Below are positions 1-64,000 of a stretch of 64,000 nucleotides of DNA, one piece after another (the first letter of the stretch is position 1; every line of letters starts with the position of its first letter). This stretch comes from Niastella populi (GTDB lineage: Bacteria; Bacteroidota; Bacteroidia; Chitinophagales; Chitinophagaceae): assembly GCF_002078015.1 (NCBI RefSeq), contig NZ_LWBP01000254.1:186001-250000 (forward strand), in the 5' to 3' direction. Made by a program: the position numbers and the translations under genes. The notes under the pieces are model-generated. The model had not been told where the DNA came from. It worked only from the letters and a program-made list of their open reading frames with translations, and searched no databases.

Positions 1-3000
1 TTGATGGCCAATAACCTGGTCATTCTGAAAAATGGTTCGTCGGTGGTTGTTCAGGATATAAAAGTATCGGGCAGGGTAACCAGTACAACCGGTGAGCCGG
101 TTGCCGGCGTTTCGGTAATGGTAAAGAATACCACCATTGGAACTACAACCGATGGAGCAGGTAACTACTCGCTTACGGTGCCCGACAGCGCCATCCTGGT
201 TTTCTCCTCATTGGGATTTGAAACGCAGGAATTGCCCGTTAATGGCCGCGCAACTATCGACGTTAGTATGAAAGCTGCAGACGCTTCTTCATTGCAGCAG
301 GTGGTGGTTATCGGTTATGGTACCAGTTCGCGCCGCGACCTTACCGCTCCGGTAGCCGTTGTGGATCCTGAAGATCTGAACAAACGTATGACGGCCAGTC
401 CCATGCAGGCATTGCAGGGTAACGCGCCCGGGGTACAGGTTGTTACTACCGGGGCGCCCGGTGGTTCACCAACCGTTCGTATCCGTGGCGTTGGCTCCTT
501 TAATAATACATCACCACTATATGTTGTAGATGGAATGTTTGTCGATAACATCGACTTCCTCAATACCAACGACATTGGTGAAATGTCGATTTTAAAAGAT
601 GCGTCTGCCGCAGCCATTTATGGGGTGCGTGCCGCCAATGGCGTGGTGATCATAACAACAAAAAAAGGAAGGTATAACCAGAAAACCCGCGTAACCTATA
701 ATGGCTACTTCGGTGTACAAAGACCAACAGGTAAATTTAAGCTGGCCAATGGCGCACAATATGCAGCCATGGAACTGGCAAAAAAAACCGGCACCGATAC
801 CGCGAGAGTTGCGTTATCGGTATCGAAATTTGGCGGCTCGGGCCTGAATCCTTCAACCAGTACCGATTGGTACGATGAATTGCTTAAGAGCTCAGCGCTT
901 ATGCATAACCACAGCATCGATCTGTCGGGCGGCGCCAGCAAAATAAATTATACCCTGGGTTTGAACTATCTGTACCAGGATGGGATCATGGATGCAGCAG
1001 AAAACAATTACAAAAGGTATAACGTTCGCTTTCAGATCGAAGCCAAGCCCTACGAATTCCTGAAACTGGGTTTAACCACGCACCTGAGCAATTTTATTCA
1101 GCGAAATCCCAACACGGGCGCCTTTTCCCTGGCTTACCTGGCTTCGCCATTATATCCGGTATTCGATCCCAACAATACGTTGGCGTTTCCTGATAAATAT
1201 ACTTCTTCAACAACGCTTGGTTTTGCCAACGGCGTATTTAACAACCCGGTTGCGGCAGCCAACTACTGGTTCGACAAAACAAAAGGCTTCCAGATTTTGC
1301 CAACCCTGTATGCTGAAGCAGATATTGTGAAAAACAAATTGTCGTTCAGGTCGCAGATAAGCCAGCGTTATGGTTCTAACCTCAACCAGAACTTCCTGCC
1401 GCAATATTATGTCGATAACATTCAGCTTCAGCGAAACTCGACACTGACGACAACTGAAACCAGAACGGAAAACTACATCATCGATAATTTAATCACTTAT
1501 AAAGACAACAAAGGCGATCACAGCTGGACGTTGTTGCTGGGGCAGTCGGTGCGTGATGAACGATTCAGGTCGACCCAGGTAATAACCGATAGCGTACCTG
1601 GCCAACAGGAATTCTGGTATGCCGATCAGGGCGTTCGCCGCCAGAACGGTTATAATGAAACAGGGTTCAGGAATTCTTCCGTTTCCTTTTTCGGCCGCCT
1701 TAGTTATGATTTTGCCGACAGGTATTTATTGACAGCCACTTTCCGCGCCGACGGTACTTCAAAGTACCAGGACAAATGGGGTTATTTCCCTTCAGTGGGC
1801 GTAGGCTGGGTAATTTCGGAAGAAGAATTTATGAAGGATCAGCAGTTGTTCGATCAATTGAAAATACGCGGATCGTGGGGTAAACTGGGGAACGATAATG
1901 TTAACCCCAGCACCGGTTATGCTGTTGTGAATACGGGTAATGATTATTCGGGCATTTTCGGCAGTACGCCCGGTTCTGCCGGCTCACCACAAACAGGTTA
2001 TCGAATAGACCCGATTTTCGGTACCGTTAACTGGGAAGTGGTGACCGAGTGGGATGGTGGTATCGAATTTTCTATGTTGAACAGGCGGTTAAAAGGTTCG
2101 TTGGATTATTATCACCGGCAAACCGATAAACTGGCATTTGAAAGAAATATCCCGTTCACCGGCATTCGCCAATACGGTAACTGGGGTACCGTAAACAACA
2201 GCGGTATTGAAGTAGACCTTAGCTGGAGCGACAAAATTGGTGACCTTGGCTATAAGATCGGCGGTAACCTGGCTACGGTAAAAAATGAAGTGGTTGACCT
2301 GCAGGGTTTGAAAAACCTGCCTGGCGGTGTAGCGGAATTTCCAACGAATTCGCAGGTAGGCGAACCCTTTAATGTTTTCTGGGGTTACCAGGTAACCGGT
2401 GTATATCAAAATCAGGCCGAGGTAGATGCCGATCCAATTACAGCAGGCAATAATGTAAAGCCTGGTTTTTTCAAATACAAAGATCAGAACGGAGATAAAG
2501 TGCTCAACGAGCAGGACCGGGTGAACCTCGGAAGTTATTTTCCGAAGATCAATTATGGATTTACCCTCGAACTTGACTACAGAAATTTCGATTTCAGTGT
2601 TTTCTTCCAGGGTGTAGGGGGAAATTCCATCCTGAACTTTAACCGTGCAACGCGGCAGAAGTTTCCCGATATGAATGGCGACGAAGAATTTGTGACCAGT
2701 TTATGGACGGGGGAAGGTTCTACAAATGAATTTCCTTCGGCAATCGGTACCGCCGCCTCGTGGAACAACAGCGCCAGTTCATTTTATGTAGAGAACGGAT
2801 CTTACCTGCGATTGCAGAACATTCAACTGGGATACAATTTCAGGCTTGGAAAGAGTGAAAACGGACCTTCATTCCGTGTATACGCAACCGCCGACAGGCC
2901 GCTTATTTTTACCAGGTACAGCGGTGTAACACCCGAAATAGCGGCGCCTGCCCAATTGCCGAAAGACCGCGGGGCTGCGCCTGTGAATACGCCGGCAGTT

Positions 3001-3081
3001 GTTATTTCGGGGTCAGGATACGACAATAACGTATATCCTACCACTGCCGTTTACACGATTGGAGTAAGAATCTCTTATTAA
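1..3081 (+). CDS. SusC-type TonB-dependent outer-membrane transporter (5' end outside window)
   Basis: Outer-membrane importer that takes up oligosaccharides with its SusD partner, powered by TonB. The visible 1026 residues show a carboxypeptidase-regulatory-like beta-sandwich (about 18-92), a plug domain (about 105-225; SusC hallmarks VVVIGYGT, VRIRG, LYVVDG, ILKDASAAAIYG, ANGVVIITTKKG) and a long beta-barrel ending in VRISY. No signal peptide is visible and the frame is open at base 1 (a TTG), so the true start is almost certainly upstream. The susD gene follows after 7 bp. Substrate is not readable from this protein; the downstream enzymes suggest beta-glucan. Confidence 0.93.
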   Translation: MMANNLVILKNGSSVVVQDIKVSGRVTSTTGEPVAGVSVMVKNTTIGTTTDGAGNYSLTVPDSAILVFSSLGFETQELPVNGRATIDVSMKAADASSLQQVVVIGYGTSSRRDLTAPVAVVDPEDLNKRMTASPMQALQGNAPGVQVVTTGAPGGSPTVRIRGVGSFNNTSPLYVVDGMFVDNIDFLNTNDIGEMSILKDASAAAIYGVRAANGVVIITTKKGRYNQKTRVTYNGYFGVQRPTGKFKLANGAQYAAMELAKKTGTDTARVALSVSKFGGSGLNPSTSTDWYDELLKSSALMHNHSIDLSGGASKINYTLGLNYLYQDGIMDAAENNYKRYNVRFQIEAKPYEFLKLGLTTHLSNFIQRNPNTGAFSLAYLASPLYPVFDPNNTLAFPDKYTSSTTLGFANGVFNNPVAAANYWFDKTKGFQILPTLYAEADIVKNKLSFRSQISQRYGSNLNQNFLPQYYVDNIQLQRNSTLTTTETRTENYIIDNLITYKDNKGDHSWTLLLGQSVRDERFRSTQVITDSVPGQQEFWYADQGVRRQNGYNETGFRNSSVSFFGRLSYDFADRYLLTATFRADGTSKYQDKWGYFPSVGVGWVISEEEFMKDQQLFDQLKIRGSWGKLGNDNVNPSTGYAVVNTGNDYSGIFGSTPGSAGSPQTGYRIDPIFGTVNWEVVTEWDGGIEFSMLNRRLKGSLDYYHRQTDKLAFERNIPFTGIRQYGNWGTVNNSGIEVDLSWSDKIGDLGYKIGGNLATVKNEVVDLQGLKNLPGGVAEFPTNSQVGEPFNVFWGYQVTGVYQNQAEVDADPITAGNNVKPGFFKYKDQNGDKVLNEQDRVNLGSYFPKINYGFTLELDYRNFDFSVFFQGVGGNSILNFNRATRQKFPDMNGDEEFVTSLWTGEGSTNEFPSAIGTAASWNNSASSFYVENGSYLRLQNIQLGYNFRLGKSENGPSFRVYATADRPLIFTRYSGVTPEIAAPAQLPKDRGAAPVNTPAVVISGSGYDNNVYPTTAVYTIGVRISY

Positions 3082-3088
3082 TACTAAT

Positions 3089-4615
3089 ATGAGCATCATG
3101 AATATCATAAAAAATATTTTACTTCTGTTATTGATAATGGAAGTAACAGCGTGTAGCAAGCTGCTCGACCGCGATGTGGAAGACCAGACCAGGAGCACTA
3201 TTATCGATTATAACGACCTGGGTTCAATGTATTCGCCGGTGTCGGGCATTTACCGCGCAGCGGCGAGCGATAATCCGGGTTTTGCACACTGGGTCGATGC
3301 CGCAATACGCACCGTACGTGGCGATGACGTTGCCAAAGGTTCGGCGCCTAACGACCAGATACAGCTTAGCGATATCAAGAACTTTCAAAACAGCAACCCG
3401 GGTGTGGTCACATTCTGGGGAAGCAACAATTACTGGAACAATCATTTTGGACTGGCATTGTTTTGCAATGAAGCAATGGCCGACCTGAACCGGTATGCCG
3501 CCAATATTGCACCCGGCGATGATCAGAACCTGGCCCTGAATAATCAATACAAGGGCGAAGTTCGGGTAATACGCGCCCTGGCGCATTTGTTTGCATCGCG
3601 CGTGTTTGGCGATGTGCCTATTGTTACCAATAACGCCAACCTTAGCCAGATACCTAAAAGTACCACCGCCGAAATACGCCAATGGATCATCAGCGAAATG
3701 GATTCGTCTATCGCATTCCTTGAAGACGCAAGACCTAATCAATCGGTGCATCCGGGTGCTGTAACGAAATATACGGCGCTGCTGCTGAAAGCAAAAGCCG
3801 CTGCTGACCTGGCAGACAACGAAAACGGAAGCCAGTATTGGGATGTTGTTTTGGCTGCCACCGATGAGATCATCAACAGCGGTAAGTTCAACCTGTTCCC
3901 CGATTTTTATCAGCTATGGAAATATCCCGGAAAGCTCAGCAACGAATCGTTGTATGAAATGCAGTATACCGATCAGGGTTCCAGTATCGGCACTAACATT
4001 AAACCGGGCGCTTTCTGGGATTTTCAGGGCCCTAACGGCGATCAGCGTGGCAGTTATATTTCAGGTTGGGGATTTTTGTCGCCTACACAAATTATCGTTG
4101 ACTTTTTCAACAACCGCAATGATTCGGTTCGCCTGAAGACAACTGTACTTTTTGCCGGTGCCAATGAAAATACATTCGTTACCTCACCCAGCGGCGATAA
4201 AATTTATGGCAACACAAATGGCCAAACAAGATTTATGGGAAAGGCATACCTGCCCAGCAATCAAAACCTGTCGGGCAGAAGAGAATATGGCGCCAATAAC
4301 AATATACGCGTATTGCGCTATGCCGATGCCCTGCTGTTAAATGCTGAAGCAAAAGTACGTAAAGGGCAAAGCGGCGATGTACCGTTCAACCTCGTTCGCC
4401 AGCGGGCAAAACTTGACCCTATAAGCGATGTTACCCTGCAACAGGTGCTGGATGAACGCCGCGCCGAATTTGCCTGCGAATGGTGGGGAGAAAGATATAA
4501 CGACCTCATTCGTACAGAACAGGCCGCCACCGTGCTGGCGCCTTTCGGCTTTACACCTGGAAATGAATACCTGCCCATTCCAACGCAACAAAAGGACCTG
4601 AACCCGAATTTGTAG
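3089..4615 (+). CDS. SusD/RagB-family glycan-binding lipoprotein
   Basis: Surface lipoprotein that caps the SusC barrel and binds the glycan. 508 residues, normal for the family. The N-terminus is a lipoprotein signal (hydrophobic stretch then VTAC, lipidated Cys at about residue 22). The C-terminus has the usual SusD ending (EYLPIPTQQKDLNPNL). The ATG lies 7 bp after susC, so the two are co-transcribed. A stem-loop follows at 4641-4677 before the next gene. The family is clear; the bound glycan is inferred only from neighbouring enzymes. Confidence 0.93.
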   Translation: MSIMNIIKNILLLLLIMEVTACSKLLDRDVEDQTRSTIIDYNDLGSMYSPVSGIYRAAASDNPGFAHWVDAAIRTVRGDDVAKGSAPNDQIQLSDIKNFQNSNPGVVTFWGSNNYWNNHFGLALFCNEAMADLNRYAANIAPGDDQNLALNNQYKGEVRVIRALAHLFASRVFGDVPIVTNNANLSQIPKSTTAEIRQWIISEMDSSIAFLEDARPNQSVHPGAVTKYTALLLKAKAAADLADNENGSQYWDVVLAATDEIINSGKFNLFPDFYQLWKYPGKLSNESLYEMQYTDQGSSIGTNIKPGAFWDFQGPNGDQRGSYISGWGFLSPTQIIVDFFNNRNDSVRLKTTVLFAGANENTFVTSPSGDKIYGNTNGQTRFMGKAYLPSNQNLSGRREYGANNNIRVLRYADALLLNAEAKVRKGQSGDVPFNLVRQRAKLDPISDVTLQQVLDERRAEFACEWWGERYNDLIRTEQAATVLAPFGFTPGNEYLPIPTQQKDLNPNL

Positions 4616-4640
4616 TTAGCTGATTGAATGGTTACGCAGT

Positions 4641-4677
4641 ATGATGGTTCGGTTGCCGAAAGGCCACCGGCCATCAT
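4641..4677 (+). other. intercistronic stem-loop between susD and the GH144 gene
   Basis: ATGATGG (4641-4647) pairs with CCATCAT (4671-4677). Inside it, TTCGG (4648-4652) pairs with CCGAA (4656-4660). No T-tract follows, so this is not a simple terminator. It could protect the 3' end of a susCD transcript and make susCD more abundant than the enzyme genes; that role is inference. Confidence 0.45.
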
Positions 4678-4738
4678 TATTACAATAAAAGTTTTGATCC
4701 TGCCCGCTCAAAGTACCGAAACCAAACGCAACGCGGCA

Positions 4739-6094
4739 ATGATACGTTACAGGTTAACCGTAATAACGATTGTAATTTCTTTTTTACTGGTCCGTTGTAC
4801 CAATACCCATAAAGTAAACAGCGAGGCTAAATTTTCGCCTGAAGATGAACAGCTGTTTACCGAGGTGCAGGAACAAACGTTTCAATATTTTTGGGATGGA
4901 GCGGAACCTGCCAGCGGGATGGCGCGGGAACGAATTCATATTGATAATGTTTACCCTCAAAAAGACAGGAACGTTATTACCAGCGGCGGCAGCGGATTTG
5001 GCGTTATGGCTTTGCTGGTTGGTATTCATCGCGGGTTTATAACGCGCGACCAGGGCCGGGAGCGGCTCGAAAAAATTGTACAGTTCTTAAAGACAGCCGA
5101 TCGTTTTCATGGCGCCTGGCCGCATTGGTGGTATGGTGAAACGGGTAAAGTGAAACCATTCAGTAAGAAAGATAATGGCGGCGACCTGGTTGAAACCTCC
5201 TTCCTGTTACAGGGTTTGCTTTGTGTTCGCCAGTATTTCATCAATGGCGATTCTGCCGAACAGGTGCTGGCGAACCGGATAGATACGCTATGGCGTGAAG
5301 TTGAATTTGACTGGTATCGCCATGGCACCAATTCCCTGTACTGGCACTGGAGCCCGGAATACAATTGGGAAATGAATTTTCCGGTGCATGGTTATAATGA
5401 ATGTTTGATCATGTACATTCTGGCGGCTTCATCGCCAACACATGGCGTACCGCCCGAAGTGTATCATGAAGGTTGGGCGCAAAGCGGCCGTATAGTTGCA
5501 CCCTGTTCAGTATTCGATTATCCGCTGCAGTTGTATCACCAGGGCGATTCGCCGTACGGCGGCCCATTGTTCTGGGCGCATTATTCTTACCTCGGCCTCG
5601 ATCCGCATGGATTGAAAGACCGGTATGCCGATTACTGGGTGGAGAATAGAAATCAAACGCTCATCAATTATTCATGGTGTATCAGAAATCCCAAATACTT
5701 TAAAGGGTATGGTCCCGATAACTGGGGGCTTACAGCCAGTTATTCAGTGAATGGATATGCAGCGCATGCCCCGGGCAATTACAACGATCGCGGTGTAATA
5801 TCCCCTACCGCAGCCTTATCTTCTTTTCCCTATACCCCACAACAATCGATGCAGGCCATGCGGCACTGGTACAATGATATGAAAGATAAGTTGTGGGGAC
5901 CCTATGGCTTTTACGATGCCTTCAGCCAAACAGCCAACTGGTACCCGCAACGGTACCTGGCAATAGACCAGGGGCCTATTGTGGTAATGATGGAAAATTA
6001 TCGCAGCGGATTGTTATGGCGGTTGTTCATGAGCTGCCCCGAAGTTAAAGCCGGATTGAAGCAACTGGGTTTTACAAGCCCGCATTTTAAGTGA
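4739..6094 (+). CDS. GH144-type endo-beta-1,2-glucanase (glycoamylase domain), lipoprotein
   Basis: Predicted endo-hydrolase of the glycoamylase fold (Pfam Glycoamylase, CAZy GH144), whose founding enzyme is an endo-beta-1,2-glucanase from Chitinophaga. Start chosen at 4739 because it gives a lipoprotein signal (MIRYRLTV, hydrophobic core, VRC lipobox); the frame is open from 4628. Family-like stretches include FQYFWDGAEPASG, SGGSGFGVMALLVGIHRGF, HGAWPHWWYGETGK, NGGDLVETSFLLQGLL, YNWEMNFPVHGYNECL, and YGFYDAF near the end. At 451 residues it is normal length. It is third in the locus after susCD. Family confidence is high; beta-1,2 specificity is family inference. Confidence 0.85.
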   Translation: MIRYRLTVITIVISFLLVRCTNTHKVNSEAKFSPEDEQLFTEVQEQTFQYFWDGAEPASGMARERIHIDNVYPQKDRNVITSGGSGFGVMALLVGIHRGFITRDQGRERLEKIVQFLKTADRFHGAWPHWWYGETGKVKPFSKKDNGGDLVETSFLLQGLLCVRQYFINGDSAEQVLANRIDTLWREVEFDWYRHGTNSLYWHWSPEYNWEMNFPVHGYNECLIMYILAASSPTHGVPPEVYHEGWAQSGRIVAPCSVFDYPLQLYHQGDSPYGGPLFWAHYSYLGLDPHGLKDRYADYWVENRNQTLINYSWCIRNPKYFKGYGPDNWGLTASYSVNGYAAHAPGNYNDRGVISPTAALSSFPYTPQQSMQAMRHWYNDMKDKLWGPYGFYDAFSQTANWYPQRYLAIDQGPIVVMMENYRSGLLWRLFMSCPEVKAGLKQLGFTSPHFK

Positions 6095-6165
6095 TCCTGA
6101 ACGCTTGTTTCCCTTGTGGCGGCAGGCCAAAGGATCTGTTTACGGGAAAGAGCGTCCTGAGCGCA

Positions 6166-6184
6166 TATCCGCCTTTGGCGGATA
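6166..6184. other. perfect hairpin between the GH144 and GH43-like genes
   Basis: TATCCGCC, TTT, GGCGGATA: an 8-bp perfect stem with a 3-nt loop in the 126-bp gap. No T-tract. Possibly an RNA processing or stability element within the locus transcript. Confidence 0.4.
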
Positions 6185-6220
6185 GCGGAAGGAGCCGGCT
6201 CCTGATTAAAATTATTACAG

Positions 6221-8068
6221 ATGGTTGCCAAACTTATTTATACCGTTTTTCTCATTGCGGCCACTGTTCCGCAGGTATTTCCTCAAAGCAACAGTAAGCG
6301 CCATATAGCTCTTACACAAAAGGTGGGGCGATCGGGTGCCGGTAACAACCGGTATGGCGAACGTCCCGCCTTTATTCAACGAACCTATTGTAATCCCCTG
6401 AATATCGATTACGGCTACACACCTATACCCAATTTTACGCAGTGGGGTAAACACCGGGCAACAGCCGACCCCGTGATCGTAACGTATAAGGGCGATTATT
6501 ATTTATTCAGTACAAACCAGTGGGGCTACTGGTGGAGCAACGATCTGAGCAACTGGCATTTTGTTTCGCGTTTGTTCCTGAAGCCCTGGCACAAAGTATA
6601 CGATGAACTGTGTGCGCCGGCGGTATGGGTACAGGGCGATACCATGCTTGTTTTCGGGTCAACCTACTCAACCAACTTTCCCATTTGGATGAGCACCAAC
6701 CCCAAGGGCAATGAATGGAAAGAAGCGGTTGATTCCTTTGAGATCGGCGGCTGGGACCCCGCCTTTTTTCCGGATGATGATGGCAAATTGTATATGTACA
6801 ATGGCAGCAGTAACCGCTATCCGTTGTATGGTATCCAAATTGACCGTAAAACATTTACACCCAAAGGCACCCGTAAGGAAATGTATTTTTTGGAACCCTG
6901 GCGCTATGGCTGGCAGCGCTTTGGCGAATACCTCGATAATACCTTTCTCGATCCGTTTATTGAAGGCGCCTGGATGACAAAATATAACGGTAAATATTAT
7001 CTGCAATACGGTGCACCGGGTACCGAATTCAGCGGATATGCCGATGGTGTGGTAGTGGGTGATCACCCGCTCGGTCCCTTCACCCCGCAATCGTTTCCCT
7101 TCAGTTACAAACCAGGCGGTTTTGCCCGCGGCGCCGGCCATGGAGCTACCTTTAAGGATCCTTATAATAACTGGTGGCATGTGTCGACCATGGCTATTTC
7201 TGTAAAGAATAATTTCGAAAGGCGCATTGGCATCTGGCCGGCTGGTTTTGATAAAGACGGTGTAATGTATATGGATGCAGCTTTTGGCGATTACCCGTAT
7301 TATTTGCCGGGTTCAAACTCCCCCTCCACCGGACAGGGTCGGGGGGAAACTACCTTCACCGGCTGGATGTTGCTGAACTACAACAAACCCGTCATCGTTT
7401 CAAGTACCCTTGGCAGTTATTACCCAAACTTTGCCGTTGACGAAAACATAAAAACATACTGGAGCGCCGCCACCGGCAACAAAGGGGAATGGGTCCAGAC
7501 CGACCTCGGAAATACAGGTACGGTAAGGGCCATCCAGATCAATTATGCCGATCAGGATGTAACCTTCCTCGGCAAACCGCAAGGCACTTATCACCAGTAT
7601 AAATTATACCATAGCGTTGACGGCAAAAGCTGGAAGCTGCTTGCAGATAAAAGCAATAACAGAACAGATGTGCCGCATGATTATATCGAACTTGAAAAGC
7701 CGGTTCAAACCCGGTATATAAAACTGGAAAATTTACATATGCCCACCGGTAAGTTTGCCATCAGCGGGCTGCGGGTGTTTGGTAATGGGAACGGCAGCAA
7801 ACCCGATACGGTACAACAATTTATTGTATTGCGAACAGAAAAAGACAAACGCAGTGCCTGGTTGAAATGGCGGCCGGTTGACAACGCTTATGCATATAAT
7901 ATATATATGGGTGTGGCGCCGGATAAATTATATAACTGTGTAATGGTTTACAGCGCCAACGAATATTACTGCAAAGCAATGGACAAAGAAAAGCCCTGTT
8001 TCTTCGCTATAGAAGCCATCAATGAAAACGGGGTATCGGCAAGAAGCCAGATAGTAAGAGTTGAGTAG
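6221..8068 (+). CDS. GH43-like glycosidase with F5/8 (discoidin) domain and C-terminal beta-sandwich
   Basis: Secreted 615-residue protein with a signal peptide ending near VFPQ. The first two thirds resemble the five-bladed propeller of GH43: candidate catalytic acids are D83 (ADPVIV), D179 (GGWDPAFF) and E248 (FIEGAWM), in the family order base, pKa modulator, acid. Residues about 385-525 form a discoidin/CBM32-like domain (DENIKTYWSA, EWVQTDLG). The last 85 residues look like a fibronectin-III sandwich. It lies between a GH144 and a GH3 gene, so it probably trims side groups or oligosaccharides from the same glycan. Exact linkage cannot be read. Confidence 0.8.
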   Translation: MVAKLIYTVFLIAATVPQVFPQSNSKRHIALTQKVGRSGAGNNRYGERPAFIQRTYCNPLNIDYGYTPIPNFTQWGKHRATADPVIVTYKGDYYLFSTNQWGYWWSNDLSNWHFVSRLFLKPWHKVYDELCAPAVWVQGDTMLVFGSTYSTNFPIWMSTNPKGNEWKEAVDSFEIGGWDPAFFPDDDGKLYMYNGSSNRYPLYGIQIDRKTFTPKGTRKEMYFLEPWRYGWQRFGEYLDNTFLDPFIEGAWMTKYNGKYYLQYGAPGTEFSGYADGVVVGDHPLGPFTPQSFPFSYKPGGFARGAGHGATFKDPYNNWWHVSTMAISVKNNFERRIGIWPAGFDKDGVMYMDAAFGDYPYYLPGSNSPSTGQGRGETTFTGWMLLNYNKPVIVSSTLGSYYPNFAVDENIKTYWSAATGNKGEWVQTDLGNTGTVRAIQINYADQDVTFLGKPQGTYHQYKLYHSVDGKSWKLLADKSNNRTDVPHDYIELEKPVQTRYIKLENLHMPTGKFAISGLRVFGNGNGSKPDTVQQFIVLRTEKDKRSAWLKWRPVDNAYAYNIYMGVAPDKLYNCVMVYSANEYYCKAMDKEKPCFFAIEAINENGVSARSQIVRVE

Positions 8069-8091
8069 TTCTCAGATTAAAACTTATACAT

Positions 8092-10368
8092 ATGCGCAGG
8101 ATATTGACAATGATCGTTGCCATATTCGCCCTGTTGCAGGTAACTGCACAAACTACGGATGCCAAAATGAAAACATTCGTGGCCGGCCTTATGGCAAAAA
8201 TGACAATGGAAGAAAAGATAGGCCAGTTGAACCTGGTAACACCCGGCTGGGGCGTGCCTACCGGTTCGGTAGTGAGCAAAGGCGTAGAAGATAATATTCG
8301 CAAAGGCCGTGTGGGTGGGTTGTTCGGCATCTTCGGTCCCGATAAAGTACGGCAGGCGCAAACGCTTGCCATGAACGAAAGCCGCCTTCGCATTCCGCTG
8401 ATCTTCGGCCTCGATGTGATACATGGACATAAAACCATTTTTCCCATTCCGCTTGGCCTCTCCTGTTCGTGGGATACGGCGCTTATTGAACGAAGCGCCC
8501 GTATTGCCGCCATGGAAGCATCGGCCGATGGGTTGTGCTGGGTTTTTTCTCCAATGGTTGATATTGCCCGCGACCCACGCTGGGGCCGTATTGCCGAAGG
8601 CGCAGGTGAAGATCCGTATCTGGGGTCGAAAATCGCAAGGGCGATGGTGAAAGGCTACCAGGGAACCGATCTGTCGAAAGACAATACGGTTATGGCCTGT
8701 GTAAAACATTTTGCCTTGTACGGTGCGGCAGAGGCCGGCCGCGATTACAATACCACCGACATGAGCCGCATCAGAATGTACAACGAATACCTGCCGCCCT
8801 ACAAAGCGGCCGTTGATGCCGGGGTGGGCAGTGTGATGAGCTCGTTCAATGAGATCGACGGTATACCGGCAACCGGCAACCGGTGGTTGCTTACCGGTTT
8901 ATTACGTAACCAGTGGGGCTTTAAAGGTTTTGTGGTTTCCGATTATACATCTGTGAACGAAATGATAGCGCACGGTATGGGTGATCTGCAAACTTCTTCT
9001 GCCCTGGCCCTGAACGCCGGGCTCGATATGGATATGGTGGGCGAAGGATTTTTGACCACTTTGCAGAAATCATTGAAAGAAGGAAAGGTGACGAAAAAAC
9101 AAATTGATGATGCCTGCCGACGCATACTGGAGGCAAAATACAAACTAGGTCTGTTTCAGGACCCCTTCCGCTATGTAAATGAAGGCCGTCCTGAGAAAGA
9201 GATTCTGACAACGGAGAACCGCCAGGCTGCGCGGGAAATTGCTGCCCGGTCTATCGTGCTTTTAAAGAATGAACGCCAGGTGCTGCCTTTAAAAAAGTCA
9301 GGTACCATTGCGTTGATAGGCCCGCTGGCAAACAATCAGTCAGAAATGCTTGGCACCTGGGCAGTATCGGGCGATAATACAAAAAGCGTAACCATACAAA
9401 AGGGGTTACAGAATGCAGCAGGCGCCGGCGTGAATTTCCTGTATGCAAAAGGAGCCAATATTACCGATGATACTTCATTTGCCAAACGCATTAGCCCCTT
9501 TGCCAAACCAACGGAAATAGACCCCCGTCATCCCGATGATCTTATTCACGAGGCTATTGACGTTGCCGCAAAAGCCGACGTAATAGTGCTGGCGGTTGGC
9601 GAAGCGGCGGAAATGTCGGGCGAATCGGCCAGCCGCACCGATCTCGATCTGCCGGGCAGCCAGCGCAAACTGGTAGAGGCGATGGTAAGAACCGGCAAAC
9701 CGGTAGTAGTGGTATTGCTGAACGGCCGCCCGCTGGCCATTCCCTGGTTACATGAGCAGGCGACAGCTGTTGTGGAAGCCTGGTTTGCAGGAACCGAAGC
9801 TGGTAACGCCATTGCCGATGTGTTGTTTGGGAATTACAATCCATCGGGTAAACTAACTGCTTCCTTTCCACGCAATGTAGGACAGATACCCATTTACTAT
9901 AATGCAAAAAATACGGGCCGGCCATTCGAAGGCGGCAATCCCAAATTCAAGTCAGATTATCTCGATGTGGTGAATGAGCCCCTGTACCCGTTCGGTTATG
10001 GGTTAAGCTATGCTGCATTTAATTATGACACAGTGCTGCTCAGCCACGATACCTTACGAGCCGGCGGAACGATAACCGCCTCGGTAACGGTAACCAATAA
10101 TAGCGATATAGCCGGAGAAGAAACGGTGCAACTATACATTCGTGATATGGTTGGCTCCGTAACACGACCGGTAAAGGAACTGAAAGGGTTCAAAAAAATA
10201 ATGGTGAAAGGGCATGAAGCGGTAAAAGTGGAATTTACCATTACTGAAAACGATCTGAAATTTTATAACAGTGAGTTGAAGTATGTGGCCGAGCCGGGCG
10301 AATTCAGGGTTTTCATAGGCACCAACAGCCGCGATGTGAAGGAAGCGGGTTTCAGGTTGGTAAAATAA
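8092..10368 (+). CDS. GH3 beta-glucosidase (BglX-like), periplasmic
   Basis: Cleaves terminal beta-linked glucose from oligosaccharides. 758 residues with a signal peptide (cleavage near VTAQ). Domains in order: GH3 barrel (about 20-350), alpha/beta sandwich (about 385-610), FN3-like C-terminal domain (about 660-750). The nucleophile is D284 in VVSDYTS (most relatives have SDW here); a likely acid/base is E511 in GESASRTDL. KHFALYGAAEAGRDYN is typical of BglX-type enzymes. The gene begins 23 bp after the GH43-like gene and is probably the last enzyme of the locus. Bacteroides GH3 enzymes acting on sophoro-oligosaccharides offer a precedent. Confidence 0.92.
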   Translation: MRRILTMIVAIFALLQVTAQTTDAKMKTFVAGLMAKMTMEEKIGQLNLVTPGWGVPTGSVVSKGVEDNIRKGRVGGLFGIFGPDKVRQAQTLAMNESRLRIPLIFGLDVIHGHKTIFPIPLGLSCSWDTALIERSARIAAMEASADGLCWVFSPMVDIARDPRWGRIAEGAGEDPYLGSKIARAMVKGYQGTDLSKDNTVMACVKHFALYGAAEAGRDYNTTDMSRIRMYNEYLPPYKAAVDAGVGSVMSSFNEIDGIPATGNRWLLTGLLRNQWGFKGFVVSDYTSVNEMIAHGMGDLQTSSALALNAGLDMDMVGEGFLTTLQKSLKEGKVTKKQIDDACRRILEAKYKLGLFQDPFRYVNEGRPEKEILTTENRQAAREIAARSIVLLKNERQVLPLKKSGTIALIGPLANNQSEMLGTWAVSGDNTKSVTIQKGLQNAAGAGVNFLYAKGANITDDTSFAKRISPFAKPTEIDPRHPDDLIHEAIDVAAKADVIVLAVGEAAEMSGESASRTDLDLPGSQRKLVEAMVRTGKPVVVVLLNGRPLAIPWLHEQATAVVEAWFAGTEAGNAIADVLFGNYNPSGKLTASFPRNVGQIPIYYNAKNTGRPFEGGNPKFKSDYLDVVNEPLYPFGYGLSYAAFNYDTVLLSHDTLRAGGTITASVTVTNNSDIAGEETVQLYIRDMVGSVTRPVKELKGFKKIMVKGHEAVKVEFTITENDLKFYNSELKYVAEPGEFRVFIGTNSRDVKEAGFRLVK

Positions 10369-10403
10369 TTTTGAGCCGTAAATTGCGACCAAACTATGAA
10401 TCA

Positions 10404-11015
10404 ATGGCACCTGTGAAAAACATAATTTTCGATCTGGGCGGCGTATTACTGAACCTGGGCATTGCGCAAACGCGCGATGCGTTTATAAAGCTGGGGCTTA
10501 AGCAAATAGATGATCTCTTTCGTATTGGGCACGCACATGGTTTCTTCAGGGACTATGAAGTAGGCGCAATTACAGACGAGGAGTTTGTTGAAAAGGCCCG
10601 CCGGTTGTGCCATCCGGGCACCACTGGCAGTGAGGTAATAGATGCGTGGAACGTTATGCTGCTCGATTTTCCGGCAGAACACGTTCAGTTTCTGCAATTG
10701 CTAAAAAACAAATACCGGTTATTCTTATTCAGCAATACCAACGCCATTCACCTGCAGGCATTTCAAAAAAGTTACCGGGAAGTATATGGCTCGGCCATGG
10801 ACGATCTTTTTGAAAAAGCTTATTATTCACATTTGATCAACCATCGCAAACCCGATGTGGCGGCCTTTGAGTTTGTGATAAAGGACAGTAATGTAAATGC
10901 TGCGGAAACGCTTTTTATCGATGATGCGTTGGTAAATGTGGAAGGGGCCCGGCTGGCGGGTTTACAGGCACATCATCTTACCGGTGGAAAAACCATTCTC
11001 GATCTGGGGCTGTAA
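10404..11015 (+). CDS. HAD-superfamily phosphatase (YihX-like)
   Basis: Small soluble phosphohydrolase, 204 residues. HAD motif I FDLGGVLLNLG (the second D is replaced by G, as in the epoxide-hydrolase/YihX-like subgroup), motif II LFLFSNTN, motif III Lys in HRKPD, motif IV LFIDDALVNVEGA. Start set at the ATG at 10404; a TTG at 10371 in the same frame would add 11 residues unlike relatives. It follows the GH3 gene by 35 bp and could be read from the same transcript. Some YihX enzymes dephosphorylate glucose-1-phosphate; the substrate here is unknown. Confidence 0.85.
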   Translation: MAPVKNIIFDLGGVLLNLGIAQTRDAFIKLGLKQIDDLFRIGHAHGFFRDYEVGAITDEEFVEKARRLCHPGTTGSEVIDAWNVMLLDFPAEHVQFLQLLKNKYRLFLFSNTNAIHLQAFQKSYREVYGSAMDDLFEKAYYSHLINHRKPDVAAFEFVIKDSNVNAAETLFIDDALVNVEGARLAGLQAHHLTGGKTILDLGL

Positions 11016-11074
11016 AGTATTTTTCAGGGTATAGTTTTCATACGAACGGCGGCTGAAACATTTGGTAGCACAGG

Positions 11075-11262
11075 TTTTTCATATGAAAACAGGGCGTTTT
11101 CATATGGCAGCGTACCTTTTTCATATGAAAACAGGGTGTTTTCATATGGTGGAGTACCTTTTTCATATGAAAACGGGGTGTTTTCATATGGTAGCGTACC
11201 TTTTTCATATGAAAACGGGATGTTTTCATATGGTGGAGTACCATTTTCATATGAAAGTGGTA
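11075..11262. repeat. 42-bp tandem array (four full units and one partial) with nested 21-bp palindromic half-units
   Basis: Unit starts at 11075, 11117, 11159, 11201 and 11243, exactly 42 bp apart. Each unit has two 21-bp halves: TTTTTCATATGAAAACAGGG, then GTTTTCATATGG followed by GTACC. The first half holds the palindrome TTTTCATATGAAAA. Variation is a few bases per unit. Because 42 and 21 are multiples of 3, both strands stay open (for example 11062-11265 with a FHMKTGC-type period), but such peptides look like by-products. It lies between the 3' ends of two convergent genes. Confidence 0.92.
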
Positions 11263-11286
11263 TAAAATAATATGAAAAAGTACCGC

Positions 11287-11550
11287 TTATTTTTCCTTTA
11301 CCTCCTCAAAATCAATGTATTCGCCCGATTTTGGCTTAGTTGCGGTTGGGTTGTCGCCAGAGGAAGGCCTGCCGGAACCGGCTTGCTGCTGCTGCTGCAG
11401 GGGGTCCTGCTGTTGCTGCCTGCGTTGAAATTCTTTTACCTGGCTGCGAACCCGCCACGAAACTTTAATAATGGGCACCAGGAAATTGAATACAAATTTG
11501 TATAAGAAGTAGGCAAGAAGTATGTATAATAAGATGCGTGTAATGCTCAT
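11287..11550 (-). CDS. small membrane protein, DUF4834-like
   Basis: 87-residue protein with one N-terminal membrane helix (about 5-27), a basic segment, a Gln-rich linker (about 44-56) and a conserved-looking tail GEYIDFEEVKEK. This layout matches small Bacteroidota proteins annotated DUF4834; the assignment is from memory of the family. Function unknown. It is convergent with the HAD gene across the 42-bp array and divergent from rimP. A near-consensus -7 box (TACCTTTA) lies just upstream on its strand. Confidence 0.75.
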   Translation of the reverse strand: MSITRILLYILLAYFLYKFVFNFLVPIIKVSWRVRSQVKEFQRRQQQQDPLQQQQQAGSGRPSSGDNPTATKPKSGEYIDFEEVKEK

Positions 11551-11794
11551 ATTAAAAAAACTAAAGGTACACGTACAGCACCTAACAAACTGTTAAGTTG
11601 GCTGAGACAAATAATTTTTTCATTAGCTGCAAACGGCCCCGGTCATTTGTTTGGGAACATGGCAAAACTATATCAAATCAACAAGTATGGCATTGCGAAA
11701 GTTCAAAACACTGTTTTTTTAGAAGTTCTTCCAATGATAAACGGTGGCGGCCACCCATGCTGATTTTCGTTTATTCAAAATTAACAAAGGGGTT
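11551..11794. other. intergenic stretch, no gene recognised
   Basis: Between the divergent DUF4834-like and rimP genes. Short open frames here (for example from 11598) have no recognisable features. The rimP promoter and leader hairpin follow. Confidence 0.5.
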
Positions 11795-11827
11795 TTTGGA
11801 ATTAATTGGGTAATTACCTTACCTTTG
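11795..11827 (+). promoter_or_regulatory. probable rimP-nusA-infB promoter
   Basis: TTTG at 11795-11798, 21 bp, then TACCTTTG at 11820-11827: both elements of the Bacteroidota sigma-ABfr consensus (TTTG, 19-21 bp, TAnnTTTG). Confidence 0.7.
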
Positions 11828-11848
11828 CCAAGGCAAAAGATGAATAGA

Positions 11849-11880
11849 AAGGGAACGGAAATCGTTCCCTTCTTTATTTC
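11849..11880 (+). promoter_or_regulatory. rimP leader hairpin followed by a T-rich run (possible attenuator)
   Basis: AAGGGAACG (11849-11857), loop GAAAT, CGTTCCCTT (11863-11871): a perfect 9-bp stem followed by TCTTTATTT. It begins about 15 nt after the expected transcription start and 20 bp before the rimP ATG, so it could act as an intrinsic attenuator for the operon. Confidence 0.5.
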
Positions 11881-11890
11881 CCATAAGAGC

Positions 11891-12355
11891 ATGGAAACAC
11901 CAGTACAGGTAATTGAAAAAATGATACAGGATATGTTAGCCAGTGACCCGGCTTATTTCCTGGTTGAGATTAGAGTGAAACCTACCAATAATGTAAAGCT
12001 TTTTTTGGATGGCGATCAGGGAGTGACCATTGAGAAGTGCATCTCCTGGAACCGGGCTTTATATAAGAAAATTGAGGAGGATAATCTATTCCCTAACGGA
12101 GACTTTTCGCTTGAAGTATCTTCTCCCGGCGTTGACGAACCCTTAAAAATGTTGCGACAATACAAGAAAAACCTGGGCCGTACGGTAGAGGTTGTGCTTA
12201 AGGACGGTATTAAAGTTACCGGCAAAATGATTGAAGCAGGCGATGAGGGTATAACGGTAGAGGAAACCAAAGGAAAAAATAAAAAGAAAGAGGTAATTCA
12301 ACACCAATTTCAATTCGATCAAATAAAATCAACAACAATTCAAACTGTATTTTAA
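11891..12355 (+). CDS. rimP: ribosome maturation factor RimP
   Basis: Cytoplasmic factor for 30S subunit maturation, 154 residues. Start set at the ATG at 11891 (METPVQVIEKM), which gives the usual RimP length; the frame is open from 11744 but that would add 49 unrelated residues. The family stretch FSLEVSSPGVDEPL is at about 70-85, followed by an SH3-like C-terminal domain (GRTVEVVLKDGIKVTGKM). It is first in the conserved rimP-nusA-infB order, 45 bp before nusA. Confidence 0.95.
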   Translation: METPVQVIEKMIQDMLASDPAYFLVEIRVKPTNNVKLFLDGDQGVTIEKCISWNRALYKKIEEDNLFPNGDFSLEVSSPGVDEPLKMLRQYKKNLGRTVEVVLKDGIKVTGKMIEAGDEGITVEETKGKNKKKEVIQHQFQFDQIKSTTIQTVF

Positions 12356-12361
12356 TAGACT

Positions 12362-12383
12362 CTCCCGGCACCAGTGCCGGGAG
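12362..12383. other. hairpin in the rimP-nusA spacer
   Basis: CTCCCGGCA (12362-12370), loop CCAG, TGCCGGGAG (12375-12383), then GAAAAAAAA. A 9-bp GC-rich stem 18 bp before the nusA ATG with no T-tract on the + strand. It may be a pause or RNA-processing site. Confidence 0.5.
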
Positions 12384-12400
12384 GAAAAAAAATGTAGAAT

Positions 12401-13648
12401 ATGGCAAGCATAAACCTGATAGAGGCCTTCGCAGACTTTAAGGAAGCCGAAAATATAGATCGCCCTACTATGATGAAGGTGGTGGAAGATGTTTTCAAGA
12501 CCCTGCTGCGTAAAAAATATGGCAGTGACGAGAATTTTGACGTAATTGTGAATGCTGAGAAAGGTGACCTGGAAATTATGCGCCGCCGTACAATTGTTGA
12601 GGATGGGGCCGTGATGGACCCGCTGGCTGAGATAGCTTATAGCGATGCCGTAAAAATTGAACCCGACTTCGAAGTTGGGGAAGAAATATATGAGGAAGTA
12701 AATATCCTCGATTTTGGCCGCCGGGCCATCCTGGCCGCCAAACAAACCCTGGCCAGCCGTATTAGTGACCTGAAAAAGAACGTACTGGTGAAGAAATACG
12801 GCGACAGAATAGGCGAAATTATCAGCGCCGAGGTTTACCAGGTTTGGAAAAAAGAAATATTATTGCTCGATGAAGAAGGGAATGAGTTAATATTGCCTAA
12901 GTCTGAGCAAATTCCGCAGGACTATTTCAAGAAAGGTGAAAATATCCGCGCCGTTGTAAAAAAAGTAGAATTAAAAAACAATTCTCCGGTCATTATTTTA
13001 TCCCGTACCTCTCCCTCTTTCCTTGCAAAACTGCTTGAAATTGAGGTGCCTGAAATATTTGATGGTTTGATTGTTATTAAAAAGATCGTTCGTGAGCCCG
13101 GTGAAAGGGCCAAAGTAGCCGTTGAATCTTACGACGATCGTATCGACCCCGTAGGCGCCTGCGTAGGGATGAAAGGCAGCCGTATCCATGGGATCGTACG
13201 GGAACTGAAAAACGAGAACATCGATGTCATAAACTGGACCAATAATATTCAACTGCTGATCCAGCGTTCGCTTACCCCTGCCAAGATCACCACCCAGGAC
13301 CTTGACAATGATAAAAAACAGGCGAACGTATACCTGAAACCCGACCAGGTTTCACTGGCCATCGGTAAAAAAGGGGTGAATATTAAGCTGGCACAAGAAT
13401 TAACCGGATATAGCATCGACGTATATCGGGATACGGAAGGCGAACCACAGGAATTCGATATCGACCTGGAAGAATTCAGCGATGAAATTGAAACCTGGAT
13501 CCTTGATGAGCTCAAACGCGTTGGTTGCGATACAGCCCGCAGTGTACTTGATCTTACACCCGAAGAGCTGGAAAGAAGAACCGACCTGGAAAGAGAAACC
13601 ATCAATGAGGTGCGCCGGATCCTGAATGAAGAATTTGAAAAAGGATAG
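12401..13648 (+). CDS. nusA: transcription termination/antitermination factor NusA
   Basis: Binds RNA polymerase and nascent RNA to control pausing, termination and antitermination. 415 residues: N-terminal polymerase-binding domain (about 1-125), S1 domain (about 130-200), tandem KH domains (about 230-345; GACVGMKGSRIHGIVRELKNE, then VSLAIGKKGVNIKLAQELTGY) and a C-terminal region with a helix-hairpin-helix-like segment. Shorter than the 495-residue E. coli protein, as is common outside Proteobacteria. It sits between rimP and infB. Confidence 0.97.
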   Translation: MASINLIEAFADFKEAENIDRPTMMKVVEDVFKTLLRKKYGSDENFDVIVNAEKGDLEIMRRRTIVEDGAVMDPLAEIAYSDAVKIEPDFEVGEEIYEEVNILDFGRRAILAAKQTLASRISDLKKNVLVKKYGDRIGEIISAEVYQVWKKEILLLDEEGNELILPKSEQIPQDYFKKGENIRAVVKKVELKNNSPVIILSRTSPSFLAKLLEIEVPEIFDGLIVIKKIVREPGERAKVAVESYDDRIDPVGACVGMKGSRIHGIVRELKNENIDVINWTNNIQLLIQRSLTPAKITTQDLDNDKKQANVYLKPDQVSLAIGKKGVNIKLAQELTGYSIDVYRDTEGEPQEFDIDLEEFSDEIETWILDELKRVGCDTARSVLDLTPEELERRTDLERETINEVRRILNEEFEKG

Positions 13649-13845
13649 GCAGAGAAGTCCTATTTGGTTTATAGCTGTAAGGAACCAGCAAATTATTAAA
13701 GCCGTTTAATTGGTAATGGTCTGTGTATGAGCATGGAACCGTTTACACGCATGGTTTTAAATGTTAATATGACCAAAATGACTTTTTACCAGTAATTTGC
13801 TTATCCAAACAGCGAACAAAACAAAAAATTGTCTTACAATAACGA

Positions 13846-16800
13846 ATGGCAGAAACAACAACACTTAGATTAATGGCCGCAGCCAAAGAGTTTAACATCG
13901 GCAAAGAAACGCTGGTAGACTTTTTGGTAGGAAAGGGATTTAGCAAAGACGACCTGAAACCTACGTCAAAACTGACGGAGGATATGTATCGTGCTTTGCA
14001 ACAGGAATTCCAGAGTGATAAAGTGGCCAAATTAAAAAGCGACCAGATCGATCTGCCGAAGGGAAGCCTGGAAGCGAAGAAGAAGAAGGAAGACGATGCC
14101 GCAGCTGCGAAAAAAGAGGTGGTTAAAAAACAGGAACCAACACCTGTAGTGGAAGAAAAGAAAGAGGAAAAGGTAGAGAAAGTAGAAAAGATAGAGAAGA
14201 AAGAAGAAATAGTAGAAAAAGTTGAGACGGTAGAGGCTGTTGAAAAGATAGAAGAAACCCCACCTGTAGAAATTACGCAGCCACCGGTTGTTGCTGAAAC
14301 AGTGGTAACTCCAACTGTGGAGGAAAAGGAAGAGCCGAAGAAAGAAGAAGTACCGGAAGAGCCAAAAGTGGAAGAAACGCAACAACAGGAAATAACAAAA
14401 GTGGAAGCACCCGGAATAGAAGGGCCTAAAGTGCTGGACAAGATCGATCTTTCGGCAATAGATTCTTCGACAAGACCGAAGAAAACGCCTATTGTCGTTA
14501 AAAAGAAAGAACAGGAGCCGCCGGTAAAGGCCAAAGAAGAAACACCACAGCCGAAGGAAGAAAAGCCGAAGCCGCCAAAGGAAGTAGTACAGGAAACCGC
14601 AGCGGAAACTGTTGCTCCGGTAGCCGAGGAAAAGGTAAAGAAGCCAAAAGAAGAAGTTGCTCAACAACAGCAGCCTGCAAAACAACAGGTAGTTGTAGAA
14701 AAGAAAAAGGAACAGGAGCCGGTAAAGGAAGTGCAGAAAGAAAAAGAAGAAGAGAAAGAAGCACTGCCCCCGGTTATTGAAAATATTAAAGCAGATAAAC
14801 TTACGGGACCGAAAATTCTGGGCAAAATAGAATTACCGGTTGGCGACGAAGCCCGCACCAAACCGAAGCCCAACGAGGAAAAGAGGAAGCGCAAGCGCAT
14901 TCCCATTGAAAAGAAAGACCAGCAGCAGTCACAACAAACTGCGCAGGAGCGGGCTCAGCATCTTTTCAAGAAAAGAGAACCAGGTCAGCAGGGCGGTCAT
15001 CACGGTGGCGGCCATCACGGAGGTGGTCAGGGCCAGCAAGGTGGTCAGCATCGCCAGGGCGGCCAGCAGGGTGGCGGTAACTTCAGGGGAGGTAACCGGC
15101 CTAACCAGCAGCGCCATGGTGGTGGAAATCGCCACGTGTCACGCGAGCCGAAAGAGATCAACGAAAAAGAGATCCAGGATAAAATACGTGAAACACAGGC
15201 CAAGTTGTCGGGCAACAAGGGCGGTAAGAGCATAAAAGCTAAACGCCGTCACGAAAAACGCCAGGGCATGGCCGAAAGGGAAGGTGTTGAAGGACAAGAC
15301 AACAAACTGCAGGTTACCGAGTTTATCAGCGTAAGCGAACTGGCCAACCTCATGGACGTAAGTTTTGCCGAAGTGATCAGTAAGTGTATGAGCCTGGGCC
15401 TCATGGTGTCTATCAACCAGCGTCTGGATGCCGAGGTAATTGAACTGGTGGCCGGTGAGTTTGGCTATGAAGCCGAGTTCATCGATATGGAAAAGCAGAT
15501 GGAAATGGAAGAAGAAGAAGAGGCCGACAACGAAGAAGATCTGCAGCACCGCGCTCCCATCGTTACCATCATGGGTCACGTTGACCACGGTAAAACGTCA
15601 TTGCTCGACTATATCCGCAGCGCGAATGTGGTTGCCGGTGAAGCGGGTGGTATCACCCAGCACATTGGTGCCTACGAAGTAACGCTCCCCAACGGTAAAA
15701 AGATCAGTTTCCTCGATACACCCGGTCACGAAGCGTTCACCGCCATGCGTGCCCGTGGTGCCAAAGTAACCGACATTGCCGTGATCGTAGTAGCTGCTGA
15801 CGATGCCGTGATGCCGCAAACCAAGGAAGCCATCAGCCACGCACAGGCTGCCGGGGTACCAATGATCTTTGCCATCAACAAAATAGATAAAGACGGCGCA
15901 AACGCGCAAAAGATATACGAACAGCTGGCCGGTATGAACCTCCTGGTTGAAGAATGGGGTGGTAAATACCAAAGCCAGGAGCTGAGCGCCAAAAAAGGAT
16001 TGAATGTTGACAAGCTCCTCGAAAAGATCCTGCTCGAAGCAGAGTTGCTGGAGCTGAAAGCCAATCCCGATCGCGAAGCTACAGGTACTATCATCGAAGC
16101 TACCCTCGATAAAGGCCGCGGTTATGTAGCCACCGTACTGGTACAGAACGGTACGCTGAAACATGGCGACCTGGTTGTATCGGGTCAGTTCTACGGTCGC
16201 GTAAAAGCAATGTTCAACGAACGTAACAAACGGGTCGACGAAGCGCCGCCTTCTACCCCGGTTCTTATTCTCGGTTTGAACGGTGCGCCACAGGCCGGTG
16301 AGAAGTTCAAGGTTTATGAAGATGAAGCAGAAGCAAAAGAAGTAGCTAACCGCCGTGCACAGATCCTGCGTGAACAGGGTATCAGAACCAAGAAACACAT
16401 CACGCTTGATGAAATTGGCCGCCGTTTGGCACTGGGTAACTTTAAACAACTGAACCTGATCCTGAAAGGTGACGTGGATGGTTCGGTAGAAGCCCTGAGC
16501 GATTCATTACAGAAATTATCAACCGAAGAGATCGTTGTTTCGGTAGTACATAAAGCGGTGGGCGCCATCAGCGAAAGCGATGTAATGCTCGCTACCGCAT
16601 CTGACGCCATCGTAGTAGGTTTCAACGTGCGTCCATCAACGCAGGCCAACCGCCTGGCAGAGAACGAAGGCGTGGAAATCAAACTCTACTCAATCATCTA
16701 TAACGCAATTGAGGAAGTTAAGAGCGCTATGGAAGGGATGTTGGAACCGAAGATCACCGAAAAGATCGTTGCCAACGTGGAAGTACGGAACGTATTCGTG

Positions 16801-17070
16801 TTCGACAAAGCTACCGTTGCCGGTTGTTATGTACTCGATGGAAAAATTCTGCGTAACTCCAAGATCCGCGTTATTCGCGATGGCATCGTAGAATATCCTA
16901 AGGGTGAAGGACAAAGCGCCGAACTGCAATCACTGAAACGCTTTAAAGACGACGTGAAGGAAGTGCCTTCCGGCATGGAGTGCGGGTTAACCGTTAAAAA
17001 CTTCAGCGGTATTAAAGTAGGTGATATCATTGAAGCGTTTGAACTGGAAGAAGTAAAAAGAACATTATAA
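13846..17070 (+). CDS. infB: translation initiation factor IF-2
   Basis: GTPase that brings initiator tRNA to the 30S subunit. 1074 residues. An IF2_N-like start ([21 protein letters not shown]) is followed by a long Lys/Glu/Pro/Val-rich low-complexity linker (about 70-370) and a Gly/His/Gln/Arg-rich stretch (about 385-430). A second IF2_N-like segment comes near 490. The G domain starts near 575 with GHVDHGKT (G577), DTPGHEAF and NKIDKDG, followed by the usual C-terminal domains. The conserved core is complete; the extended N-terminus is the only unusual part. Third gene of the operon, with a 197-bp gap after nusA. Confidence 0.97.
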
Positions 17071-17073
17071 GAG

Positions 17074-17148
17074 TAACAGGTTACAGGGTCCAGGTTTCAG
17101 GGAAATTGCACAAGGCAGGCCCTGTAACCTGCAGCTTGTAACCTTTAT
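17074..17148. repeat. heptamer inverted-repeat element (after infB)
   Basis: Left arm from 17074: TAACAGG, TTACAGG, GTCCAGG, TTTCAGG, an exact 7-nt period (NNNCAGG). Right arm from 17121: CCTGTAA, CCTGCAG, CTTGTAA, CCTTTAT, which is the reverse-complement word CCTGNNN. GGTTACAGGGTCC (17079-17091) can pair with GGCCCTGTAACC (17118-17129). It starts 3 nt after the infB stop. Confidence 0.8.
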
Positions 17149-17248
17149 CATTTTACCTGACACAACTTTTTGTTAATTAACGTATCCCGTTCAGTAATTG
17201 GCCAGGTAACATTTAAATTTGGCACTGTCCCTTTCAAAAAAGAATCAG

Positions 17249-18622
17249 ATGAAACCTGTATTTACATTTGTTACCGCCTTGTTTTTTGTGACCATTGCGG
17301 TAGCACAGGCACCCCGTAAAGTAACTGCCGATAAAATCGTAGGCATAGTTGGCGATAAGATCATTTTAAAATCTGATGTTTATAACGATATCCTCGACCG
17401 TCAGCGTCGTGGTGAACCCGTTCCTGAAAATGCCGATTGCGCAATTATGGAACAGATCCTCACGCTGAAAGCCCTGGTAGTGCAGGCCGAAAAAGACTCT
17501 ATTCAGGTGGGTGACGATGAAATAGAAGCCCTGCTCGATAACCAGATCCGCGGTTTCGTAAATATGTACGGGTCAAAAGAAGCACTGGAAGAAATTGCCG
17601 GCCGTACAGTTTACCAGATCAAAGAAGATTTCCGCCAAACCTTCAAGGAAAGAAAGCTCGCCGAGCGCATGCGCGATAAAATTGTTGAAAATGTAAAGAT
17701 CACGCCGCAGGAAGTAAAAGACTTTTTCGCGAAAAAAGACCAGAAGAACCTGCCCTTTTACGAATCGCAGGTGGTGATAGGGCAAATTACAGTGAACCCG
17801 AAAGCGAGCCGCGACCTCGAAAAGCTCACCATCGATGAATTGAACGACTTCAAAACGCAGGTAGAATCAGGCACACAGAAGTTTGAAACCTTAGCGCGTT
17901 TATATACCGATGACCCGGGAAGTAAGGAAAGCGGCGGTCAATATTCCATAAACCGTACTGAAAAAACATGGGACCCGGCGTTTCTTAACAACGCCTTCCG
18001 CCTCAAAGAAGGCCAGGTATCCCCGGTGTTTAAATCAAAATTCGGTTATCACATTATACAAATGGTAAGCCGCGCCGGTGATGATGCCATCGTTCGCCAT
18101 ATATTACGCATTCCAAAGATCACTGATGATGAAATAAATGAAGCCATCGACAAACTCGACTCCGTACGCGCCAAACTGATAGCAGGTACCATTACATTCG
18201 GTGAAGCGGTTGCCAAGTACAGTGAAGATGAGAATTCAAAGTTTACCGGTGGCTATTTACAGGGTCCAAACGGAAGCACATTTCTTGAATTGAACCAGCT
18301 CGATAAAGACCTGGTAGAGCTGTTAGGCAAAAGCGGCTTAAAAGCCGGCGAATATTCGAAACCTACCCCTTACACCGATGAACGGGGAAAAAAAGGTGTA
18401 CGCATCATTTATTTGAAAACACGTACAACACCGCACGTTGAGAATTTGAAAGACGATTATGACCACCTGGCAAAAGACGCACTGGAAATAAAAAAACAAA
18501 AAGCGCTTGAAACCTGGTTTGAATCTAAAATTCCGACATACTACATCATGATCGATCCTGATTTTAACGCCTGCAGCACGTTGAAGAACTGGATGCAATA
18601 TGCGACCGCCAGCAATAAGTAA
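17249..18622 (+). CDS. SurA-like periplasmic peptidyl-prolyl isomerase / chaperone
   Basis: Helps outer-membrane proteins fold in the periplasm. 457 residues from the ATG at 17249, which gives a signal peptide (MKPVFTFVTALFFVTIAVAQ); a TTG ten codons upstream is less likely. An N-terminal SurA-type helical region (KIVGIVGDKIILKSDVYNDIL) is followed by two parvulin domains (about 170-280 and 285-395; the first has DPGSKESGGQY and FKSKFGYHIIQM, the second a matching ENSKFTGGYL). A strong terminator follows. Confidence 0.88.
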   Translation: MKPVFTFVTALFFVTIAVAQAPRKVTADKIVGIVGDKIILKSDVYNDILDRQRRGEPVPENADCAIMEQILTLKALVVQAEKDSIQVGDDEIEALLDNQIRGFVNMYGSKEALEEIAGRTVYQIKEDFRQTFKERKLAERMRDKIVENVKITPQEVKDFFAKKDQKNLPFYESQVVIGQITVNPKASRDLEKLTIDELNDFKTQVESGTQKFETLARLYTDDPGSKESGGQYSINRTEKTWDPAFLNNAFRLKEGQVSPVFKSKFGYHIIQMVSRAGDDAIVRHILRIPKITDDEINEAIDKLDSVRAKLIAGTITFGEAVAKYSEDENSKFTGGYLQGPNGSTFLELNQLDKDLVELLGKSGLKAGEYSKPTPYTDERGKKGVRIIYLKTRTTPHVENLKDDYDHLAKDALEIKKQKALETWFESKIPTYYIMIDPDFNACSTLKNWMQYATASNK

Positions 18623-18648
18623 CAGACATTAAAAATGGAACATATTTG

Positions 18649-18675
18649 AGCCCCGGCATTACTGCCGGGGCTTTT
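18649..18675 (+). terminator. intrinsic terminator after the SurA-like gene
   Basis: AGCCCCGGC (18649-18657), loop ATTACT, GCCGGGGCT (18664-18672), then TTTTATTTT. Perfect 9-bp GC-rich stem. Confidence 0.85.
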
Positions 18676-18985
18676 ATTTTAAATGGTACCTGTGCCATAA
18701 CGATATCTAACGCCCCCCTGGTCCGGCTATCAAGACCAAGGGGTTGTTTTTGTAATGGTGATTGGGTATATTTGAACGGTCTTTTTGCGGTCATTTGCTG
18801 TTATATGCTTTTGCAGTAATGTATTATTCATTGCAATAAATAGTCATTTAAGTGTAGGTGTAAACCCTTAAATGGGGTAGAAACGTATCCATGACTGTTG
18901 GCGTGAACCAGCTTTTAAGTATTTTGTATAAGTATTTACATGTAAATATCACGTTAAAATTTATCATGTAAGCTGCACATGCTGT
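18676..18985. other. intergenic leader region of the histidine kinase
   Basis: About 310 bp without a gene. It holds a second hairpin (CCCC-TGGTC at 18714-18723 with GACCA-GGGG at 18733-18742, one mismatch, then TTGTTTTTG), which may be a backup terminator. It also holds a 16-bp palindrome at 18933-18948. No clear -33/-7 pair was found. Confidence 0.5.
18933..18948. promoter_or_regulatory. 16-bp palindrome upstream of the histidine kinase (candidate operator)
   Basis: TATTTACATGTAAATA, perfectly symmetric, 37 bp before the kinase ATG. The core TTACATGTAA occurs again at 31244-31253 in another divergent promoter region. Confidence 0.45.
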
Positions 18986-21900
18986 ATGTTAAAACAGTCA
19001 AAGAAATCCATTCCTGAAGTAATAACTGATTATACCGCCCTTAGCCTGCAAACGGATCTGGCGGGTATAATTTTGTCGGCTTCATCCGAACTGCTTTCTT
19101 TCACTGGCAAGCATCAGGAAGAGCTTATAGGCATTTCTTTCAAAAAGATCATCGACTCCACCGATAAACCCAAACTACAGGCCATATTAAATACCGGTAT
19201 TGATACCGGTTTAACAATTCAACTTGCATTGAAAGGAAAATCGGGCGTGCGTCAAATTGGTTTTTCTGCCACACAGGAAAAAAGTAGCCGCAAAACAGGC
19301 GATGTAATTGCCTGGAAGGCTGTTCATGACCCGCGTTCAGCCCCTCTGCCGTCTTCAACCGATAACCTGCTCCAAAAATTCTTCCGCTTTTCGAACGACC
19401 TTTTGTGCCTGATCGATGAGGAAGGATATATAAAAAACGTAAATCAGCCGTTTACCGACCTGCTGGGCTATACCGCCGAAGAAATGCAGGACAAACATTT
19501 TATACATTTTATTCATTCCGACGAACGGCCATCGTTCATTGAGTTAGGTTTTCTTACCGCTGAGTTCGATTACTTATGTAAGAACGGCCAGGTAAAAAGG
19601 ATTTCCTGGTCAACCACCGGCCTCGAAGAAGATAAGTGCGTGCTCGCCATAGGCAGGGAAATAACAGCGCGCATTATTCCTGAAGAATCCAATGCAACGC
19701 TGAAGGAAGTATACCAGGAACTGAAAGAAGTTACTGAACGGTACAAAGCATTTGTACAACAAAGCTCGGAGATCATCTGGCGGTGCGAGTTACAAACGCC
19801 CATCAATATTGACGACCCTGAAGAGAAACAATTACAGCAGTTGTTCGCAGGCACGCTCGCCGAATGCAACGACCATATGGCGCATTTTTACGGATACGAA
19901 AATGCGGCCGGCGCTATAGGCAAAAAAGTTTCGGCATTCTTCGATCCCAATGAACCGGTAACCTGCCAGGTAGTACAGGAGTTTATCAGGGGCGGGTACA
20001 AAATATATCGCCGCATGTCGATGCATATCGATCACGAGGGCAATAGAAGATTTTTCCTGAATAACCTCGTAGGTGTTGTAGAAGATAGAAAGTTATTGCG
20101 CGTTTGGACCACCCAGAACGAGATCACCCAATTGCGGCTGGCCGAAAAAGCCAACCGGTACCAGGCTACTGTACTTGAAAACGTGTTTGATGCAGTAATG
20201 GCTTCTGATGAAAACTATTGCACCAAAAGTTATAATCACGCAGCTGAAAAATTGTTTGGCATAAAGACTGCCGATATAATGGGCAGGGCCATACATGAGC
20301 TCATCGACTTTGATTTTCACGATACAACCCGTGAAAAGTTGTTGGAAGAATTATTTTCAACCGGCGCCTGGAATGGGCAGCTCTCATTTATACGGCCTTC
20401 AGACGGGAAAAAGATCATTTTATGGTCAACGATATCCCTTCTAAAAAATAAAAAGGGTCAGATCACCGATATCATTTCAGTAAACAAGGACATTACCGAA
20501 CGTAAGCAGGCAGAGCAGGCAATACGGGAAGGCGAAGAACGCTTTCGCCAGTTTGCCGATGCGGCGCCTGTTATCATTTGGGTGGCCGATGAAATGGACA
20601 ATACCATTTATGTAAACAAATGTTTTGAACAGTTTACCGGGGTTACGTTGAATGAAGTTGGCGGCGATGGATGGGCGAAGATCGTTCACCCGGCCGACCA
20701 GCCGATAGCAATAGAAAAATACAAACGTTATTTCAGGTACCGCGAACCGGTAGTGCTGGAATACCGTATCAGGAATAAGGACAATGAGTACCGCTGGGTG
20801 CTCGATCATGGTGTGCCCCGTTTTTTGGAAGACGGCACCTTTGTAGGATATATTGGTTCCATAGTTGAAATACACGACCGCAAACTGGCCGAAGAAAAGA
20901 TCCGTTTTCAGGTGCAGGTAATGCAGGATGTGTCGGAAGGAATTGTTTCAACCGATCTGGAGCTCAACATCATCTCGTTTAATAAAGCGGCTGAAAATAT
21001 TTATGGCATACCCGGCCACGAAATTATTGGCCGGCGCCTCAATGATATCATTAACCTCACGTATTTGTCAAATACCTGGGAAGGCGCCTTGCAGGAAGTG
21101 CATGAAAAAGGAAGCTGGGAAGGCCAGGCTTATTACAATCGCCTCGATGGTAAACGCATTTATCTTAACTGTGCGCTGTCGTTTGTAAAGAACGATCGCG
21201 GAACCCGTATTGGTTTCGCCGGCATTTACCGCGATATTACCGAGGCGCGTCAATCGCAGGAAGATCTGCGGATAAATGAAGAACGGTACCGTTCTGTAGT
21301 GCATGCGTTGGGTGAAGGTATCCTCATGCACGATAAGAACGGCGATATCATTGCCTGCAACCGCAGCGCTGAAATGATCCTGAACGCGCCCTGTGAAGTT
21401 TTGATTGGAAAAAAATCGATTGAAACGGAAAGCATATATATATATGAAGATGGTACGCCATTCCCGAATGAGCAACATCCTTCCCTCATAACGTTGCGAA
21501 CCGGCCGTTCCTTACAGAATGTGATCATGGGTATTCAGCACAGGGAAGGTCCGCTGGTTTGGATCTCGATCAATACCGAACCGGTATATTACACCGAACA
21601 ACGCGTACATCCCGATGCGGTGGTTTCTTCGTTTGTAGATATTACGCAGAAGAAAGCGGCGGAAATAGAACTACGAACCAGCCAGCACCAGTTGAGAGAA
21701 TATTCAGAACGTATCACAAACATTCTGGCCAGTATAACCGATGGCTTTATTGCCGTTGACAAGAACAAGCAGATATTCTTATGGAACCATTCGGTAGAGT
21801 ATTTGACCGGATTGAATGCAAAAGATGTTATTGGTTCCGACGTAGAGAAGATCTTCCCGAATTTTGTAGGTACTACCGGGTACCACCATTATATAGAAGC

Positions 21901-23602
21901 TATCGAAAAAGGCAATTCCTCCACCTTCGAACATTTTTTGCCTGCCTTTGACCGTTGGCTCGAAACCAGTGTATATCCGTTTTCCCAGGGCGCGTTTATT
22001 TATTTCAAAGATATTACCGACCGTAAAAAACAGGAACGGTTGCTTGAACTGGAGAAAGAAGTGCTTGAAATAAATGCGCAGCCGGCGGCTTCGCTGAAAA
22101 CCACCATCGATTATTTCCTTGGCGGGTTGGAAAAGATCTTTACCGAAATGATCTGTTCGGTAATAATGCCGGGTGATGATAAGCAAAGCATTCTGCACTT
22201 ATCGGCCCCCGGCCTGCCTGAAGAATATGCCCGTTCAATAAACGGCATTCCCATAGGGCCCGAAGTAGCTTCCTGTGGTACGGCTATATACAGAAAAGAG
22301 AAAGTAATTACGGTTGATGTTGAAACTGATCCCCTGTGGCAGGGTTACCGCGATCTTGCGCGGCGGTTCAAATTGCGCTCATGCTGGTCGTTCCCTATTC
22401 TGAATGCCGGCAACGAGGTGCTGGCAACCATTGCCGTCTATCACCGGTATCCGGCAACGCCTACTGAAAGCGAATTGAATTTGTTTGAACGTATCAGCAG
22501 CCTGTTGCGGATAATCATTGAAAATAAAAATTCAGAATTAAAGATCAGGCTGAGCAATGAACGGTATTTGCTGGTAACAAAAGCCACCAACGATGCCATT
22601 TGGGATTGGGATGTGAACACCAACACCCTGTATTGGGGTGAAGGTATTTATACCCTGTTTGGTTTTAAACCGGGATATGTAGATAACTCAAACCATTTCT
22701 GGGAAAACTGCATACACCCCGAAGATCGCGACCGGGTAGTGAATGGCCTGAATAAATTTATAAAAGACAGTACTGCCAAAATATGGGAAGATGAATACCG
22801 ATTCATAAAACCAAATGGCGAGTATTCACTGGTGTTTGACCGTGGCTTTTTAATTTTTGACCACTCCGGTAAAATAGCCCGCATGGTAGGTTCCATGCAG
22901 GATGTTACCGATAAAAAAGAGCTTGAAAAGAAGTTGCTGAAGCAGGAAGTTGATAAGCAAAAAGTGATTGCCCAGGCGGTGGTGAACGCACAGGAAAAAG
23001 AGCGCGCCGAAATTGGCAAGGAACTGCACGATAATGTGAACCAGATCCTGTCAACCGCAAAACTCTATCTTGAACTGGCGCAAACCGATGATGAGAGCCG
23101 CCTCGACCTCATCAATCGCAGCACCAATAATATTTCTGTTGCCATCAATGAGATCAGAACCATTTCCCGTTCACTGGTGCCGCCAAGCATTGGCGACCTG
23201 GGACTGATCGATTCGGTGCAGGACCTGGTTGAAAATATAAAGGCCACCCGGCGTTTGCATGTTGAGTTCTATTATTCAGGAACAATTGATAATGTGCTGG
23301 ATGAAAAAAGAAAACTGATGCTGTTCCGGATCATTCAGGAACAGGTAAACAATGTATTGAAGCATGCGGCTGCGAAAAATCTGGTGATAGAATTGATTGC
23401 CGACAGTGAAGGCCATGCGGTAGACCTTACGATCAGTGATGATGGCAAGGGATTCGAACTGGATAAAGTGCGATCGAAAAAAGGTGTGGGCCTCTCGAAT
23501 ATTGCCAGCCGGGCCCAGTTGTTCAATGGCAGCGTACATATTGTAACATCACCGGGCGAAGGTTGTAAACTAAAAATAAATGTCCCTATTTCAAATATCT
23601 AA
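18986..23602 (+). CDS. soluble multi-PAS/GAF sensor histidine kinase (NarL-system type)
   Basis: 1538 residues with no membrane segment or signal peptide, so probably a cytoplasmic sensor. I count about nine PAS-like domains (roughly 16-115, 127-235, 250-385, 392-515, 516-640, 645-765, 770-900, 905-1015, 1190-1310) and one GAF domain (about 1030-1180). HisKA_3 follows, with phospho-acceptor H1348 in GKELHDNVNQ, then an HATPase_c domain with DDGKGFELD and GVGLSNIASRAQLFNG. Its response regulator begins 15 bp downstream. Ligands and signal are unknown; no haem- or flavin-binding motif could be confirmed by eye. Confidence 0.93.
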   Translation: MLKQSKKSIPEVITDYTALSLQTDLAGIILSASSELLSFTGKHQEELIGISFKKIIDSTDKPKLQAILNTGIDTGLTIQLALKGKSGVRQIGFSATQEKSSRKTGDVIAWKAVHDPRSAPLPSSTDNLLQKFFRFSNDLLCLIDEEGYIKNVNQPFTDLLGYTAEEMQDKHFIHFIHSDERPSFIELGFLTAEFDYLCKNGQVKRISWSTTGLEEDKCVLAIGREITARIIPEESNATLKEVYQELKEVTERYKAFVQQSSEIIWRCELQTPINIDDPEEKQLQQLFAGTLAECNDHMAHFYGYENAAGAIGKKVSAFFDPNEPVTCQVVQEFIRGGYKIYRRMSMHIDHEGNRRFFLNNLVGVVEDRKLLRVWTTQNEITQLRLAEKANRYQATVLENVFDAVMASDENYCTKSYNHAAEKLFGIKTADIMGRAIHELIDFDFHDTTREKLLEELFSTGAWNGQLSFIRPSDGKKIILWSTISLLKNKKGQITDIISVNKDITERKQAEQAIREGEERFRQFADAAPVIIWVADEMDNTIYVNKCFEQFTGVTLNEVGGDGWAKIVHPADQPIAIEKYKRYFRYREPVVLEYRIRNKDNEYRWVLDHGVPRFLEDGTFVGYIGSIVEIHDRKLAEEKIRFQVQVMQDVSEGIVSTDLELNIISFNKAAENIYGIPGHEIIGRRLNDIINLTYLSNTWEGALQEVHEKGSWEGQAYYNRLDGKRIYLNCALSFVKNDRGTRIGFAGIYRDITEARQSQEDLRINEERYRSVVHALGEGILMHDKNGDIIACNRSAEMILNAPCEVLIGKKSIETESIYIYEDGTPFPNEQHPSLITLRTGRSLQNVIMGIQHREGPLVWISINTEPVYYTEQRVHPDAVVSSFVDITQKKAAEIELRTSQHQLREYSERITNILASITDGFIAVDKNKQIFLWNHSVEYLTGLNAKDVIGSDVEKIFPNFVGTTGYHHYIEAIEKGNSSTFEHFLPAFDRWLETSVYPFSQGAFIYFKDITDRKKQERLLELEKEVLEINAQPAASLKTTIDYFLGGLEKIFTEMICSVIMPGDDKQSILHLSAPGLPEEYARSINGIPIGPEVASCGTAIYRKEKVITVDVETDPLWQGYRDLARRFKLRSCWSFPILNAGNEVLATIAVYHRYPATPTESELNLFERISSLLRIIIENKNSELKIRLSNERYLLVTKATNDAIWDWDVNTNTLYWGEGIYTLFGFKPGYVDNSNHFWENCIHPEDRDRVVNGLNKFIKDSTAKIWEDEYRFIKPNGEYSLVFDRGFLIFDHSGKIARMVGSMQDVTDKKELEKKLLKQEVDKQKVIAQAVVNAQEKERAEIGKELHDNVNQILSTAKLYLELAQTDDESRLDLINRSTNNISVAINEIRTISRSLVPPSIGDLGLIDSVQDLVENIKATRRLHVEFYYSGTIDNVLDEKRKLMLFRIIQEQVNNVLKHAAAKNLVIELIADSEGHAVDLTISDDGKGFELDKVRSKKGVGLSNIASRAQLFNGSVHIVTSPGEGCKLKINVPISNI

Positions 23603-23617
23603 ACCCCCTTATTGATT

Positions 23618-24259
23618 ATGGAAAAAATTAGTGTATTAATTGCAGACGACCACAAATTGATACGGGAAACCTGGAGTTTTATACTCAATAACGATCCTCG
23701 TTTCACTGTGGTTGCTGAATGCGGCGACTCGGAACAGGCTGTGGAAATGGCCAAAAGCAAAAAGCCCCAGATCGTGCTCATGGACATAAACATGCTGCCC
23801 ATTTCGGGTTTTGAGGCCACTGAAAAAATCAGAAAGGTATCGCCTGCTTCCCGCATCATTGGCATCAGCATGCACTCGCAACCGGCCTACGCCAAAAAGA
23901 TGTTGCAGATAGGCGCCCGTGGTTATGTTACCAAAAACTCCTCCAAGGAAGAGATGATAACGGCCATTATGGAAGTGCACGGCGGCAACAAATACATTTG
24001 CGATGAAATAAAGAATAATATCTCCGAGCTGGTACTCGAAGAAAATAAGGATGTGCCGAATGTAAATGCACTCACCGAACGTGAAATTCAGATCATAAAC
24101 CTGATAAAGGAAGGGCAGTCGTCGAAAGAGATTGCAATGAGTTTGAATATTTCGCTGAAAACGGTAGAAGTGCACCGGCATAATATTCTGAAGAAATTAA
24201 AGCTCAAAAATTCGGCATCGCTCGTAAACTTTATAAATAATGTGGCTACCAGTATGTAA
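23618..24259 (+). CDS. NarL/LuxR-type response regulator
   Basis: 213 residues. Receiver domain (1-120) with acidic pair ADDH near residue 9, phospho-acceptor D56 (IVLMDINM) and a conserved Lys in YVTKNS. LuxR-type helix-turn-helix at about 145-205 (LTEREIQIINLIKEG, SSKEIAMSLNISLKTVEVHRHNI). Start taken at the ATG at 23618, two codons after an in-frame TTG. It directly follows the multi-PAS kinase, its likely partner. It is very similar to the regulator at 26820. Confidence 0.94.
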   Translation: MEKISVLIADDHKLIRETWSFILNNDPRFTVVAECGDSEQAVEMAKSKKPQIVLMDINMLPISGFEATEKIRKVSPASRIIGISMHSQPAYAKKMLQIGARGYVTKNSSKEEMITAIMEVHGGNKYICDEIKNNISELVLEENKDVPNVNALTEREIQIINLIKEGQSSKEIAMSLNISLKTVEVHRHNILKKLKLKNSASLVNFINNVATSM

Positions 24260-24604
24260 ATGGGGGCACTGGTAATCGAAATCTTGTAGTATATATTCTA
24301 CAACAGGTATTTATTTGTAAAGTTTACAGGGATATTCCATAACTGTTTGGGGGACATGCAACACCGGCCTAAGGGTAAACCTTTATTTTTGGCTGAAAAA
24401 ATTCATTAAGTGTTCAAAAGACATTGAATTTTTTATGATTTCTTTCAGAAAAATCATCAATTTAGCGCTACCAATATCTATAGTAAAACAATTAAAATCC
24501 AACGTCCAAGATCCAAATCCTAAAGAAAAGCTGAACCGTCCAATGCCTGTTTAAATTAAAAAACAAACCGGCGCAGATATTGATCCAATGTCCTGATGAG
24601 GAAC
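24260..24604. other. intergenic stretch with a heptamer repeat; possible small-RNA region
   Basis: No protein gene recognised. A TATTTTTG box (24384-24391) lacks a well-placed -33 element. A heptamer repeat lies at 24494-24521 and an intrinsic terminator at 24605-24637. That terminator is about 345 bp past the regulator stop and upstream of the next promoter, so it must end either a long 3' UTR or a separate RNA. Confidence 0.4.
24494..24521. repeat. heptamer repeat (AANNTCC words)
   Basis: AAAATCC, AACGTCC, AAGATCC, AAATCCT in strict 7-nt register. A possible partner, GATCCAATGTCC, lies at about 24580-24592 but is not clearly inverted. Member of the heptamer family seen at other gene ends in the window. 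Confidence 0.65.
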
Positions 24605-24637
24605 AACCCCCATACCTATGAAGACTGGGGGTTTTTT
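24605..24637 (+). terminator. intrinsic terminator upstream of the purF-like promoter
   Basis: AACCCCCA (24605-24612) pairs with TGGGGGTT (24626-24633), inside a run ending in six T's. Confidence 0.8.
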
Positions 24638-24660
24638 CATTTTCCCGCCTTAACATTCCA

Positions 24661-24695
24661 TTGTTTCTTCTTCTCATTTATTCCTTGTAACTTTG
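24661..24695 (+). promoter_or_regulatory. probable promoter of the PurF-like gene
   Basis: TTGT at 24661-24664 and a consensus TAACTTTG -7 box at 24688-24695 (23-bp spacing, slightly long), 29 bp before the ATG. Confidence 0.55.
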
Positions 24696-24724
24696 CGCTT
24701 TCTTTTTATAATCGGGAGTAATTC

Positions 24725-26572
24725 ATGAGTGATGCAATAAAGCATGAATGCGGACTAGCATTCATCCGTTTAAGAAAGCCGTTCTCCTACTATTTGCAGC
24801 AATACGGTACAGTAATGTGGGGCCTTAACAAGCTGTACCTGCTCATGGAAAAGCAACACAACCGCGGCCAGGATGGTGCGGGTGTAGCATCGGTGAAGCT
24901 GAACGTTGAACCCGGTTATCCCTTCCTGCAGCGGATCCGCAGCAGCGCCCACCAGCCAATTGCAGATGTTTTCAGACAAATAAACCAGGAAGTGAAAGAG
25001 CTGGAAAAATACCAGCCCGATGTAATGAAACATCCCGGACTAATGAAAGGGCATATTTCATATCTCGGTGAATTGTTGTTGGGGCACCTGCGTTATGGCA
25101 CACAGGGAAAGAACAATGTAGAGTTTTGTCATCCGTTTATAAAACGCCACACCATTCCGGCACGTAATATGGCATTGGCGGGCAACTTCAACCTCGTTAA
25201 TACCGATGAGTTGTTCGATCTCATCAATATTGAGCCCGGCGAATTTCAAAAGCAAAGCGACCTGGCTGCTATGATGGAGGTCATTCATCACTTTGTAGTA
25301 AAAGGCGACGAGCAGTCGCCCGGTGAAATGGATGTACTGAGCGCTTTGCGCAAAGCCGTTCCGCTTTTTGACGGCGGTTTTACCGTTGGTGGTTTACTGG
25401 GTAATGGCGATTCATTCATTTTCCGCGATGCGCATGGCATTCGCCCCGCTTATTATTATATAAGCGAAGATGTTATTGTAGCCGCTTCAGAGCGGTCGGC
25501 CATCCGTACCGTATTCAATGTTGGCGAAAATGAAGTGAAGGAACTGATGCCCGGCATGGGATTGATCGTAAAAGGCAATGGCGAAATAACCATCGATAAA
25601 ATAACAGAGCCTAAAGAACGCAAGGCCTGTAGCTTCGAACGCATTTATTTCTCAAGGGGCAGCGATGAAAAGATCTACCGCGAGCGGAATGCCCTCGGTT
25701 ATAATTTGAGCCCGCAGATCTTAAATGCCATCGATCACGATCTTAAGAATACGATCTTTTCTTTTATACCTAATACAGCCGAAGTTGCTTTTTACGGGTT
25801 ATGGAAGGGCCTCGACGATTATTTGAAGCAGGTTAAAATTCAACGCATATTATCGTGGGGCAGGGATATTTCAGAAGATAAGCTGAGCGAAATGATCAAC
25901 CGTAAGATAAGGGTTGAAAAGATCGCGATCAAAGACGTTAAGATGCGTACGTTCATTACGGAAGATGTAAGCCGTAATGAAATGGTGCAACACGTATATG
26001 ATATAACTTACGGAACGGTGGAAAAAGGAGTTGATACCCTGGTGGTGATCGACGACTCTATAGTACGGGGCACAACCCTGAAAGAAAGCATCGTACGTAT
26101 GCTGGCCAGGCTGGAGCCAAAGAAGATTATTATTGTATCTTCAGCACCACAGATCAGATATCCCGATTGCTATGGCATAGACATGAGCAAACTGGGAGAT
26201 TTTGTTGCATTCAGAGCGGCGATTGAATTGATGAAAGAGACCGGCAAAGAAGATTGCCTGAAGGAGCTGTACGAAAAGTGCAAAGAATTGCAACGATTGG
26301 GTCAGTTACATACGGAAAACGTGGTTCAGAACGTTTATAAACCATTCACAACCGAACAGATCTCTGATAAAATTGCTGAATTAATTACACCTAAAGGCCT
26401 TAATTTGCCGGTTCAGGTGATCTTTCAGACAATAGAGTCCCTTCACAAGTCGTGTCCAACCAATACAGGCGACTGGTACTTTACCGGTAATTACCCGACC
26501 CCTGGCGGCAACCGGGTGGTAAATAAAGCATTTATCAACTATATGGAGGGTAAAAATGTGAGAGGGTATTAA
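24725..26572 (+). CDS. amidophosphoribosyltransferase, PurF-like (long Bacteroidota form)
   Basis: Probable glutamine-PRPP amidotransferase for the first step of purine synthesis. 615 residues, longer than the 470-500 typical of PurF. The class II glutaminase domain has its nucleophile at Cys9 (MSDAIKHECGLAF), implying an 8-residue propeptide as in B. subtilis-type PurF; the RHNRG-like stretch is KQHNRGQDGAG. The phosphoribosyltransferase domain has the PRPP loop VVIDDSIVRGTT. The extra C-terminal region (about 520-615) is not recognised. It stands alone between two regulators, and whether it is the main PurF or a paralogue cannot be told here. Confidence 0.85.
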   Translation: MSDAIKHECGLAFIRLRKPFSYYLQQYGTVMWGLNKLYLLMEKQHNRGQDGAGVASVKLNVEPGYPFLQRIRSSAHQPIADVFRQINQEVKELEKYQPDVMKHPGLMKGHISYLGELLLGHLRYGTQGKNNVEFCHPFIKRHTIPARNMALAGNFNLVNTDELFDLINIEPGEFQKQSDLAAMMEVIHHFVVKGDEQSPGEMDVLSALRKAVPLFDGGFTVGGLLGNGDSFIFRDAHGIRPAYYYISEDVIVAASERSAIRTVFNVGENEVKELMPGMGLIVKGNGEITIDKITEPKERKACSFERIYFSRGSDEKIYRERNALGYNLSPQILNAIDHDLKNTIFSFIPNTAEVAFYGLWKGLDDYLKQVKIQRILSWGRDISEDKLSEMINRKIRVEKIAIKDVKMRTFITEDVSRNEMVQHVYDITYGTVEKGVDTLVVIDDSIVRGTTLKESIVRMLARLEPKKIIIVSSAPQIRYPDCYGIDMSKLGDFVAFRAAIELMKETGKEDCLKELYEKCKELQRLGQLHTENVVQNVYKPFTTEQISDKIAELITPKGLNLPVQVIFQTIESLHKSCPTNTGDWYFTGNYPTPGGNRVVNKAFINYMEGKNVRGY

Positions 26573-26745
26573 ATTTGCCTATCATGTTGAATACTACTTC
26601 ATTATTAATGCATTTTTAAAATGAAGTTTGCATATATCAAAAAAAATGCTTAATATCAGGTACGGGAATATATGTAACTTCTTCTATACCCCAAGGAAAA
26701 CAACGGTATAAGCTCATCCATTAGTAGTTGTACAAAAGGTCTATG

Positions 26746-26766
26746 AACAACCTTTGGTTGTTTTGC
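26746..26766 (+). terminator. weak hairpin after the PurF-like gene
   Basis: AACAACC (26746-26752), TTT loop, GGTTGTT (26756-26762), then TTGC. The short T-tract makes this a tentative terminator; it could also be leader structure for the next regulator. Confidence 0.4.
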
Positions 26767-26819
26767 GTGCCGTTGTGCAGATAACAAGCTCATTCAAACA
26801 CTACTGAAAAAAAATTAGT

Positions 26820-27455
26820 ATGAGTAAAATTACCATCATGATTGTTGATGATCACACCCTGATCCGCGAAACCTGGTCGTACCTCTTAGGCAGGAACGAA
26901 GAGCTGGAAGTTATTGCGGAATTAGGGGACGGTCAGCGCGCCATTGAAATTGCCAGGGATAAACGGCCCAACATTGTACTGCTTGATATCAATATGTCGC
27001 CATTGAATGGGTTCGATATATTGAAAATGATCCGTAAGTTATCGCCCGGTTCAAAAGTTATAGCCGTATCGATGCACTCACAGCCGGCGTATGCCAAAAA
27101 AATGCTGCGCCTCGGCGCCCGTGGCTACGTTACCAAGAATTCTCCCCGTAAAGAAATGCTTGATGCCATTCATCAGGTAACTGCCGGTAATGTTTACATC
27201 TGCCAGGAAGTGAAAAACATCCTTTCTGAACAAATGATGAATGAAGATGAAGGCGGTGACGGGCTGAACCAGCTTTCTGAACGCGAAATAGAGGTGATCA
27301 ACCTTATCAGGAATGGATTGTCGTCGAAAGAAATAGCCGATAAGCTGGCCATCTCTATAAAAACAGTGGAAGTACACCGCCACAATATTCTGAAGAAATT
27401 AAAGGTGAAGAACACTGCTTCCCTTATTAACTATATCAACTCTAGCGGACTGTAA
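26820..27455 (+). CDS. NarL/LuxR-type response regulator, orphan paralogue
   Basis: 211 residues. Receiver domain with VDDH near residue 9, D56 (IVLLDINM) and YVTKNS; LuxR helix-turn-helix at about 142-202 (LSEREIEVINLI, SSKEIADKLAISIKTVEVHRHNI). Long identical runs with the regulator at 23618 (MHSQPAYAKKML, GARGYVTKNS, KTVEVHRHNILKKLK) point to duplication. No kinase is adjacent. It may share the multi-PAS kinase at 18986 or one elsewhere. Confidence 0.93.
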   Translation: MSKITIMIVDDHTLIRETWSYLLGRNEELEVIAELGDGQRAIEIARDKRPNIVLLDINMSPLNGFDILKMIRKLSPGSKVIAVSMHSQPAYAKKMLRLGARGYVTKNSPRKEMLDAIHQVTAGNVYICQEVKNILSEQMMNEDEGGDGLNQLSEREIEVINLIRNGLSSKEIADKLAISIKTVEVHRHNILKKLKVKNTASLINYINSSGL

Positions 27456-27638
27456 TTCTCCTCTACCATATAAGTACATAATACATCTAAATAAAACGTA
27501 TTTTCCCCCGGAGGCGGGTGCGTTTGGCAAAGTATTTGCGGCAAATGCACTTGCCGACCGTTTAGCTTCCTATGGGGAACCAATTTTAATAACAGGCCTG
27601 TTAAAATTTCTGATTCCTTTGATCGAACTCATTATTTT

Positions 27639-27658
27639 TAGGGGGATTAATCCCCCTA
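27639..27658. promoter_or_regulatory. 20-bp perfect palindrome just before sixA
   Basis: TAGGGGGATTAATCCCCCTA followed by TTATTATTTT, 10 bp before the ATG at 27669. As RNA it is a stem with a T-rich tail (leader attenuator); as DNA it is a symmetric operator. Either reading is inference. Confidence 0.55.
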
Positions 27659-27668
27659 TTATTATTTT

Positions 27669-28160
27669 ATGAAGTCAGTATTAATTATAAGGCACGCAAA
27701 AAGCAGTTGGGATAACATTGGTGAAAGTGATTTTGACCGGCCTTTGAATGACCGGGGCAAAGATGATGCACCCAAAATGGCCAAACGGTTGATTGAACGG
27801 CATGTTTCAATCGATGCGTTCATCTCGAGCTCAGCCAAAAGAGCCCGCAAAACAGCCGCCCTTTTTATCAAAGAATTCGATGGCGACAAAGAACAGATCA
27901 TTTTAACGCCCGAGCTGTACCTGGCTGGTCCGGATGCCTTTTACGAAGCCATTGCGAAGGCGCCTGCATCGGCTAAGACCATCGCGGTTTTTGCCCACAA
28001 CCCCGGTATTACAGAATTTGCCAACGAACTTACCGATGTGCGGATAGACTATATGCCTACCTGCGCCATCTTTGCCGTTAAAGCTGAGATCAAAAACTGG
28101 TCGGAGTTTAAAGATGCAGATAAACAATACTGGTTTTTTGATTATCCAAAGGCGAAATAG
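27669..28160 (+). CDS. sixA: SixA-like phosphohistidine phosphatase
   Basis: Histidine-phosphatase family enzyme, 163 residues, cytoplasmic. The catalytic RH motif is at the N-terminus (LIIRHAKSSWDN), with arginines in FDRPLNDRGK and SSAKRARKTA, and the second His in VFAHNPGITEF. SixA removes phosphate from histidine phosphotransfer proteins, which would suit a neighbourhood with a large histidine kinase; that link is only positional. Confidence 0.85.
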   Translation: MKSVLIIRHAKSSWDNIGESDFDRPLNDRGKDDAPKMAKRLIERHVSIDAFISSSAKRARKTAALFIKEFDGDKEQIILTPELYLAGPDAFYEAIAKAPASAKTIAVFAHNPGITEFANELTDVRIDYMPTCAIFAVKAEIKNWSEFKDADKQYWFFDYPKAK

Positions 28161-28251
28161 GACCGGGATGGTCTGGCGCCGGGGAACGGTTAAAGACCCC
28201 ACGTATTTGCAGCAAGTGCACTATTGAAAATAGTGCCGCATCGACGTTACC

Positions 28252-29376
28252 TCAACCCCTCTTTATCTTTTCAACCATCGATCGAAGTACTTCCTTATAA
28301 TCATCCATCACCAATGCCGGCTGCCGGTAAGAAAAAGCTTTTGCTGCAGCCAGCGCTTTTGTAAGTGAGAACCGCGCTTGCCGAGCTGTATAGGCCAGTT
28401 GTTGTTTGTGCAGGTGTTTCGCCAGGTACTCCTGTTCTGCCTGGCCCGGTGTAGCCACCAGGATACTTTTTTTTCCGAGCTTCATCAGGTCCATAACGGT
28501 TGTATAGCCCGGGCGGCTTACTACAAACGCCGAATCGCAAATCAGTTGGTTTAGCAAACCGGCAGGTGCGTGGTTATAAATGGTGCAGTTATTCTCTTCC
28601 TTTACATCGCTGCTTTCTTCGGGCAATCCCCGCACGAGCACAAGTTTTCCCCGCAGCAATTTCAATTCACCCAATACCAGCTTTTCAAAAATGCTGCGCT
28701 GCGGTTCGGGGCCCGAAAGAATGATAAGCACATCGATGTTATGTACCGGCAATTTGCAGCTGTTGAACCGGCTGATGCCGCCTATATACTGGATAGGGAT
28801 TGCCGGCAGTTTCGCGGGGTTCGACAATTCCCCGGCCAGCGATCCTGCTCCCTGTTGATCGGGCACCCAGCAAGTGGAAAATTTTTTAATACGGCGGTAG
28901 TTCATCCATTGAACCAGGCGGTTTGCCAGGCTGCCCAACCCGGTTCTTATATATAGCTGATGGGTTATGAAAACAGAAGGCACACCTGGCGCATACAGGC
29001 CAAACCGGTTATCGGAAATGACGAGATTAACCATTTGCGACTTCAGGAAAATATTTAACCAGGTATTTTCGTTATTGATTTTGATCAATATTTTTGGTAT
29101 CTGGAGGAAGATCCGGACTATTGTACCCCACCTCTTTTTTCCGTAGTTCAAATCATACCCTGTCAAATGCACGTAAACAAGCTGGGGGAACTCCCTGATG
29201 AGTAACGCTTTTTGCGTTGAATTACAGGCTATAATAACGTTGCAGCCCTGATGTAATAATTCGTTGATGATGGGAATACAACGGGTGGTATGACCTAATC
29301 CCCAATCCAACGGCGATAGTAATACGACGGGCTTTTCCGGTGCAGTGTTAAATTTGTTGCTTTCGGGCAATATCAA
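28252..29376 (-). CDS. MurG-like (GT28) glycosyltransferase
   Basis: 374-residue GT-B glycosyltransferase. An N-terminal Rossmann domain begins VVLLSPLDWGLGHTTRCIPII (Gly-rich GHxxR loop as in MurG-like enzymes). The C-terminal donor-binding domain has HAPAGLLNQLICDSAFVVSRPGYTTVMDLMKLGKK-type sequence and a TPGQAEQEYLA loop. Start is a TTG at 29376, because an in-frame TAG lies two codons upstream and no ATG is near. Convergent with sixA, divergent from the small lipoprotein. Substrate unknown. Confidence 0.82.
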   Translation of the reverse strand: MILPESNKFNTAPEKPVVLLSPLDWGLGHTTRCIPIINELLHQGCNVIIACNSTQKALLIREFPQLVYVHLTGYDLNYGKKRWGTIVRIFLQIPKILIKINNENTWLNIFLKSQMVNLVISDNRFGLYAPGVPSVFITHQLYIRTGLGSLANRLVQWMNYRRIKKFSTCWVPDQQGAGSLAGELSNPAKLPAIPIQYIGGISRFNSCKLPVHNIDVLIILSGPEPQRSIFEKLVLGELKLLRGKLVLVRGLPEESSDVKEENNCTIYNHAPAGLLNQLICDSAFVVSRPGYTTVMDLMKLGKKSILVATPGQAEQEYLAKHLHKQQLAYTARQARFSLTKALAAAKAFSYRQPALVMDDYKEVLRSMVEKIKRG

Positions 29377-29423
29377 ATACTAATTTGTTCGTAAAATAGT
29401 TTAATTTAGTAAGAACCAAGTAT

Positions 29424-29567
29424 ATGAAGAAAGTAAGTTATCCCGTGATCGTTTTATTAATTGTTAGCCTGGTTTTTGCCAGTTGCAGTTCAGGTAGAGG
29501 AATCGCTGGCGGCGGTTCATCCAAAAAATGCGGCTGTGGTTTAAACAGGGGATTTGTAGGTTATTAA
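29424..29567 (+). CDS. 47-residue lipoprotein with a Cys/Gly-rich tail
   Basis: Found by direct reading of the sequence. It encodes MKKVSYPVIVLLIVSLVFAS, then lipobox Cys21 (FASC), SSGRGIAGGGSSKK, and ends CGCGLNRGFVGY. The N-terminus is a textbook lipoprotein signal and the stop is clean, so a mature peptide of about 27 residues tethered to a membrane is likely. Its ATG is 47 bp from the divergent glycosyltransferase start and its stop is 5 bp before the next gene. Function unknown; the CGCGLNRGFVGY tail looks conserved in design and contains two of its three Cys. Confidence 0.7.
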   Translation: MKKVSYPVIVLLIVSLVFASCSSGRGIAGGGSSKKCGCGLNRGFVGY

Positions 29568-29572
29568 AGTCG

Positions 29573-29830
29573 ATGCAGACAATGAAAAACTCTAATCGTG
29601 ATTTGCTTGTCCTGGTAAAGGATGCCTATACAAACAAGGAGGCTATGCAGCATGAGCTTCAGCAATTGAATAAGCTGCTGGTGAATTTTGAGACACTGGA
29701 AAGCTTTTGTATAGCACACGAGGTGTTCGATATTCAGAAGTATCGGATCCTGAAAAAGAAATCACAATTACAGAAGGTCATTGAAAGGGAAACCCTGAAA
29801 CCTTTTATGTTTATCTGCAACAAGAACTGA
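29573..29830 (+). CDS. hypothetical small helical protein
   Basis: 85 residues from the ATG at 29573 (another in-frame ATG at 29582). No signal peptide. Mostly helical, with a Lys/Glu/Gln-rich middle (KEAMQHELQQLNKLLVNFETLE) and a Lys-rich C-terminal half (RILKKKSQLQKVIERET). No family recognised. It follows the 47-residue lipoprotein and ends at a strong bidirectional terminator, so it may be co-transcribed with it. Confidence 0.6.
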   Translation: MQTMKNSNRDLLVLVKDAYTNKEAMQHELQQLNKLLVNFETLESFCIAHEVFDIQKYRILKKKSQLQKVIERETLKPFMFICNKN

Positions 29831-29856
29831 TCAGCATATTTCAGCATTACATAATT

Positions 29857-29896
29857 AAGCGAGCCCTCCGGAATCATGACGGAGGGCTCGCTTTTT
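29857..29896. terminator. strong bidirectional terminator
   Basis: AAGCGAGCCCTCCG (29857-29870), 9-nt loop, CGGAGGGCTCGCTT (29880-29893), continuing in T's. A 14-bp perfect stem between convergent genes. Confidence 0.92.
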
Positions 29897-29897
29897 T

Positions 29898-29939
29898 CAT
29901 TATCTCATTATCACACTATCTCATTATCACATTATTATA
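29898..29939. repeat. 8-nt-period repeat at the aminotransferase 3' end
   Basis: Successive words TCATTATC, TCATTATC, ACACTATC, TCATTATC, ACATTATT. It runs into the stop codon of the gene on the - strand. Same kind of position as the heptamer elements but with period 8. Confidence 0.75.
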
Positions 29940-31194
29940 TTGTCAATTTCTTCAGTGCATTTCTGAGCTGGCCTATCATTTCAGCGATCTCTTCCTTCTT
30001 ACAGGTGCCAACGCTTAAGCGGTACCACGGCGACGACCTGTCGGCCCCAAACGCGTAAAACGGAACAACAGCCAGTTTAGCTTCGTTCAGCAAATAGGCG
30101 GTTACATCGCTTTGTTGTTTCAATACGTGGCCGTTGGCTGTTTTTTTACCTGCCAGGTCTATTTTAATGGTAAGATAAATGGCGGCCTGCGGTGCAATGG
30201 CGTCAACGGAAAAACCTTCGCTTTTTAATTGCTGCAAACCATTATAAATATCGCGCAGCCGCACTTCAACTTCTGCTTTGAACTCATTCAGGTATGAATC
30301 GATTGCCGCATTATTGAGCAGGAAGCGGGCGCAGGCTTTTTGTTCAGCCATGGGCGCCCAGGCGCCGAGGTGGCTCAAAATGGCATTCATTTTATCGCGA
30401 ATAACCTGCGGACCAAATGCCCAGCCTACACGTACCCCGGTGGCGGCAAAACATTTACTGATGGCATCGATAAAAATGGTATACGACTTCATGGCTGGCC
30501 TAAGCGATACGGGGTTATAGTGTTCAATATCGCCATACGTAAGCTGCCAGTACATTTGATCGTACATCACGTATAATTTCTTTTCATTGTCGCCCCGGCT
30601 GTTGTTCTCTTCCAGTACCATATCGCAGATCGCTTCCAGGTCGTGTTTGGTGAAGGTGGTGCCCGTAGGGTTTTGGGGCGAGCACAACGCCAGTAACGTA
30701 GCGCCTTTTAAATGCGGCTTAATGTCTTTGGCAACAGGCATAAAGTTGTTCTCAGCCCTGGCCTCTATCACTACGTGTTCAGCGCCAATAAAATGCGTAT
30801 AATGGTTATTGTTCCACGAAGGAACTGCATAGATCACTTTATCTTCTTTATCGCAAACAGCGCGGTATAACGAATAAATAAGCGGCCGTCCGCCGGAAGC
30901 CACCAGAATTTCGGAAGCTTTATAATCGAGCTGTTCCCGTTCTTTCAGGAAGTGAACGAGGGCCTCACGCAAATCGAGGTTTCCGTCTCCGGCAGGGTAA
31001 TTGGTAAAGTGGTTCCGGTAGGCCGTTATGATCTCTTCTTCTAGTTCTTTCGGAATAGGGAAAATGACCGGGTCAAAATCACCCACAGTAAAATTGTATA
31101 TTCGCTCTCCCCCACGGATCTTATCACGAATTTCTCCGCCCAGTTTTACGATTTCCGATCCAATTAATGTTTCTGCAAGATGGCTAAGTTTCAT
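29935..31194 (-). CDS. PLP-dependent aminotransferase, class I/II
   Basis: Fold-type I aminotransferase, 419 residues, cytoplasmic. Shows GGRPLIYSLYRAV near the cofactor phosphate, PQNPTGTTF, YDQMYWQLTY, the Schiff-base Lys in DAISKCFAATGVRVGW and a C-terminal Arg in WYRLSVG. Likely acts on aspartate or a related amino acid; specificity cannot be fixed by eye. Its own promoter (TATTTTTG on the - strand at 31212-31219) is close to the start. Divergent from the TlpA-like gene. Confidence 0.88.
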   Translation of the reverse strand: MKLSHLAETLIGSEIVKLGGEIRDKIRGGERIYNFTVGDFDPVIFPIPKELEEEIITAYRNHFTNYPAGDGNLDLREALVHFLKEREQLDYKASEILVASGGRPLIYSLYRAVCDKEDKVIYAVPSWNNNHYTHFIGAEHVVIEARAENNFMPVAKDIKPHLKGATLLALCSPQNPTGTTFTKHDLEAICDMVLEENNSRGDNEKKLYVMYDQMYWQLTYGDIEHYNPVSLRPAMKSYTIFIDAISKCFAATGVRVGWAFGPQVIRDKMNAILSHLGAWAPMAEQKACARFLLNNAAIDSYLNEFKAEVEVRLRDIYNGLQQLKSEGFSVDAIAPQAAIYLTIKIDLAGKKTANGHVLKQQSDVTAYLLNEAKLAVVPFYAFGADRSSPWYRLSVGTCKKEEIAEMIGQLRNALKKLTI

Positions 31195-31211
31195 CTGTAT
31201 AAATTATAGCG

Positions 31212-31219
31212 CAAAAATA
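31212..31219 (-). promoter_or_regulatory. -7 box of the aminotransferase gene
   Basis: Reads TATTTTTG on the - strand (TAnnTTTG), 17 bp before the start codon; no matching -33 element seen. Confidence 0.45.
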
Positions 31220-31243
31220 AGACCTTGTAGCCTTGTCTGCTTT

Positions 31244-31292
31244 TTACATGTAACTTTTCGGCCATGTTAACATGTATATCCTGTTACCTTTG
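31244..31292. promoter_or_regulatory. divergent control region: two palindromes and a -7 box
   Basis: TTACATGTAA (31244-31253), CATGTTAACATG (31263-31274), then TACCTTTG (31285-31292), a consensus -7 box for the + strand TlpA-like gene. The palindromes sit where a -33 element or operator would be. Confidence 0.5.
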
Positions 31293-31359
31293 CAAGGAAT
31301 TAACAACTTAACCGTTTTTATTTTCAATAATTCAGGTATTTTTCTGTTATTGCAATACT

Positions 31360-32796
31360 ATGAAAAGATGTTTACCGCTGGCTATGCTGTTGATAAGCTG
31401 TGTGTTAGCTAAGGCACAAACGGGTTATAATATTCCCATTACGCTAAAACCTTATAAGAATACCTATGTTTATCTGGGTTATTACTACGGTAAAATGAAA
31501 GCCCTTGCCGATTCGGCATTGCTCGATGCCAATGGCAAAGGGGTATTTGCCGGTAAGGAACCGTTGCCCGGTGGTATTTATTTCGTGGTTTCACCCCGCA
31601 AAGAGATCCTTTTTGAAGTACTGATCGATAAACAACAGAAATTCTCTATAGCGGCCGATTCGGCCAGTCTGCCCAATAATGTAACCTTTACAGGTTCGCA
31701 GGATAATTTGCTTTTTCACTTATATACCCGGTTCACCAACCAGATAGGTGGTGAGATCAACAGGACCAACGAAAGTTTCAAAGCGGCAAAAAATGAAAAG
31801 GATTCAGCAAAGCTGAGAATAAGGTTAAAACAGCTTACCGACAGAATGCAGTTGTACCGCGACAGCATGATAGCGAAGAACCCAAATACATTTTTAACCG
31901 CGCTGTTCCAGGCAATGAAAGAACCGGTAATACCCCCGGCCGCAAAACATCCCGGTGGTAAATACGATTCGCTGTATGCTTACCGTTTTTACAAATCACA
32001 TTACTGGGATGGCGTATCGTTCAGCGATGGTCGCCTGGTAAGAACACCTTTCTTTGAAGCCAAAATGGAAAAATATTATAAAGAACTGGTGGTGCCCAAC
32101 CCCGATTCAATAAAACAGGAAGTTGATCATATGCTGTTGTATTCAAGAAGCAACCAGGAAATGTTTAAGTTCCTGCTGGTGCATTTTGTGCAGAAGTATG
32201 TGAACCCTGAGTACATGGGGCAGGATGCGGTATTCGTTCACCTGTTCGAGAAATACATCAATACCGGCCAGGCCGACTTCTTTACCGAAAAGTACAAAGA
32301 CTTTATGTTCAAGCGCGCCTATAGCCTGATGGCTAATTTAATAGGCCAGCCTGCGGCGCAGCTCGACCTGGTAGATACCCTCGATAAACCGGCTTCTTTG
32401 TACGACATTGAAAGTGAATTTACCGTTATCTGTTTCTGGGACCCCACCTGCAGCCATTGTAAAGAAACCGTTCCTAAAGTAGATTCGATCTTTAAAGCCA
32501 AATGGAAAAATGAAGGCGTTACAGTTTATGGGGTAATGGTAGATGGCGGCAAAGACCTTTGGAAGAAGTTCATCAACGACAATAAATTAAGCGGCTGGAT
32601 ACATGCATACCAGCTACCTTCACAACAAAAACAGGAAGAAGCGGCCGGTAAACCCAACTATCGCCAGCTATATGATGTATACCAGACACCAATTCTGTAT
32701 TTGTTAGATAAGGATAAACGCATCATAGCAAAAAAACTTACCTACCTGCAATTAGACGAAGTGATAGACCTTAAACTTAAAAATAAAAAAATCTAA
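31360..32796 (+). CDS. TlpA-like thiol-disulfide oxidoreductase with DUF4369-like N-terminus
   Basis: Secreted 478-residue protein with a signal peptide ending near AKAQ. An N-terminal beta domain (about 25-120, DUF4369-like) precedes a helical middle region. The C-terminal thioredoxin domain (about 335-478) has its redox pair in WDPTCSHCKETVP and the cis-Pro stretch QTPILYLLDKD. Probably a periplasmic thiol reductase or isomerase in envelope protein folding. The PpiC foldase follows after 8 bp, which supports that job. Confidence 0.87.
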   Translation: MKRCLPLAMLLISCVLAKAQTGYNIPITLKPYKNTYVYLGYYYGKMKALADSALLDANGKGVFAGKEPLPGGIYFVVSPRKEILFEVLIDKQQKFSIAADSASLPNNVTFTGSQDNLLFHLYTRFTNQIGGEINRTNESFKAAKNEKDSAKLRIRLKQLTDRMQLYRDSMIAKNPNTFLTALFQAMKEPVIPPAAKHPGGKYDSLYAYRFYKSHYWDGVSFSDGRLVRTPFFEAKMEKYYKELVVPNPDSIKQEVDHMLLYSRSNQEMFKFLLVHFVQKYVNPEYMGQDAVFVHLFEKYINTGQADFFTEKYKDFMFKRAYSLMANLIGQPAAQLDLVDTLDKPASLYDIESEFTVICFWDPTCSHCKETVPKVDSIFKAKWKNEGVTVYGVMVDGGKDLWKKFINDNKLSGWIHAYQLPSQQKQEEAAGKPNYRQLYDVYQTPILYLLDKDKRIIAKKLTYLQLDEVIDLKLKNKKI

Positions 32797-32804
32797 CCAG
32801 TACT

Positions 32805-34751
32805 ATGACTGTTATCAGTAAAGCGGCGGTTGCTTCATTATTGATCTTCATGACTGCCACAGGAAACGCCCAGGTATTATTTACTTACGGTGGCAAATCT
32901 GTTACAAAGAACGAATTCTTAAAAGCGTACAATAAGAATAATGCGGAAAGCAAACCCGGTGAAAAAGCGTACAGGGATTACCTTGAGTTATATATCCGGT
33001 TCAAACTGAAAGTACAGGCAGCGCTTGATAAAAGGCTTGACACACTGGCTACTCAGCAGGCAGAATTGCAGAGCTTTCGTAACCAGATCATGGATAGCTA
33101 CGTGCGGGATGAAAGCAGCCTGAACCAACTGGTGTATGAAGCTATTGCCCGCAGTAAAAAAGACATTCACATTGCCCATATTTTCGTAGCGGCCAAATCT
33201 GATGCAACAGTTGAAGATGTAAAAAAAGCGAAGGAGAAGATCGATGCGGCCTGGAACCAGTTGCAAAAAGGACAGGATTTTGGAAAAGTGGCAATGGAAT
33301 ATTCAGAAGACCCAACCGTGTCGGTAAACAAAGGCGAAATAGGGTATATCACTGCATTGGTGCTGCCTTATGAATTGGAAAACGCAGTTTATGCAACACC
33401 GGTTGGCAAATATTCAGCGCCTGTTCGCAGCAAGGCAGGTTTTCATATTTTCCGCAATGTGGGCGAAAGAGAAGCGTTGGGAAGAATGAAGGCAGCCCAG
33501 ATCTTACTGTCATTCCCGCCCGGGGCAAGCGAAGAACAGCAGAAAGAAGTTAAGAAAAAAGCCGATTCAATTTATAATGTTTTGACCAAAGGCAGCGATT
33601 TTAAAGCGCTGGTAACGCAGTTCAGCAATGATAATTTGTCGTGGCAGGCTGGCGGTGAAATGATGGAGTTTGGCGTTGGGCAATATGATCTTGCGTTTGA
33701 AAATGCAGCCTTCGCCCTTAAAAAGGACGGTGATATAAGCGCGCCGGTGCTCACCAGCTATGGTTACCATATCATAAAGCGCTTACAGCATAAACCGTTT
33801 GTAGCCGATACCGCCAGTGCGCAACTGAATGAAGATTTCAGACTGCGCATAACACAAAGCGACAGGATGGAGGTATCGCAAAAAATGTTGTACAAAAAAA
33901 TATTACAGCTAACCGGGTTCAAAAAACACGCGGTAAATGAAAAACACCTGTTTGTAATTATAGATAGTGTTTTACAAGGCAAAAGCTTCCCGGTATTCAC
34001 AGATGTAACAGCAAAAACCCCGCTGCTGTCATTTGCCAAAAAAACGGTAACCGTTAAGGACTTCAATACATACCTCGAAACGTTACATGGTTTAGAAAGC
34101 ATACGGCAAAACAAAGGTCATCAGCAACTGCTGGAGGATTTCATTGAAGTAAGTGCATTCGACTATTATCGCCAGCACCTTGAAGAATACAATAAAGAGT
34201 TTGCCTATCAGTTAAATGAGTTCAGGGAAGGCAATCTGTTGTTCGAGATCATGCAGCGTAATATCTGGGACCCCGCCTCTGTAGATACCGACGGTTTGAA
34301 AAAGTATTATAATAGCCATAAAGATAAATACCAGTGGGAAAGCAGTGCCGATGCAATCATTCTCACCGCATCCCAGGCACAGGCAGCAGATGGCTTCCGT
34401 GAAAAAATGAAAGAGAACTATAAAGACTGGAAAAAATACATGGATCAGAGCGGCGGGCTGCTGCAGGGCGATTCGGGGCGTTTTGAATTGAGCCAGATTC
34501 CGGTTGTTGACAGAACCAATTTTACCGAAGGCCTGATCACCGCCAACGTAAAGAATGAATCGGATAACAGCGTCGTATTTGCATACATAGTTAAATTATA
34601 TCCCAATCGCGAAGTACGCGGTTTTGCCGATGCACGTGGTTTTGTGATCAACGATTATCAGGTGTTCCTGGAAGAGAAATGGATAGCCGATCTTAAAAAG
34701 AAGTACCCGGTAAAAATTAATGAAGCGGTTGTAAAAAGCCTGCCCAGATAA
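32805..34751 (+). CDS. PpiC-type peptidyl-prolyl cis-trans isomerase / foldase
   Basis: 648 residues with a signal peptide (cleavage near GNAQ). Two tandem parvulin domains at about 120-225 (IHIAHIFVAA, DPTVSVNKGEIGYI, RSKAGFHIFR) and 230-325 (MKAAQILLSF, NLSWQAGGEMMEFG, SYGYHIIKRL). A long helical region follows (about 330-640). Probably an envelope chaperone, translationally linked to the TlpA-like protein upstream. It is the second parvulin-type foldase in the window and differs in domain layout from the one at 17249. Confidence 0.88.
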   Translation: MTVISKAAVASLLIFMTATGNAQVLFTYGGKSVTKNEFLKAYNKNNAESKPGEKAYRDYLELYIRFKLKVQAALDKRLDTLATQQAELQSFRNQIMDSYVRDESSLNQLVYEAIARSKKDIHIAHIFVAAKSDATVEDVKKAKEKIDAAWNQLQKGQDFGKVAMEYSEDPTVSVNKGEIGYITALVLPYELENAVYATPVGKYSAPVRSKAGFHIFRNVGEREALGRMKAAQILLSFPPGASEEQQKEVKKKADSIYNVLTKGSDFKALVTQFSNDNLSWQAGGEMMEFGVGQYDLAFENAAFALKKDGDISAPVLTSYGYHIIKRLQHKPFVADTASAQLNEDFRLRITQSDRMEVSQKMLYKKILQLTGFKKHAVNEKHLFVIIDSVLQGKSFPVFTDVTAKTPLLSFAKKTVTVKDFNTYLETLHGLESIRQNKGHQQLLEDFIEVSAFDYYRQHLEEYNKEFAYQLNEFREGNLLFEIMQRNIWDPASVDTDGLKKYYNSHKDKYQWESSADAIILTASQAQAADGFREKMKENYKDWKKYMDQSGGLLQGDSGRFELSQIPVVDRTNFTEGLITANVKNESDNSVVFAYIVKLYPNREVRGFADARGFVINDYQVFLEEKWIADLKKKYPVKINEAVVKSLPR

Positions 34752-34820
34752 TTTAAACCTGACGCAACTATTCAGGTCATAGCGAGGCAAAATTCCTAAT
34801 CACCCTGTAAAACAACATGT

Positions 34821-35516
34821 ATGATCGCAAAGCGCTTCGTTTATTTGTTCATTTTCAGTAGTATTAGTGTAACCTCATTTGCTCAGAAGGGATCAGCCTG
34901 GTTAAAAGGCGGCGTAAACCTTGCCAATGTTTCTTATAATAGCGATGGTGAAGTGGATGATGCCAACCTGTTGGCCAGTTTTCACGTTGGCATAATGGGC
35001 GATATTTCCTTTGCAAAAATTCTGGCCATTCAGCCCGGCATCCAGTTCACCGGTAAGGGGTCGAAGATCCAACGCGGCAATTCAGGCGATCTCAATTATT
35101 TCAAGGCAACCGTAAATCCTTATTACATAGAGATACCGGTAAATGTGGCCCTTAAACTACCTGTATCAAAAGAGTCGACCTTTTTTGTAGGCGCAGGCCC
35201 ATATGCGGCCATAGGCGTTGGCGGTAAACGTAAGATAGAAGGAAGAACGCTGGGTGTTTCGTACAGCAGTAAAGACAAGATCGAATTCAGCAATGACGAT
35301 CCTTCAACGTTCAATGACGAAGAAGGAACCGGGTTGGGCGTTATGAAAAGGTTCGATTACGGTATAAATGCCACGGCCGGTTTTCTGATCAGAGATGGAA
35401 TGATAGCACTTAATTACGGCTATGGTTTGGCCAAGTTGCAGTCAGGCACAAATAGTTCAGAAGACAATAATAACAAGCACCGGGTATTGAGCTTATCTGT
35501 TGGCTTCAAATTATAA
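34821..35516 (+). CDS. outer-membrane beta-barrel protein (porin/PorT-like)
   Basis: 231 residues with a signal peptide (MIAKRFVYLFIFSSISVTSFA). The rest alternates in short amphipathic strands (GSAWLKGGVNLANVSYN, ILAIQPGIQFTGKGSK, YIEIPVNVALKLP, VLSLSVGFKL at the end), typical of eight-stranded outer-membrane barrels. Function unknown. A clear terminator follows. It may be a client of the two envelope-folding genes upstream; that is positional inference. Confidence 0.82.
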   Translation: MIAKRFVYLFIFSSISVTSFAQKGSAWLKGGVNLANVSYNSDGEVDDANLLASFHVGIMGDISFAKILAIQPGIQFTGKGSKIQRGNSGDLNYFKATVNPYYIEIPVNVALKLPVSKESTFFVGAGPYAAIGVGGKRKIEGRTLGVSYSSKDKIEFSNDDPSTFNDEEGTGLGVMKRFDYGINATAGFLIRDGMIALNYGYGLAKLQSGTNSSEDNNNKHRVLSLSVGFKL

Positions 35517-35535
35517 GTGAACTCATTATCAGTAT

Positions 35536-35571
35536 AACCCGTGCAGGTTCAACCGGCACGGGTTTTTTTTT
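35536..35571 (+). terminator. intrinsic terminator after the beta-barrel gene
   Basis: AACCCGTGC (35536-35544) with GCACGGGTT (35556-35564), running into nine T's. Confidence 0.88.
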
Positions 35572-35578
35572 GCCCGCT

Positions 35579-37126
35579 TCACCGGATCTCGTAAACATAC
35601 ACGGTTTCTTTTTCAAGCAATATTTTTCCCCTTTCATGTAAAAAGGAAAATGATGACAGGTCATTTTTGGCGATAAGAAAACGGATCTTGAACTTTTTGA
35701 GAGATTGATATTGGTAGTCGGTAGAGGTACAGTAATACCTGCAATTAAAATAATAACAAAGTTGGGTCGCTTCTACCATTGAATAACGGTCGCTTGCAAT
35801 TGCCTGGTTTTGCAGAAACGAAAATTGCGGCAGGCGCCGATAGAAGTTGCTATAATACGCATATTCCGCAGTGCTATGTGTCAGCTTTCGTTGTGCGGCC
35901 CTTACAAAAGGAACAATACTGAATGCTATTATAATGGCCACCGCTGGTACAAATATTTTTTTATTGATAAAAACGCCAGCCGTCTGTGCAATGAAAAACA
36001 GCAGCAGATGAAAAAGCACTATATAAACCAAAATATAGCGATCGATAACAAAAAGCGGCAGGTATAGCAAAGGGTAACATAAACAGAAAAAGACAACTTT
36101 GTGAATACCGGAGGCTGTGTTGGTGTGGATCTTTTTCCTGTTAATGAAAATCAACAACAGCGATGCCAGCAGTACAAGCCATTTGGCGCCGGTGCCATCG
36201 GGAATGATAATTAAACCGCGGATGGAATTTATAATTAAAAGAAGCTGGTGATGAAAGCTGCGGGTATCATTGAATGGGCTCCAGTCATAGTCGTTCAATA
36301 AACTGGCCGGGTTGGTATGTATGCTATATGCTTCTTCAAAAGGGGGAGCCAGTAATTGGGTATTTGTAGGAAAAGCATTCCTGTAATAGGGTCCAACCAG
36401 ATTATGGTTGAACCGGCCGGCGGTAGAAAATGTAAGCTTGTTTTCATGAATACTCAGCGCGCCTATCCACAACAGGGAAAGGAATAGAAAAATGCCGTAT
36501 GTTTTAATTAAAGGTAAAGGCTGTTTTTTGCCGGCTGCCTTTTTCTTAATTAATGCGGCAAGGAGCCATGTTGCCAGGGCCATGTTCAGGGGCAAAAAAT
36601 TATATGACTTTGCAAAGTAAGCACATGCCGCAGCAATGCCAGCCAGCCAGGGAAGCCGGTTATTGAATGCAAAATCTTTATCGGTTACCAGATATAAGAA
36701 CCAGAAACAAAAGAACGCCGCCAACAGATCGGGCGTTAACGTCGACATGGCGGAGTGAAGCAGGATCAGCAGCGCATACAAACCAAATGCACCGTAAAAC
36801 ATCCGGTGAGTTAAATATCGGCGCGCCAATGCGCTTATTACGTATAAGTTTAATGCGGCCGCAATAAAATTTATTACATAACAGCTTTGCAATAACGGCA
36901 ACCCTGTTAAATGGCAAATACATAAAAGCCATGAGTACATGGGCGACCAGTAGCCGTTGATGGCATGTGGCCAGTCGCCGGCGGCATATCGCTCTGCTAT
37001 ATTTATGTATGCAAGCGTATCATTATTAAGGAACTTATGGGAAGCGAACTGAAAGTATAACCCACCTATGGCGCCAATGACAAACAGGCCGGCGATCAGT
37101 TTATTAAAGCCTGCATGACTGCGCAT
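35579..37126 (-). CDS. polytopic GT-C-like glycosyltransferase
   Basis: 515-residue membrane protein with about ten to eleven hydrophobic helices. After the first helix comes a loop with NNDTLAYINIAERYAAGDW, placed like the acidic catalytic loop of GT-C (PMT/ArnT-like) enzymes that use lipid-linked sugars. The C-terminal about 90 residues are soluble. Gene symbol and sugar cannot be assigned. Its 3' end faces the beta-barrel gene. Confidence 0.7.
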   Translation of the reverse strand: MRSHAGFNKLIAGLFVIGAIGGLYFQFASHKFLNNDTLAYINIAERYAAGDWPHAINGYWSPMYSWLLCICHLTGLPLLQSCYVINFIAAALNLYVISALARRYLTHRMFYGAFGLYALLILLHSAMSTLTPDLLAAFFCFWFLYLVTDKDFAFNNRLPWLAGIAAACAYFAKSYNFLPLNMALATWLLAALIKKKAAGKKQPLPLIKTYGIFLFLSLLWIGALSIHENKLTFSTAGRFNHNLVGPYYRNAFPTNTQLLAPPFEEAYSIHTNPASLLNDYDWSPFNDTRSFHHQLLLIINSIRGLIIIPDGTGAKWLVLLASLLLIFINRKKIHTNTASGIHKVVFFCLCYPLLYLPLFVIDRYILVYIVLFHLLLFFIAQTAGVFINKKIFVPAVAIIIAFSIVPFVRAAQRKLTHSTAEYAYYSNFYRRLPQFSFLQNQAIASDRYSMVEATQLCYYFNCRYYCTSTDYQYQSLKKFKIRFLIAKNDLSSFSFLHERGKILLEKETVYVYEIR

Positions 37127-37152
37127 GTTATAAGGGTTTAAGAAAGATTGGT

Positions 37153-37195
37153 AAAAAAAAGGGGGTTTAGCAAGCTGTATGGCTGGCTAAACCCC
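37153..37195 (-). terminator. terminator of metF (- strand)
   Basis: GGGGTTTAGC (37162-37171) with GCTAAACCCC (37186-37195); the eight A's at 37153-37160 become the T-tract on the - strand. Confidence 0.85.
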
Positions 37196-37215
37196 GGGTA
37201 TAATGAAATATTCAG

Positions 37216-38169
37216 TTACACAATTTGCTTAACTACATTATAGATCACTTTTGGCTTGCCAAGTGTGTAATAATGCAGCACGGGTGCGCCGGCCTTTTTC
37301 AATTCTTTTGACTGCAGCAACAGCCATTCGGTACCTACTCTTTCCACATCAGCATCCGATTTGCAATTCATGATCTCGTTGCTGAGGTCGTCGGGAATAT
37401 CAACATGGAATGTGCGGGGGATAACCGACAGTTGCTTTTTGCTGGTAATGGGTTTCAGGCCCGGAATGATGGGGATATTGATATCATTATCGCGGCACTT
37501 TTTCACAAAATCGAAATACTTCTGGTTGTCGAAGAACATTTGCGTTACTATATAATCGGCGCCTGCCGCAACCTTGGCTTTCAGGAAGGCCAGGTCGGTT
37601 TGCAGGTTGGGCGCTTCAAAGTGTTTTTCGGGGTAACCGGCTACACCAATGCAAAAGTCGGTTTTGAAGCCATCGCGGATATCTTCTTCAAGGTAGATCC
37701 CATTGTTCAGGTTTACTACCTGTTTCAGCAGATCGAACGCATAAGCGTTTCCGCCTGGTTCCGGTTCAAATACCGTTTCGTTCTTGGCCGCATCGCCGCG
37801 CAATACAAGCACATTGTCAACACCGATAAAATTAAGGTCAATAAGGGCGTCTTCGGTTTCACGTTTAGTAAAACCACCGCAGATCAGGTGAGGAACGGCA
37901 TCAACCCGGTAATGGTTCATCAGGGCAGCGCAAATACCAACAGTGCCGGGGCGTTTACGCACTTCCACCTTCTCAAAGGTGCTGTCGGCTTTCTTTTTGA
38001 AAACATGTTCGCTGCGATGATAGGTAACATTGATAAAAGAAGGCTTGAACTCCATCAATGGGTCGAGGTGTTCGTAGATCGAATTGATGGTTTTACCTTT
38101 TAACGGGGGCAATATTTCAAAGGAAATAAGCGAACCAGTTGCCTGACGAATGTGATCGATGACTTTCAT
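37216..38169 (-). CDS. metF: 5,10-methylenetetrahydrofolate reductase
   Basis: Reduces methylene-THF to methyl-THF for methionine synthesis, using FAD. 317 residues, an (alpha/beta)8 barrel. Features include SFEILPP near the N-terminus (catalytic Glu), FINVTYHRSEH, PHLICGGFTKRE, NVLVLRGDAAKNE and YIVTQMFFDNQKYF, all in the expected order. Stands alone with its own terminator; no riboswitch recognised in the 274-bp region upstream. Confidence 0.95.
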   Translation of the reverse strand: MKVIDHIRQATGSLISFEILPPLKGKTINSIYEHLDPLMEFKPSFINVTYHRSEHVFKKKADSTFEKVEVRKRPGTVGICAALMNHYRVDAVPHLICGGFTKRETEDALIDLNFIGVDNVLVLRGDAAKNETVFEPEPGGNAYAFDLLKQVVNLNNGIYLEEDIRDGFKTDFCIGVAGYPEKHFEAPNLQTDLAFLKAKVAAGADYIVTQMFFDNQKYFDFVKKCRDNDINIPIIPGLKPITSKKQLSVIPRTFHVDIPDDLSNEIMNCKSDADVERVGTEWLLLQSKELKKAGAPVLHYYTLGKPKVIYNVVKQIV

Positions 38170-38417
38170 GTAAATAGTAACAGTTTTTCAAAGGCCTCAC
38201 CAATATTTAGGTTTTTAACAGAACACCGGTGCCCCTTGCAAGTATCCTTTATTAGTTATGAGAAATAAAACAAATTCTGTTTCATTGAAAACAAGCATTT
38301 TAGCAAAAATGCTCATTTTCAGCCTTCAACCGGCCTGCAAACATAAGGCAGGAAATCGGGATGGCAAATAGCTGTTAAATTACCGTGTCAATGGCCTTCT
38401 ATTTGAATTAGTTCTGG

Positions 38418-38425
38418 TATTTTTG
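38418..38425 (+). promoter_or_regulatory. -7 box of lptB
   Basis: TATTTTTG matches TAnnTTTG and lies 18 bp before the TTG start. A TTTG at 38402-38405 is too close (12 bp) to be a normal -33 element. Confidence 0.45.
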
Positions 38426-38443
38426 CCGAAACCTTAATTACAA

Positions 38444-39229
38444 TTGATCAGCGAGATTAATACACAGGAACTGGTAAAAATTTACCGTAACCGTACCGTG
38501 GTAAATCATGTTTCGGTAAACGTAAAGCAAGGTGAGATCGTGGGTTTGCTGGGTCCCAACGGAGCCGGTAAAACCACTACGTTCTACATGGTGGTGGGGC
38601 TTATAAAACCCGACGAAGGCAAGGTATTCCTCGATCAGGAGGAGATCACCAAACTACCAATGTACAAACGGGCTCAAATGGGTATTGGCTACCTGCCCCA
38701 GGAAGCTTCGGTATTTCGGAAACTAAGTGTGGAAGATAATATCAAGGCGGTACTGGAAATGACGAAACTTACCAAAGCCCAGCAAAAAGCCAAACTGGAA
38801 AGCCTGCTCGATGAGTTCCGCCTGCACCATGTGCGCAAGAACAATGGCGATTCCCTCAGCGGTGGCGAAAGGCGAAGAACCGAAATTGCCCGTGCGCTGG
38901 CGGTTGACCCCAAGTTTATATTACTCGATGAACCTTTTGCCGGGGTAGATCCTATTGCCGTGGAAGATATTCAGGCGGTGGTTGCCCGGTTAAAGTATAA
39001 GAATATCGGTATTTTGATCACCGACCACAACGTAAACGAAACGCTTTCTATTTGCGACCGTGCTTATTTGCTCATCGATGGGAAAATATTTCAACATGGT
39101 ACGGCTGAAGAGCTGGCCGAAAACGAGCAGGTGCGCCGTTTATACCTTGGTCGCAATTTTGAATTAAAGCGTAAAGATTACTTACACGAAGAAGCGCTCA
39201 GGGGAATTGAAGTTTCTTCAAATAAGTAA
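38444..39229 (+). CDS. lptB: LPS export ABC transporter ATPase LptB
   Basis: Cytoplasmic ATPase that drives LPS transport by the Lpt machine. 261 residues: Walker [15 protein letters not shown]-loop [16 protein letters not shown] (typical of LptB), signature LSGGERRR, Walker [13 protein letters not shown] and H-loop ITDHNVNET. Start is a TTG at 38444; an in-frame TAA three codons upstream and no nearby ATG force a non-ATG start. No other lpt gene is adjacent. Confidence 0.93.
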
Positions 39230-39398
39230 CCGGCAATTGGAATGGCTGATTGAGCAAATGTTTTAAAAGATAATTCTTCAATCAGTTATTAACAAATAAG
39301 GCAATATATCGGTGGTTTCACGGTATATATGGGCTTACCTGTTGCATTCTGATATTTATTCCCTTCAAATTCTTTATTTTGCCGATAGTGAAATTATT

Positions 39399-40901
39399 GT
39401 GAAGCTATTATCGCCTGCCATATCATCATTGGCCCGTATGCGTTTGTGGCGCATAGAGGGTTGGAAAAATAATCCTGCCGACGCCCAGCGTGAGGTATTG
39501 CAGGATCTGGTAACATCTGCCCAGTATACAGAGTTTGGCCGCAAATATAATTTCTCGGGGCTTTTCAATGTAAAGACCTTCAAGCAAACGGTTCCCATTC
39601 ATGAATATGAAGACCTGCAGCCATACATTCAACGTATAATGAAGGGCGAGCAGAACCTGTTGTGGAATACACCGGTTTACTGGTTTGCCAAAAGCAGCGG
39701 TACAACCAGCGATAAAAGCAAGTTCATACCGGTTACCGATGAAAGCCTTGAAGATTGTCATTATAAGGCAGCCAAGGATGTATTGACATTATATTATCAG
39801 TTCAATCCCGATTCGGACCTGTTGACAGGCAAGGGCCTGGTAATTGGCGGAAGTCATAATATAAACCCGTTGAATGCCGATGCGCAATATGGCGACCTGA
39901 GCGCAGTATTGTTGCAGAACTCTCCTTTCTGGGGGCACTGGCTGCGGGTGCCCGATCTGAGCATCGCCCTTATGGATGAATGGGAAAGCAAGATCGAGAT
40001 GCTGGCGAACAGCACCATAAAAGAAAACGTCACTTCTATTTCAGGCGTTCCTACCTGGACGTTGGTACTGTTCCGGCGTATACTGGAACTTACCGGCAAA
40101 AGCACGATGGCCGAAGTATGGCCACACCTGGAATTGTATATGCATGGCGGCGTTTCGTTTACGCCTTATAAAGAACAGTTCGAAAAACTCATAGGCAAAC
40201 CTATACATTACCTCGAAATGTATAATGCCAGCGAAGGCTTTTTTGCTGCCCAGGACCGACCGGGTGAGGAAGGTATGCTGTTGTTCACCGATCACGGCAT
40301 TTTTATGGAGTTCATGCCACTGGAAGAATATGGAAAGAAACATCCCGATACCATCGGTTTGCAGGATGTTGAATTGGGAAAGAACTATGCCATGGTGGTA
40401 AGCACCAACGGTGGTTTATGGCGTTATTTATTAGGCGACACCGTTCAGTTCACATCGCTGAACCCATTTAAGATAAAAGTGAGCGGAAGGGTAAAACACT
40501 TTATCAATGCCTTCGGCGAAGAAGTGATCGTTGATAACAGCGACCGCGCCATAGCCGTTGCCAGTGAAAAAACAGGCGCCATAGTAAATGATTATACCGC
40601 CGCCCCGGTATACTTCAGCGATAGCGGTAACGGCGGTCATGAGTGGCTGATAGAGTTTGAAAAAGAACCAACCGACCTCAACCATTTTGCACAGGAACTG
40701 GATACCGCCCTCAAAAGCGTCAACAGCGATTACGAAGCCAAACGGCATAAAGATATTGCCCTGCGCCAGCCATTGGTAAGGTCCCTCTCCAAAGGCATTT
40801 TCACCAGCTGGTTAAAAAGTAAAGGAAAGCTGGGCGGACAACATAAAGTGCCCCGCCTGAGCAATGACAGAAAGTATATTGAAGAAATACTTGCGCTCTG
40901 A
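39399..40901 (+). CDS. GH3 auxin-responsive-promoter-type acyl-adenylating enzyme
   Basis: Member of the ANL-related GH3/JAR1 family (not glycoside hydrolase family 3), found widely in Bacteroidota. Such enzymes adenylate a carboxylic acid and may join it to an amine. Start taken at GTG 39399 (reads KLLSPAISSLARMRLWRIE), 500 residues; a frame open from 39312 would add 29 unlikely residues. The ATP/AMP motif is SSGTTSDKSKFIPV at about 95-110, and LEMYNASEGFFA is a second hallmark. Substrate unknown. Confidence 0.85.
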   Translation: MKLLSPAISSLARMRLWRIEGWKNNPADAQREVLQDLVTSAQYTEFGRKYNFSGLFNVKTFKQTVPIHEYEDLQPYIQRIMKGEQNLLWNTPVYWFAKSSGTTSDKSKFIPVTDESLEDCHYKAAKDVLTLYYQFNPDSDLLTGKGLVIGGSHNINPLNADAQYGDLSAVLLQNSPFWGHWLRVPDLSIALMDEWESKIEMLANSTIKENVTSISGVPTWTLVLFRRILELTGKSTMAEVWPHLELYMHGGVSFTPYKEQFEKLIGKPIHYLEMYNASEGFFAAQDRPGEEGMLLFTDHGIFMEFMPLEEYGKKHPDTIGLQDVELGKNYAMVVSTNGGLWRYLLGDTVQFTSLNPFKIKVSGRVKHFINAFGEEVIVDNSDRAIAVASEKTGAIVNDYTAAPVYFSDSGNGGHEWLIEFEKEPTDLNHFAQELDTALKSVNSDYEAKRHKDIALRQPLVRSLSKGIFTSWLKSKGKLGGQHKVPRLSNDRKYIEEILAL

Positions 40902-41010
40902 AGACTGAAGTAAGAGGCTTCTTACTTCCGGCATCCGGTTTCCGACACCCCACTTCGACCCCACGTCCCGTACTTCCGGCCTTTGGCTTCTTATTTCCGA
41001 CTTCTTTCCT
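40902..41010. repeat. heptamer inverted-repeat element (after the GH3-auxin-type gene)
   Basis: Left words GAAGACT, GAAGTAA, GAGGCTT start at the stop codon (40899). Right words TTACTTC, CGGCATC, CGGTTTC, CGACACC and later ACTTCCG, GCCTTTG, GCTTCTT, ATTTCCG, ACTTCTT. GAAGTAAG and CTTACTTC (about 40908-40929) form a hairpin with a 6-nt loop. It fills the gap to fabG almost completely. Confidence 0.8.
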
Positions 41011-41011
41011 G

Positions 41012-41019
41012 TACTTTTG
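41012..41019 (+). promoter_or_regulatory. -7 box of fabG
   Basis: TACTTTTG (TAnnTTTG) 19 bp before the ATG, directly after the heptamer element. Confidence 0.5.
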
Positions 41020-41038
41020 CTCACCCAAATACGATACT

Positions 41039-41794
41039 ATGAAATTATTAGAAGGAAAAGTTGCTATTGTTACCGGTGCAGCCCGTGGCATTGGTGAAGC
41101 TATTGCCTTTAAACTGGCTGAACATGGCGCACATGTAGCTTTCAGCTATGTTAGCGACAGCAGTGCCGAAAAGGCCGCTCAGCTGGAGCAAAAAATAAAA
41201 GCACTGGGCGTAAAATCCAAAGCGTATAAAAGTAATGCCGGTAATTTTGCCGAATGTGAAACGTTTGTAAATGATGTAGTAAAAGAATTCGGAACGGTAG
41301 ATGTATGTGTGAACAATGCAGGTATTTCAAAAGATAACTTATTACTGCGCCTTACTCCCGAACAATGGGACGATGTAATGGATATAAACCTGAAGAGCGT
41401 TTATAATATGACCAAACAGGTTATTCGCCCCATGATGAAAGCAAAAAAAGGCTCCATAGTAAATATGAGTTCGATCGTTGGTATTCGTGGTAATGCCGGA
41501 CAAAGCAGCTATGCCGCCAGCAAAGCCGGTATCATTGGCTTTACCAAATCGGTAGCGCATGAACTGGGCAGCCGTAATGTACGTTGCAATGCCATTGCAC
41601 CCGGTTTTGTTGAAACCGATATGACACACTACCTGAAAGATGGTGATGGTGCAAAAGCATTTCTCGATAAAATTCCTTTAGGCCGCTTTGGCAGTGGGGA
41701 GGAAATCGCGAACACTACCCTGTTCCTGGCTTCAGACATGAGTTCTTATATTACCGGACAGGTAATAAGCGCCTGCGGCGGGTTAAATATTTAA
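41039..41794 (+). CDS. fabG: 3-oxoacyl-ACP reductase FabG
   Basis: NADPH-dependent short-chain reductase of fatty-acid elongation, 251 residues. Cofactor motif TGAARGIG, NNAGISKD, catalytic Ser in NMSSIVG, Tyr and Lys in SYAASKAG, and PGFVETDM after it. The C-terminal YITGQVISACGGLNI is very like FabG's usual VDGG-type end. It stands alone with its own -7 box and terminator. Confidence 0.92.
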   Translation: MKLLEGKVAIVTGAARGIGEAIAFKLAEHGAHVAFSYVSDSSAEKAAQLEQKIKALGVKSKAYKSNAGNFAECETFVNDVVKEFGTVDVCVNNAGISKDNLLLRLTPEQWDDVMDINLKSVYNMTKQVIRPMMKAKKGSIVNMSSIVGIRGNAGQSSYAASKAGIIGFTKSVAHELGSRNVRCNAIAPGFVETDMTHYLKDGDGAKAFLDKIPLGRFGSGEEIANTTLFLASDMSSYITGQVISACGGLNI

Positions 41795-41850
41795 TACCGT
41801 TTTCATTGTTGCCGTTAAAGACAGCCTTTAAAAATTGTAACTTCGCGCAT

Positions 41851-41879
41851 TGCCTTCTGTAATGGAAGGCATTTTTTTT
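41851..41879 (+). terminator. terminator after fabG / leader hairpin of nhaD
   Basis: TGCCTTC (41851-41857) with GAAGGCA (41865-41871), then seven or more T's. It lies 18 bp before the nhaD ATG and shortly after a near-consensus -7 box (TAACTTCG, about 41838-41845), so it may also act as a leader attenuator for nhaD. Confidence 0.8.
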
Positions 41880-41896
41880 ATACTAATTGTGTTGTA

Positions 41897-43174
41897 ATGG
41901 TTGTAATAATACTTATTGTTTTTGTCCTCGGCTACGCGGCTATCGCCATGGAACATGTTATAAGGCTTAACAAAGCCGCTTCGGCGCTGATAACCGGTGT
42001 ACTGTGCTGGACGGTCTATATCCTGTATTCGAACGACAATCACCATGTGAACGAACAGCTCACCGAACACCTGGGCGAAATATCCGGTATTCTTTTCTTT
42101 CTGCTGGGCGCTATGACAATTGTGGAACTGGTAGACGCCCATGACGGATTCGAAGTTATAACCAGCCGGATCAAAACTACCAAAAAGGCAAAGCTGTTAT
42201 GGCTTATAGGCGGCCTGTCGTTCTTTCTTTCGGCCATCCTTGACAATCTTACCACCGCTATTGTTATGGTATCGTTGATCAGAAAGCTGATCCGTAACAA
42301 ACCGGCGCGTTTGCTGTTTTGCGGTGTAGTGGTAATTGCGGCCAATGCAGGCGGCGCCTGGTCGCCCATAGGCGATGTTACCACCACCATGCTCTGGATT
42401 GGCGGGCAGGTTACAACAACCCAGATCGTTGGTAAGTTATTTCTTCCCAGTGTGGCCTGCGCTGTGGTGCCCATGGTGTTAATGTCGTTCCGGATGCGGG
42501 GCGAACTGGAAGTTGGCGGCACTGAAGAAGCGAAAACAATGAAACCCGAAGCGCCGTTACGCGACCGGAACATTATATTTATTTCGGGCATCGTCATACT
42601 ATTAATGGTGCCGGTATTTAAAACCGTTACCCATCTGCCGCCGTTTATGGGCATGATGATGGGCCTGGGCATTATGTGGGCAATAACGGAGGTAATTCAT
42701 CACCAGAAAGACACGCAGGATAAACATTTCCTTTCAGTATTATACGCCCTGCGAAAGATAGATACACCCAGCATTCTGTTCTTCCTCGGTATTCTTATAA
42801 GTGTGGCTTCCCTGCAGTCGATCGGCGCTTTGATGAATGTGGCGCAGCAGCTCGACAAACAGATCGGCAACCCAACTATAATCGTTGTCATAATCGGCGT
42901 TTTATCGTCGATAGTCGATAACGTTCCGCTGGTAGCGGCATCGATGGGAATGTATTCGCTGCAGCAATATCCTTCCGATCATTTCTTCTGGCATTTTCTG
43001 GCTTATTGTGCCGGCACGGGCGGCAGTATGCTCATCATTGGCTCAGCGGCCGGCGTTGCCGCTATGGGTATTGAAAAGATAGAGTTTTTCTGGTACCTGC
43101 GGAAGATTGCCTGGTTGGCGTTGGTTGGCTATATGGCAGGTATTTTGGTATTTATGCTGCAAGGGATGTTTTAA
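41897..43174 (+). CDS. nhaD: Na+/H+ antiporter NhaD
   Basis: Inner-membrane sodium/proton antiporter of the ion-transporter superfamily, 425 residues with about eleven hydrophobic helices. NhaD-like stretches include ILDNLTTAIVMVSL, NAGGAWSPIGDVTTTMLWIGG, SSIVDNVPLVAASMGMY and GTGGSMLIIGSAAGVAAMG; the Asp/Asn/Thr residues in these probably bind the ion. Likely role is sodium and pH homeostasis. Confidence 0.92.
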   Translation: MVVIILIVFVLGYAAIAMEHVIRLNKAASALITGVLCWTVYILYSNDNHHVNEQLTEHLGEISGILFFLLGAMTIVELVDAHDGFEVITSRIKTTKKAKLLWLIGGLSFFLSAILDNLTTAIVMVSLIRKLIRNKPARLLFCGVVVIAANAGGAWSPIGDVTTTMLWIGGQVTTTQIVGKLFLPSVACAVVPMVLMSFRMRGELEVGGTEEAKTMKPEAPLRDRNIIFISGIVILLMVPVFKTVTHLPPFMGMMMGLGIMWAITEVIHHQKDTQDKHFLSVLYALRKIDTPSILFFLGILISVASLQSIGALMNVAQQLDKQIGNPTIIVVIIGVLSSIVDNVPLVAASMGMYSLQQYPSDHFFWHFLAYCAGTGGSMLIIGSAAGVAAMGIEKIEFFWYLRKIAWLALVGYMAGILVFMLQGMF

Positions 43175-43179
43175 GGCAC

Positions 43180-43250
43180 GGTTACTGGTTACAAGATGGA
43201 GGGGAAACAGGTCAGCGGCGACCCCTGCAAGCTGTAACAGGTTTTCAGGT
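43180..43250. repeat. heptamer inverted-repeat element (after nhaD)
   Basis: Left words from 43180: GGTTACT, GGTTACA, AGATGGA. Right words from 43225: CTGCAAG, CTGTAAC, then AGGTTTTCAGG. The left arm's complement resembles the right arm. It begins 5 nt after the nhaD stop; its words resemble those of the element after infB. Confidence 0.65.
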
Positions 43251-43368
43251 GTGGGTAGCTGGCCGGTAATGAAAATTCTTAGAACTTAATATTTCTCGTT
43301 TTAATATAATGATGCCATAACTAAATGGCTGCAATGGAGCGGTATGGCCGCCAGTTCCCGGCAAGGCT

Positions 43369-43408
43369 TAAAAAAACCATGGCACGAACTTTCAGCCGCG
43401 CCATGGTT
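43369..43408 (-). terminator. terminator of the enoyl-CoA hydratase gene (- strand)
   Basis: AACCATGGC (43375-43383) with GCCATGGTT (43400-43408); the A-run at 43370-43376 gives the T-tract on the - strand. Confidence 0.78.
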
Positions 43409-43418
43409 AATCACTTCA

Positions 43419-44186
43419 CTATTTTGTTTTTGCTTTGAACTTTTCAATGGCATTTCTGGTAAAAGCGCCCAACACCAGTGAACCGCTTATAGCTGCTCTT
43501 TGCAACAAGAGCTGGTCCCAGTTTTCGGTGCCTTTCCAGAGCATCTTTTTCATTTCAAGCATGGCGAGGGGGTTGCTATGCGCCAGTTCATATGATAACC
43601 GTTGAATACTCTCGTCCATATCATCGACAGAAGCATGTAGTTCTGAATACAAACCTTTTCTTTTAGCCCACTCGGCATTGCGCCACATGGTGGCGTCAAT
43701 AGCGAGGTTGCCAAACGCCGCCAGCCCTATCTTTCGTTCTACCGCGGGGCCAACTACAAACGGACCGATGCCTACCGCCAGCTCGCTCAATTTAATATCG
43801 GCGCCTTCTGCGGCAATGGCGTAGTCGGCGGCCGCGGCAATACCTACTCCGCCGCCAACACATTTACCCTGAATGCGGGCGATGATAAACTGCGGGCTTT
43901 TGCGCATGGCATTCAGCACATGGGCAAACCCGCTAAAGAATTGCAACCCTTCATCGTGGGTTTTTATTGCAGCCAGTTCATCAAAAGAAGCGCCGGCGCA
44001 AAACGTTTTTTCTCCGGCCGAGCGCAGCACAATTACTTTGGTATCGTCGTCATTGCCGGCGCCATGTATGGTTTGCGCCAGTTCTTCGAGCAGGCGGCCC
44101 GGCAGCGAATTACTTTGCGGATGAAAGAATTCAATGGTATTGACACCATTGTGATCTATATGTGAGGTTACGTATCCTAACGACAT
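43419..44186 (-). CDS. enoyl-CoA hydratase/isomerase (crotonase family)
   Basis: 255-residue crotonase-fold enzyme. Oxyanion-hole stretches FCAGASFDELAA and GKCVGGGVGIAAAADYAIA; a likely catalytic Glu in IKLSELAVGIGP. It lies downstream of paaZ on the same strand, so a role in phenylacetate breakdown (PaaF/PaaG-like) is plausible. A hairpin in the 129-bp spacer may separate the transcripts. Exact reaction not assignable. Confidence 0.82.
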   Translation of the reverse strand: MSLGYVTSHIDHNGVNTIEFFHPQSNSLPGRLLEELAQTIHGAGNDDDTKVIVLRSAGEKTFCAGASFDELAAIKTHDEGLQFFSGFAHVLNAMRKSPQFIIARIQGKCVGGGVGIAAAADYAIAAEGADIKLSELAVGIGPFVVGPAVERKIGLAAFGNLAIDATMWRNAEWAKRKGLYSELHASVDDMDESIQRLSYELAHSNPLAMLEMKKMLWKGTENWDQLLLQRAAISGSLVLGAFTRNAIEKFKAKTK

Positions 44187-44269
44187 AAAATTAGTTTTAC
44201 AAACGCGTAAAAGGAAGATGGCCGGCGTAAGCGGATCTTCTCTTTATAAAGTTATTAAATACTACAATA

Positions 44270-44302
44270 AAATGTGCCACCCCTTCAAGGTGTGGCACAT
44301 TT
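44270..44302 (-). terminator. hairpin after paaZ (- strand)
   Basis: AAATGTGCCAC (44270-44280) with GTGGCACATTT (44292-44302); on the - strand it continues TTATTG, a weak T-tract. Confidence 0.6.
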
Positions 44303-44315
44303 GGGGCATTTCGTG

Positions 44316-46361
44316 TTATTGGTTCTTTTTGGCAACCATGGTAAGAATTGTTGCCACGGCAACCTGTTCACCTGTTTCATCAGTTACCTGAACAAGCCAT
44401 TTCACAATGCCTTTGGCAATATCGTTCTCGTCTTTTTTCTCCTGTTCCACTTTTTCTTTACAGGTAAGTTGCACACCGATGGTTGCACCGGCATATACCG
44501 GTTTTATAAAACGGCATTCTTCGAGCCCGTAATTCAGCATTACCGGTCCTTTTTTGGCATCTACAAACAAACCGGCGGCGGCGCTTAAAATAAAATAGCC
44601 ATGGGCAACAGGTTTTGTAAAAATGGTGCCTTCCAGGGAGGTATGATCGGTATGGGCATAAAAATGGTCCCAGCTCACATTGGCAAAGTTCACAATATCG
44701 GCTTCGGTAACGGTACGTTTATGCGTAATAACGGTATCGCCAATTTGCAGTTCTTCAAAATATTTTCTGAACGGATGTTTTTCTTCTTCCCTTGTTTGTG
44801 CGCCCGGCTGGTATACGTTGGTTATGGCGGTGATGGCTGTAGGCGAACCCTGCAGGGCTACGCGTTGCATATAGTGATGAACACCACGAACGCCGCCCAT
44901 TTCTTCGCCACCGCCTGCCCGGCCGGGGCCGCCATGTACCAGCAGGGGTAACGGGGAGCCATGGCCGGTACTTTCTTTGGCGCATTCATTATTCAATACC
45001 AGTATACGGCCGTGGTGCGTGGCTGCACCCAATACAAATTCGCGGGCATTGGCATTGCTGGCGGTTACGATAGAACAAACCAGTGAACCTTTGCCTTTCT
45101 TAGCGAGCGCAATGGATTCTTCCATGCTGTTGTAAGGCATAATGGTGCTAACGGGGCCAAATGCTTCAACGCTATGAACGGCATCGCTCCCGAACGGATT
45201 TTCGTTCTTCAATAATAAAGGGCTCATAAAAGCGCCTTTTTTTGCGTCGGCATCAACTACCTGCACACTATCGAGCGAACCATACACGATCTGTGAAGAA
45301 GCTAGCAGTTTTTGTACCTGGGCCAGCACTTCTTCGCGCTGGCTTTGTCCGGCCAGCGAACCCATGCGTACTTTTTCATTTTCAGGATTACCGATGGTGG
45401 TTTGACTAAGCGCTTTGCCGAGCGCCAGCCATACGTCTTCCATTTTATTTTGCGGAACAAAGATGCGCCTGATGGCTGTACATTTTTGTCCGGCCTTTGT
45501 GGTCATTTCCCTGCGTACTTCCTTTATGAAGATATCCCATTCGGGCATGGAGGGGGTAACATCATCGCCCAGCACAATGCAGTTGAGCGAATCGGCTTCC
45601 ATGGTAAAGGGAACGTTTTCGGTCATTATGCGGGGGTGCGATTTCAATTGTAAACCGGTGGAGGCGGAACCGGTAAAGGTAACCACATCCTGTGCGGTTA
45701 CATGATCGAGCAGGTTGCCGGCCGAACCACAAAGGAGCTGTAATGATCCTTCGGGTAAAATGCCGGAGGCAATGATCTCCTGTACCACCGCTTCGGTAAG
45801 GTACGACGTTATAGTGGCCGGTTTTACAACGGCCGGAACACCCGCCAGCAGGTTCACCGCAATTTTTTCGAGCATACCCCATACCGGGAAATTAAAGGCG
45901 TTGATATGCACGACTACGCCTTCTTTGGGAACCAGGATGTGCTGGCCCATAAAAGTGCCGCCTTTGCCAAGGGGAATAGAGTCGCCATCTGTACAATAGG
46001 GCTCATTTGGAAATTTGCGGCGCAGTGAAGCGTAGGAAAACAGGTTCCCGATACCGCCTTCTATATCAACCCAGCTATCGGCTTTGGTGGCGCCGGTTTT
46101 ATAACTGATGGAATAGAATTTTTCGAGATGGTTGCGCAGGTGTAATGCGAGGGCCTTTAACATGAGGCCGCGTTCGTGAAAGGTGAGTTTTCGTAAGGCC
46201 GGGTTCCCTGTTTTTCTTCCGTACTCGAGAATGGCGTTGAAATCGAGCCCGCGGGTAGAAGCGTAGCCGATCGTTTCGCCATTTACGGCATTGTATAATG
46301 CCTGTCCTTCCCCGTCGCCGTTGATCCACCGGCCGGTTACATAATTACCAAGTTTTTTCAT
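44316..46361 (-). CDS. paaZ: PaaZ, bifunctional oxepin-CoA hydrolase / semialdehyde dehydrogenase
   Basis: Ring-opening enzyme of aerobic phenylacetate breakdown: a C-terminal MaoC-type hydratase opens oxepin-CoA, and an N-terminal aldehyde dehydrogenase oxidises the product. 681 residues from the ATG at 46361, the same length as E. coli PaaZ; eight extra codons upstream are unlikely to be used. ALDH: FTGSASTGLQLK, Glu in FTMEADSLNCIVLG, catalytic Cys in TTKAGQKCTAIRR. MaoC: DIVNFANVSWDHFYAHTD. The ring-epoxidase genes (paaABCDE) are not in the window. Confidence 0.93.
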   Translation of the reverse strand: MKKLGNYVTGRWINGDGEGQALYNAVNGETIGYASTRGLDFNAILEYGRKTGNPALRKLTFHERGLMLKALALHLRNHLEKFYSISYKTGATKADSWVDIEGGIGNLFSYASLRRKFPNEPYCTDGDSIPLGKGGTFMGQHILVPKEGVVVHINAFNFPVWGMLEKIAVNLLAGVPAVVKPATITSYLTEAVVQEIIASGILPEGSLQLLCGSAGNLLDHVTAQDVVTFTGSASTGLQLKSHPRIMTENVPFTMEADSLNCIVLGDDVTPSMPEWDIFIKEVRREMTTKAGQKCTAIRRIFVPQNKMEDVWLALGKALSQTTIGNPENEKVRMGSLAGQSQREEVLAQVQKLLASSQIVYGSLDSVQVVDADAKKGAFMSPLLLKNENPFGSDAVHSVEAFGPVSTIMPYNSMEESIALAKKGKGSLVCSIVTASNANAREFVLGAATHHGRILVLNNECAKESTGHGSPLPLLVHGGPGRAGGGEEMGGVRGVHHYMQRVALQGSPTAITAITNVYQPGAQTREEEKHPFRKYFEELQIGDTVITHKRTVTEADIVNFANVSWDHFYAHTDHTSLEGTIFTKPVAHGYFILSAAAGLFVDAKKGPVMLNYGLEECRFIKPVYAGATIGVQLTCKEKVEQEKKDENDIAKGIVKWLVQVTDETGEQVAVATILTMVAKKNQ

Positions 46362-46424
46362 GCAAAATGTAGTTTTTGTTTTCAATGGTCCCGGCTGTGC
46401 CGGGGCGAATCGTTAGTTTGTATC

Positions 46425-46554
46425 ATGGTGAATGGTCAATCTGACTGTTCAGATTGCCGTCAGCTTCAGTAATATGCGGATAGCAATATTTTCAGGTAAC
46501 ACAGGTTTGTTTTTACCTGAACCATCGCGAGCTATTCACCATTGACCATTCAAC
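46425..46554. repeat. heptamer inverted-repeat element (between paaZ and a beta-barrel gene)
   Basis: Left words from 46425: ATGGTGA, ATGGTCA. Right words from 46534: ATTCACC, ATTGACC, ATTCAAC, ending next to the stop of the - strand gene at 46555. TGAATGGTCAA and TTGACCATTCA are exact inverted copies about 95 bp apart. Confidence 0.75.
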
Positions 46555-47076
46555 TTATTTGATAATTATCGCAACTGCTAATGTAGCATATCCGCGGCTA
46601 ATACCATCATACTGAAAACCGGTATAACCTACCTGTACATTGAGGCGGTTGGTTTTCTCAGGCAGGTTAATTCCGCCTGCTGCGCCATAACCAAAACTGA
46701 CGCGTGCCGATGACATATTATTTAAAAGAAAATACACGGCGCCTGTGCGGAGGGAGGCATATACATTGGAGAGCGGATACATTTTTACGCCTGCCAGCAG
46801 GGGAATGGCGTAGGATTTATTTTTTGCATCTACATAAATGGCTTTATCGCCCGTGAAGTAGTTATAAGAGGTTTCTATTTCCGCTGCGAAGTGTTTGGAG
46901 AACATTTTTTCGGCGCCGGCGATACCGCCCACGCCAACATGATTGGAGGTAAGATTTGATAATCCGAAGGAAACTGTAGCGCCCAGTCTGTAAGTGGGAC
47001 CCGGTTTTATTTGAGCAGTACCGGTTTGAATGAACACGATGCACGCCAACACGGTAAGCCGGAAACGATTTGCCAT
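46555..47076 (-). CDS. outer-membrane beta-barrel protein, hypothetical
   Basis: 173 residues with a signal peptide (MANRFRLTVLACIVFIQTGTAQ). Alternating strands (YRLGATVSFGLSNL, KHFAAEIETSYNYFTG, VYASLRTGAVYFLL, GYATLAVAIIIK) suggest a small eight-stranded barrel. Function unknown. Divergent from a small lipoprotein gene; its own upstream region has TATTTTCG, close to a -7 box. Confidence 0.75.
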   Translation of the reverse strand: MANRFRLTVLACIVFIQTGTAQIKPGPTYRLGATVSFGLSNLTSNHVGVGGIAGAEKMFSKHFAAEIETSYNYFTGDKAIYVDAKNKSYAIPLLAGVKMYPLSNVYASLRTGAVYFLLNNMSSARVSFGYGAAGGINLPEKTNRLNVQVGYTGFQYDGISRGYATLAVAIIIK

Positions 47077-47156
47077 TGCACTGCAGGATTAATGGTGCGA
47101 AAATAGGTAAACCCGATTATTAAACGGATTTAAAACCGGCAGCGTATAAAAGAAGT

Positions 47157-47164
47157 TAACTTTG
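47157..47164 (+). promoter_or_regulatory. -7 box of the small lipoprotein gene
   Basis: TAACTTTG matches TAnnTTTG, 35 bp before the ATG at 47200. Confidence 0.5.
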
Positions 47165-47199
47165 ACCCTATTTTTTACATAGTAAAAACAAGCATATTT

Positions 47200-47685
47200 A
47201 TGACGCGGTTAACGATAGCCCTTATAAGCCTCAGCCTGTTTGCCTCTGCCTGTAATAACGGTGCTAATTCCGGTGAATCAACCGAACATAAAAGCGGTCC
47301 GCCGGCGCCTAAAAACCGGGAAGATTCCCTGTTTCGCGAGGTAATGGAAGGCCACGATGCCGGTATGGCCAAAACGGGTAAACTGCGGGGAAATATAAAG
47401 GAAACCCAGCGTCAACTCGACAGTATTGGCAAACTGCCGGCCAGCAGGGTGAATGCGGCCTATAAACAATCACTTGTCGATTTGCAAACAGCACTTAATA
47501 AAGCCAATACGGAAATGAACGCGTGGATGGAAGGCTTTAAAGTGGATACTTTATCGGATAACAAAGAGTTGCGTATTAAATACCTGGAAGAAGAAAAGGC
47601 AAAAGTCACTGTCGTAAAAGAACTGATCTTTTCTGCCCTTAACCAGGCCGATTCGGTGCTGAAACCAATTGGCAATAGGCAATAG
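47200..47685 (+). CDS. hypothetical lipoprotein with coiled-coil-like helices
   Basis: 161 residues. Lipoprotein signal MTRLTIALISLSLFASAC, Cys18. The mature part starts with a Ser/Gly/Pro-rich linker and continues as long charged helices (GKLRGNIKETQRQLDSIGK, DLQTALNKANTEMNAWMEGF, LRIKYLEEEKAKVTVVKEL). No family recognised. The last codons (IGNRQ) and the stop are made of heptamer repeats (CAATTGG, CAATAGG, CAATAGA), so the repeat has taken over the gene's end. Confidence 0.78.
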   Translation: MTRLTIALISLSLFASACNNGANSGESTEHKSGPPAPKNREDSLFREVMEGHDAGMAKTGKLRGNIKETQRQLDSIGKLPASRVNAAYKQSLVDLQTALNKANTEMNAWMEGFKVDTLSDNKELRIKYLEEEKAKVTVVKELIFSALNQADSVLKPIGNRQ

Positions 47686-47820
47686 ACAACGGGCAAAGCG
47701 CAGGTCCTTAGCTGCATAGGTAAGGATGAAAACTTAGCGGAAATTTCTGCAGCAATTAATTATGAACCAAAACTGTTGATAGTGATTCCGCATTGATGAT
47801 TGCCTGCTGCCTGGTGAATT
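47666..47820. repeat. heptamer inverted-repeat element overlapping a stop codon
   Basis: Left words from 47666: CAATTGG, CAATAGG, CAATAGA, CAACGGG, CAAAGCG (CANNNGG type); the gene's TAG at 47683-47685 lies inside them. Right words from 47792: ATTGATG, ATTGCCT, GCTGCCT (read as CCTGCTG, CCTGGTG from 47803), the inverted type CCNNNTG. Confidence 0.8.
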
Positions 47821-47873
47821 CCGCCGTTCTGTCATAAAACACTTACTGGTAAACAATTTGCCGGCATTAGGCC

Positions 47874-48872
47874 ATGGAAACGTTAGCATCTACAGTACAA
47901 CTTATACAGCATACCGACCATGAATTGTTGGATGCTTATTCAAAAACGATCACCGGCGTTGTAGGCAGCATTGCAGAATCTGTGGTACACATAGAGGTTG
48001 CTAAAAGTGTTGTCGACCGCCGCACCCGTCAGGAAAAAATGACCCGGGGCAGCGGCTCGGGCTTTATTATTTCTTCCGATGGGTTTATTGTTACCAATCA
48101 CCACGTTATAGAAAATGCCGGCTCAATAAAAGTGAGTCTGGCCGATGGGCGGAATGTAAATGCCGAGCTAAAGGGCAGCGACCGCAGTACCGATATAGCA
48201 GTACTTAAAATTTACGAGAACAGGCTGAAAGCCCTGTCATTCGCCAACAGCGATCAACTGCAGGTTGGGCAAATAGCCATTGCCGTTGGCAATCCGCTGG
48301 GTTTGCAGCATACCGTAACGGCTGGCGTTGTAAGTGCGCTGGGCAGAACCCTTCGCGCCGGTGACGGCAGGCTGATAGATGATGTCATTCAAACAGATGC
48401 CTCGCTGAATCCCGGTAATTCTGGCGGTCCGCTCGTAAACTCATTGGGCCAGGTAATTGGGGTAAATACCGCCATGATACCTACGGCGCATGGCATTTGT
48501 TTCGCCGTATCGTCGAACATCGCAGCCTACGTAAGTGGTAAACTCATTATGCAGGGGCGGGTGAAACGGGGTTACCTCGGGCTGGCGGGGCAGTTAGTTA
48601 ATTTAACCGAACGCATGATTGCCGCTAACCGGTTACAACGCCAAACCGGGGTTTATATTTCGGAAATAGAGGCCGATATACCGGTTTATAACAATGAACT
48701 GCGCAGCGGCGATATCATTGTTGGGTTTAACGATCATCCCATTGCAACGATAGACGACCTGCATAAACAGCTGAATGAAAAAACGATCGGGCAGCGTATA
48801 CAGGTGCAGGTATTGCGGGGCGGTCATAAGACAACTATAACCGTTATACCGGGAGAATATCCGGGGAAATGA
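47874..48872 (+). CDS. S1C (HtrA/Deg-type) serine protease with one PDZ domain
   Basis: 332 residues. Trypsin-like domain (about 25-225) with His in VTNHHVIEN (H77 is the likely catalytic one), D107 (STDIAVL) and S183 (NPGNSGGPL). One PDZ domain (about 240-328; RGYLGLAGQLVN, GVYISEIEADIP, GDIIVGFNDHPI). Unlike DegP/DegQ it has no signal peptide or membrane anchor, so it may be cytoplasmic, or its start may be misread. Role is probably quality control. Confidence 0.88.
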   Translation: METLASTVQLIQHTDHELLDAYSKTITGVVGSIAESVVHIEVAKSVVDRRTRQEKMTRGSGSGFIISSDGFIVTNHHVIENAGSIKVSLADGRNVNAELKGSDRSTDIAVLKIYENRLKALSFANSDQLQVGQIAIAVGNPLGLQHTVTAGVVSALGRTLRAGDGRLIDDVIQTDASLNPGNSGGPLVNSLGQVIGVNTAMIPTAHGICFAVSSNIAAYVSGKLIMQGRVKRGYLGLAGQLVNLTERMIAANRLQRQTGVYISEIEADIPVYNNELRSGDIIVGFNDHPIATIDDLHKQLNEKTIGQRIQVQVLRGGHKTTITVIPGEYPGK

Positions 48873-49013
48873 GAAATGAAACAGCCGGGATATGAGAAAG
48901 GAACGCCAATAAAATAAACAAGGCGGCCTTCGACGGTAAACGAGGCTCGCCTTATTTTAAAAAATATGAACGGTTTAAGCTTGTAATAAAAAGTGGTGGA
49001 TGATCGGGAGATT

Positions 49014-49047
49014 AACCACAAACCATAAACTACAAACCACACACCGG
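49014..49047. repeat. heptamer repeat (between the htrA-like gene and adk)
   Basis: AACCACA, AACCATA, AACTACA, AACCACA in exact 7-nt register (49014-49041), then CACCGG. It ends at the adk stop (49048). A clear inverted partner was not found, though AAATGAG, AAATGAA lie just after the htrA-like stop. Confidence 0.75.
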
Positions 49048-49629
49048 TTATGCAGGTTGTTTAGCTTCTATTTTAGCAACAAGCGAACCGAAGATCTCTT
49101 CAATATTGCCTTCGCCTTTTATTTTGGCCACTTTACCAAACCTGGCATAGTAATCGGCAACCTGGGCAGTTTTGTTATCATATTCAACCAGGCGTTTGCG
49201 AATCACGTTCTCATCGCGATCGTCGCTGCGGGAAGAAGTTTTGCCCCTGTTCAGCAGGCGGGCAACCAATTCTTCCTGACCAACTTCGAGCGCCAGTACG
49301 AGGGTTATTTCACTGCCTTTTCCGGCGAGCAGGTTATCCAGCGCTTCAGCCTGGGCAACTGTTCTGGGAAAACCATCGAACAGAAAACCTTTGGCGGCCG
49401 GGTTGGCGTCAAGCGCAGAACCGATCATGCCAATAACCACTTCATCAGGCACCAGCTGGCCTTTATCCATAAATGATTTTGCCTCAAGACCCAACCGGGT
49501 TTCATTGGCAATTTCTTTACGCAGCAGATCGCCGGTTGAAAGATGGATCCAACCGAATTTTTCGATCAGCTTTTCTGACTGGGTTCCTTTTCCGCTTCCG
49601 GGAGGTCCGAATAATATAAGATTAAACAT
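49048..49629 (-). CDS. adk: adenylate kinase
   Basis: Converts ATP and AMP into two ADP. 193 residues from the ATG at 49629 (MFNLILFGPPGSGKG); three upstream codons are probably not used. P-loop GPPGSGKGTQ, AMP-binding HLSTGDLLRKEI, DGFPRTVAQA, and a short LID (LLNRGKTSSRSDDRDE) without zinc Cys, so it is a short-type Adk. A -7 box (TATATTTG, - strand) lies 26 bp upstream. Confidence 0.96.
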   Translation of the reverse strand: MFNLILFGPPGSGKGTQSEKLIEKFGWIHLSTGDLLRKEIANETRLGLEAKSFMDKGQLVPDEVVIGMIGSALDANPAAKGFLFDGFPRTVAQAEALDNLLAGKGSEITLVLALEVGQEELVARLLNRGKTSSRSDDRDENVIRKRLVEYDNKTAQVADYYARFGKVAKIKGEGNIEEIFGSLVAKIEAKQPA

Positions 49630-49655
49630 GTTTGTCAAGTCCTTTTAGGAGTCGG

Positions 49656-49663
49656 CAAATATA
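49656..49663 (-). promoter_or_regulatory. -7 box of adk
   Basis: Reads TATATTTG on the - strand, matching TAnnTTTG. Confidence 0.5.
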
Positions 49664-49700
49664 AACCAACCACAGAAATATACCCTTTAGAATATGGGCT

Positions 49701-49727
49701 TTCTGATTAAAAATTATTTAATCAGAA
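49701..49727. other. perfect 11-bp-arm hairpin in the adk-msrB divergent region
   Basis: TTCTGATTAAA, loop AATTA, TTTAATCAGAA. Immediately afterwards AATGGC and GCCATT flank seven T's (about 49726-49746), a second small stem. Could be an operator or structured RNA. Confidence 0.5.
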
Positions 49728-49843
49728 TGGCGTTTTTTTGCCATTGGTGCTGCTTTGCAGGGGCTTCGCCGCTTTTTTATTAATATAACATTAGAATGGC
49801 GCCGCAGGCGGGCAACCATCTGCCCCAACAAAATGTTAAGGTC

Positions 49844-49879
49844 ATAGGGGATGTCGCCCTGCAGACATCCAAACCCTAT
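49844..49879 (+). other. structured leader upstream of msrB
   Basis: GGATGTC (49849-49855) with GACATCC (49864-49870), inside an outer pair ATAGG (49844-49848) with CCTAT (49875-49879). It lies 38 bp before the msrB ATG. Function unknown. Confidence 0.45.
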
Positions 49880-49917
49880 ATTGGCAACGTAGATTTGGGA
49901 AATACAATCAAATTTTT

Positions 49918-50511
49918 ATGAAGCGCGTTCTCCAGTGCCTGACGTTAGTGATATTGGCTGTAACATTGCAGCAATGTACTTATTCTCAATCTAATACATC
50001 GAAAAAGGAAAATATGGACACATCAAAAAAGAACCCTGTTTATTCCCGTACCGACTCGTCGAAGGTGAATATCAGTGAAGAAGAGTGGCGAAAGATCTTA
50101 CCGGCCGACGTGTACGCCATTGCCCGGCAAAAGGGAACCGAGCGTCCCTGGACCAGCAAGTTTGAAGAATCGAAGGAAGTGGGCACCTACTACTGTGCCG
50201 CTTGTGGCAATGCGCTGTTTAAAAGCGATACCAAGTTTGAAAGTGGCTGCGGCTGGCCAAGCTTTTATGAACCCATAACAAAAGGAAGCATTATTTATGC
50301 GCCCGACAATACACACGGTATGAGCCGTACCGAGGTAATGTGTGGCCGCTGCAAGGCCCACCTCGGGCATGTTTTTGAAGATGGCCCGCCACCCACCGGT
50401 TTGCGGTATTGCATAAACGGGGTTGTGCTCGATTTTGAAAAGGCCCGGGCCGCTGAGAAAAAATACAACGAGGGCGACCAGCAGAACAAAGACGCTAAGA
50501 AAGGTGAATAA
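49918..50511 (+). CDS. msrB: peptide-methionine (R)-S-oxide reductase MsrB, lipoprotein form
   Basis: Reduces methionine-R-sulfoxide in damaged proteins. 197 residues: a lipoprotein signal (VTLQQC, Cys20) and linker precede the MsrB domain (about 50-175). Zinc Cys pairs are CAAC and CGRC; GCGWPSFYEPI is the family signature; catalytic C165 is in LRYCINGVVLDF. The signal makes this an envelope enzyme. The ATG at 49918 is kept because it supplies the signal. Confidence 0.93.
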   Translation: MKRVLQCLTLVILAVTLQQCTYSQSNTSKKENMDTSKKNPVYSRTDSSKVNISEEEWRKILPADVYAIARQKGTERPWTSKFEESKEVGTYYCAACGNALFKSDTKFESGCGWPSFYEPITKGSIIYAPDNTHGMSRTEVMCGRCKAHLGHVFEDGPPPTGLRYCINGVVLDFEKARAAEKKYNEGDQQNKDAKKGE

Positions 50512-50548
50512 ATAACTGGTTGTCAAGAATACACAGGAAATTCAAGAG

Positions 50549-50586
50549 GCAGGTCAGCGTCCCGTACGGGACCGGCCTGCTTTTTT
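50549..50586 (+). terminator. terminator after msrB
   Basis: GCAGG (50549-50553) with CCTGC (50576-50580) around an inner palindrome TCCCGTACGGGA (50560-50571), followed by six T's. Confidence 0.82.
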
Positions 50587-50800
50587 GCTTTCAGGCGCCG
50601 GTGCACACATGTTCACCAGTTTAAATGCCCATTTTACCCAAATTTCTGGGCAAACCGGTGCTTTTTAGCGGGCGCTGCCGTACCCACTAAGGGAAATGTT
50701 TATTAATCGTAAAATAATAGGCAAAACCTAAAAATACAGCAACCTTCTGCAGCCGGATATTGTTATTAAAATAGCGACTGTGGTTATTTAACCACTGGTC

Positions 50801-50865
50801 TATTTTTGCTTGTAATAATAGCGTGAAGGTGGCAGCCCTGTTTAATCACGGGGCTGCCTTTTTTT
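50801..50865 (+). ncRNA. candidate short RNA (promoter -7 box plus intrinsic terminator)
   Basis: TATTTTTG -7 box at 50801-50808, then about 22 nt, then GGCAGCCC (50831-50838) with GGGCTGCC (50851-50858) and seven T's. A start near 50815 would give an RNA of about 50 nt. No open frame of interest inside. The -33 element is unclear. Confidence 0.4.
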
Positions 50866-51034
50866 GTGTAAGCACCAACAAGGGCCGAAATGAAACTGTT
50901 ACGGTAGCCTGTAAGGCAGAAAATGTAGAAAGTTGGTTACCTGCATCCTGCACTATGCTTCGATTTTAGACCCCCTACGGCAGATAATGCCTTAATCCCT
51001 GACCAGCCAGCACTACTAACTCCCCACTCTGAAC

Positions 51035-51042
51035 TATCTTTG
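51035..51042 (+). promoter_or_regulatory. -7 box of rlmD, 4 bp before the ATG
   Basis: TATCTTTG matches TAnnTTTG. So close to the ATG at 51047 that the mRNA would be leaderless or nearly so. Confidence 0.5.
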
Positions 51043-51046
51043 CGGC

Positions 51047-52471
51047 ATGAAAAAAAAGAAGACGGTGTTACAACAGGTAACTGTTGAAGATTATGCTGCG
51101 GAAGGAAAGGCGCTAACCAAGCTGGATGGCAAGGTGATCTTTATTGAAGGGGCCGTGCCCGGCGATGTGGTAGATGTGCAGTTATCGAAAAGTAAAAAAG
51201 AATGGGGCGAAGGAAAAGCCATTCATTTTCATTCGCTGAGCCCCGACAGGGTAACGCCGTTTTGCCAGCATTTTGGTGTTTGCGGCGGCTGTAAATGGCA
51301 AATGCTGCCCTATGAAAAACAATTACAATATAAACAGAATGAGGTGGTGCAGAACCTGCGCCGTATAGGCAAGGTAGAATTGCCGCCCATTCAACCCATA
51401 ATAGGTTGTAGCGAAACCGCGCGGTATCGCAACAAACTCGAATTCACCTTCAGTAACCGCCGGTATTTACTTCCTTCGGAAATAGCGGCGGCCAGCGATA
51501 TGGTCATTGACCAGGAGAACGCACTCGGTTTTCACGTTCCCCGTCTTTTTGATAAAGTGATCGACATTACCACCTGCCACCTGATGGCCGAGCCGGTAAA
51601 CGCTATCAAAAACACCATTCGCGATTATGCCAAAGAGCACAACCTGGCTTTTTATGATATCAGGTTTCACCAGGGCTGGTTACGCACCCTAATTGTTCGG
51701 GTGGCCACAACAGGCGAAGTAATGGTGAATGTGTGTTTGGCTTATGACGATGAACAGGAAAGAACACGCCTGTTCGATCATTTACTCAAAAACGTGCCGG
51801 GGATCACCACTTTGTTGTATACCATCAATCCTAAAAAGAACGATACCATTTACGACCTGGAACCAAAAGCCTATTTTGGAAAAGGCTATATCATTGAAAC
51901 ATTGTCAACCGGCACCGGGGCGCCGGCCCTGAAATTCAAGATCGGTCCCAAGTCGTTCTTCCAAACCAATACCCGCCAGGGCGAGCGGCTGTACCAGGTT
52001 ACCCGCGAGCTGGCCTGTTTAACGGGAACAGAAACGGTGTACGACCTGTATTGCGGTACGGGCAGCATAGGGTTGTTCGTAAGCGACAAGGCGAAGCAGA
52101 TAATAGGGGTAGAAACTGTGGCGGAAGCCATTGAAGATGCCAGGGAAAATGCAGCCCTCAACAATATTGAACATGCGAAATTTTTTGCAGGCGACGTAAT
52201 AGACGTTTGTACCAGTGAATTTTTTGAGCAGCACGGTAAACCAGATGTGGTGATCACCGATCCGCCGCGGGCCGGTATGCACGAAAAGCTGGTTCGAAAA
52301 ATACTGGAAACCGCCGCGCCGCTGGTGGTATATGTAAGCTGCAACCCGGCTACGCAGGCCAGGGACCTGAACCTGCTCAATGAAAAATACGAAGTGACGC
52401 ATGTGCAGCCGGTAGATATGTTTCCGCACACGCATCATATTGAAAATGTTGTTCAATTGAAATTGAGATAA
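51047..52471 (+). CDS. rlmD: 23S rRNA (uracil-1939-C5)-methyltransferase RlmD-like
   Basis: SAM-dependent RNA m5U methyltransferase, 474 residues. TRAM domain at the N-terminus, iron-sulfur Cys cluster CQHFGVCGGCKW, SAM motif DLYCGTGSIGLF, DPPRAGMH, and the catalytic Cys in YVSCNPATQARDL. Bacteria carry one to three RlmD/RlmCD/TrmA-like enzymes, so the exact uridine is inferred. A -7 box lies 4 bp before the ATG. Confidence 0.88.
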   Translation: MKKKKTVLQQVTVEDYAAEGKALTKLDGKVIFIEGAVPGDVVDVQLSKSKKEWGEGKAIHFHSLSPDRVTPFCQHFGVCGGCKWQMLPYEKQLQYKQNEVVQNLRRIGKVELPPIQPIIGCSETARYRNKLEFTFSNRRYLLPSEIAAASDMVIDQENALGFHVPRLFDKVIDITTCHLMAEPVNAIKNTIRDYAKEHNLAFYDIRFHQGWLRTLIVRVATTGEVMVNVCLAYDDEQERTRLFDHLLKNVPGITTLLYTINPKKNDTIYDLEPKAYFGKGYIIETLSTGTGAPALKFKIGPKSFFQTNTRQGERLYQVTRELACLTGTETVYDLYCGTGSIGLFVSDKAKQIIGVETVAEAIEDARENAALNNIEHAKFFAGDVIDVCTSEFFEQHGKPDVVITDPPRAGMHEKLVRKILETAAPLVVYVSCNPATQARDLNLLNEKYEVTHVQPVDMFPHTHHIENVVQLKLR

Positions 52472-52535
52472 ATAACAATTCTACCGCCTTATTTGTAACA
52501 AAACATACCGAAATTCATGTAATAAATTTTTCAGA

Positions 52536-53225
52536 ATGGCAGATTTACGAATGCGAGGGTTTCAGTCGATACCACCGGTGATAAAAAACCTTGTTATTGC
52601 AAATGCATTGTTCTTTGTTGCGGAGTTAACTTTTGGCAACCCGTTTATTAATACGCTGGCGCTTCATTATTATCAATCACCTGAATTTGGCGTATGGCAG
52701 TTTCTGACCCATATGTTCCTGCACAGTTCATTCTGGCATATTGCCATAAATATGCTTATCCTGTGGATGTTCGGTTCAACACTTGAAGATATCTGGGGCG
52801 GCAAACGTTTCCTGATCTTTTACCTGTTGTGCGGTTTGGGCGCAGCCGTAGTGCTTTTAGGTGCTTATACCGTAGAGATCAACCTGCTTATGAACCGGGT
52901 TAACGAGCGGTCGATCACTGAGGGTGAATATTATGCAAGAGCGGCCCGTATTCTGCATAGCACGGCCGTTGGGGCTTCGGGGGCCATTAATGGCGTAATG
53001 GTGGCCTTTGCTTACCTGTTTCCCAATTCACCGGTATATTTATATTTTGTTTTTCCGATAAAGGTAAAGTACCTGGTGATCGGTTATTTTCTGCTCGATC
53101 TGTTTGGCGGTATTAACCCAACGCAAGGCGACAATGTAGCCCATTTTGCCCACGTTGGCGGCGCTATCGTTGGTTTAATTTTAGTAATAACAATGAATAA
53201 ATCGAACCGGCGAACGTTTTATTGA
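52536..53225 (+). CDS. rhomboid intramembrane serine protease (active type)
   Basis: 229 residues with about six membrane helices. Catalytic S148 in VGASGAINGVM and H206 in AHFAHVGGAIVG form the rhomboid dyad; WHIAINMLILWMFG is the family's L1-loop/TM2 stretch. Cleaves membrane proteins within the bilayer; targets unknown. It is followed by a second rhomboid lacking the Ser. Confidence 0.92.
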   Translation: MADLRMRGFQSIPPVIKNLVIANALFFVAELTFGNPFINTLALHYYQSPEFGVWQFLTHMFLHSSFWHIAINMLILWMFGSTLEDIWGGKRFLIFYLLCGLGAAVVLLGAYTVEINLLMNRVNERSITEGEYYARAARILHSTAVGASGAINGVMVAFAYLFPNSPVYLYFVFPIKVKYLVIGYFLLDLFGGINPTQGDNVAHFAHVGGAIVGLILVITMNKSNRRTFY

Positions 53226-53388
53226 CAGCCTGCAACTTTAACAACGCTTTAGCTGTTAAAATAAGGAGGTGGAACCCGGTTTGCCTCTTAAATACACCTC
53301 GCCGATGCGCCTGAGCCTTAACCAAAGGGCTCACATAGCGTAAAGGCTGGAAGTTGAAGGATTTTGTAAATTCATTAAAACTTGTTCA

Positions 53389-54315
53389 GTGCTACGAGAA
53401 GATAGGTATAGGAAAAGGATCGGTCTGGGCCAGGATGGGAATTCACTGGTGCTGCTAGTTGGTGCAATTGCCATCATCTTCTGTATTTTCAAATTCATAT
53501 GGCTTGTTTATAACATAGCCGAAAGGGACCTGTCCGCATACGATAAGAATATCTTCAACTGGCTGGTGGTACCCGGCAATATAGAAACAATGCTGTCCCG
53601 GCCGTGGACGCTGCTTTCCTTTATGTTCATGCACAGCGATGTGTGGGATGTGCTGGGAAACCTGTTGTGGTTATGGGCATTCGGGTATATTTTTCAGGAC
53701 ATTACCGGTAATAAAAAGCTTTTCCCGGTTTTCATCTATGGCAGCGTAGGCGCCGGAATACTTTTTTTGTTGAGTTACAATCTTTTTCCGCAATTGGCGC
53801 CCATGCGCACAGGGGTAACCCTGGTGGGCGCTACCGCCGGCATTATGGCCATTGCCGTGGCGGCTACTTCACTGGCGCCCGACTACCGGATCTTCCCCAT
53901 GATCAATGGAGGCATCCCGTTGTGGATTTTGACCGTATTATACCTTGTGATAGATATTGGATTGATAGCTGCACAGAAAAAGCAACCAGGTCATTTCGCG
54001 CACCTGGCTGGCGCCGGTGTTGGCTTTTTGTTTGTTTATCAAATGCGCCGCGGCAACGACTGGAGCAATTGGATGAATAACTTCTTTGATTGGGTGAGTA
54101 ACCTGTTCAACCCCGACAGGCAAAGCTGGAAGAAAACAGCTAAAACCGATCTTCACTATAACGCCAGGGGAACCCAACCATACAAAAAGATACCCAATAT
54201 AACCCAGAAAAGGATTGATGAAATTTTAGATAAAATCAATCAACAAGGCTATCGTTTTCTCACCGATGAAGAAAAAGACATTCTGAAACGGGCGGCGGAA
54301 GATGAAGAATTGTAA
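53389..54315 (+). CDS. rhomboid-family protein lacking the catalytic Ser (probable pseudoprotease)
   Basis: 308 residues from a GTG at 53389. About six membrane helices in the rhomboid pattern (SDVWDVLGNLLWLWAFG). The GxSG motif reads VGATAGIM: T149 replaces the Ser and Ala replaces the following Gly, while the His (H205, GHFAHLAGAGVG) is kept. The soluble C-terminal tail (about 225-308) ends in RIDEILDKINQQGYRFLTDE, resembling tails seen on Bacteroidota rhomboids. Probably non-proteolytic, perhaps a binding or regulatory partner. Confidence 0.88.
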   Translation: MLREDRYRKRIGLGQDGNSLVLLVGAIAIIFCIFKFIWLVYNIAERDLSAYDKNIFNWLVVPGNIETMLSRPWTLLSFMFMHSDVWDVLGNLLWLWAFGYIFQDITGNKKLFPVFIYGSVGAGILFLLSYNLFPQLAPMRTGVTLVGATAGIMAIAVAATSLAPDYRIFPMINGGIPLWILTVLYLVIDIGLIAAQKKQPGHFAHLAGAGVGFLFVYQMRRGNDWSNWMNNFFDWVSNLFNPDRQSWKKTAKTDLHYNARGTQPYKKIPNITQKRIDEILDKINQQGYRFLTDEEKDILKRAAEDEEL

Positions 54316-54323
54316 TTTTAAAT

Positions 54324-55460
54324 ATGGCCCGGTTTGTTAGAACATTCTCAAAGCGGTTATGCATTATATTGAACGTGGTTATCGCGGGTCTTTTCCTGAT
54401 AGCCTGCGCCAATGCCTGGCTGCATCCTTCAAAATGGTGGTTTTTTTCATTGCTGGGACTCGGGTTCCCGGTATTGCTCCTCTTTTTATTTGCTTTCCTC
54501 GTATTCTGGCTGATCTTCCGCTCAAAATGGGCCATGCTTTCTGCCCTTGTTCTGCTCATCGGTTTAGGGAACATCCGTGTTTTTTTAGGCCTTCATTTCG
54601 CCACATCCTATAAACCTGAAAAAGAAAAAGGCGCGCTGCGGATCCTGACCTGGAATGTGCATTGGTTCGATGAGCATAACAAAAAGATCAAAGAGCGCAA
54701 GGATTACCGGAAAAAGATGATCGATTTCATAAAGGAACAGAATGCCGATGTGCTGTGTTTTCAGGAGTTCCTCGAGTTGGGAAAATCGTTCACTTCCAGT
54801 AATACCAATGCCATTGTACAACTTAATTATCCATACTATTACCGCGTTATCGATTATGGCCAGGCAAGCGGCGGCCGCTTTCAGGCCGGGGTGGCCATTT
54901 TTTCGCGTTTTCCCATTACTGATACCCAGCGGGTGCGGTATCCCGACCCGGCCAATTTACGGGCGGCCGAAAGTTTGATCTCGGCCGATGTGCTGGTAAA
55001 CGGCAAAAAAGTAAGGATCTATACCACCCACCTGCAATCTGTTCTGTTCCAGAAGAACGACTACCGCAATATCGAGATCATAAAATCGGCCAACGACAGC
55101 ATGGTGGCTGCCTCGCGCTCAATTGTCAAAAAACTGCGGCAGGGTTATTCCTTTCGCGGCGACCAGGCCGACCTGGTGCGTGGTAAGCTCGATAGCTGTC
55201 CTTACCCCGAGATCATTTGCGGCGATTTTAACGACGTGCCCAATAGCTATGCCTACTTCAAAATAAAAGGAAACCGCCAGGATGTTTTTGTGAGAAAAGG
55301 CTACGGCATCGGCCGCAGTTTCGCCGCCGTATCGCCTACCCTGCGCATCGATTATATTTTGGCCGACAGAGCCTTCGATGTGCTGCAGTATAACCGGTTC
55401 CTGGTGCCCTGGTCGGATCATTACCCGGTGGTGGCCGATCTGAAGCTGGCTGAGGAATAA
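54324..55460 (+). CDS. membrane-anchored endonuclease/exonuclease/phosphatase (EEP) protein
   Basis: 378 residues. Three N-terminal membrane helices (about 12-95) precede a complete EEP domain: LRILTWNVHWFDE, VLCFQEFLE, TTHLQS, ICGDFNDVPNS, and SDHYPVVADL at the end. Starts 8 bp after the rhomboid-like gene, so they are probably co-transcribed. Such proteins may be phosphodiesterases acting outside the cytoplasm; the substrate is unknown. Confidence 0.88.
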   Translation: MARFVRTFSKRLCIILNVVIAGLFLIACANAWLHPSKWWFFSLLGLGFPVLLLFLFAFLVFWLIFRSKWAMLSALVLLIGLGNIRVFLGLHFATSYKPEKEKGALRILTWNVHWFDEHNKKIKERKDYRKKMIDFIKEQNADVLCFQEFLELGKSFTSSNTNAIVQLNYPYYYRVIDYGQASGGRFQAGVAIFSRFPITDTQRVRYPDPANLRAAESLISADVLVNGKKVRIYTTHLQSVLFQKNDYRNIEIIKSANDSMVAASRSIVKKLRQGYSFRGDQADLVRGKLDSCPYPEIICGDFNDVPNSYAYFKIKGNRQDVFVRKGYGIGRSFAAVSPTLRIDYILADRAFDVLQYNRFLVPWSDHYPVVADLKLAEE

Positions 55461-55653
55461 ATGGACCGACTACCGGTTGAATGGTGTCAGTTCGGTGTTA
55501 AGGCGTGAAACGTGAAACGGCAAAACGTGAAATGCGCGAATTTTGTAATTCATTTACAACCCCGCACAGCCCGAAAGTTATTGCCACTTGCGCTTCTCCC
55601 TTTCACCCTTCACAGCCTGCCCCGATGAAGTGAAGGTTCGACGTTTCACGACC
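55461..55653. repeat. 351-bp gap to cysS: heptamer inverted-repeat element
   Basis: Left words from 55504: CGTGAAA, CGTGAAA, CGGCAAA, ACGTGAA. Right words from 55594: TTCTCCC, TTTCACC, CTTCACA, then CGTTTCACG at 55642-55650, the exact inverse of CGTGAAACG at 55504-55512. An open frame at 55588-55782 runs through the repeat and is not believed. The cysS promoter follows. Confidence 0.75.
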
Positions 55654-55683
55654 TTGGTTTTATCGCAAATACCCCTATATTTG
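55654..55683 (+). promoter_or_regulatory. probable cysS promoter
   Basis: TTGG at 55654-55657, 18 bp, then TATATTTG at 55676-55683 (TAnnTTTG). Leaves a leader of about 120 nt. Confidence 0.5.
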
Positions 55684-55811
55684 AAATATGATCCATTTCT
55701 TCACACATTCCTGTTGTTGCTGATTCAATTCGCCGTTCTGGCGGGATACATTTATTTTTGCATCTACCGGCTTTTATTTTAACTATCATCAGACTGATTT
55801 AATGATTTTTT

Positions 55812-57308
55812 ATGAGTGAACTCAAAGTCCTGAATTCATATACAAGGCAGAAAGAAGTGTTTAAACCTATCACACCCGGCCATGTGGGATTGTACGTGTG
55901 CGGACCAACCGTGAGCGGTGAAAGCCACCTCGGCCATGCGCGGCCGTATGTAACCTTCGACGTCATTTACCGGTACCTGATGCATCTCGGTTATAAGGTG
56001 CGTTATGTACGAAATATCACCGATGCCGGCCACTTTGAAGAAGAAGGGCGGGAAGCGGAAGATAAGATCGCCAAAAAAGCGGTGCTCGAAAAACTGGAAC
56101 CCATGGAGCTGGTGCAGAAGTATACCAACCTTTTTCACTGGGGCATGAAACAGCTCAATAACCTCGATCCCAGCATAGAGCCTACCGCCACCGGCCATAT
56201 TGTTGAACAGATAGAAATGATCAAAAAGATCATAGAAGAAGGGTACGCGTATGAAATAAACGGCTCGGTGTATTTCGATGTAAAAAAGTATGCAGAGGGT
56301 TACCCATATGGCAAACTGAGCGGCCGGGTGATGGATGACCTGCTCGAAACTACCCGTGAGCTGGAAGGCCAGGATGAAAAACGGAATAAACAGGATTTTG
56401 CCTTATGGAAAGCGGCGCCCGAAGAACATATTATGCGTTGGGTAAGCCCATGGGGCGAAGGGTTCCCCGGCTGGCATATCGAATGCTCGGCCATGAGCAC
56501 CAAATACCTCGGCAGTGAATTCGATATCCATGGCGGTGGTATGGACCTCCAGTTCCCACATCATGAAAGCGAGATCGCCCAAAGTACTATCTGCAATAAA
56601 CATGTGCCGGCGCGATATTGGTTGCATAACAACATGATCACTATCAATGGCCGCAAAATGGGTAAGAGCTATAACAATGTGATCAAGCTGACGGAGCTGT
56701 TCAGCGGCGACCATCCGTTGCTTGAAAAAGCTTATACCGGGCCAACCATTCGCTTTTTCATTTTGCAAACCCATTACCGCAGCACGCTCGATTTCAGCAA
56801 TGAAGCCCTGCAGGCATCGGAAAAAGGATTGAAACGCCTGTGGGAAGCATATGAAGTATTGGGTAAGCTCGATGTGAGCGGGCTGAAGGCCGAAGCTGGC
56901 GATGCAGCGCTGGATGAAAAAATAACAAAGCTGCTACTTGAGCTGGATGAATTCATGAACGATGACTTCAATACTGCCAAAGTGCTGGCCAATATGTTTG
57001 AACTGGTACCTGTTATCAATTCAATAAAGGATAAACATATTGCTCCCAATGCGCTGAGCGCTGGCACTATGGAGTTACTGCAGAAATATTTTAAAACATA
57101 CATTGAAGATATCCTGGCGTTAAATGGCGACGTGGAAAAAGAAGATGGTAAACTGGAAGGGGTGATCGGGTTGTTGATAGAAATAAGAAAAGAGGCCAAG
57201 GCCAGAAAAGACTACGCCACCTCCGACAAGATCCGTCAGCAGTTGCAGCAACTGGGCATTTTATTGAAAGATGAGAAAGATGGCGGAATGAGTTATTCGT
57301 ATTCGTAA
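55812..57308 (+). CDS. cysS: cysteinyl-tRNA synthetase
   Basis: Charges tRNA-Cys. 498 residues, class I. The HIGH motif is HLGH ([15 protein letters not shown]); the KMSKS motif appears as KMGKSYNN; zinc ligands are in [10 protein letters not shown] and WHIECSAM with [20 protein letters not shown]-like helical C-terminus follows. Its own terminator lies just downstream. Confidence 0.97.
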
Positions 57309-57316
57309 GAATACAA

Positions 57317-57517
57317 CTTCAGGCTTCAGGAAATTTATCAGGTGCGTCAACCCGATGATCGGGCAGGGCGCACCTTTTTTATTTAGCCGTTTGCCTCCGG
57401 TTCTCCCATGCAACGGTATGAAGTAATTGTATTGCGTATGGCCTGCAGCGGCAGCCTGAAGCAATTTTGCCTTCAGCTCTCAGCCTTGGGTTTTCAACCC
57501 GCTGCCTGTAGCTGTAT
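57317..57517. repeat. heptamer element (between cysS and mnmD)
   Basis: Left: CTTCAGG, CTTCAGG (57317-57330). Right, from 57469: GCCTTCA, GCTCTCA, GCCTTGG, GTTTTCA, ACCCGCT, GCCTGTA, GCTGTAT, seven words in register. The cysS terminator lies between the arms. The convergent mnmD gene ends at 57538. Confidence 0.65.
57340..57380 (+). terminator. terminator after cysS
   Basis: AGGTGCG (57340-57346) with CGCACCT (57369-57375), an inner stem CCCGAT/ATCGGG, then five or more T's. Confidence 0.85.
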
Positions 57518-57537
57518 TTAATTAGCACATTAGCAAA

Positions 57538-58215
57538 TTACTTTCGGCTTGCTCTTATCATCTCCCGTTTACCCGCCGGCCCGGCAATTTTTTCAACGCT
57601 GAACCCTGCTGCCAGCAGCGCGCGCCGAACATCTCCCTTGCTGCTGTAAGTGACAAGAATACCATCAGGCGCCAGGATGTTCAGCATGCGCTCAAACACC
57701 TCCTTTGTCCACAATTCAGGTTGCGCACTGGGTGCAAATGCATCGTAGTAGATGATGTTTACCGGCTCACCCGGTGTATAATCGGCAAGTAACGATCTTA
57801 TCTTTTTAAAGGAAAAGAAATTGGTAATGTGCTGGGTACTGTTCCATTCACCGGAATGTAAAGAGTCGAATACCGGTTGCCAGAAACCCTGTTCCAGGGC
57901 TGTGCAATAGTTCAGTTCCCGCGTAATTGACTGTTCAAGGGGAAATGCTTCTATCGTTTCATACATTATTTTCCGTTGCCGCCTTTTGGACTCCAGGATC
58001 GAAAGCAGGGCATTGAGCCCGGTGCCAAACCCCATTTCAAAAATTACACAACGGCTGGCAGATGTGTGCTTGTCAAGCCAGTACTTCAAACCCGATTCAA
58101 TAAAAACGTGCAACGATTCCTGAACAGCCCCATAAACCGAGTGGTAAGAAACTTCCCACTCGGGAATAGCTACAGAATGTGAACCATCTTTTGTAACGAT
58201 CAGATTTCGTTGCAT
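57538..58215 (-). CDS. mnmD: tRNA U34 methyltransferase MnmD
   Basis: Methylates nm5s2U34 of tRNAs; corresponds to the methyltransferase half of E. coli MnmC, without the oxidase half, as in many Bacteria. 225 residues: SAM-binding FEMGFGTGLNALL, then YYDAFAPSAQPELWTKEVFERM and LVTYSSKGDVRRALLAAGF, all family-like. A -7 box (TAATTTTG on the - strand, 58223-58230) ends 7 bp before the start, so the leader is very short. Confidence 0.9.
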   Translation of the reverse strand: MQRNLIVTKDGSHSVAIPEWEVSYHSVYGAVQESLHVFIESGLKYWLDKHTSASRCVIFEMGFGTGLNALLSILESKRRQRKIMYETIEAFPLEQSITRELNYCTALEQGFWQPVFDSLHSGEWNSTQHITNFFSFKKIRSLLADYTPGEPVNIIYYDAFAPSAQPELWTKEVFERMLNILAPDGILVTYSSKGDVRRALLAAGFSVEKIAGPAGKREMIRASRK

Positions 58216-58222
58216 AAGAAAA

Positions 58223-58230
58223 CAAAATTA
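58223..58230 (-). promoter_or_regulatory. -7 box of mnmD
   Basis: Reads TAATTTTG on the - strand, 7 bp before the start codon. Confidence 0.45.
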
Positions 58231-58282
58231 ACGGCTAAATTGCAATACCGCTAATGGCCTTGCTGTAAACCTACAAAATAAA

Positions 58283-58906
58283 ATGAGTCAGGAATATACC
58301 TTACACCTTTCGAAAGATAAAAAAATTAAAAAGCTCATTGAGCACCATGGTGCCTTCACCCTTACCAAACGAAAAAACGTTTGCATCTATCTCTGCGCCT
58401 CCATTATGAGCCAGCAACTTTCAACCAGGGTGGCAGACGTTATTTATCAACGGTTTTTGAACCTGTACGGCGGCAAAGAGCCAAAGCCTGAACAGATCAT
58501 CGATACCGCACCCGAAACGTTGCGCGCCATTGGGTTATCGAATGCCAAAACAGGTTACGTACAGAATGTAGCGCGTTTTGCTTTGGAACAGGGTATGGAC
58601 CAGCGCAAGCTGGGTAAAATGGATGATGAGGAAGTGATAACCTACCTGTCGCAGATTAAAGGTGTTGGCCGCTGGACGGTTGAAATGTTGCTGATGTTTG
58701 CCCTCGGCCGTGAAAATGTATTTGCCCTTGACGACCTTGGCATCCAGAATGCCATGATAGCCCTGTATAAGCTCGACCGCACCGATAAAAAACAATTCAG
58801 GGAAGATATGTTGCATGTAGCCAACAAGTGGAGCCCCTACCGTACTTATGCCTGCATGTACCTCTGGCGCTGGAAAGATAACCCGCCGCCATTGAAGAAC
58901 CGGTAG
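58283..58906 (+). CDS. DNA-3-methyladenine glycosylase, AlkA-like (HhH-GPD)
   Basis: Removes alkylated bases from DNA. 207 residues, lacking the extra N-terminal domain of the 282-residue E. coli AlkA. The helix-hairpin-helix is LSQIKGVGRWTVEMLLMFALG, and the following VFALDDLGIQNAM holds the catalytic Asp. Divergent from mnmD. A heptamer repeat starts right at its stop codon. Confidence 0.9.
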   Translation: MSQEYTLHLSKDKKIKKLIEHHGAFTLTKRKNVCIYLCASIMSQQLSTRVADVIYQRFLNLYGGKEPKPEQIIDTAPETLRAIGLSNAKTGYVQNVARFALEQGMDQRKLGKMDDEEVITYLSQIKGVGRWTVEMLLMFALGRENVFALDDLGIQNAMIALYKLDRTDKKQFREDMLHVANKWSPYRTYACMYLWRWKDNPPPLKNR

Positions 58907-58934
58907 GTCAATAAGCAATAGGCAATTGGCAATA
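58907..58934. repeat. heptamer repeat starting at the alkA-like stop
   Basis: GTCAATA, AGCAATA, GGCAATT, GGCAATA in exact register from the base after the TAG at 58904-58906. No inverted partner was found nearby. Confidence 0.8.
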
Positions 58935-59129
58935 GAAGAAAATGCTGTATGGTGCAATAATTTTTGAATGTTCCAAATAAGGCGCTGAGCCGTCTTATTC
59001 TACCATTCATCTATCCAAAACAGGGGGTGAGCCGGCTCTGCTGCCCTGTTACAGGAATGTAAAAGGCCGTTTGAAAGAACGCCGCCATTAAACTTTTGAC
59101 AGTAACAGGCTTCCCATGCAAAAAGAAAT

Positions 59130-59765
59130 ATGCGCAAGGGAATACTTTTAGGATTTATACTAATGGCCTGCTTTTACGAAAGCAATGCCCAGTATGGCCG
59201 TAGTTACGGCCGGGATCGCGAATACCGCCGCAGGCAGATCCGCGAGTTTCAAAACTTCAAACCGTCGCTCGATGTTTCCATTGGGTATGGCTTTCCCAAT
59301 CTCGACAAATACTTACTTGCCGACTTCTACAATTATTATCAGGGCAGCACCACCCGGTCGGGGCCGGTAATAGCAAGCATCGATTACCGCTTTACACCCC
59401 GTATGGCCATTGGCGTAATGGTGAACTATGGGAAGGTGAGCAGGCCGTATTATAATTATTACACGGGCGAACAGGATTTTACCGGCAGTATAACCAACGC
59501 CGCGGTATTATTGAACTTTACGCGTTATATGGGCATGTCGCAAAAGATAATGCCATATACCCGTACGGCAATTGGCATCAATACCGGTGAAAGTAAATAT
59601 TTGGCGGCTGATGGGTCAAAGGCTGCCGATACCGATGAGGGTTCTTCCCTGGCATACCAGGTTGGGTTGGGTGTTCAGTTCAACGCTACCAAACACGGCG
59701 GGTTCTTTGTTGAAGCGGGATATGGAAAATATATTGTGGCAGGCGGACTGAAGATGAGATTTTAG
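59130..59765 (+). CDS. hypothetical outer-membrane beta-barrel protein
   Basis: 211 residues with a signal peptide (MRKGILLGFILMACFYESNAQ), then an unusual Tyr/Arg-rich stretch (YGRSYGRDREYRRRQIREF). The rest reads as beta-barrel strands (LDVSIGYGFPNLDKYL, PVIASIDYRFTPRMAIGVMV, GFFVEAGYGKYIVAGGLKMRF at the end). Function unknown. It stands alone; its stop codon joins directly onto a heptamer element. Confidence 0.75.
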   Translation: MRKGILLGFILMACFYESNAQYGRSYGRDREYRRRQIREFQNFKPSLDVSIGYGFPNLDKYLLADFYNYYQGSTTRSGPVIASIDYRFTPRMAIGVMVNYGKVSRPYYNYYTGEQDFTGSITNAAVLLNFTRYMGMSQKIMPYTRTAIGINTGESKYLAADGSKAADTDEGSSLAYQVGLGVQFNATKHGGFFVEAGYGKYIVAGGLKMRF

Positions 59766-59925
59766 GCAATCGGCAATCGTGAAACGGCAAACCTCAGCGC
59801 GGCGTACGCCGGCAATCGGCTCGGATTTCGGGCGGCGCAAGAGCGTAAATAAATCCAAAATTTCGCGAGCCGTTTGCCGTTTCACGTCGCGAGGCCATTC
59901 ACGATTCACGATTGCCGTTCACGAT
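59766..59925. repeat. heptamer inverted-repeat element (whole gap between convergent genes)
   Basis: Left words start right after the stop: GCAATCG, GCAATCG, TGAAACG, GCAAACC (59766-59793). Right words from 59897: ATTCACG, ATTCACG, ATTGCCG, TTCACGA, ending at the jetC stop. CGTGAAACGGCAAA (59778-59791) has an exact inverse TTTGCCGTTTCACG (59873-59886). The largest, clearest copy. Confidence 0.85.
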
Positions 59926-62900
59926 TTATTGAAGCACCGCGGCGCCTTCTTCAACCTGTTCTTTCAATTGTTTAATAGTCATATTGTACAACACACTGTG
60001 GCGGTTTTGTACCCGTTGCACCAGGTGCACGTGGGCTATAAAGTTTTGAACGATCGCAATCTTGTCGCTTGGTGTTACCACCAGTAGTTGCAGGTGAAGC
60101 TGTTTACAAAGCTCCATGAGGTAGGTCGCTTTTTCTTCGTCCTGGTTACTGAAGCTTTCATCCACCGCAATAAAGCGAAGGCTCCGGCTGTTCTTTCCTT
60201 CGCGGGTAATACCAAACTGGTAAGCGATAGCGCTACATAAAATGGTATAGGTGAGCTGTGCTTTTTCACCACCCGACAACTGTCCCATTTGCCGGTAGGT
60301 TTTCTTCAGTTCGTCGGTATTGCGGAATTTTTCATCTGCCCAGAACTCGAACCAGTTACGTACATCCATTACCTTATTACGGTAGCTTTCGTTTTTATCA
60401 AGTTCGTCTATCAGCGGTTGAACTTTCTGGGTAAAGTGTTTCGATTTTTCCTCGAAGCTGCTTTGCTGCCAGTTGGCAGCCTGCGGCAATGCATCGAGCA
60501 GGCGGGCGCGAAACTCTTTGATATCCGTTCCGGCTCCCACCGGTCTCTTACCTAACTGAATATAGGTATCGGGCAGGCGGTTGAAGTTAATGCCGCTTAA
60601 CGATTGGTTCAGGCGGGTTACACTGTTATTGATATCGCGTTCCCATTTTTCCATTTCCTCGTTCAGTCCGCCGATCTTATACGTAATGGTGTCGTTGATA
60701 TAACTTTCAAAATCACGTTTGTATTTGGGCAGGTTCTCGTGCACCAGTTTTGCCAGCCAGTCGATGTATTCATTGGCATAAGCCGCATCTTCGGGCAGGT
60801 GTTGCACATCGCCATCCCATTCGGGCGAGAACTTGCTTTTTAATTCTGAAGAAGGGTTCTTGATGCGGTTGATACATTTGTTCAGCTGTGTTTCTTCGCG
60901 GTGCAATTCGTCTTTTTGCTTTTCGTGCAGTTTTAATTTCTCCTGCTTCAGCCCTTCATAAATTTCATCGATGTTATCGAGGGTAATGTTCGACAGCAGG
61001 TTCGCCTGTTGTTGCTGAAACTGTAGCAATCCGTCTTTATCGGTTTCATTGATGTGCTGTAATAGCGGTAGTATGGCATCCTGTTGCTGCTGGTATTGCT
61101 CAGCACGGTCTTTCAACCGGGTCTCATCTATCAGCAGTTGGGCGCGTTGTTTTTCCGCTTCTTCTTTTTTCTGTTGAATATCCAGCAACTGCGCTTTTAA
61201 ATTATCCAGCTCTTTATTGGCCTTGCGCAAACCGTTTATCTGTTCCTGCAGCTTGTGAATATCGCGTTGAACGCCGGCAATGTTCAGTTCGGCAAATCCT
61301 TTATGATCGCGAATACGGGTAATGGCATAGAATTGCTTTTGCAGCCGTTCATCCTTGCTTTTGCATTTATCAAGCGTTTCCCTGGCTTTCACCACCTGGT
61401 CGGCCAGCTGGTTGCGTTTCTTTATCAGGAATTCTTTTTTCTTTTCATTGTTCCAGCCCATCACGTACTTACCGGGGTCGTTCTTACCCGAACGGTCGTC
61501 TTTTTCATGGCGGCTTTTGTTTTTGATGAGGCCGTTCAGGGTAATGGCCTTGTCGTACCGGTCGAGCGCTTTTTCATCGTTGATACAAACGTGATCGTAA
61601 AACATAATGATCTGCTGCTCAACCCAGGCGCTTAGTTTGTTTTCAGAATAAAACTCCAGCTTATCGGCAACGGAGTCCTTTTCTGCATTCTGCATAATGG
61701 GGTTATCGGTAACATGATCATATACCAACCGTATACCAAGGTGGGTGTTGTTTACGTACCTGTTTACCTTTTTATAGTGTTTATCCGGTACCAGCAGCCG
61801 CAGGGCAAATGGGCGCAGTAGTTTTTCAAGTGCAGGCTGCCATTCCATTGAATCGGCGCGCACCTGCATCAGTTCGCCGCAAAAAGGAAGATCGTTCTGG
61901 TCGAGGTTCAGCGCATCGCAGATCTGTTTGCGAACGCTGATGAGGTTGGAGGGAATATTGTTTTTGCTTTGGATCAGATTGTTCAATTCATCTTCAATCT
62001 TCTTCTTATCGGCATCCCATTTGTCTTTATTACGTTTGGCCGTGTATTCATCTTCTTCATTGAGGCGTTGTTTGGTTTCCAGCTCAAGCCTTTTTCTGTT
62101 TACCTCTTTTATTATGCGGTTGTAAGCGGCTTCATCGCCAGGCGATTTTTCCTCAATATGCAATTCCTCGCACCAGTTCGTGAACTGCGCCAGGTTTTCG
62201 GTAGTTTCCAGTTTTTTCAACTCCAGTTCCTGTACTTCCTTTTCCAGGTTCTGCATACGTTGCCCGGCCTTGTTCTGATCTATCTGGTTCCTGATCACCC
62301 GCTCTTCTTCCTGCAGTTGGTCGTAAGTTAATTTTTGTACCTGCTGTTTTTGCTGAATATCTTTAATGGTGGCATTGCTTTCTTCAATGGCCTGTTGCAA
62401 TAATTCATTGCGGGTGTAACTGTTCCAGATGCGTGCTGTTTGCAGCAATTGTTCCGATTGTTCTATTTCGCTTTTTAACGAGTTGTACGCTTTGTAGTGC
62501 TGTTCAACCGGGGTCAACAACCGGATCTGTTCTTCTGCTTTTTCAATATTGCGCTGGGCATCGAGCAGGGTGGCCAGGTGTTTTTTCAGGTCCTGGAACG
62601 ATTCCTCCATATTGCGCGGCTCCAGCATGTGCATGCGAATAAACTCATCGAGGTTGCCCAGTACTTTTATCCCAACGGTTTGGTTGAACAGTTGTAAAGC
62701 CTGAACGCTTTGCATGCCGAGCACATGCACCAGTTGCTGGGCATATTTGCTGGCGGCATCGAACCATTCTATTTGTTTACGGGTGCCTTTGTTATAGCGT
62801 TGATCGAGCGATTTTTTCCATTGTCCGTTCAGGTCAAAAGGTTTGAAATCTTCATCTATGCGCAGCGGTTTATGGGCAATGCCAAAAAGCCTTTTCATAT

Positions 62901-63333
62901 CGCCGCCTGTAAAATACCGTACCTGGAAAAGCGTCACTGTTTGCTCTGCTTCATTGGCAAAATGCGCCAGCAGAATGCTATAGGCTTCTTCTTTGTTCTC
63001 GCGCAGGTAAAGGGTTTTTAATGAACCGGTGCTTTCGCTGTTCATGGAGCCGTAACCACCCATTACATATGTTTCTTCGGTACGGTCGCCCTTTTTTTCA
63101 CTGCCGCTGCTCTGGTTATAAAAGCGGTATTTCTTTTCCGGAACTATCAGGGTAAGCAGCGCATCCACAAAAGTGGTTTTGCCGCTGCCGTTGGCGCCGG
63201 TAAGCAAACTGGTTTCGCCCATTGGCCTGATGCTGTGAACCACATCATCGAATGTGCCCCAGTTGAAGATCTCCATGTATTGTAACCGAAAACCGCTTTT
63301 TTGACTATCAGTGCTGAAAACGTTTAACTGCAT
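59926..63333 (-). CDS. jetC: JetC: SMC-like ATPase of a Wadjet anti-plasmid system
   Basis: MukB/SbcC-like ATPase. In Wadjet systems JetABC is an SMC-type complex that extrudes DNA loops and, with the nuclease JetD, cuts small circular DNA. 1135 residues: Walker A GANGSGKTTF near residue 40, a long double coiled coil with hinge-like middle (about 280-900), signature QLSGGEKAQL and Walker B FIAVDESFSNQDEE near the C-terminus. It begins 24 bp after jetB on the same strand. Could be a close relative (MksB/EptC type), but the adjacent DUF4194 gene favours Wadjet. Confidence 0.88.
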   Translation of the reverse strand: MQLNVFSTDSQKSGFRLQYMEIFNWGTFDDVVHSIRPMGETSLLTGANGSGKTTFVDALLTLIVPEKKYRFYNQSSGSEKKGDRTEETYVMGGYGSMNSESTGSLKTLYLRENKEEAYSILLAHFANEAEQTVTLFQVRYFTGGDMKRLFGIAHKPLRIDEDFKPFDLNGQWKKSLDQRYNKGTRKQIEWFDAASKYAQQLVHVLGMQSVQALQLFNQTVGIKVLGNLDEFIRMHMLEPRNMEESFQDLKKHLATLLDAQRNIEKAEEQIRLLTPVEQHYKAYNSLKSEIEQSEQLLQTARIWNSYTRNELLQQAIEESNATIKDIQQKQQVQKLTYDQLQEEERVIRNQIDQNKAGQRMQNLEKEVQELELKKLETTENLAQFTNWCEELHIEEKSPGDEAAYNRIIKEVNRKRLELETKQRLNEEDEYTAKRNKDKWDADKKKIEDELNNLIQSKNNIPSNLISVRKQICDALNLDQNDLPFCGELMQVRADSMEWQPALEKLLRPFALRLLVPDKHYKKVNRYVNNTHLGIRLVYDHVTDNPIMQNAEKDSVADKLEFYSENKLSAWVEQQIIMFYDHVCINDEKALDRYDKAITLNGLIKNKSRHEKDDRSGKNDPGKYVMGWNNEKKKEFLIKKRNQLADQVVKARETLDKCKSKDERLQKQFYAITRIRDHKGFAELNIAGVQRDIHKLQEQINGLRKANKELDNLKAQLLDIQQKKEEAEKQRAQLLIDETRLKDRAEQYQQQQDAILPLLQHINETDKDGLLQFQQQQANLLSNITLDNIDEIYEGLKQEKLKLHEKQKDELHREETQLNKCINRIKNPSSELKSKFSPEWDGDVQHLPEDAAYANEYIDWLAKLVHENLPKYKRDFESYINDTITYKIGGLNEEMEKWERDINNSVTRLNQSLSGINFNRLPDTYIQLGKRPVGAGTDIKEFRARLLDALPQAANWQQSSFEEKSKHFTQKVQPLIDELDKNESYRNKVMDVRNWFEFWADEKFRNTDELKKTYRQMGQLSGGEKAQLTYTILCSAIAYQFGITREGKNSRSLRFIAVDESFSNQDEEKATYLMELCKQLHLQLLVVTPSDKIAIVQNFIAHVHLVQRVQNRHSVLYNMTIKQLKEQVEEGAAVLQ

Positions 63334-63357
63334 AATTGTTTACTCCTGGGTTTTGTA

Positions 63358-63975
63358 CTACTGTTGCTCCTGCTGAACCGGCTGGTTTGTTTCTTTTTCT
63401 TCTTTATATCGTACCAGCTGCTGATAGAAATGGTCCAGGTCCTCGCTGCTTACTTTTGCTTTTATGATCTTTTTAATGCGGAATTTTTGTTCATCGGCGA
63501 GGTCGCTCGTTTCTGTTTTATCGATAAAGCCGTTTTCTTCGGCTTTATCAATCAGCCGGTCTATTTCTTTCAGGAACTTTACCCGGCTGGCATTTTCTTT
63601 AAAAAACAGTTCGGCGTACTCTTTTATTTCGCGCCGTTTTTTTATCAGCTCGCGGTTGGTGGCCTCGCCTACTTCAAACTCGGCCATCATTTCGCGCAGC
63701 AGAACAAGCATCACGCTTTCTTCGTAAGTAAGCGATCTTCGCTGGATCCAGCTAACCGGGTTCTCGTCTTCTTCAAACGGGTAATGTTTAATATAGGCAT
63801 AACCATCCTGTTCGTCGAGTACAAGGGACAATCCCATTTGTAACAGGAAGCTGGTTAGCTCAACCTTGTATTGTATCAGCTTTTCCCAGGTGCTTTTCTC
63901 CACGTATTCAACCGGCCCCTTCAGCAGTTTTATAAAAACAGATGTATATGGTAATATTCTTTGCTGGCTGCTCAT
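63358..63975 (-). CDS. jetB: JetB: DUF4194 (MukE-like) subunit of Wadjet
   Basis: 205 residues, a KITE/winged-helix subunit that bridges JetA and JetC. The DUF4194-like core includes SFLLQMGLSLVLDEQDGYAYI, RRSLTYEESVMLVLLREMM and AEENGFIDKTE. The ATG at 63975 is 25 bp from the window edge. JetA (DUF3375) would be expected just upstream on this strand, beyond 64000, which I cannot see. Confidence 0.85.
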   Translation of the reverse strand: MSSQQRILPYTSVFIKLLKGPVEYVEKSTWEKLIQYKVELTSFLLQMGLSLVLDEQDGYAYIKHYPFEEDENPVSWIQRRSLTYEESVMLVLLREMMAEFEVGEATNRELIKKRREIKEYAELFFKENASRVKFLKEIDRLIDKAEENGFIDKTETSDLADEQKFRIKKIIKAKVSSEDLDHFYQQLVRYKEEKETNQPVQQEQQ

Positions 63976-64000
63976 ATCGGTTATTTGCTAAATAATAAAT

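What the first reader, a model, noticed from the sequence alone, without database searches (positions are those of the whole stretch)
17074..59925. A family of gene-end elements built from degenerate 7-nt tandem words, usually inverted
At eleven places in this window (24494, 17074, 40902, 43180, 46425, 47666, 49014, 55504, 57317, 58907, 59766) the sequence just after a stop codon keeps an exact 7-nt period with only three or four fixed positions per word, for example NNNCAGG repeated, then its inverse CCTGNNN about 40 bp on. Each place uses a different word, so simple copying of one repeat does not explain them; the shared feature is the period, the position at gene ends and, in most, the inversion. 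Several abut or overlap stop codons. I know of no named repeat class with this rule. Possible roles are RNA 3'-end protection, a protein binding lattice, or scars of a template-switching process.
Basis: partly seen in the sequence, partly recalled or inferred. Interest (0 to 1): 0.75.

Follow-up and report, generated by a model that had tools for sequence, protein, structure and literature searches.

The report
Gene-end hairpins of repeated DNA words
The spaces after genes in this bacterium and its sister species are dotted with small DNA elements, many with two mirrored arms made of a few loosely repeated seven- or eight-letter words, and because each species favours its own words and swaps them at the same sites, they look like a little-studied kind of spreading repeat rather than chance stutters.

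Summary
In 864 kb of this Niastella genome (about 10%), intergenic DNA has a lag-7 excess (z 20, echoes at 14 and 21) and a second, missed lag-8 excess (z 17). There are 157 period-7 arrays (1.3 in shuffles) and 87 of period 8 (2.7); N. koreensis repeats this. They favour gene 3' ends and avoid divergent spacers. About half have an inverted partner nearby.

"A different word at each place" is incomplete: about 20 word families cover most arrays, with strong species dialects. Paired arms share a word family, but variant order in one arm does not predict the other, which argues against template copying. At orthologous gene ends, elements come and go and words are swapped. Families with strictly kept motifs rarely exceed four words per arm.

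Best reading: REP/BIME-like dispersed elements whose arms are multi-box recognition sites; mobility and reader protein are inferred, not found. Nearest in print: Geobacter paired octamer/heptamer sites and cyanobacterial heptad hairpins. New variant of a known, un-unified kind. Slippage alone, Rho sites and intrinsic terminators are disfavoured. A neighbouring IS200-like gene is an inconclusive lead.

The parts
17073..17101 (+). left arm, heptads (GTTACAG/TTNCAGG family), just after the stop of the IF-2-like gene
   Evidence: lag-7 p<1/300, inverted repeat p<1/150; coordinates; gene
17120..17153 (+). right inverted arm (CCTGTAA words)
   Evidence: pairs with 17078-17102, score 17
24498..24516 (+). 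weak heptad array (TCCAANN)
   Evidence: p 0.027, no significant inverted partner
   Evidence: period-8 score 24
40900..41004 (+). heptad element (GAAGTNN ... CTTCCGG): inverted arms 40900-40918 and 40986-41004, array 40918-40944
   Evidence: lag-7 p 0.010, inverted p 0.007; related element at the same site in G002, G006, G007
43188..43238 (+). degraded TTACAGG-type hairpin
   Evidence: not significant alone (p 0.077 and 0.22); a clear TTACAGG hairpin stands at the same site in G003
46425..46549 (+). heptad element (GGTGAAT/GGTCAAT): arms 46425-46440 and 46534-46549
   Evidence: lag-7 p 0.007, inverted p 0.007
47671..47702 (+). heptad array (GGCAATN), begins inside the preceding ORF
   Evidence: lag-7 p<1/300; no significant partner
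49014..49045 (+). heptad array (AACCAYA), beside the end of the convergent ORF at 49048
   Evidence: lag-7 p<1/300; no partner tested as significant
55504..55613 (+). heptad element (CGTGAAA/CGGCAAA): arms 55505-55527 and 55591-55613
   Evidence: lag-7 p 0.003, inverted p 0.047; word swapped or element absent in other species
57310..57540 (+). weak heptads 57310-57324 / 57504-57518 around a terminator-like hairpin, plus octads 57521-57540 (ATTAGCAN)
   Evidence: lag-7 p 0.040; octad score 10; hairpin kept in species without arms
58909..58933 (+). heptad array (CAATNGG)
   Evidence: lag-7 p<1/300; no significant partner
59765..59913 (+). complete element: left arm 59765-59792 (GGCAATC/GTGAAAC), core 59826-59871, right arms 59869-59887 and 59897-59913
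   Evidence: lag-7 p 0.003, inverted p<1/150; core shared with other loci

Best explanation
These are members of a large superfamily of small (roughly 60-200 nt) dispersed palindromic elements, REP/BIME-like in behaviour. A complete copy is arm - short core - inverted arm; each arm is a few (often four) consecutive degenerate 7-nt or 8-nt words. The arms are best read as multi-box recognition sites: the fixed letters and exact period are kept, the other letters vary freely. Word families rise and fall per species, giving dialects; copies are tolerated at gene ends and between operon genes and rare in divergent spacers. Shown: reality, two periods, shared vocabulary, independence of arms, presence or absence with the core, word swaps at the same site, dialects, some recurring cores. 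Inferred: spread by transposition or conversion in trans, reading of words by a protein, and that effects on mRNA ends are secondary. The machinery is not identified.
For: Arrays far above shuffles in two species. Limited vocabulary: 13 families cover 131 of 147 heptads, 9 cover 75 of 87 octads; 45% of N. koreensis heptad and 41% of octad consensus words identical to one in the window species (8% and 3% for letter-shuffled words). Dialects in whole genomes: ATTTTCAA pairs 50 in N. caeni, 0-2 in eight others; GTTTRT 387/425/188/157 in four species, 0-42 in five; GATAATKY 120-147 in three, 0-40 in six. Site reuse: occupancy variance 0.106 vs 0.026 permuted; same word at a site 66 of 270 species pairs (0.24 vs 0.06). 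Element loop detectable in 7 of 124 comparisons with species lacking arrays, spacers 183 vs 102 nt. One core family with at least 61 matching segments, self included, in the own genome, with differing arm words.
Against: No target duplication or clean border was resolved, and no close strain pair was available. No mobilising enzyme is shown: the IS200-like gene next to an element is matched by nearly as constant neighbours, and relatives of it elsewhere mostly lack arrays (4 of 24; 3 of 30 loci, one a run of N and three too short to judge). Only 31 of 78 loops of 40 nt or more have a relative elsewhere, 7 of them one tandem repeat and some of them orthologues; even among species with arrays at a site the loop is found in only 20 of 211 comparisons. 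About half the arrays lack a detected partner. One site has arms around an older terminator-like hairpin.
Confidence: 0.47

Rival explanations
1. Regulator or architectural sites: a DNA-binding protein assembles on contiguous 7- or 8-bp boxes, as proposed (untested) for Geobacter and known for plasmid omega/ParB heptads; the elements are binding sites under selection, not mobile repeats.
For: Only fixed letters kept, order of variants free; alternation of variants; four contiguous heptads are needed for full activity in the omega/ParB system (PMC9499535 passages); paired opposite-strand sites called regulator sites in Geobacter.
Against: Some 20 word families per genome and species dialects; gene ends rather than divergent promoter spacers; Pfam RHH_1 found in 0 of 14 genomes (other DNA-binding families not tested).
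Confidence: 0.22
2. RNA hairpins at mRNA 3' ends (stability or termination) kept by selection for base pairing.
For: Gene-end position; own elements fold well, median z -4.1, 81% below -2, n=43, though inverted arms give this by construction.
Against: No register between arms and wobble-type vs A.C-type differences 71 vs 71; T-run after the element 0.25 vs 0.22 background; many arrays unpaired.
Confidence: 0.13
3. Neutral polymerase slippage of 7-8-nt units at tolerated places, as proposed for heptamers in general.
For: Heptamers are the commonest long simple repeats in many genomes and a 7-nt polymerase contact was proposed (Mrazek 2007 as cited in PMC4679880, section 3); some long uniform arrays exist, e.g. 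(CGGCAAG)n at L344; match rate falls with distance in words (0.76, 0.71, 0.68); several motifs show declining chain counts.
Against: Adjacent words are not more alike than shuffled ones (665 vs 687; 186 vs 227) while next-but-one are (679 vs 504; 288 vs 161); shared vocabulary and dialects; inverted pairs of one word with G-rich left arms; no rise from 3 to fewer words and a sharp drop after 4 in families with strict motifs.
Confidence: 0.1
4. One arm is a template-switched copy of the other (quasipalindrome scar).
For: Arms are inverted and share one word family.
Against: Word-order shuffling leaves complementarity almost unchanged (16.2 vs 15.7, 59 pairs; 15.2 vs 15.0, 29 pairs); 3 of 88 pairs at p<0.05 against 14 of 32 simulated copied arms with 20% of letters redrawn.
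Confidence: 0.03

Closest known systems
Geobacter metallireducens 'putative global regulator binding sites' classes 1-3 and Gmet_H4 elements (PMC2700814; passages and supplement legends seen)
   Same: Paired sites on opposite strands at variable distance; four tandem degenerate octamers (GTTGCTYN), or five tandem heptamers (MTYCTGA); several word classes in one genome.
   Different: A few dozen copies per class there against an extrapolated 2,000 arrays here; class 2 has three repeats; H4 elements also lie in genes; gene-end bias and species dialects not described in the passages seen.
Cyanobacterial tRNA-Leu(UAA) intron P6b stem, Class I TDNGATT and Class II NNTGAGT (PMC4476775; abstract and passages)
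   Same: Stem of degenerate heptads and their complements; one word class replaced by another at the same place in related strains; origin unknown.
   Different: One locus inside an intron; there the motifs are said to ensure pairing, here pairing at variable letters is not selected.
Cyanobacterial STRR hairpins (PMC2670836; passages)
   Same: Usually 7-bp repeats forming a putative hairpin between genes, one near a gene 3' end.
   Different: Arm rules, octads and dialects not described there.
REP/BIME repeats and RAYT/TnpA-REP (PMC2817692, PMC6006769; passages)
   Same: Short palindromic extragenic mosaic repeats in high copy; families coexisting in a genome.
   Different: REPs are 20-40-bp palindromes with a GTAG/GTGG head beside a RAYT gene; here arms are word arrays and no true RAYT was tied to them.
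TAACTGA heptamer repeats of Beggiatoaceae, some cyanobacteria and Bacteroidetes (PMC4679880; section 3 and passages)
   Same: Intergenic tandem heptamers.
   Different: One invariant word, mostly just upstream of start codons, direct not inverted.
G-rich heptamers of Xanthomonas and Nostoc (PMC4692102; passages)
   Same: Intergenic heptamer arrays, sometimes inverted, varying between close species at the same gene pairs.
   Different: One G-quadruplex-type word.
pSM19035 omega/ParB heptad sites (PMC9499535; passages)
   Same: Contiguous 7-bp boxes in mixed orientation, four needed for full activity.
   Different: Plasmid partition site, one word; Pfam RHH_1 not found in the 14 genomes searched.

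Membership tests
REP/RAYT system | high-copy extragenic palindromic repeat | tested here: met
REP/RAYT system | GT(A/G)G head at the hairpin foot | not tested
   no scan for the head was run
REP/RAYT system | cognate RAYT gene flanked by two inverted repeats | tested here: not met
   142-aa neighbour is IS200-type: NCBIfam REP_Tyr 22.9 bits (cut-off 80), IS200 50.8 (cut-off 55), YIEKQ motif aligned to YIESQ of solved TnpA; element on one side only in the species read. A second, weaker Y1 gene had no array beside it in the loci read
Classical MITE | terminal inverted repeats copied from one another, target duplication | tested here: inconclusive
   arms not mutual copies; target duplication not resolved
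Simple sequence repeat (slippage) | neighbouring units most alike, open-ended length | tested here: inconclusive
   adjacent identity not raised, drop after four words in strict-motif families; but match rate falls with distance and some motifs decline steadily
Intrinsic terminator | hairpin followed by a T-run | tested here: not met
   0.25 vs 0.22 background, 44 elements
Rho utilisation site | enrichment of YC dinucleotides in the words | tested here: not met
   98 of 177 heptad words vs 100.7 expected; 43 of 80 octad words vs 48.0
Ribbon-helix-helix box array | RHH protein present | tested here: not met
   Pfam RHH_1 in 0 of 14 genomes, found in 8 of 14 controls; other RHH models not tested
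Geobacter-type paired sites | paired opposite-strand arrays of tandem octamers or heptamers | tested here: met
   against PMC2700814 passages; Geobacter DNA itself not examined
Rfam family | match at gathering score in the window | tested here: not met
   0 matches in 64,000 bases

The most novel reading that the evidence does not exclude
A pan-bacterial class of word-coded selfish elements: identity lies not in a fixed sequence but in a 7- or 8-nt word written a few times in each of two inverted arms. A trans-acting system rewrites the word of resident elements, in both arms and without copying one arm from the other, so that each species carries a dialect at inherited gene-end sites. The Geobacter paired sites and the cyanobacterial P6b and STRR hairpins would be the same class in other phyla.
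Probability: 0.3. Interest if true: 0.85.

Novelty: new variant of a known kind. Interest (0 to 1): 0.62.

Why it matters
Heptamer and octamer repeats have been noted separately in several bacterial groups as simple repeats or unexplained motifs. Here rules can be counted: two periods, inverted arms, same word but independent variants, gene-end sites, species dialects, swaps at the same site. That turns an old curiosity into a class with testable predictions about a reader protein or mobilising enzyme, with many copies per genome to test them on. It also shows that the spacers between operon genes can change their repeat content quickly between sister species.

Tried and rejected
Rho sites (YC not enriched); intrinsic terminators; RNA stem under pairing selection and arm copying; slippage alone.

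Four-word rule: I tried 14 motif rows (GCTT and AAGC are one). Chains of four exceed chains of three for GTTT (25 vs 11), G[CA]TAAT (26 vs 15), GCTT/AAGC (23 vs 21) and GGT[CG]AA (3 vs 2); they tie for GTT[GA]AC (16 vs 16); they decline for GATAAT (17 to 10), AGTT (16 to 9), GGCAA (5 to 2), GATTT (3 to 2), TTNCAGG (2 to 1), and three rows with 1 to 0. Counts at five are 0-6. The four motifs were picked after that, so its sums (39, 55, 6 and 24, 29, 3 for lengths 3, 4, 5) are not an independent test. For this I lowered my best reading from a drafted 0.5 to 0.47 and raised slippage to 0.1.

RAYT lead: an element beside the IS200-like gene looked unique against 24 control spacers. With three regions, two neighbours in the same cluster reached 6 of 9 species with one word, so it is only a lead. 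All 8 species mapped have an array there, 6 of them within one letter of a common word; in G009 no array lay within the 330 nt read. Relatives of the gene outside Niastella: arrays nearby in 4 of 24 loci; Y1 genes of other genomes 3 of 30, one a run of N, three loci too short to judge.

A ++/-- difference in the window species (2.96 vs 1.46 per kb) did not recur in N. koreensis (2.65 vs 2.69). Polarity: left arm G-rich in 64, C-rich in 14, tie in 24 of 102 pairs, 7 of the 14 being one L027 satellite; octads 19 of 19; N. koreensis 25 vs 8 of 33. Direct (not inverted) neighbours also exceed chance, 25 of 90 against 7.8% (L027 satellite included). The alternation test counts every phase, so its numbers are not independent.

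Rows dropped: part of L027 (satellite) (window-species words), 48 and the length histogram; L027 and L028 (folding; chains). Not dropped. Genes were called by a crude longest-ORF rule in my scripts.


Full report
WHAT WAS CHECKED. The window is G000:C253:186001-250000 of an 8.61-Mb genome in 263 contigs. Relatives place it in Niastella, Chitinophagaceae: G003 shares contig length and coordinates with N. caeni NZ_STFF01000005.1, and G005 has the size printed for N. koreensis GR20-10 (passage of PMC3751351). I sampled the window plus 800 kb of the same genome (864 kb, about 10%) and 800 kb of N. koreensis at even steps.

Of the 11 listed places 8 have a lag-7 score with p<=0.010 and 5 an inverted partner with p<0.05. 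In 521 spacers the lag-7 match rate is z 20 above dinucleotide shuffles, with echoes at 14 and 21; a second class has period 8 (z 17, echoes 16 and 24). Lags 5 and 9-11 show no excess; lags 3 and 6 are raised. At a fixed score there are 157 period-7 arrays (1.3 shuffled) and 87 period-8 arrays (2.7) in 530 spacers. N. koreensis gives 133 (5) and 51 (3), with smaller excesses at periods 9 (22 vs 1) and 11 (16 vs 2). By length this extrapolates to about 2,400 and 2,050 arrays per genome (244 in 864 kb; 182 in 800 kb). In 79 loci of other Chitinophagaceae (L107-L185) periods 7 and 8 are again commonest (57 and 25, others 5-11), at lower density. The GGTTTRT word was found in 6 of 197 other genomes of the phylum sample, 1-6 matches each, reversed control in 2.

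WHERE THEY LIE. Convergent and codirectional spacers are rich, divergent ones poor. In 58 orthologous spacers of three regions none of 9 divergent spacers is occupied in any species; occupancy of the other 49 is far more uneven than chance (variance 0.106 vs 0.026), so the same gene ends are used repeatedly. Elements also sit between codirectional genes; one cluster of N. caeni has four with a species-specific octad (I take the cluster for aro genes from recall of the proteins).

ANATOMY. 119 of 244 arrays have an inverted partner within 150 nt, 24 in a control. In families with strictly kept motifs chains rarely pass four words, and for GTTT and G[CA]TAAT four is the commonest length above background; other motifs simply decline (see Tried and rejected). 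Over all families array length peaks at 30-33 nt for heptads (79 of 280) and 34-39 nt for octads (47 of 138), though the score threshold cuts short arrays. The left arm is usually G-rich. Variant words tend to alternate. Median arm complementarity is 79% and comes from the fixed letters: shuffling word order barely changes it, 3 of 88 pairs stand out where simulated copied arms give 14 of 32. Wobble-type and A.C-type differences are 71 and 71. So one arm is not a copy of the other, and ordinary pairing selection is not seen, although as RNA the elements fold well.

VOCABULARY AND DIALECTS. Thirteen families cover 131 of 147 heptad arrays and nine cover 75 of 87 octad arrays. Of N. koreensis consensus words 45% (heptads) and 41% (octads) occur identically in the window species. 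Whole-genome pattern counts, both strands, overlapping matches included: GTTTRT G000 387, G003 425, G006 188, G007 157, G002 42, G004 11, G005 5, G009 3, G001 0; reversed control G003 9, G000 4, others 0. GATAATKY G006 147, G007 138, G000 120, G002 40, G005 40, G003 7, G001 4, G004 0, G009 0, controls 0. ATTTTCAA pairs G003 50, the other eight 0-2, controls 0.

TURNOVER. At orthologous gene ends species differ in presence and in word, arms together. After the ORF ending at 55460 the window species and G002 have CGTGAAA, G003 and G007 GAAGTNN, G006 TTACAGG, and G001, G004, G005, G009 no array. For 44 paired elements the loop is found in 7 of 124 comparisons with species lacking arrays and in 20 of 211 with species having them; spacers are longer with arrays (median 183 vs 102 nt). 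The site at 57308 differs: arms lie around a terminator-like hairpin that species without arms keep. Some inheritance is visible: the same word at a site in 66 of 270 species pairs (permuted 0.06); when words differ the period still agrees in 135 of 204 (0.66, permuted 0.54).

CORES. One family has a core of about 100 nt with 61 matching segments in the own genome, the query itself included, 72-100% identical; only 40 of 217 first-look candidates were scored, so this is a lower bound. Copies of this core carry differing arm words (29 loci). Of 78 loops of at least 40 nt, 31 have a match elsewhere, 7 of them one tandem repeat and some of them orthologues; a motif like GCTCGCGA recurs by eye under different words.

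MECHANISM. A dispersed element read by a word-specific protein explains most facts together and works like REP/BIME repeats; I give it 0.47. A plain regulator-site reading shares the protein but not the mobility (0.22). The candidate enzyme, a 142-aa IS200-like protein whose HMH and YIEKQ motifs align with solved TnpA, gives one strong Pfam hit in each of the nine Niastella genomes searched and has an array upstream in all 8 species mapped, but neighbours in the same cluster are nearly as constant. It stays a lead.

LITERATURE. Geobacter metallireducens was reported to hold paired, opposite-strand sites of four octamers or five heptamers called putative global regulator binding sites (PMC2700814, passages and supplement legends). 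Cyanobacteria have an intron stem of degenerate heptads that swaps class (PMC4476775, passages) and 7-bp STRR hairpins (PMC2670836, passages). In my ten searches I saw no paper that joins these or describes them in Niastella; only open-licence papers are held.

LIMITS. Crude gene calls; about a tenth of two genomes sampled; species of one genus are not independent; no strain-level data; element borders and target duplications not resolved; only one DNA-binding family (RHH_1) and one transposase family (PF01797) were searched.

Noticed in passing
window 11075-11274; also L048 about 19926-20000: A different tandem repeat built on the palindrome TTTTCATATGAAAA in 21/42/84-nt units, with a relative in L048.
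   Followed up: no
L027 1968-2551: A 77-nt satellite whose units are themselves arrays of AAGCTTC-type heptads.
   Followed up: no
L028 about 6570-7323: A 114-nt tandem repeat containing heptad arms.
   Followed up: no
L233:1474-1902 (G000:C145:137781-138209): A 142-aa IS200/IS605-type TnpA-like gene with intact HMH and YIEKQ motifs, one strong hit in each of nine Niastella genomes, with a heptad array upstream in 8 of 8 mapped species.
   Followed up: partly
L344 (G000:C187:438829-438931, left of the match): A uniform run of CGGCAAG heptads beside the common core, which looks like recent slippage.
   Followed up: no
spacers orthologous to window 40897-41040 in G001, G004, G008: Copies of a CCTGAGCG...CGAAGG-type palindromic sequence where the window species has a heptad element.
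   Followed up: no
L349, L358, L361, L342, L352, L359: Core-family copies with other short modules set into the arms, such as CCCCGACT...CGGGG and CCGAAGCG..GCGAAGG, a mosaic like BIMEs.
   Followed up: no
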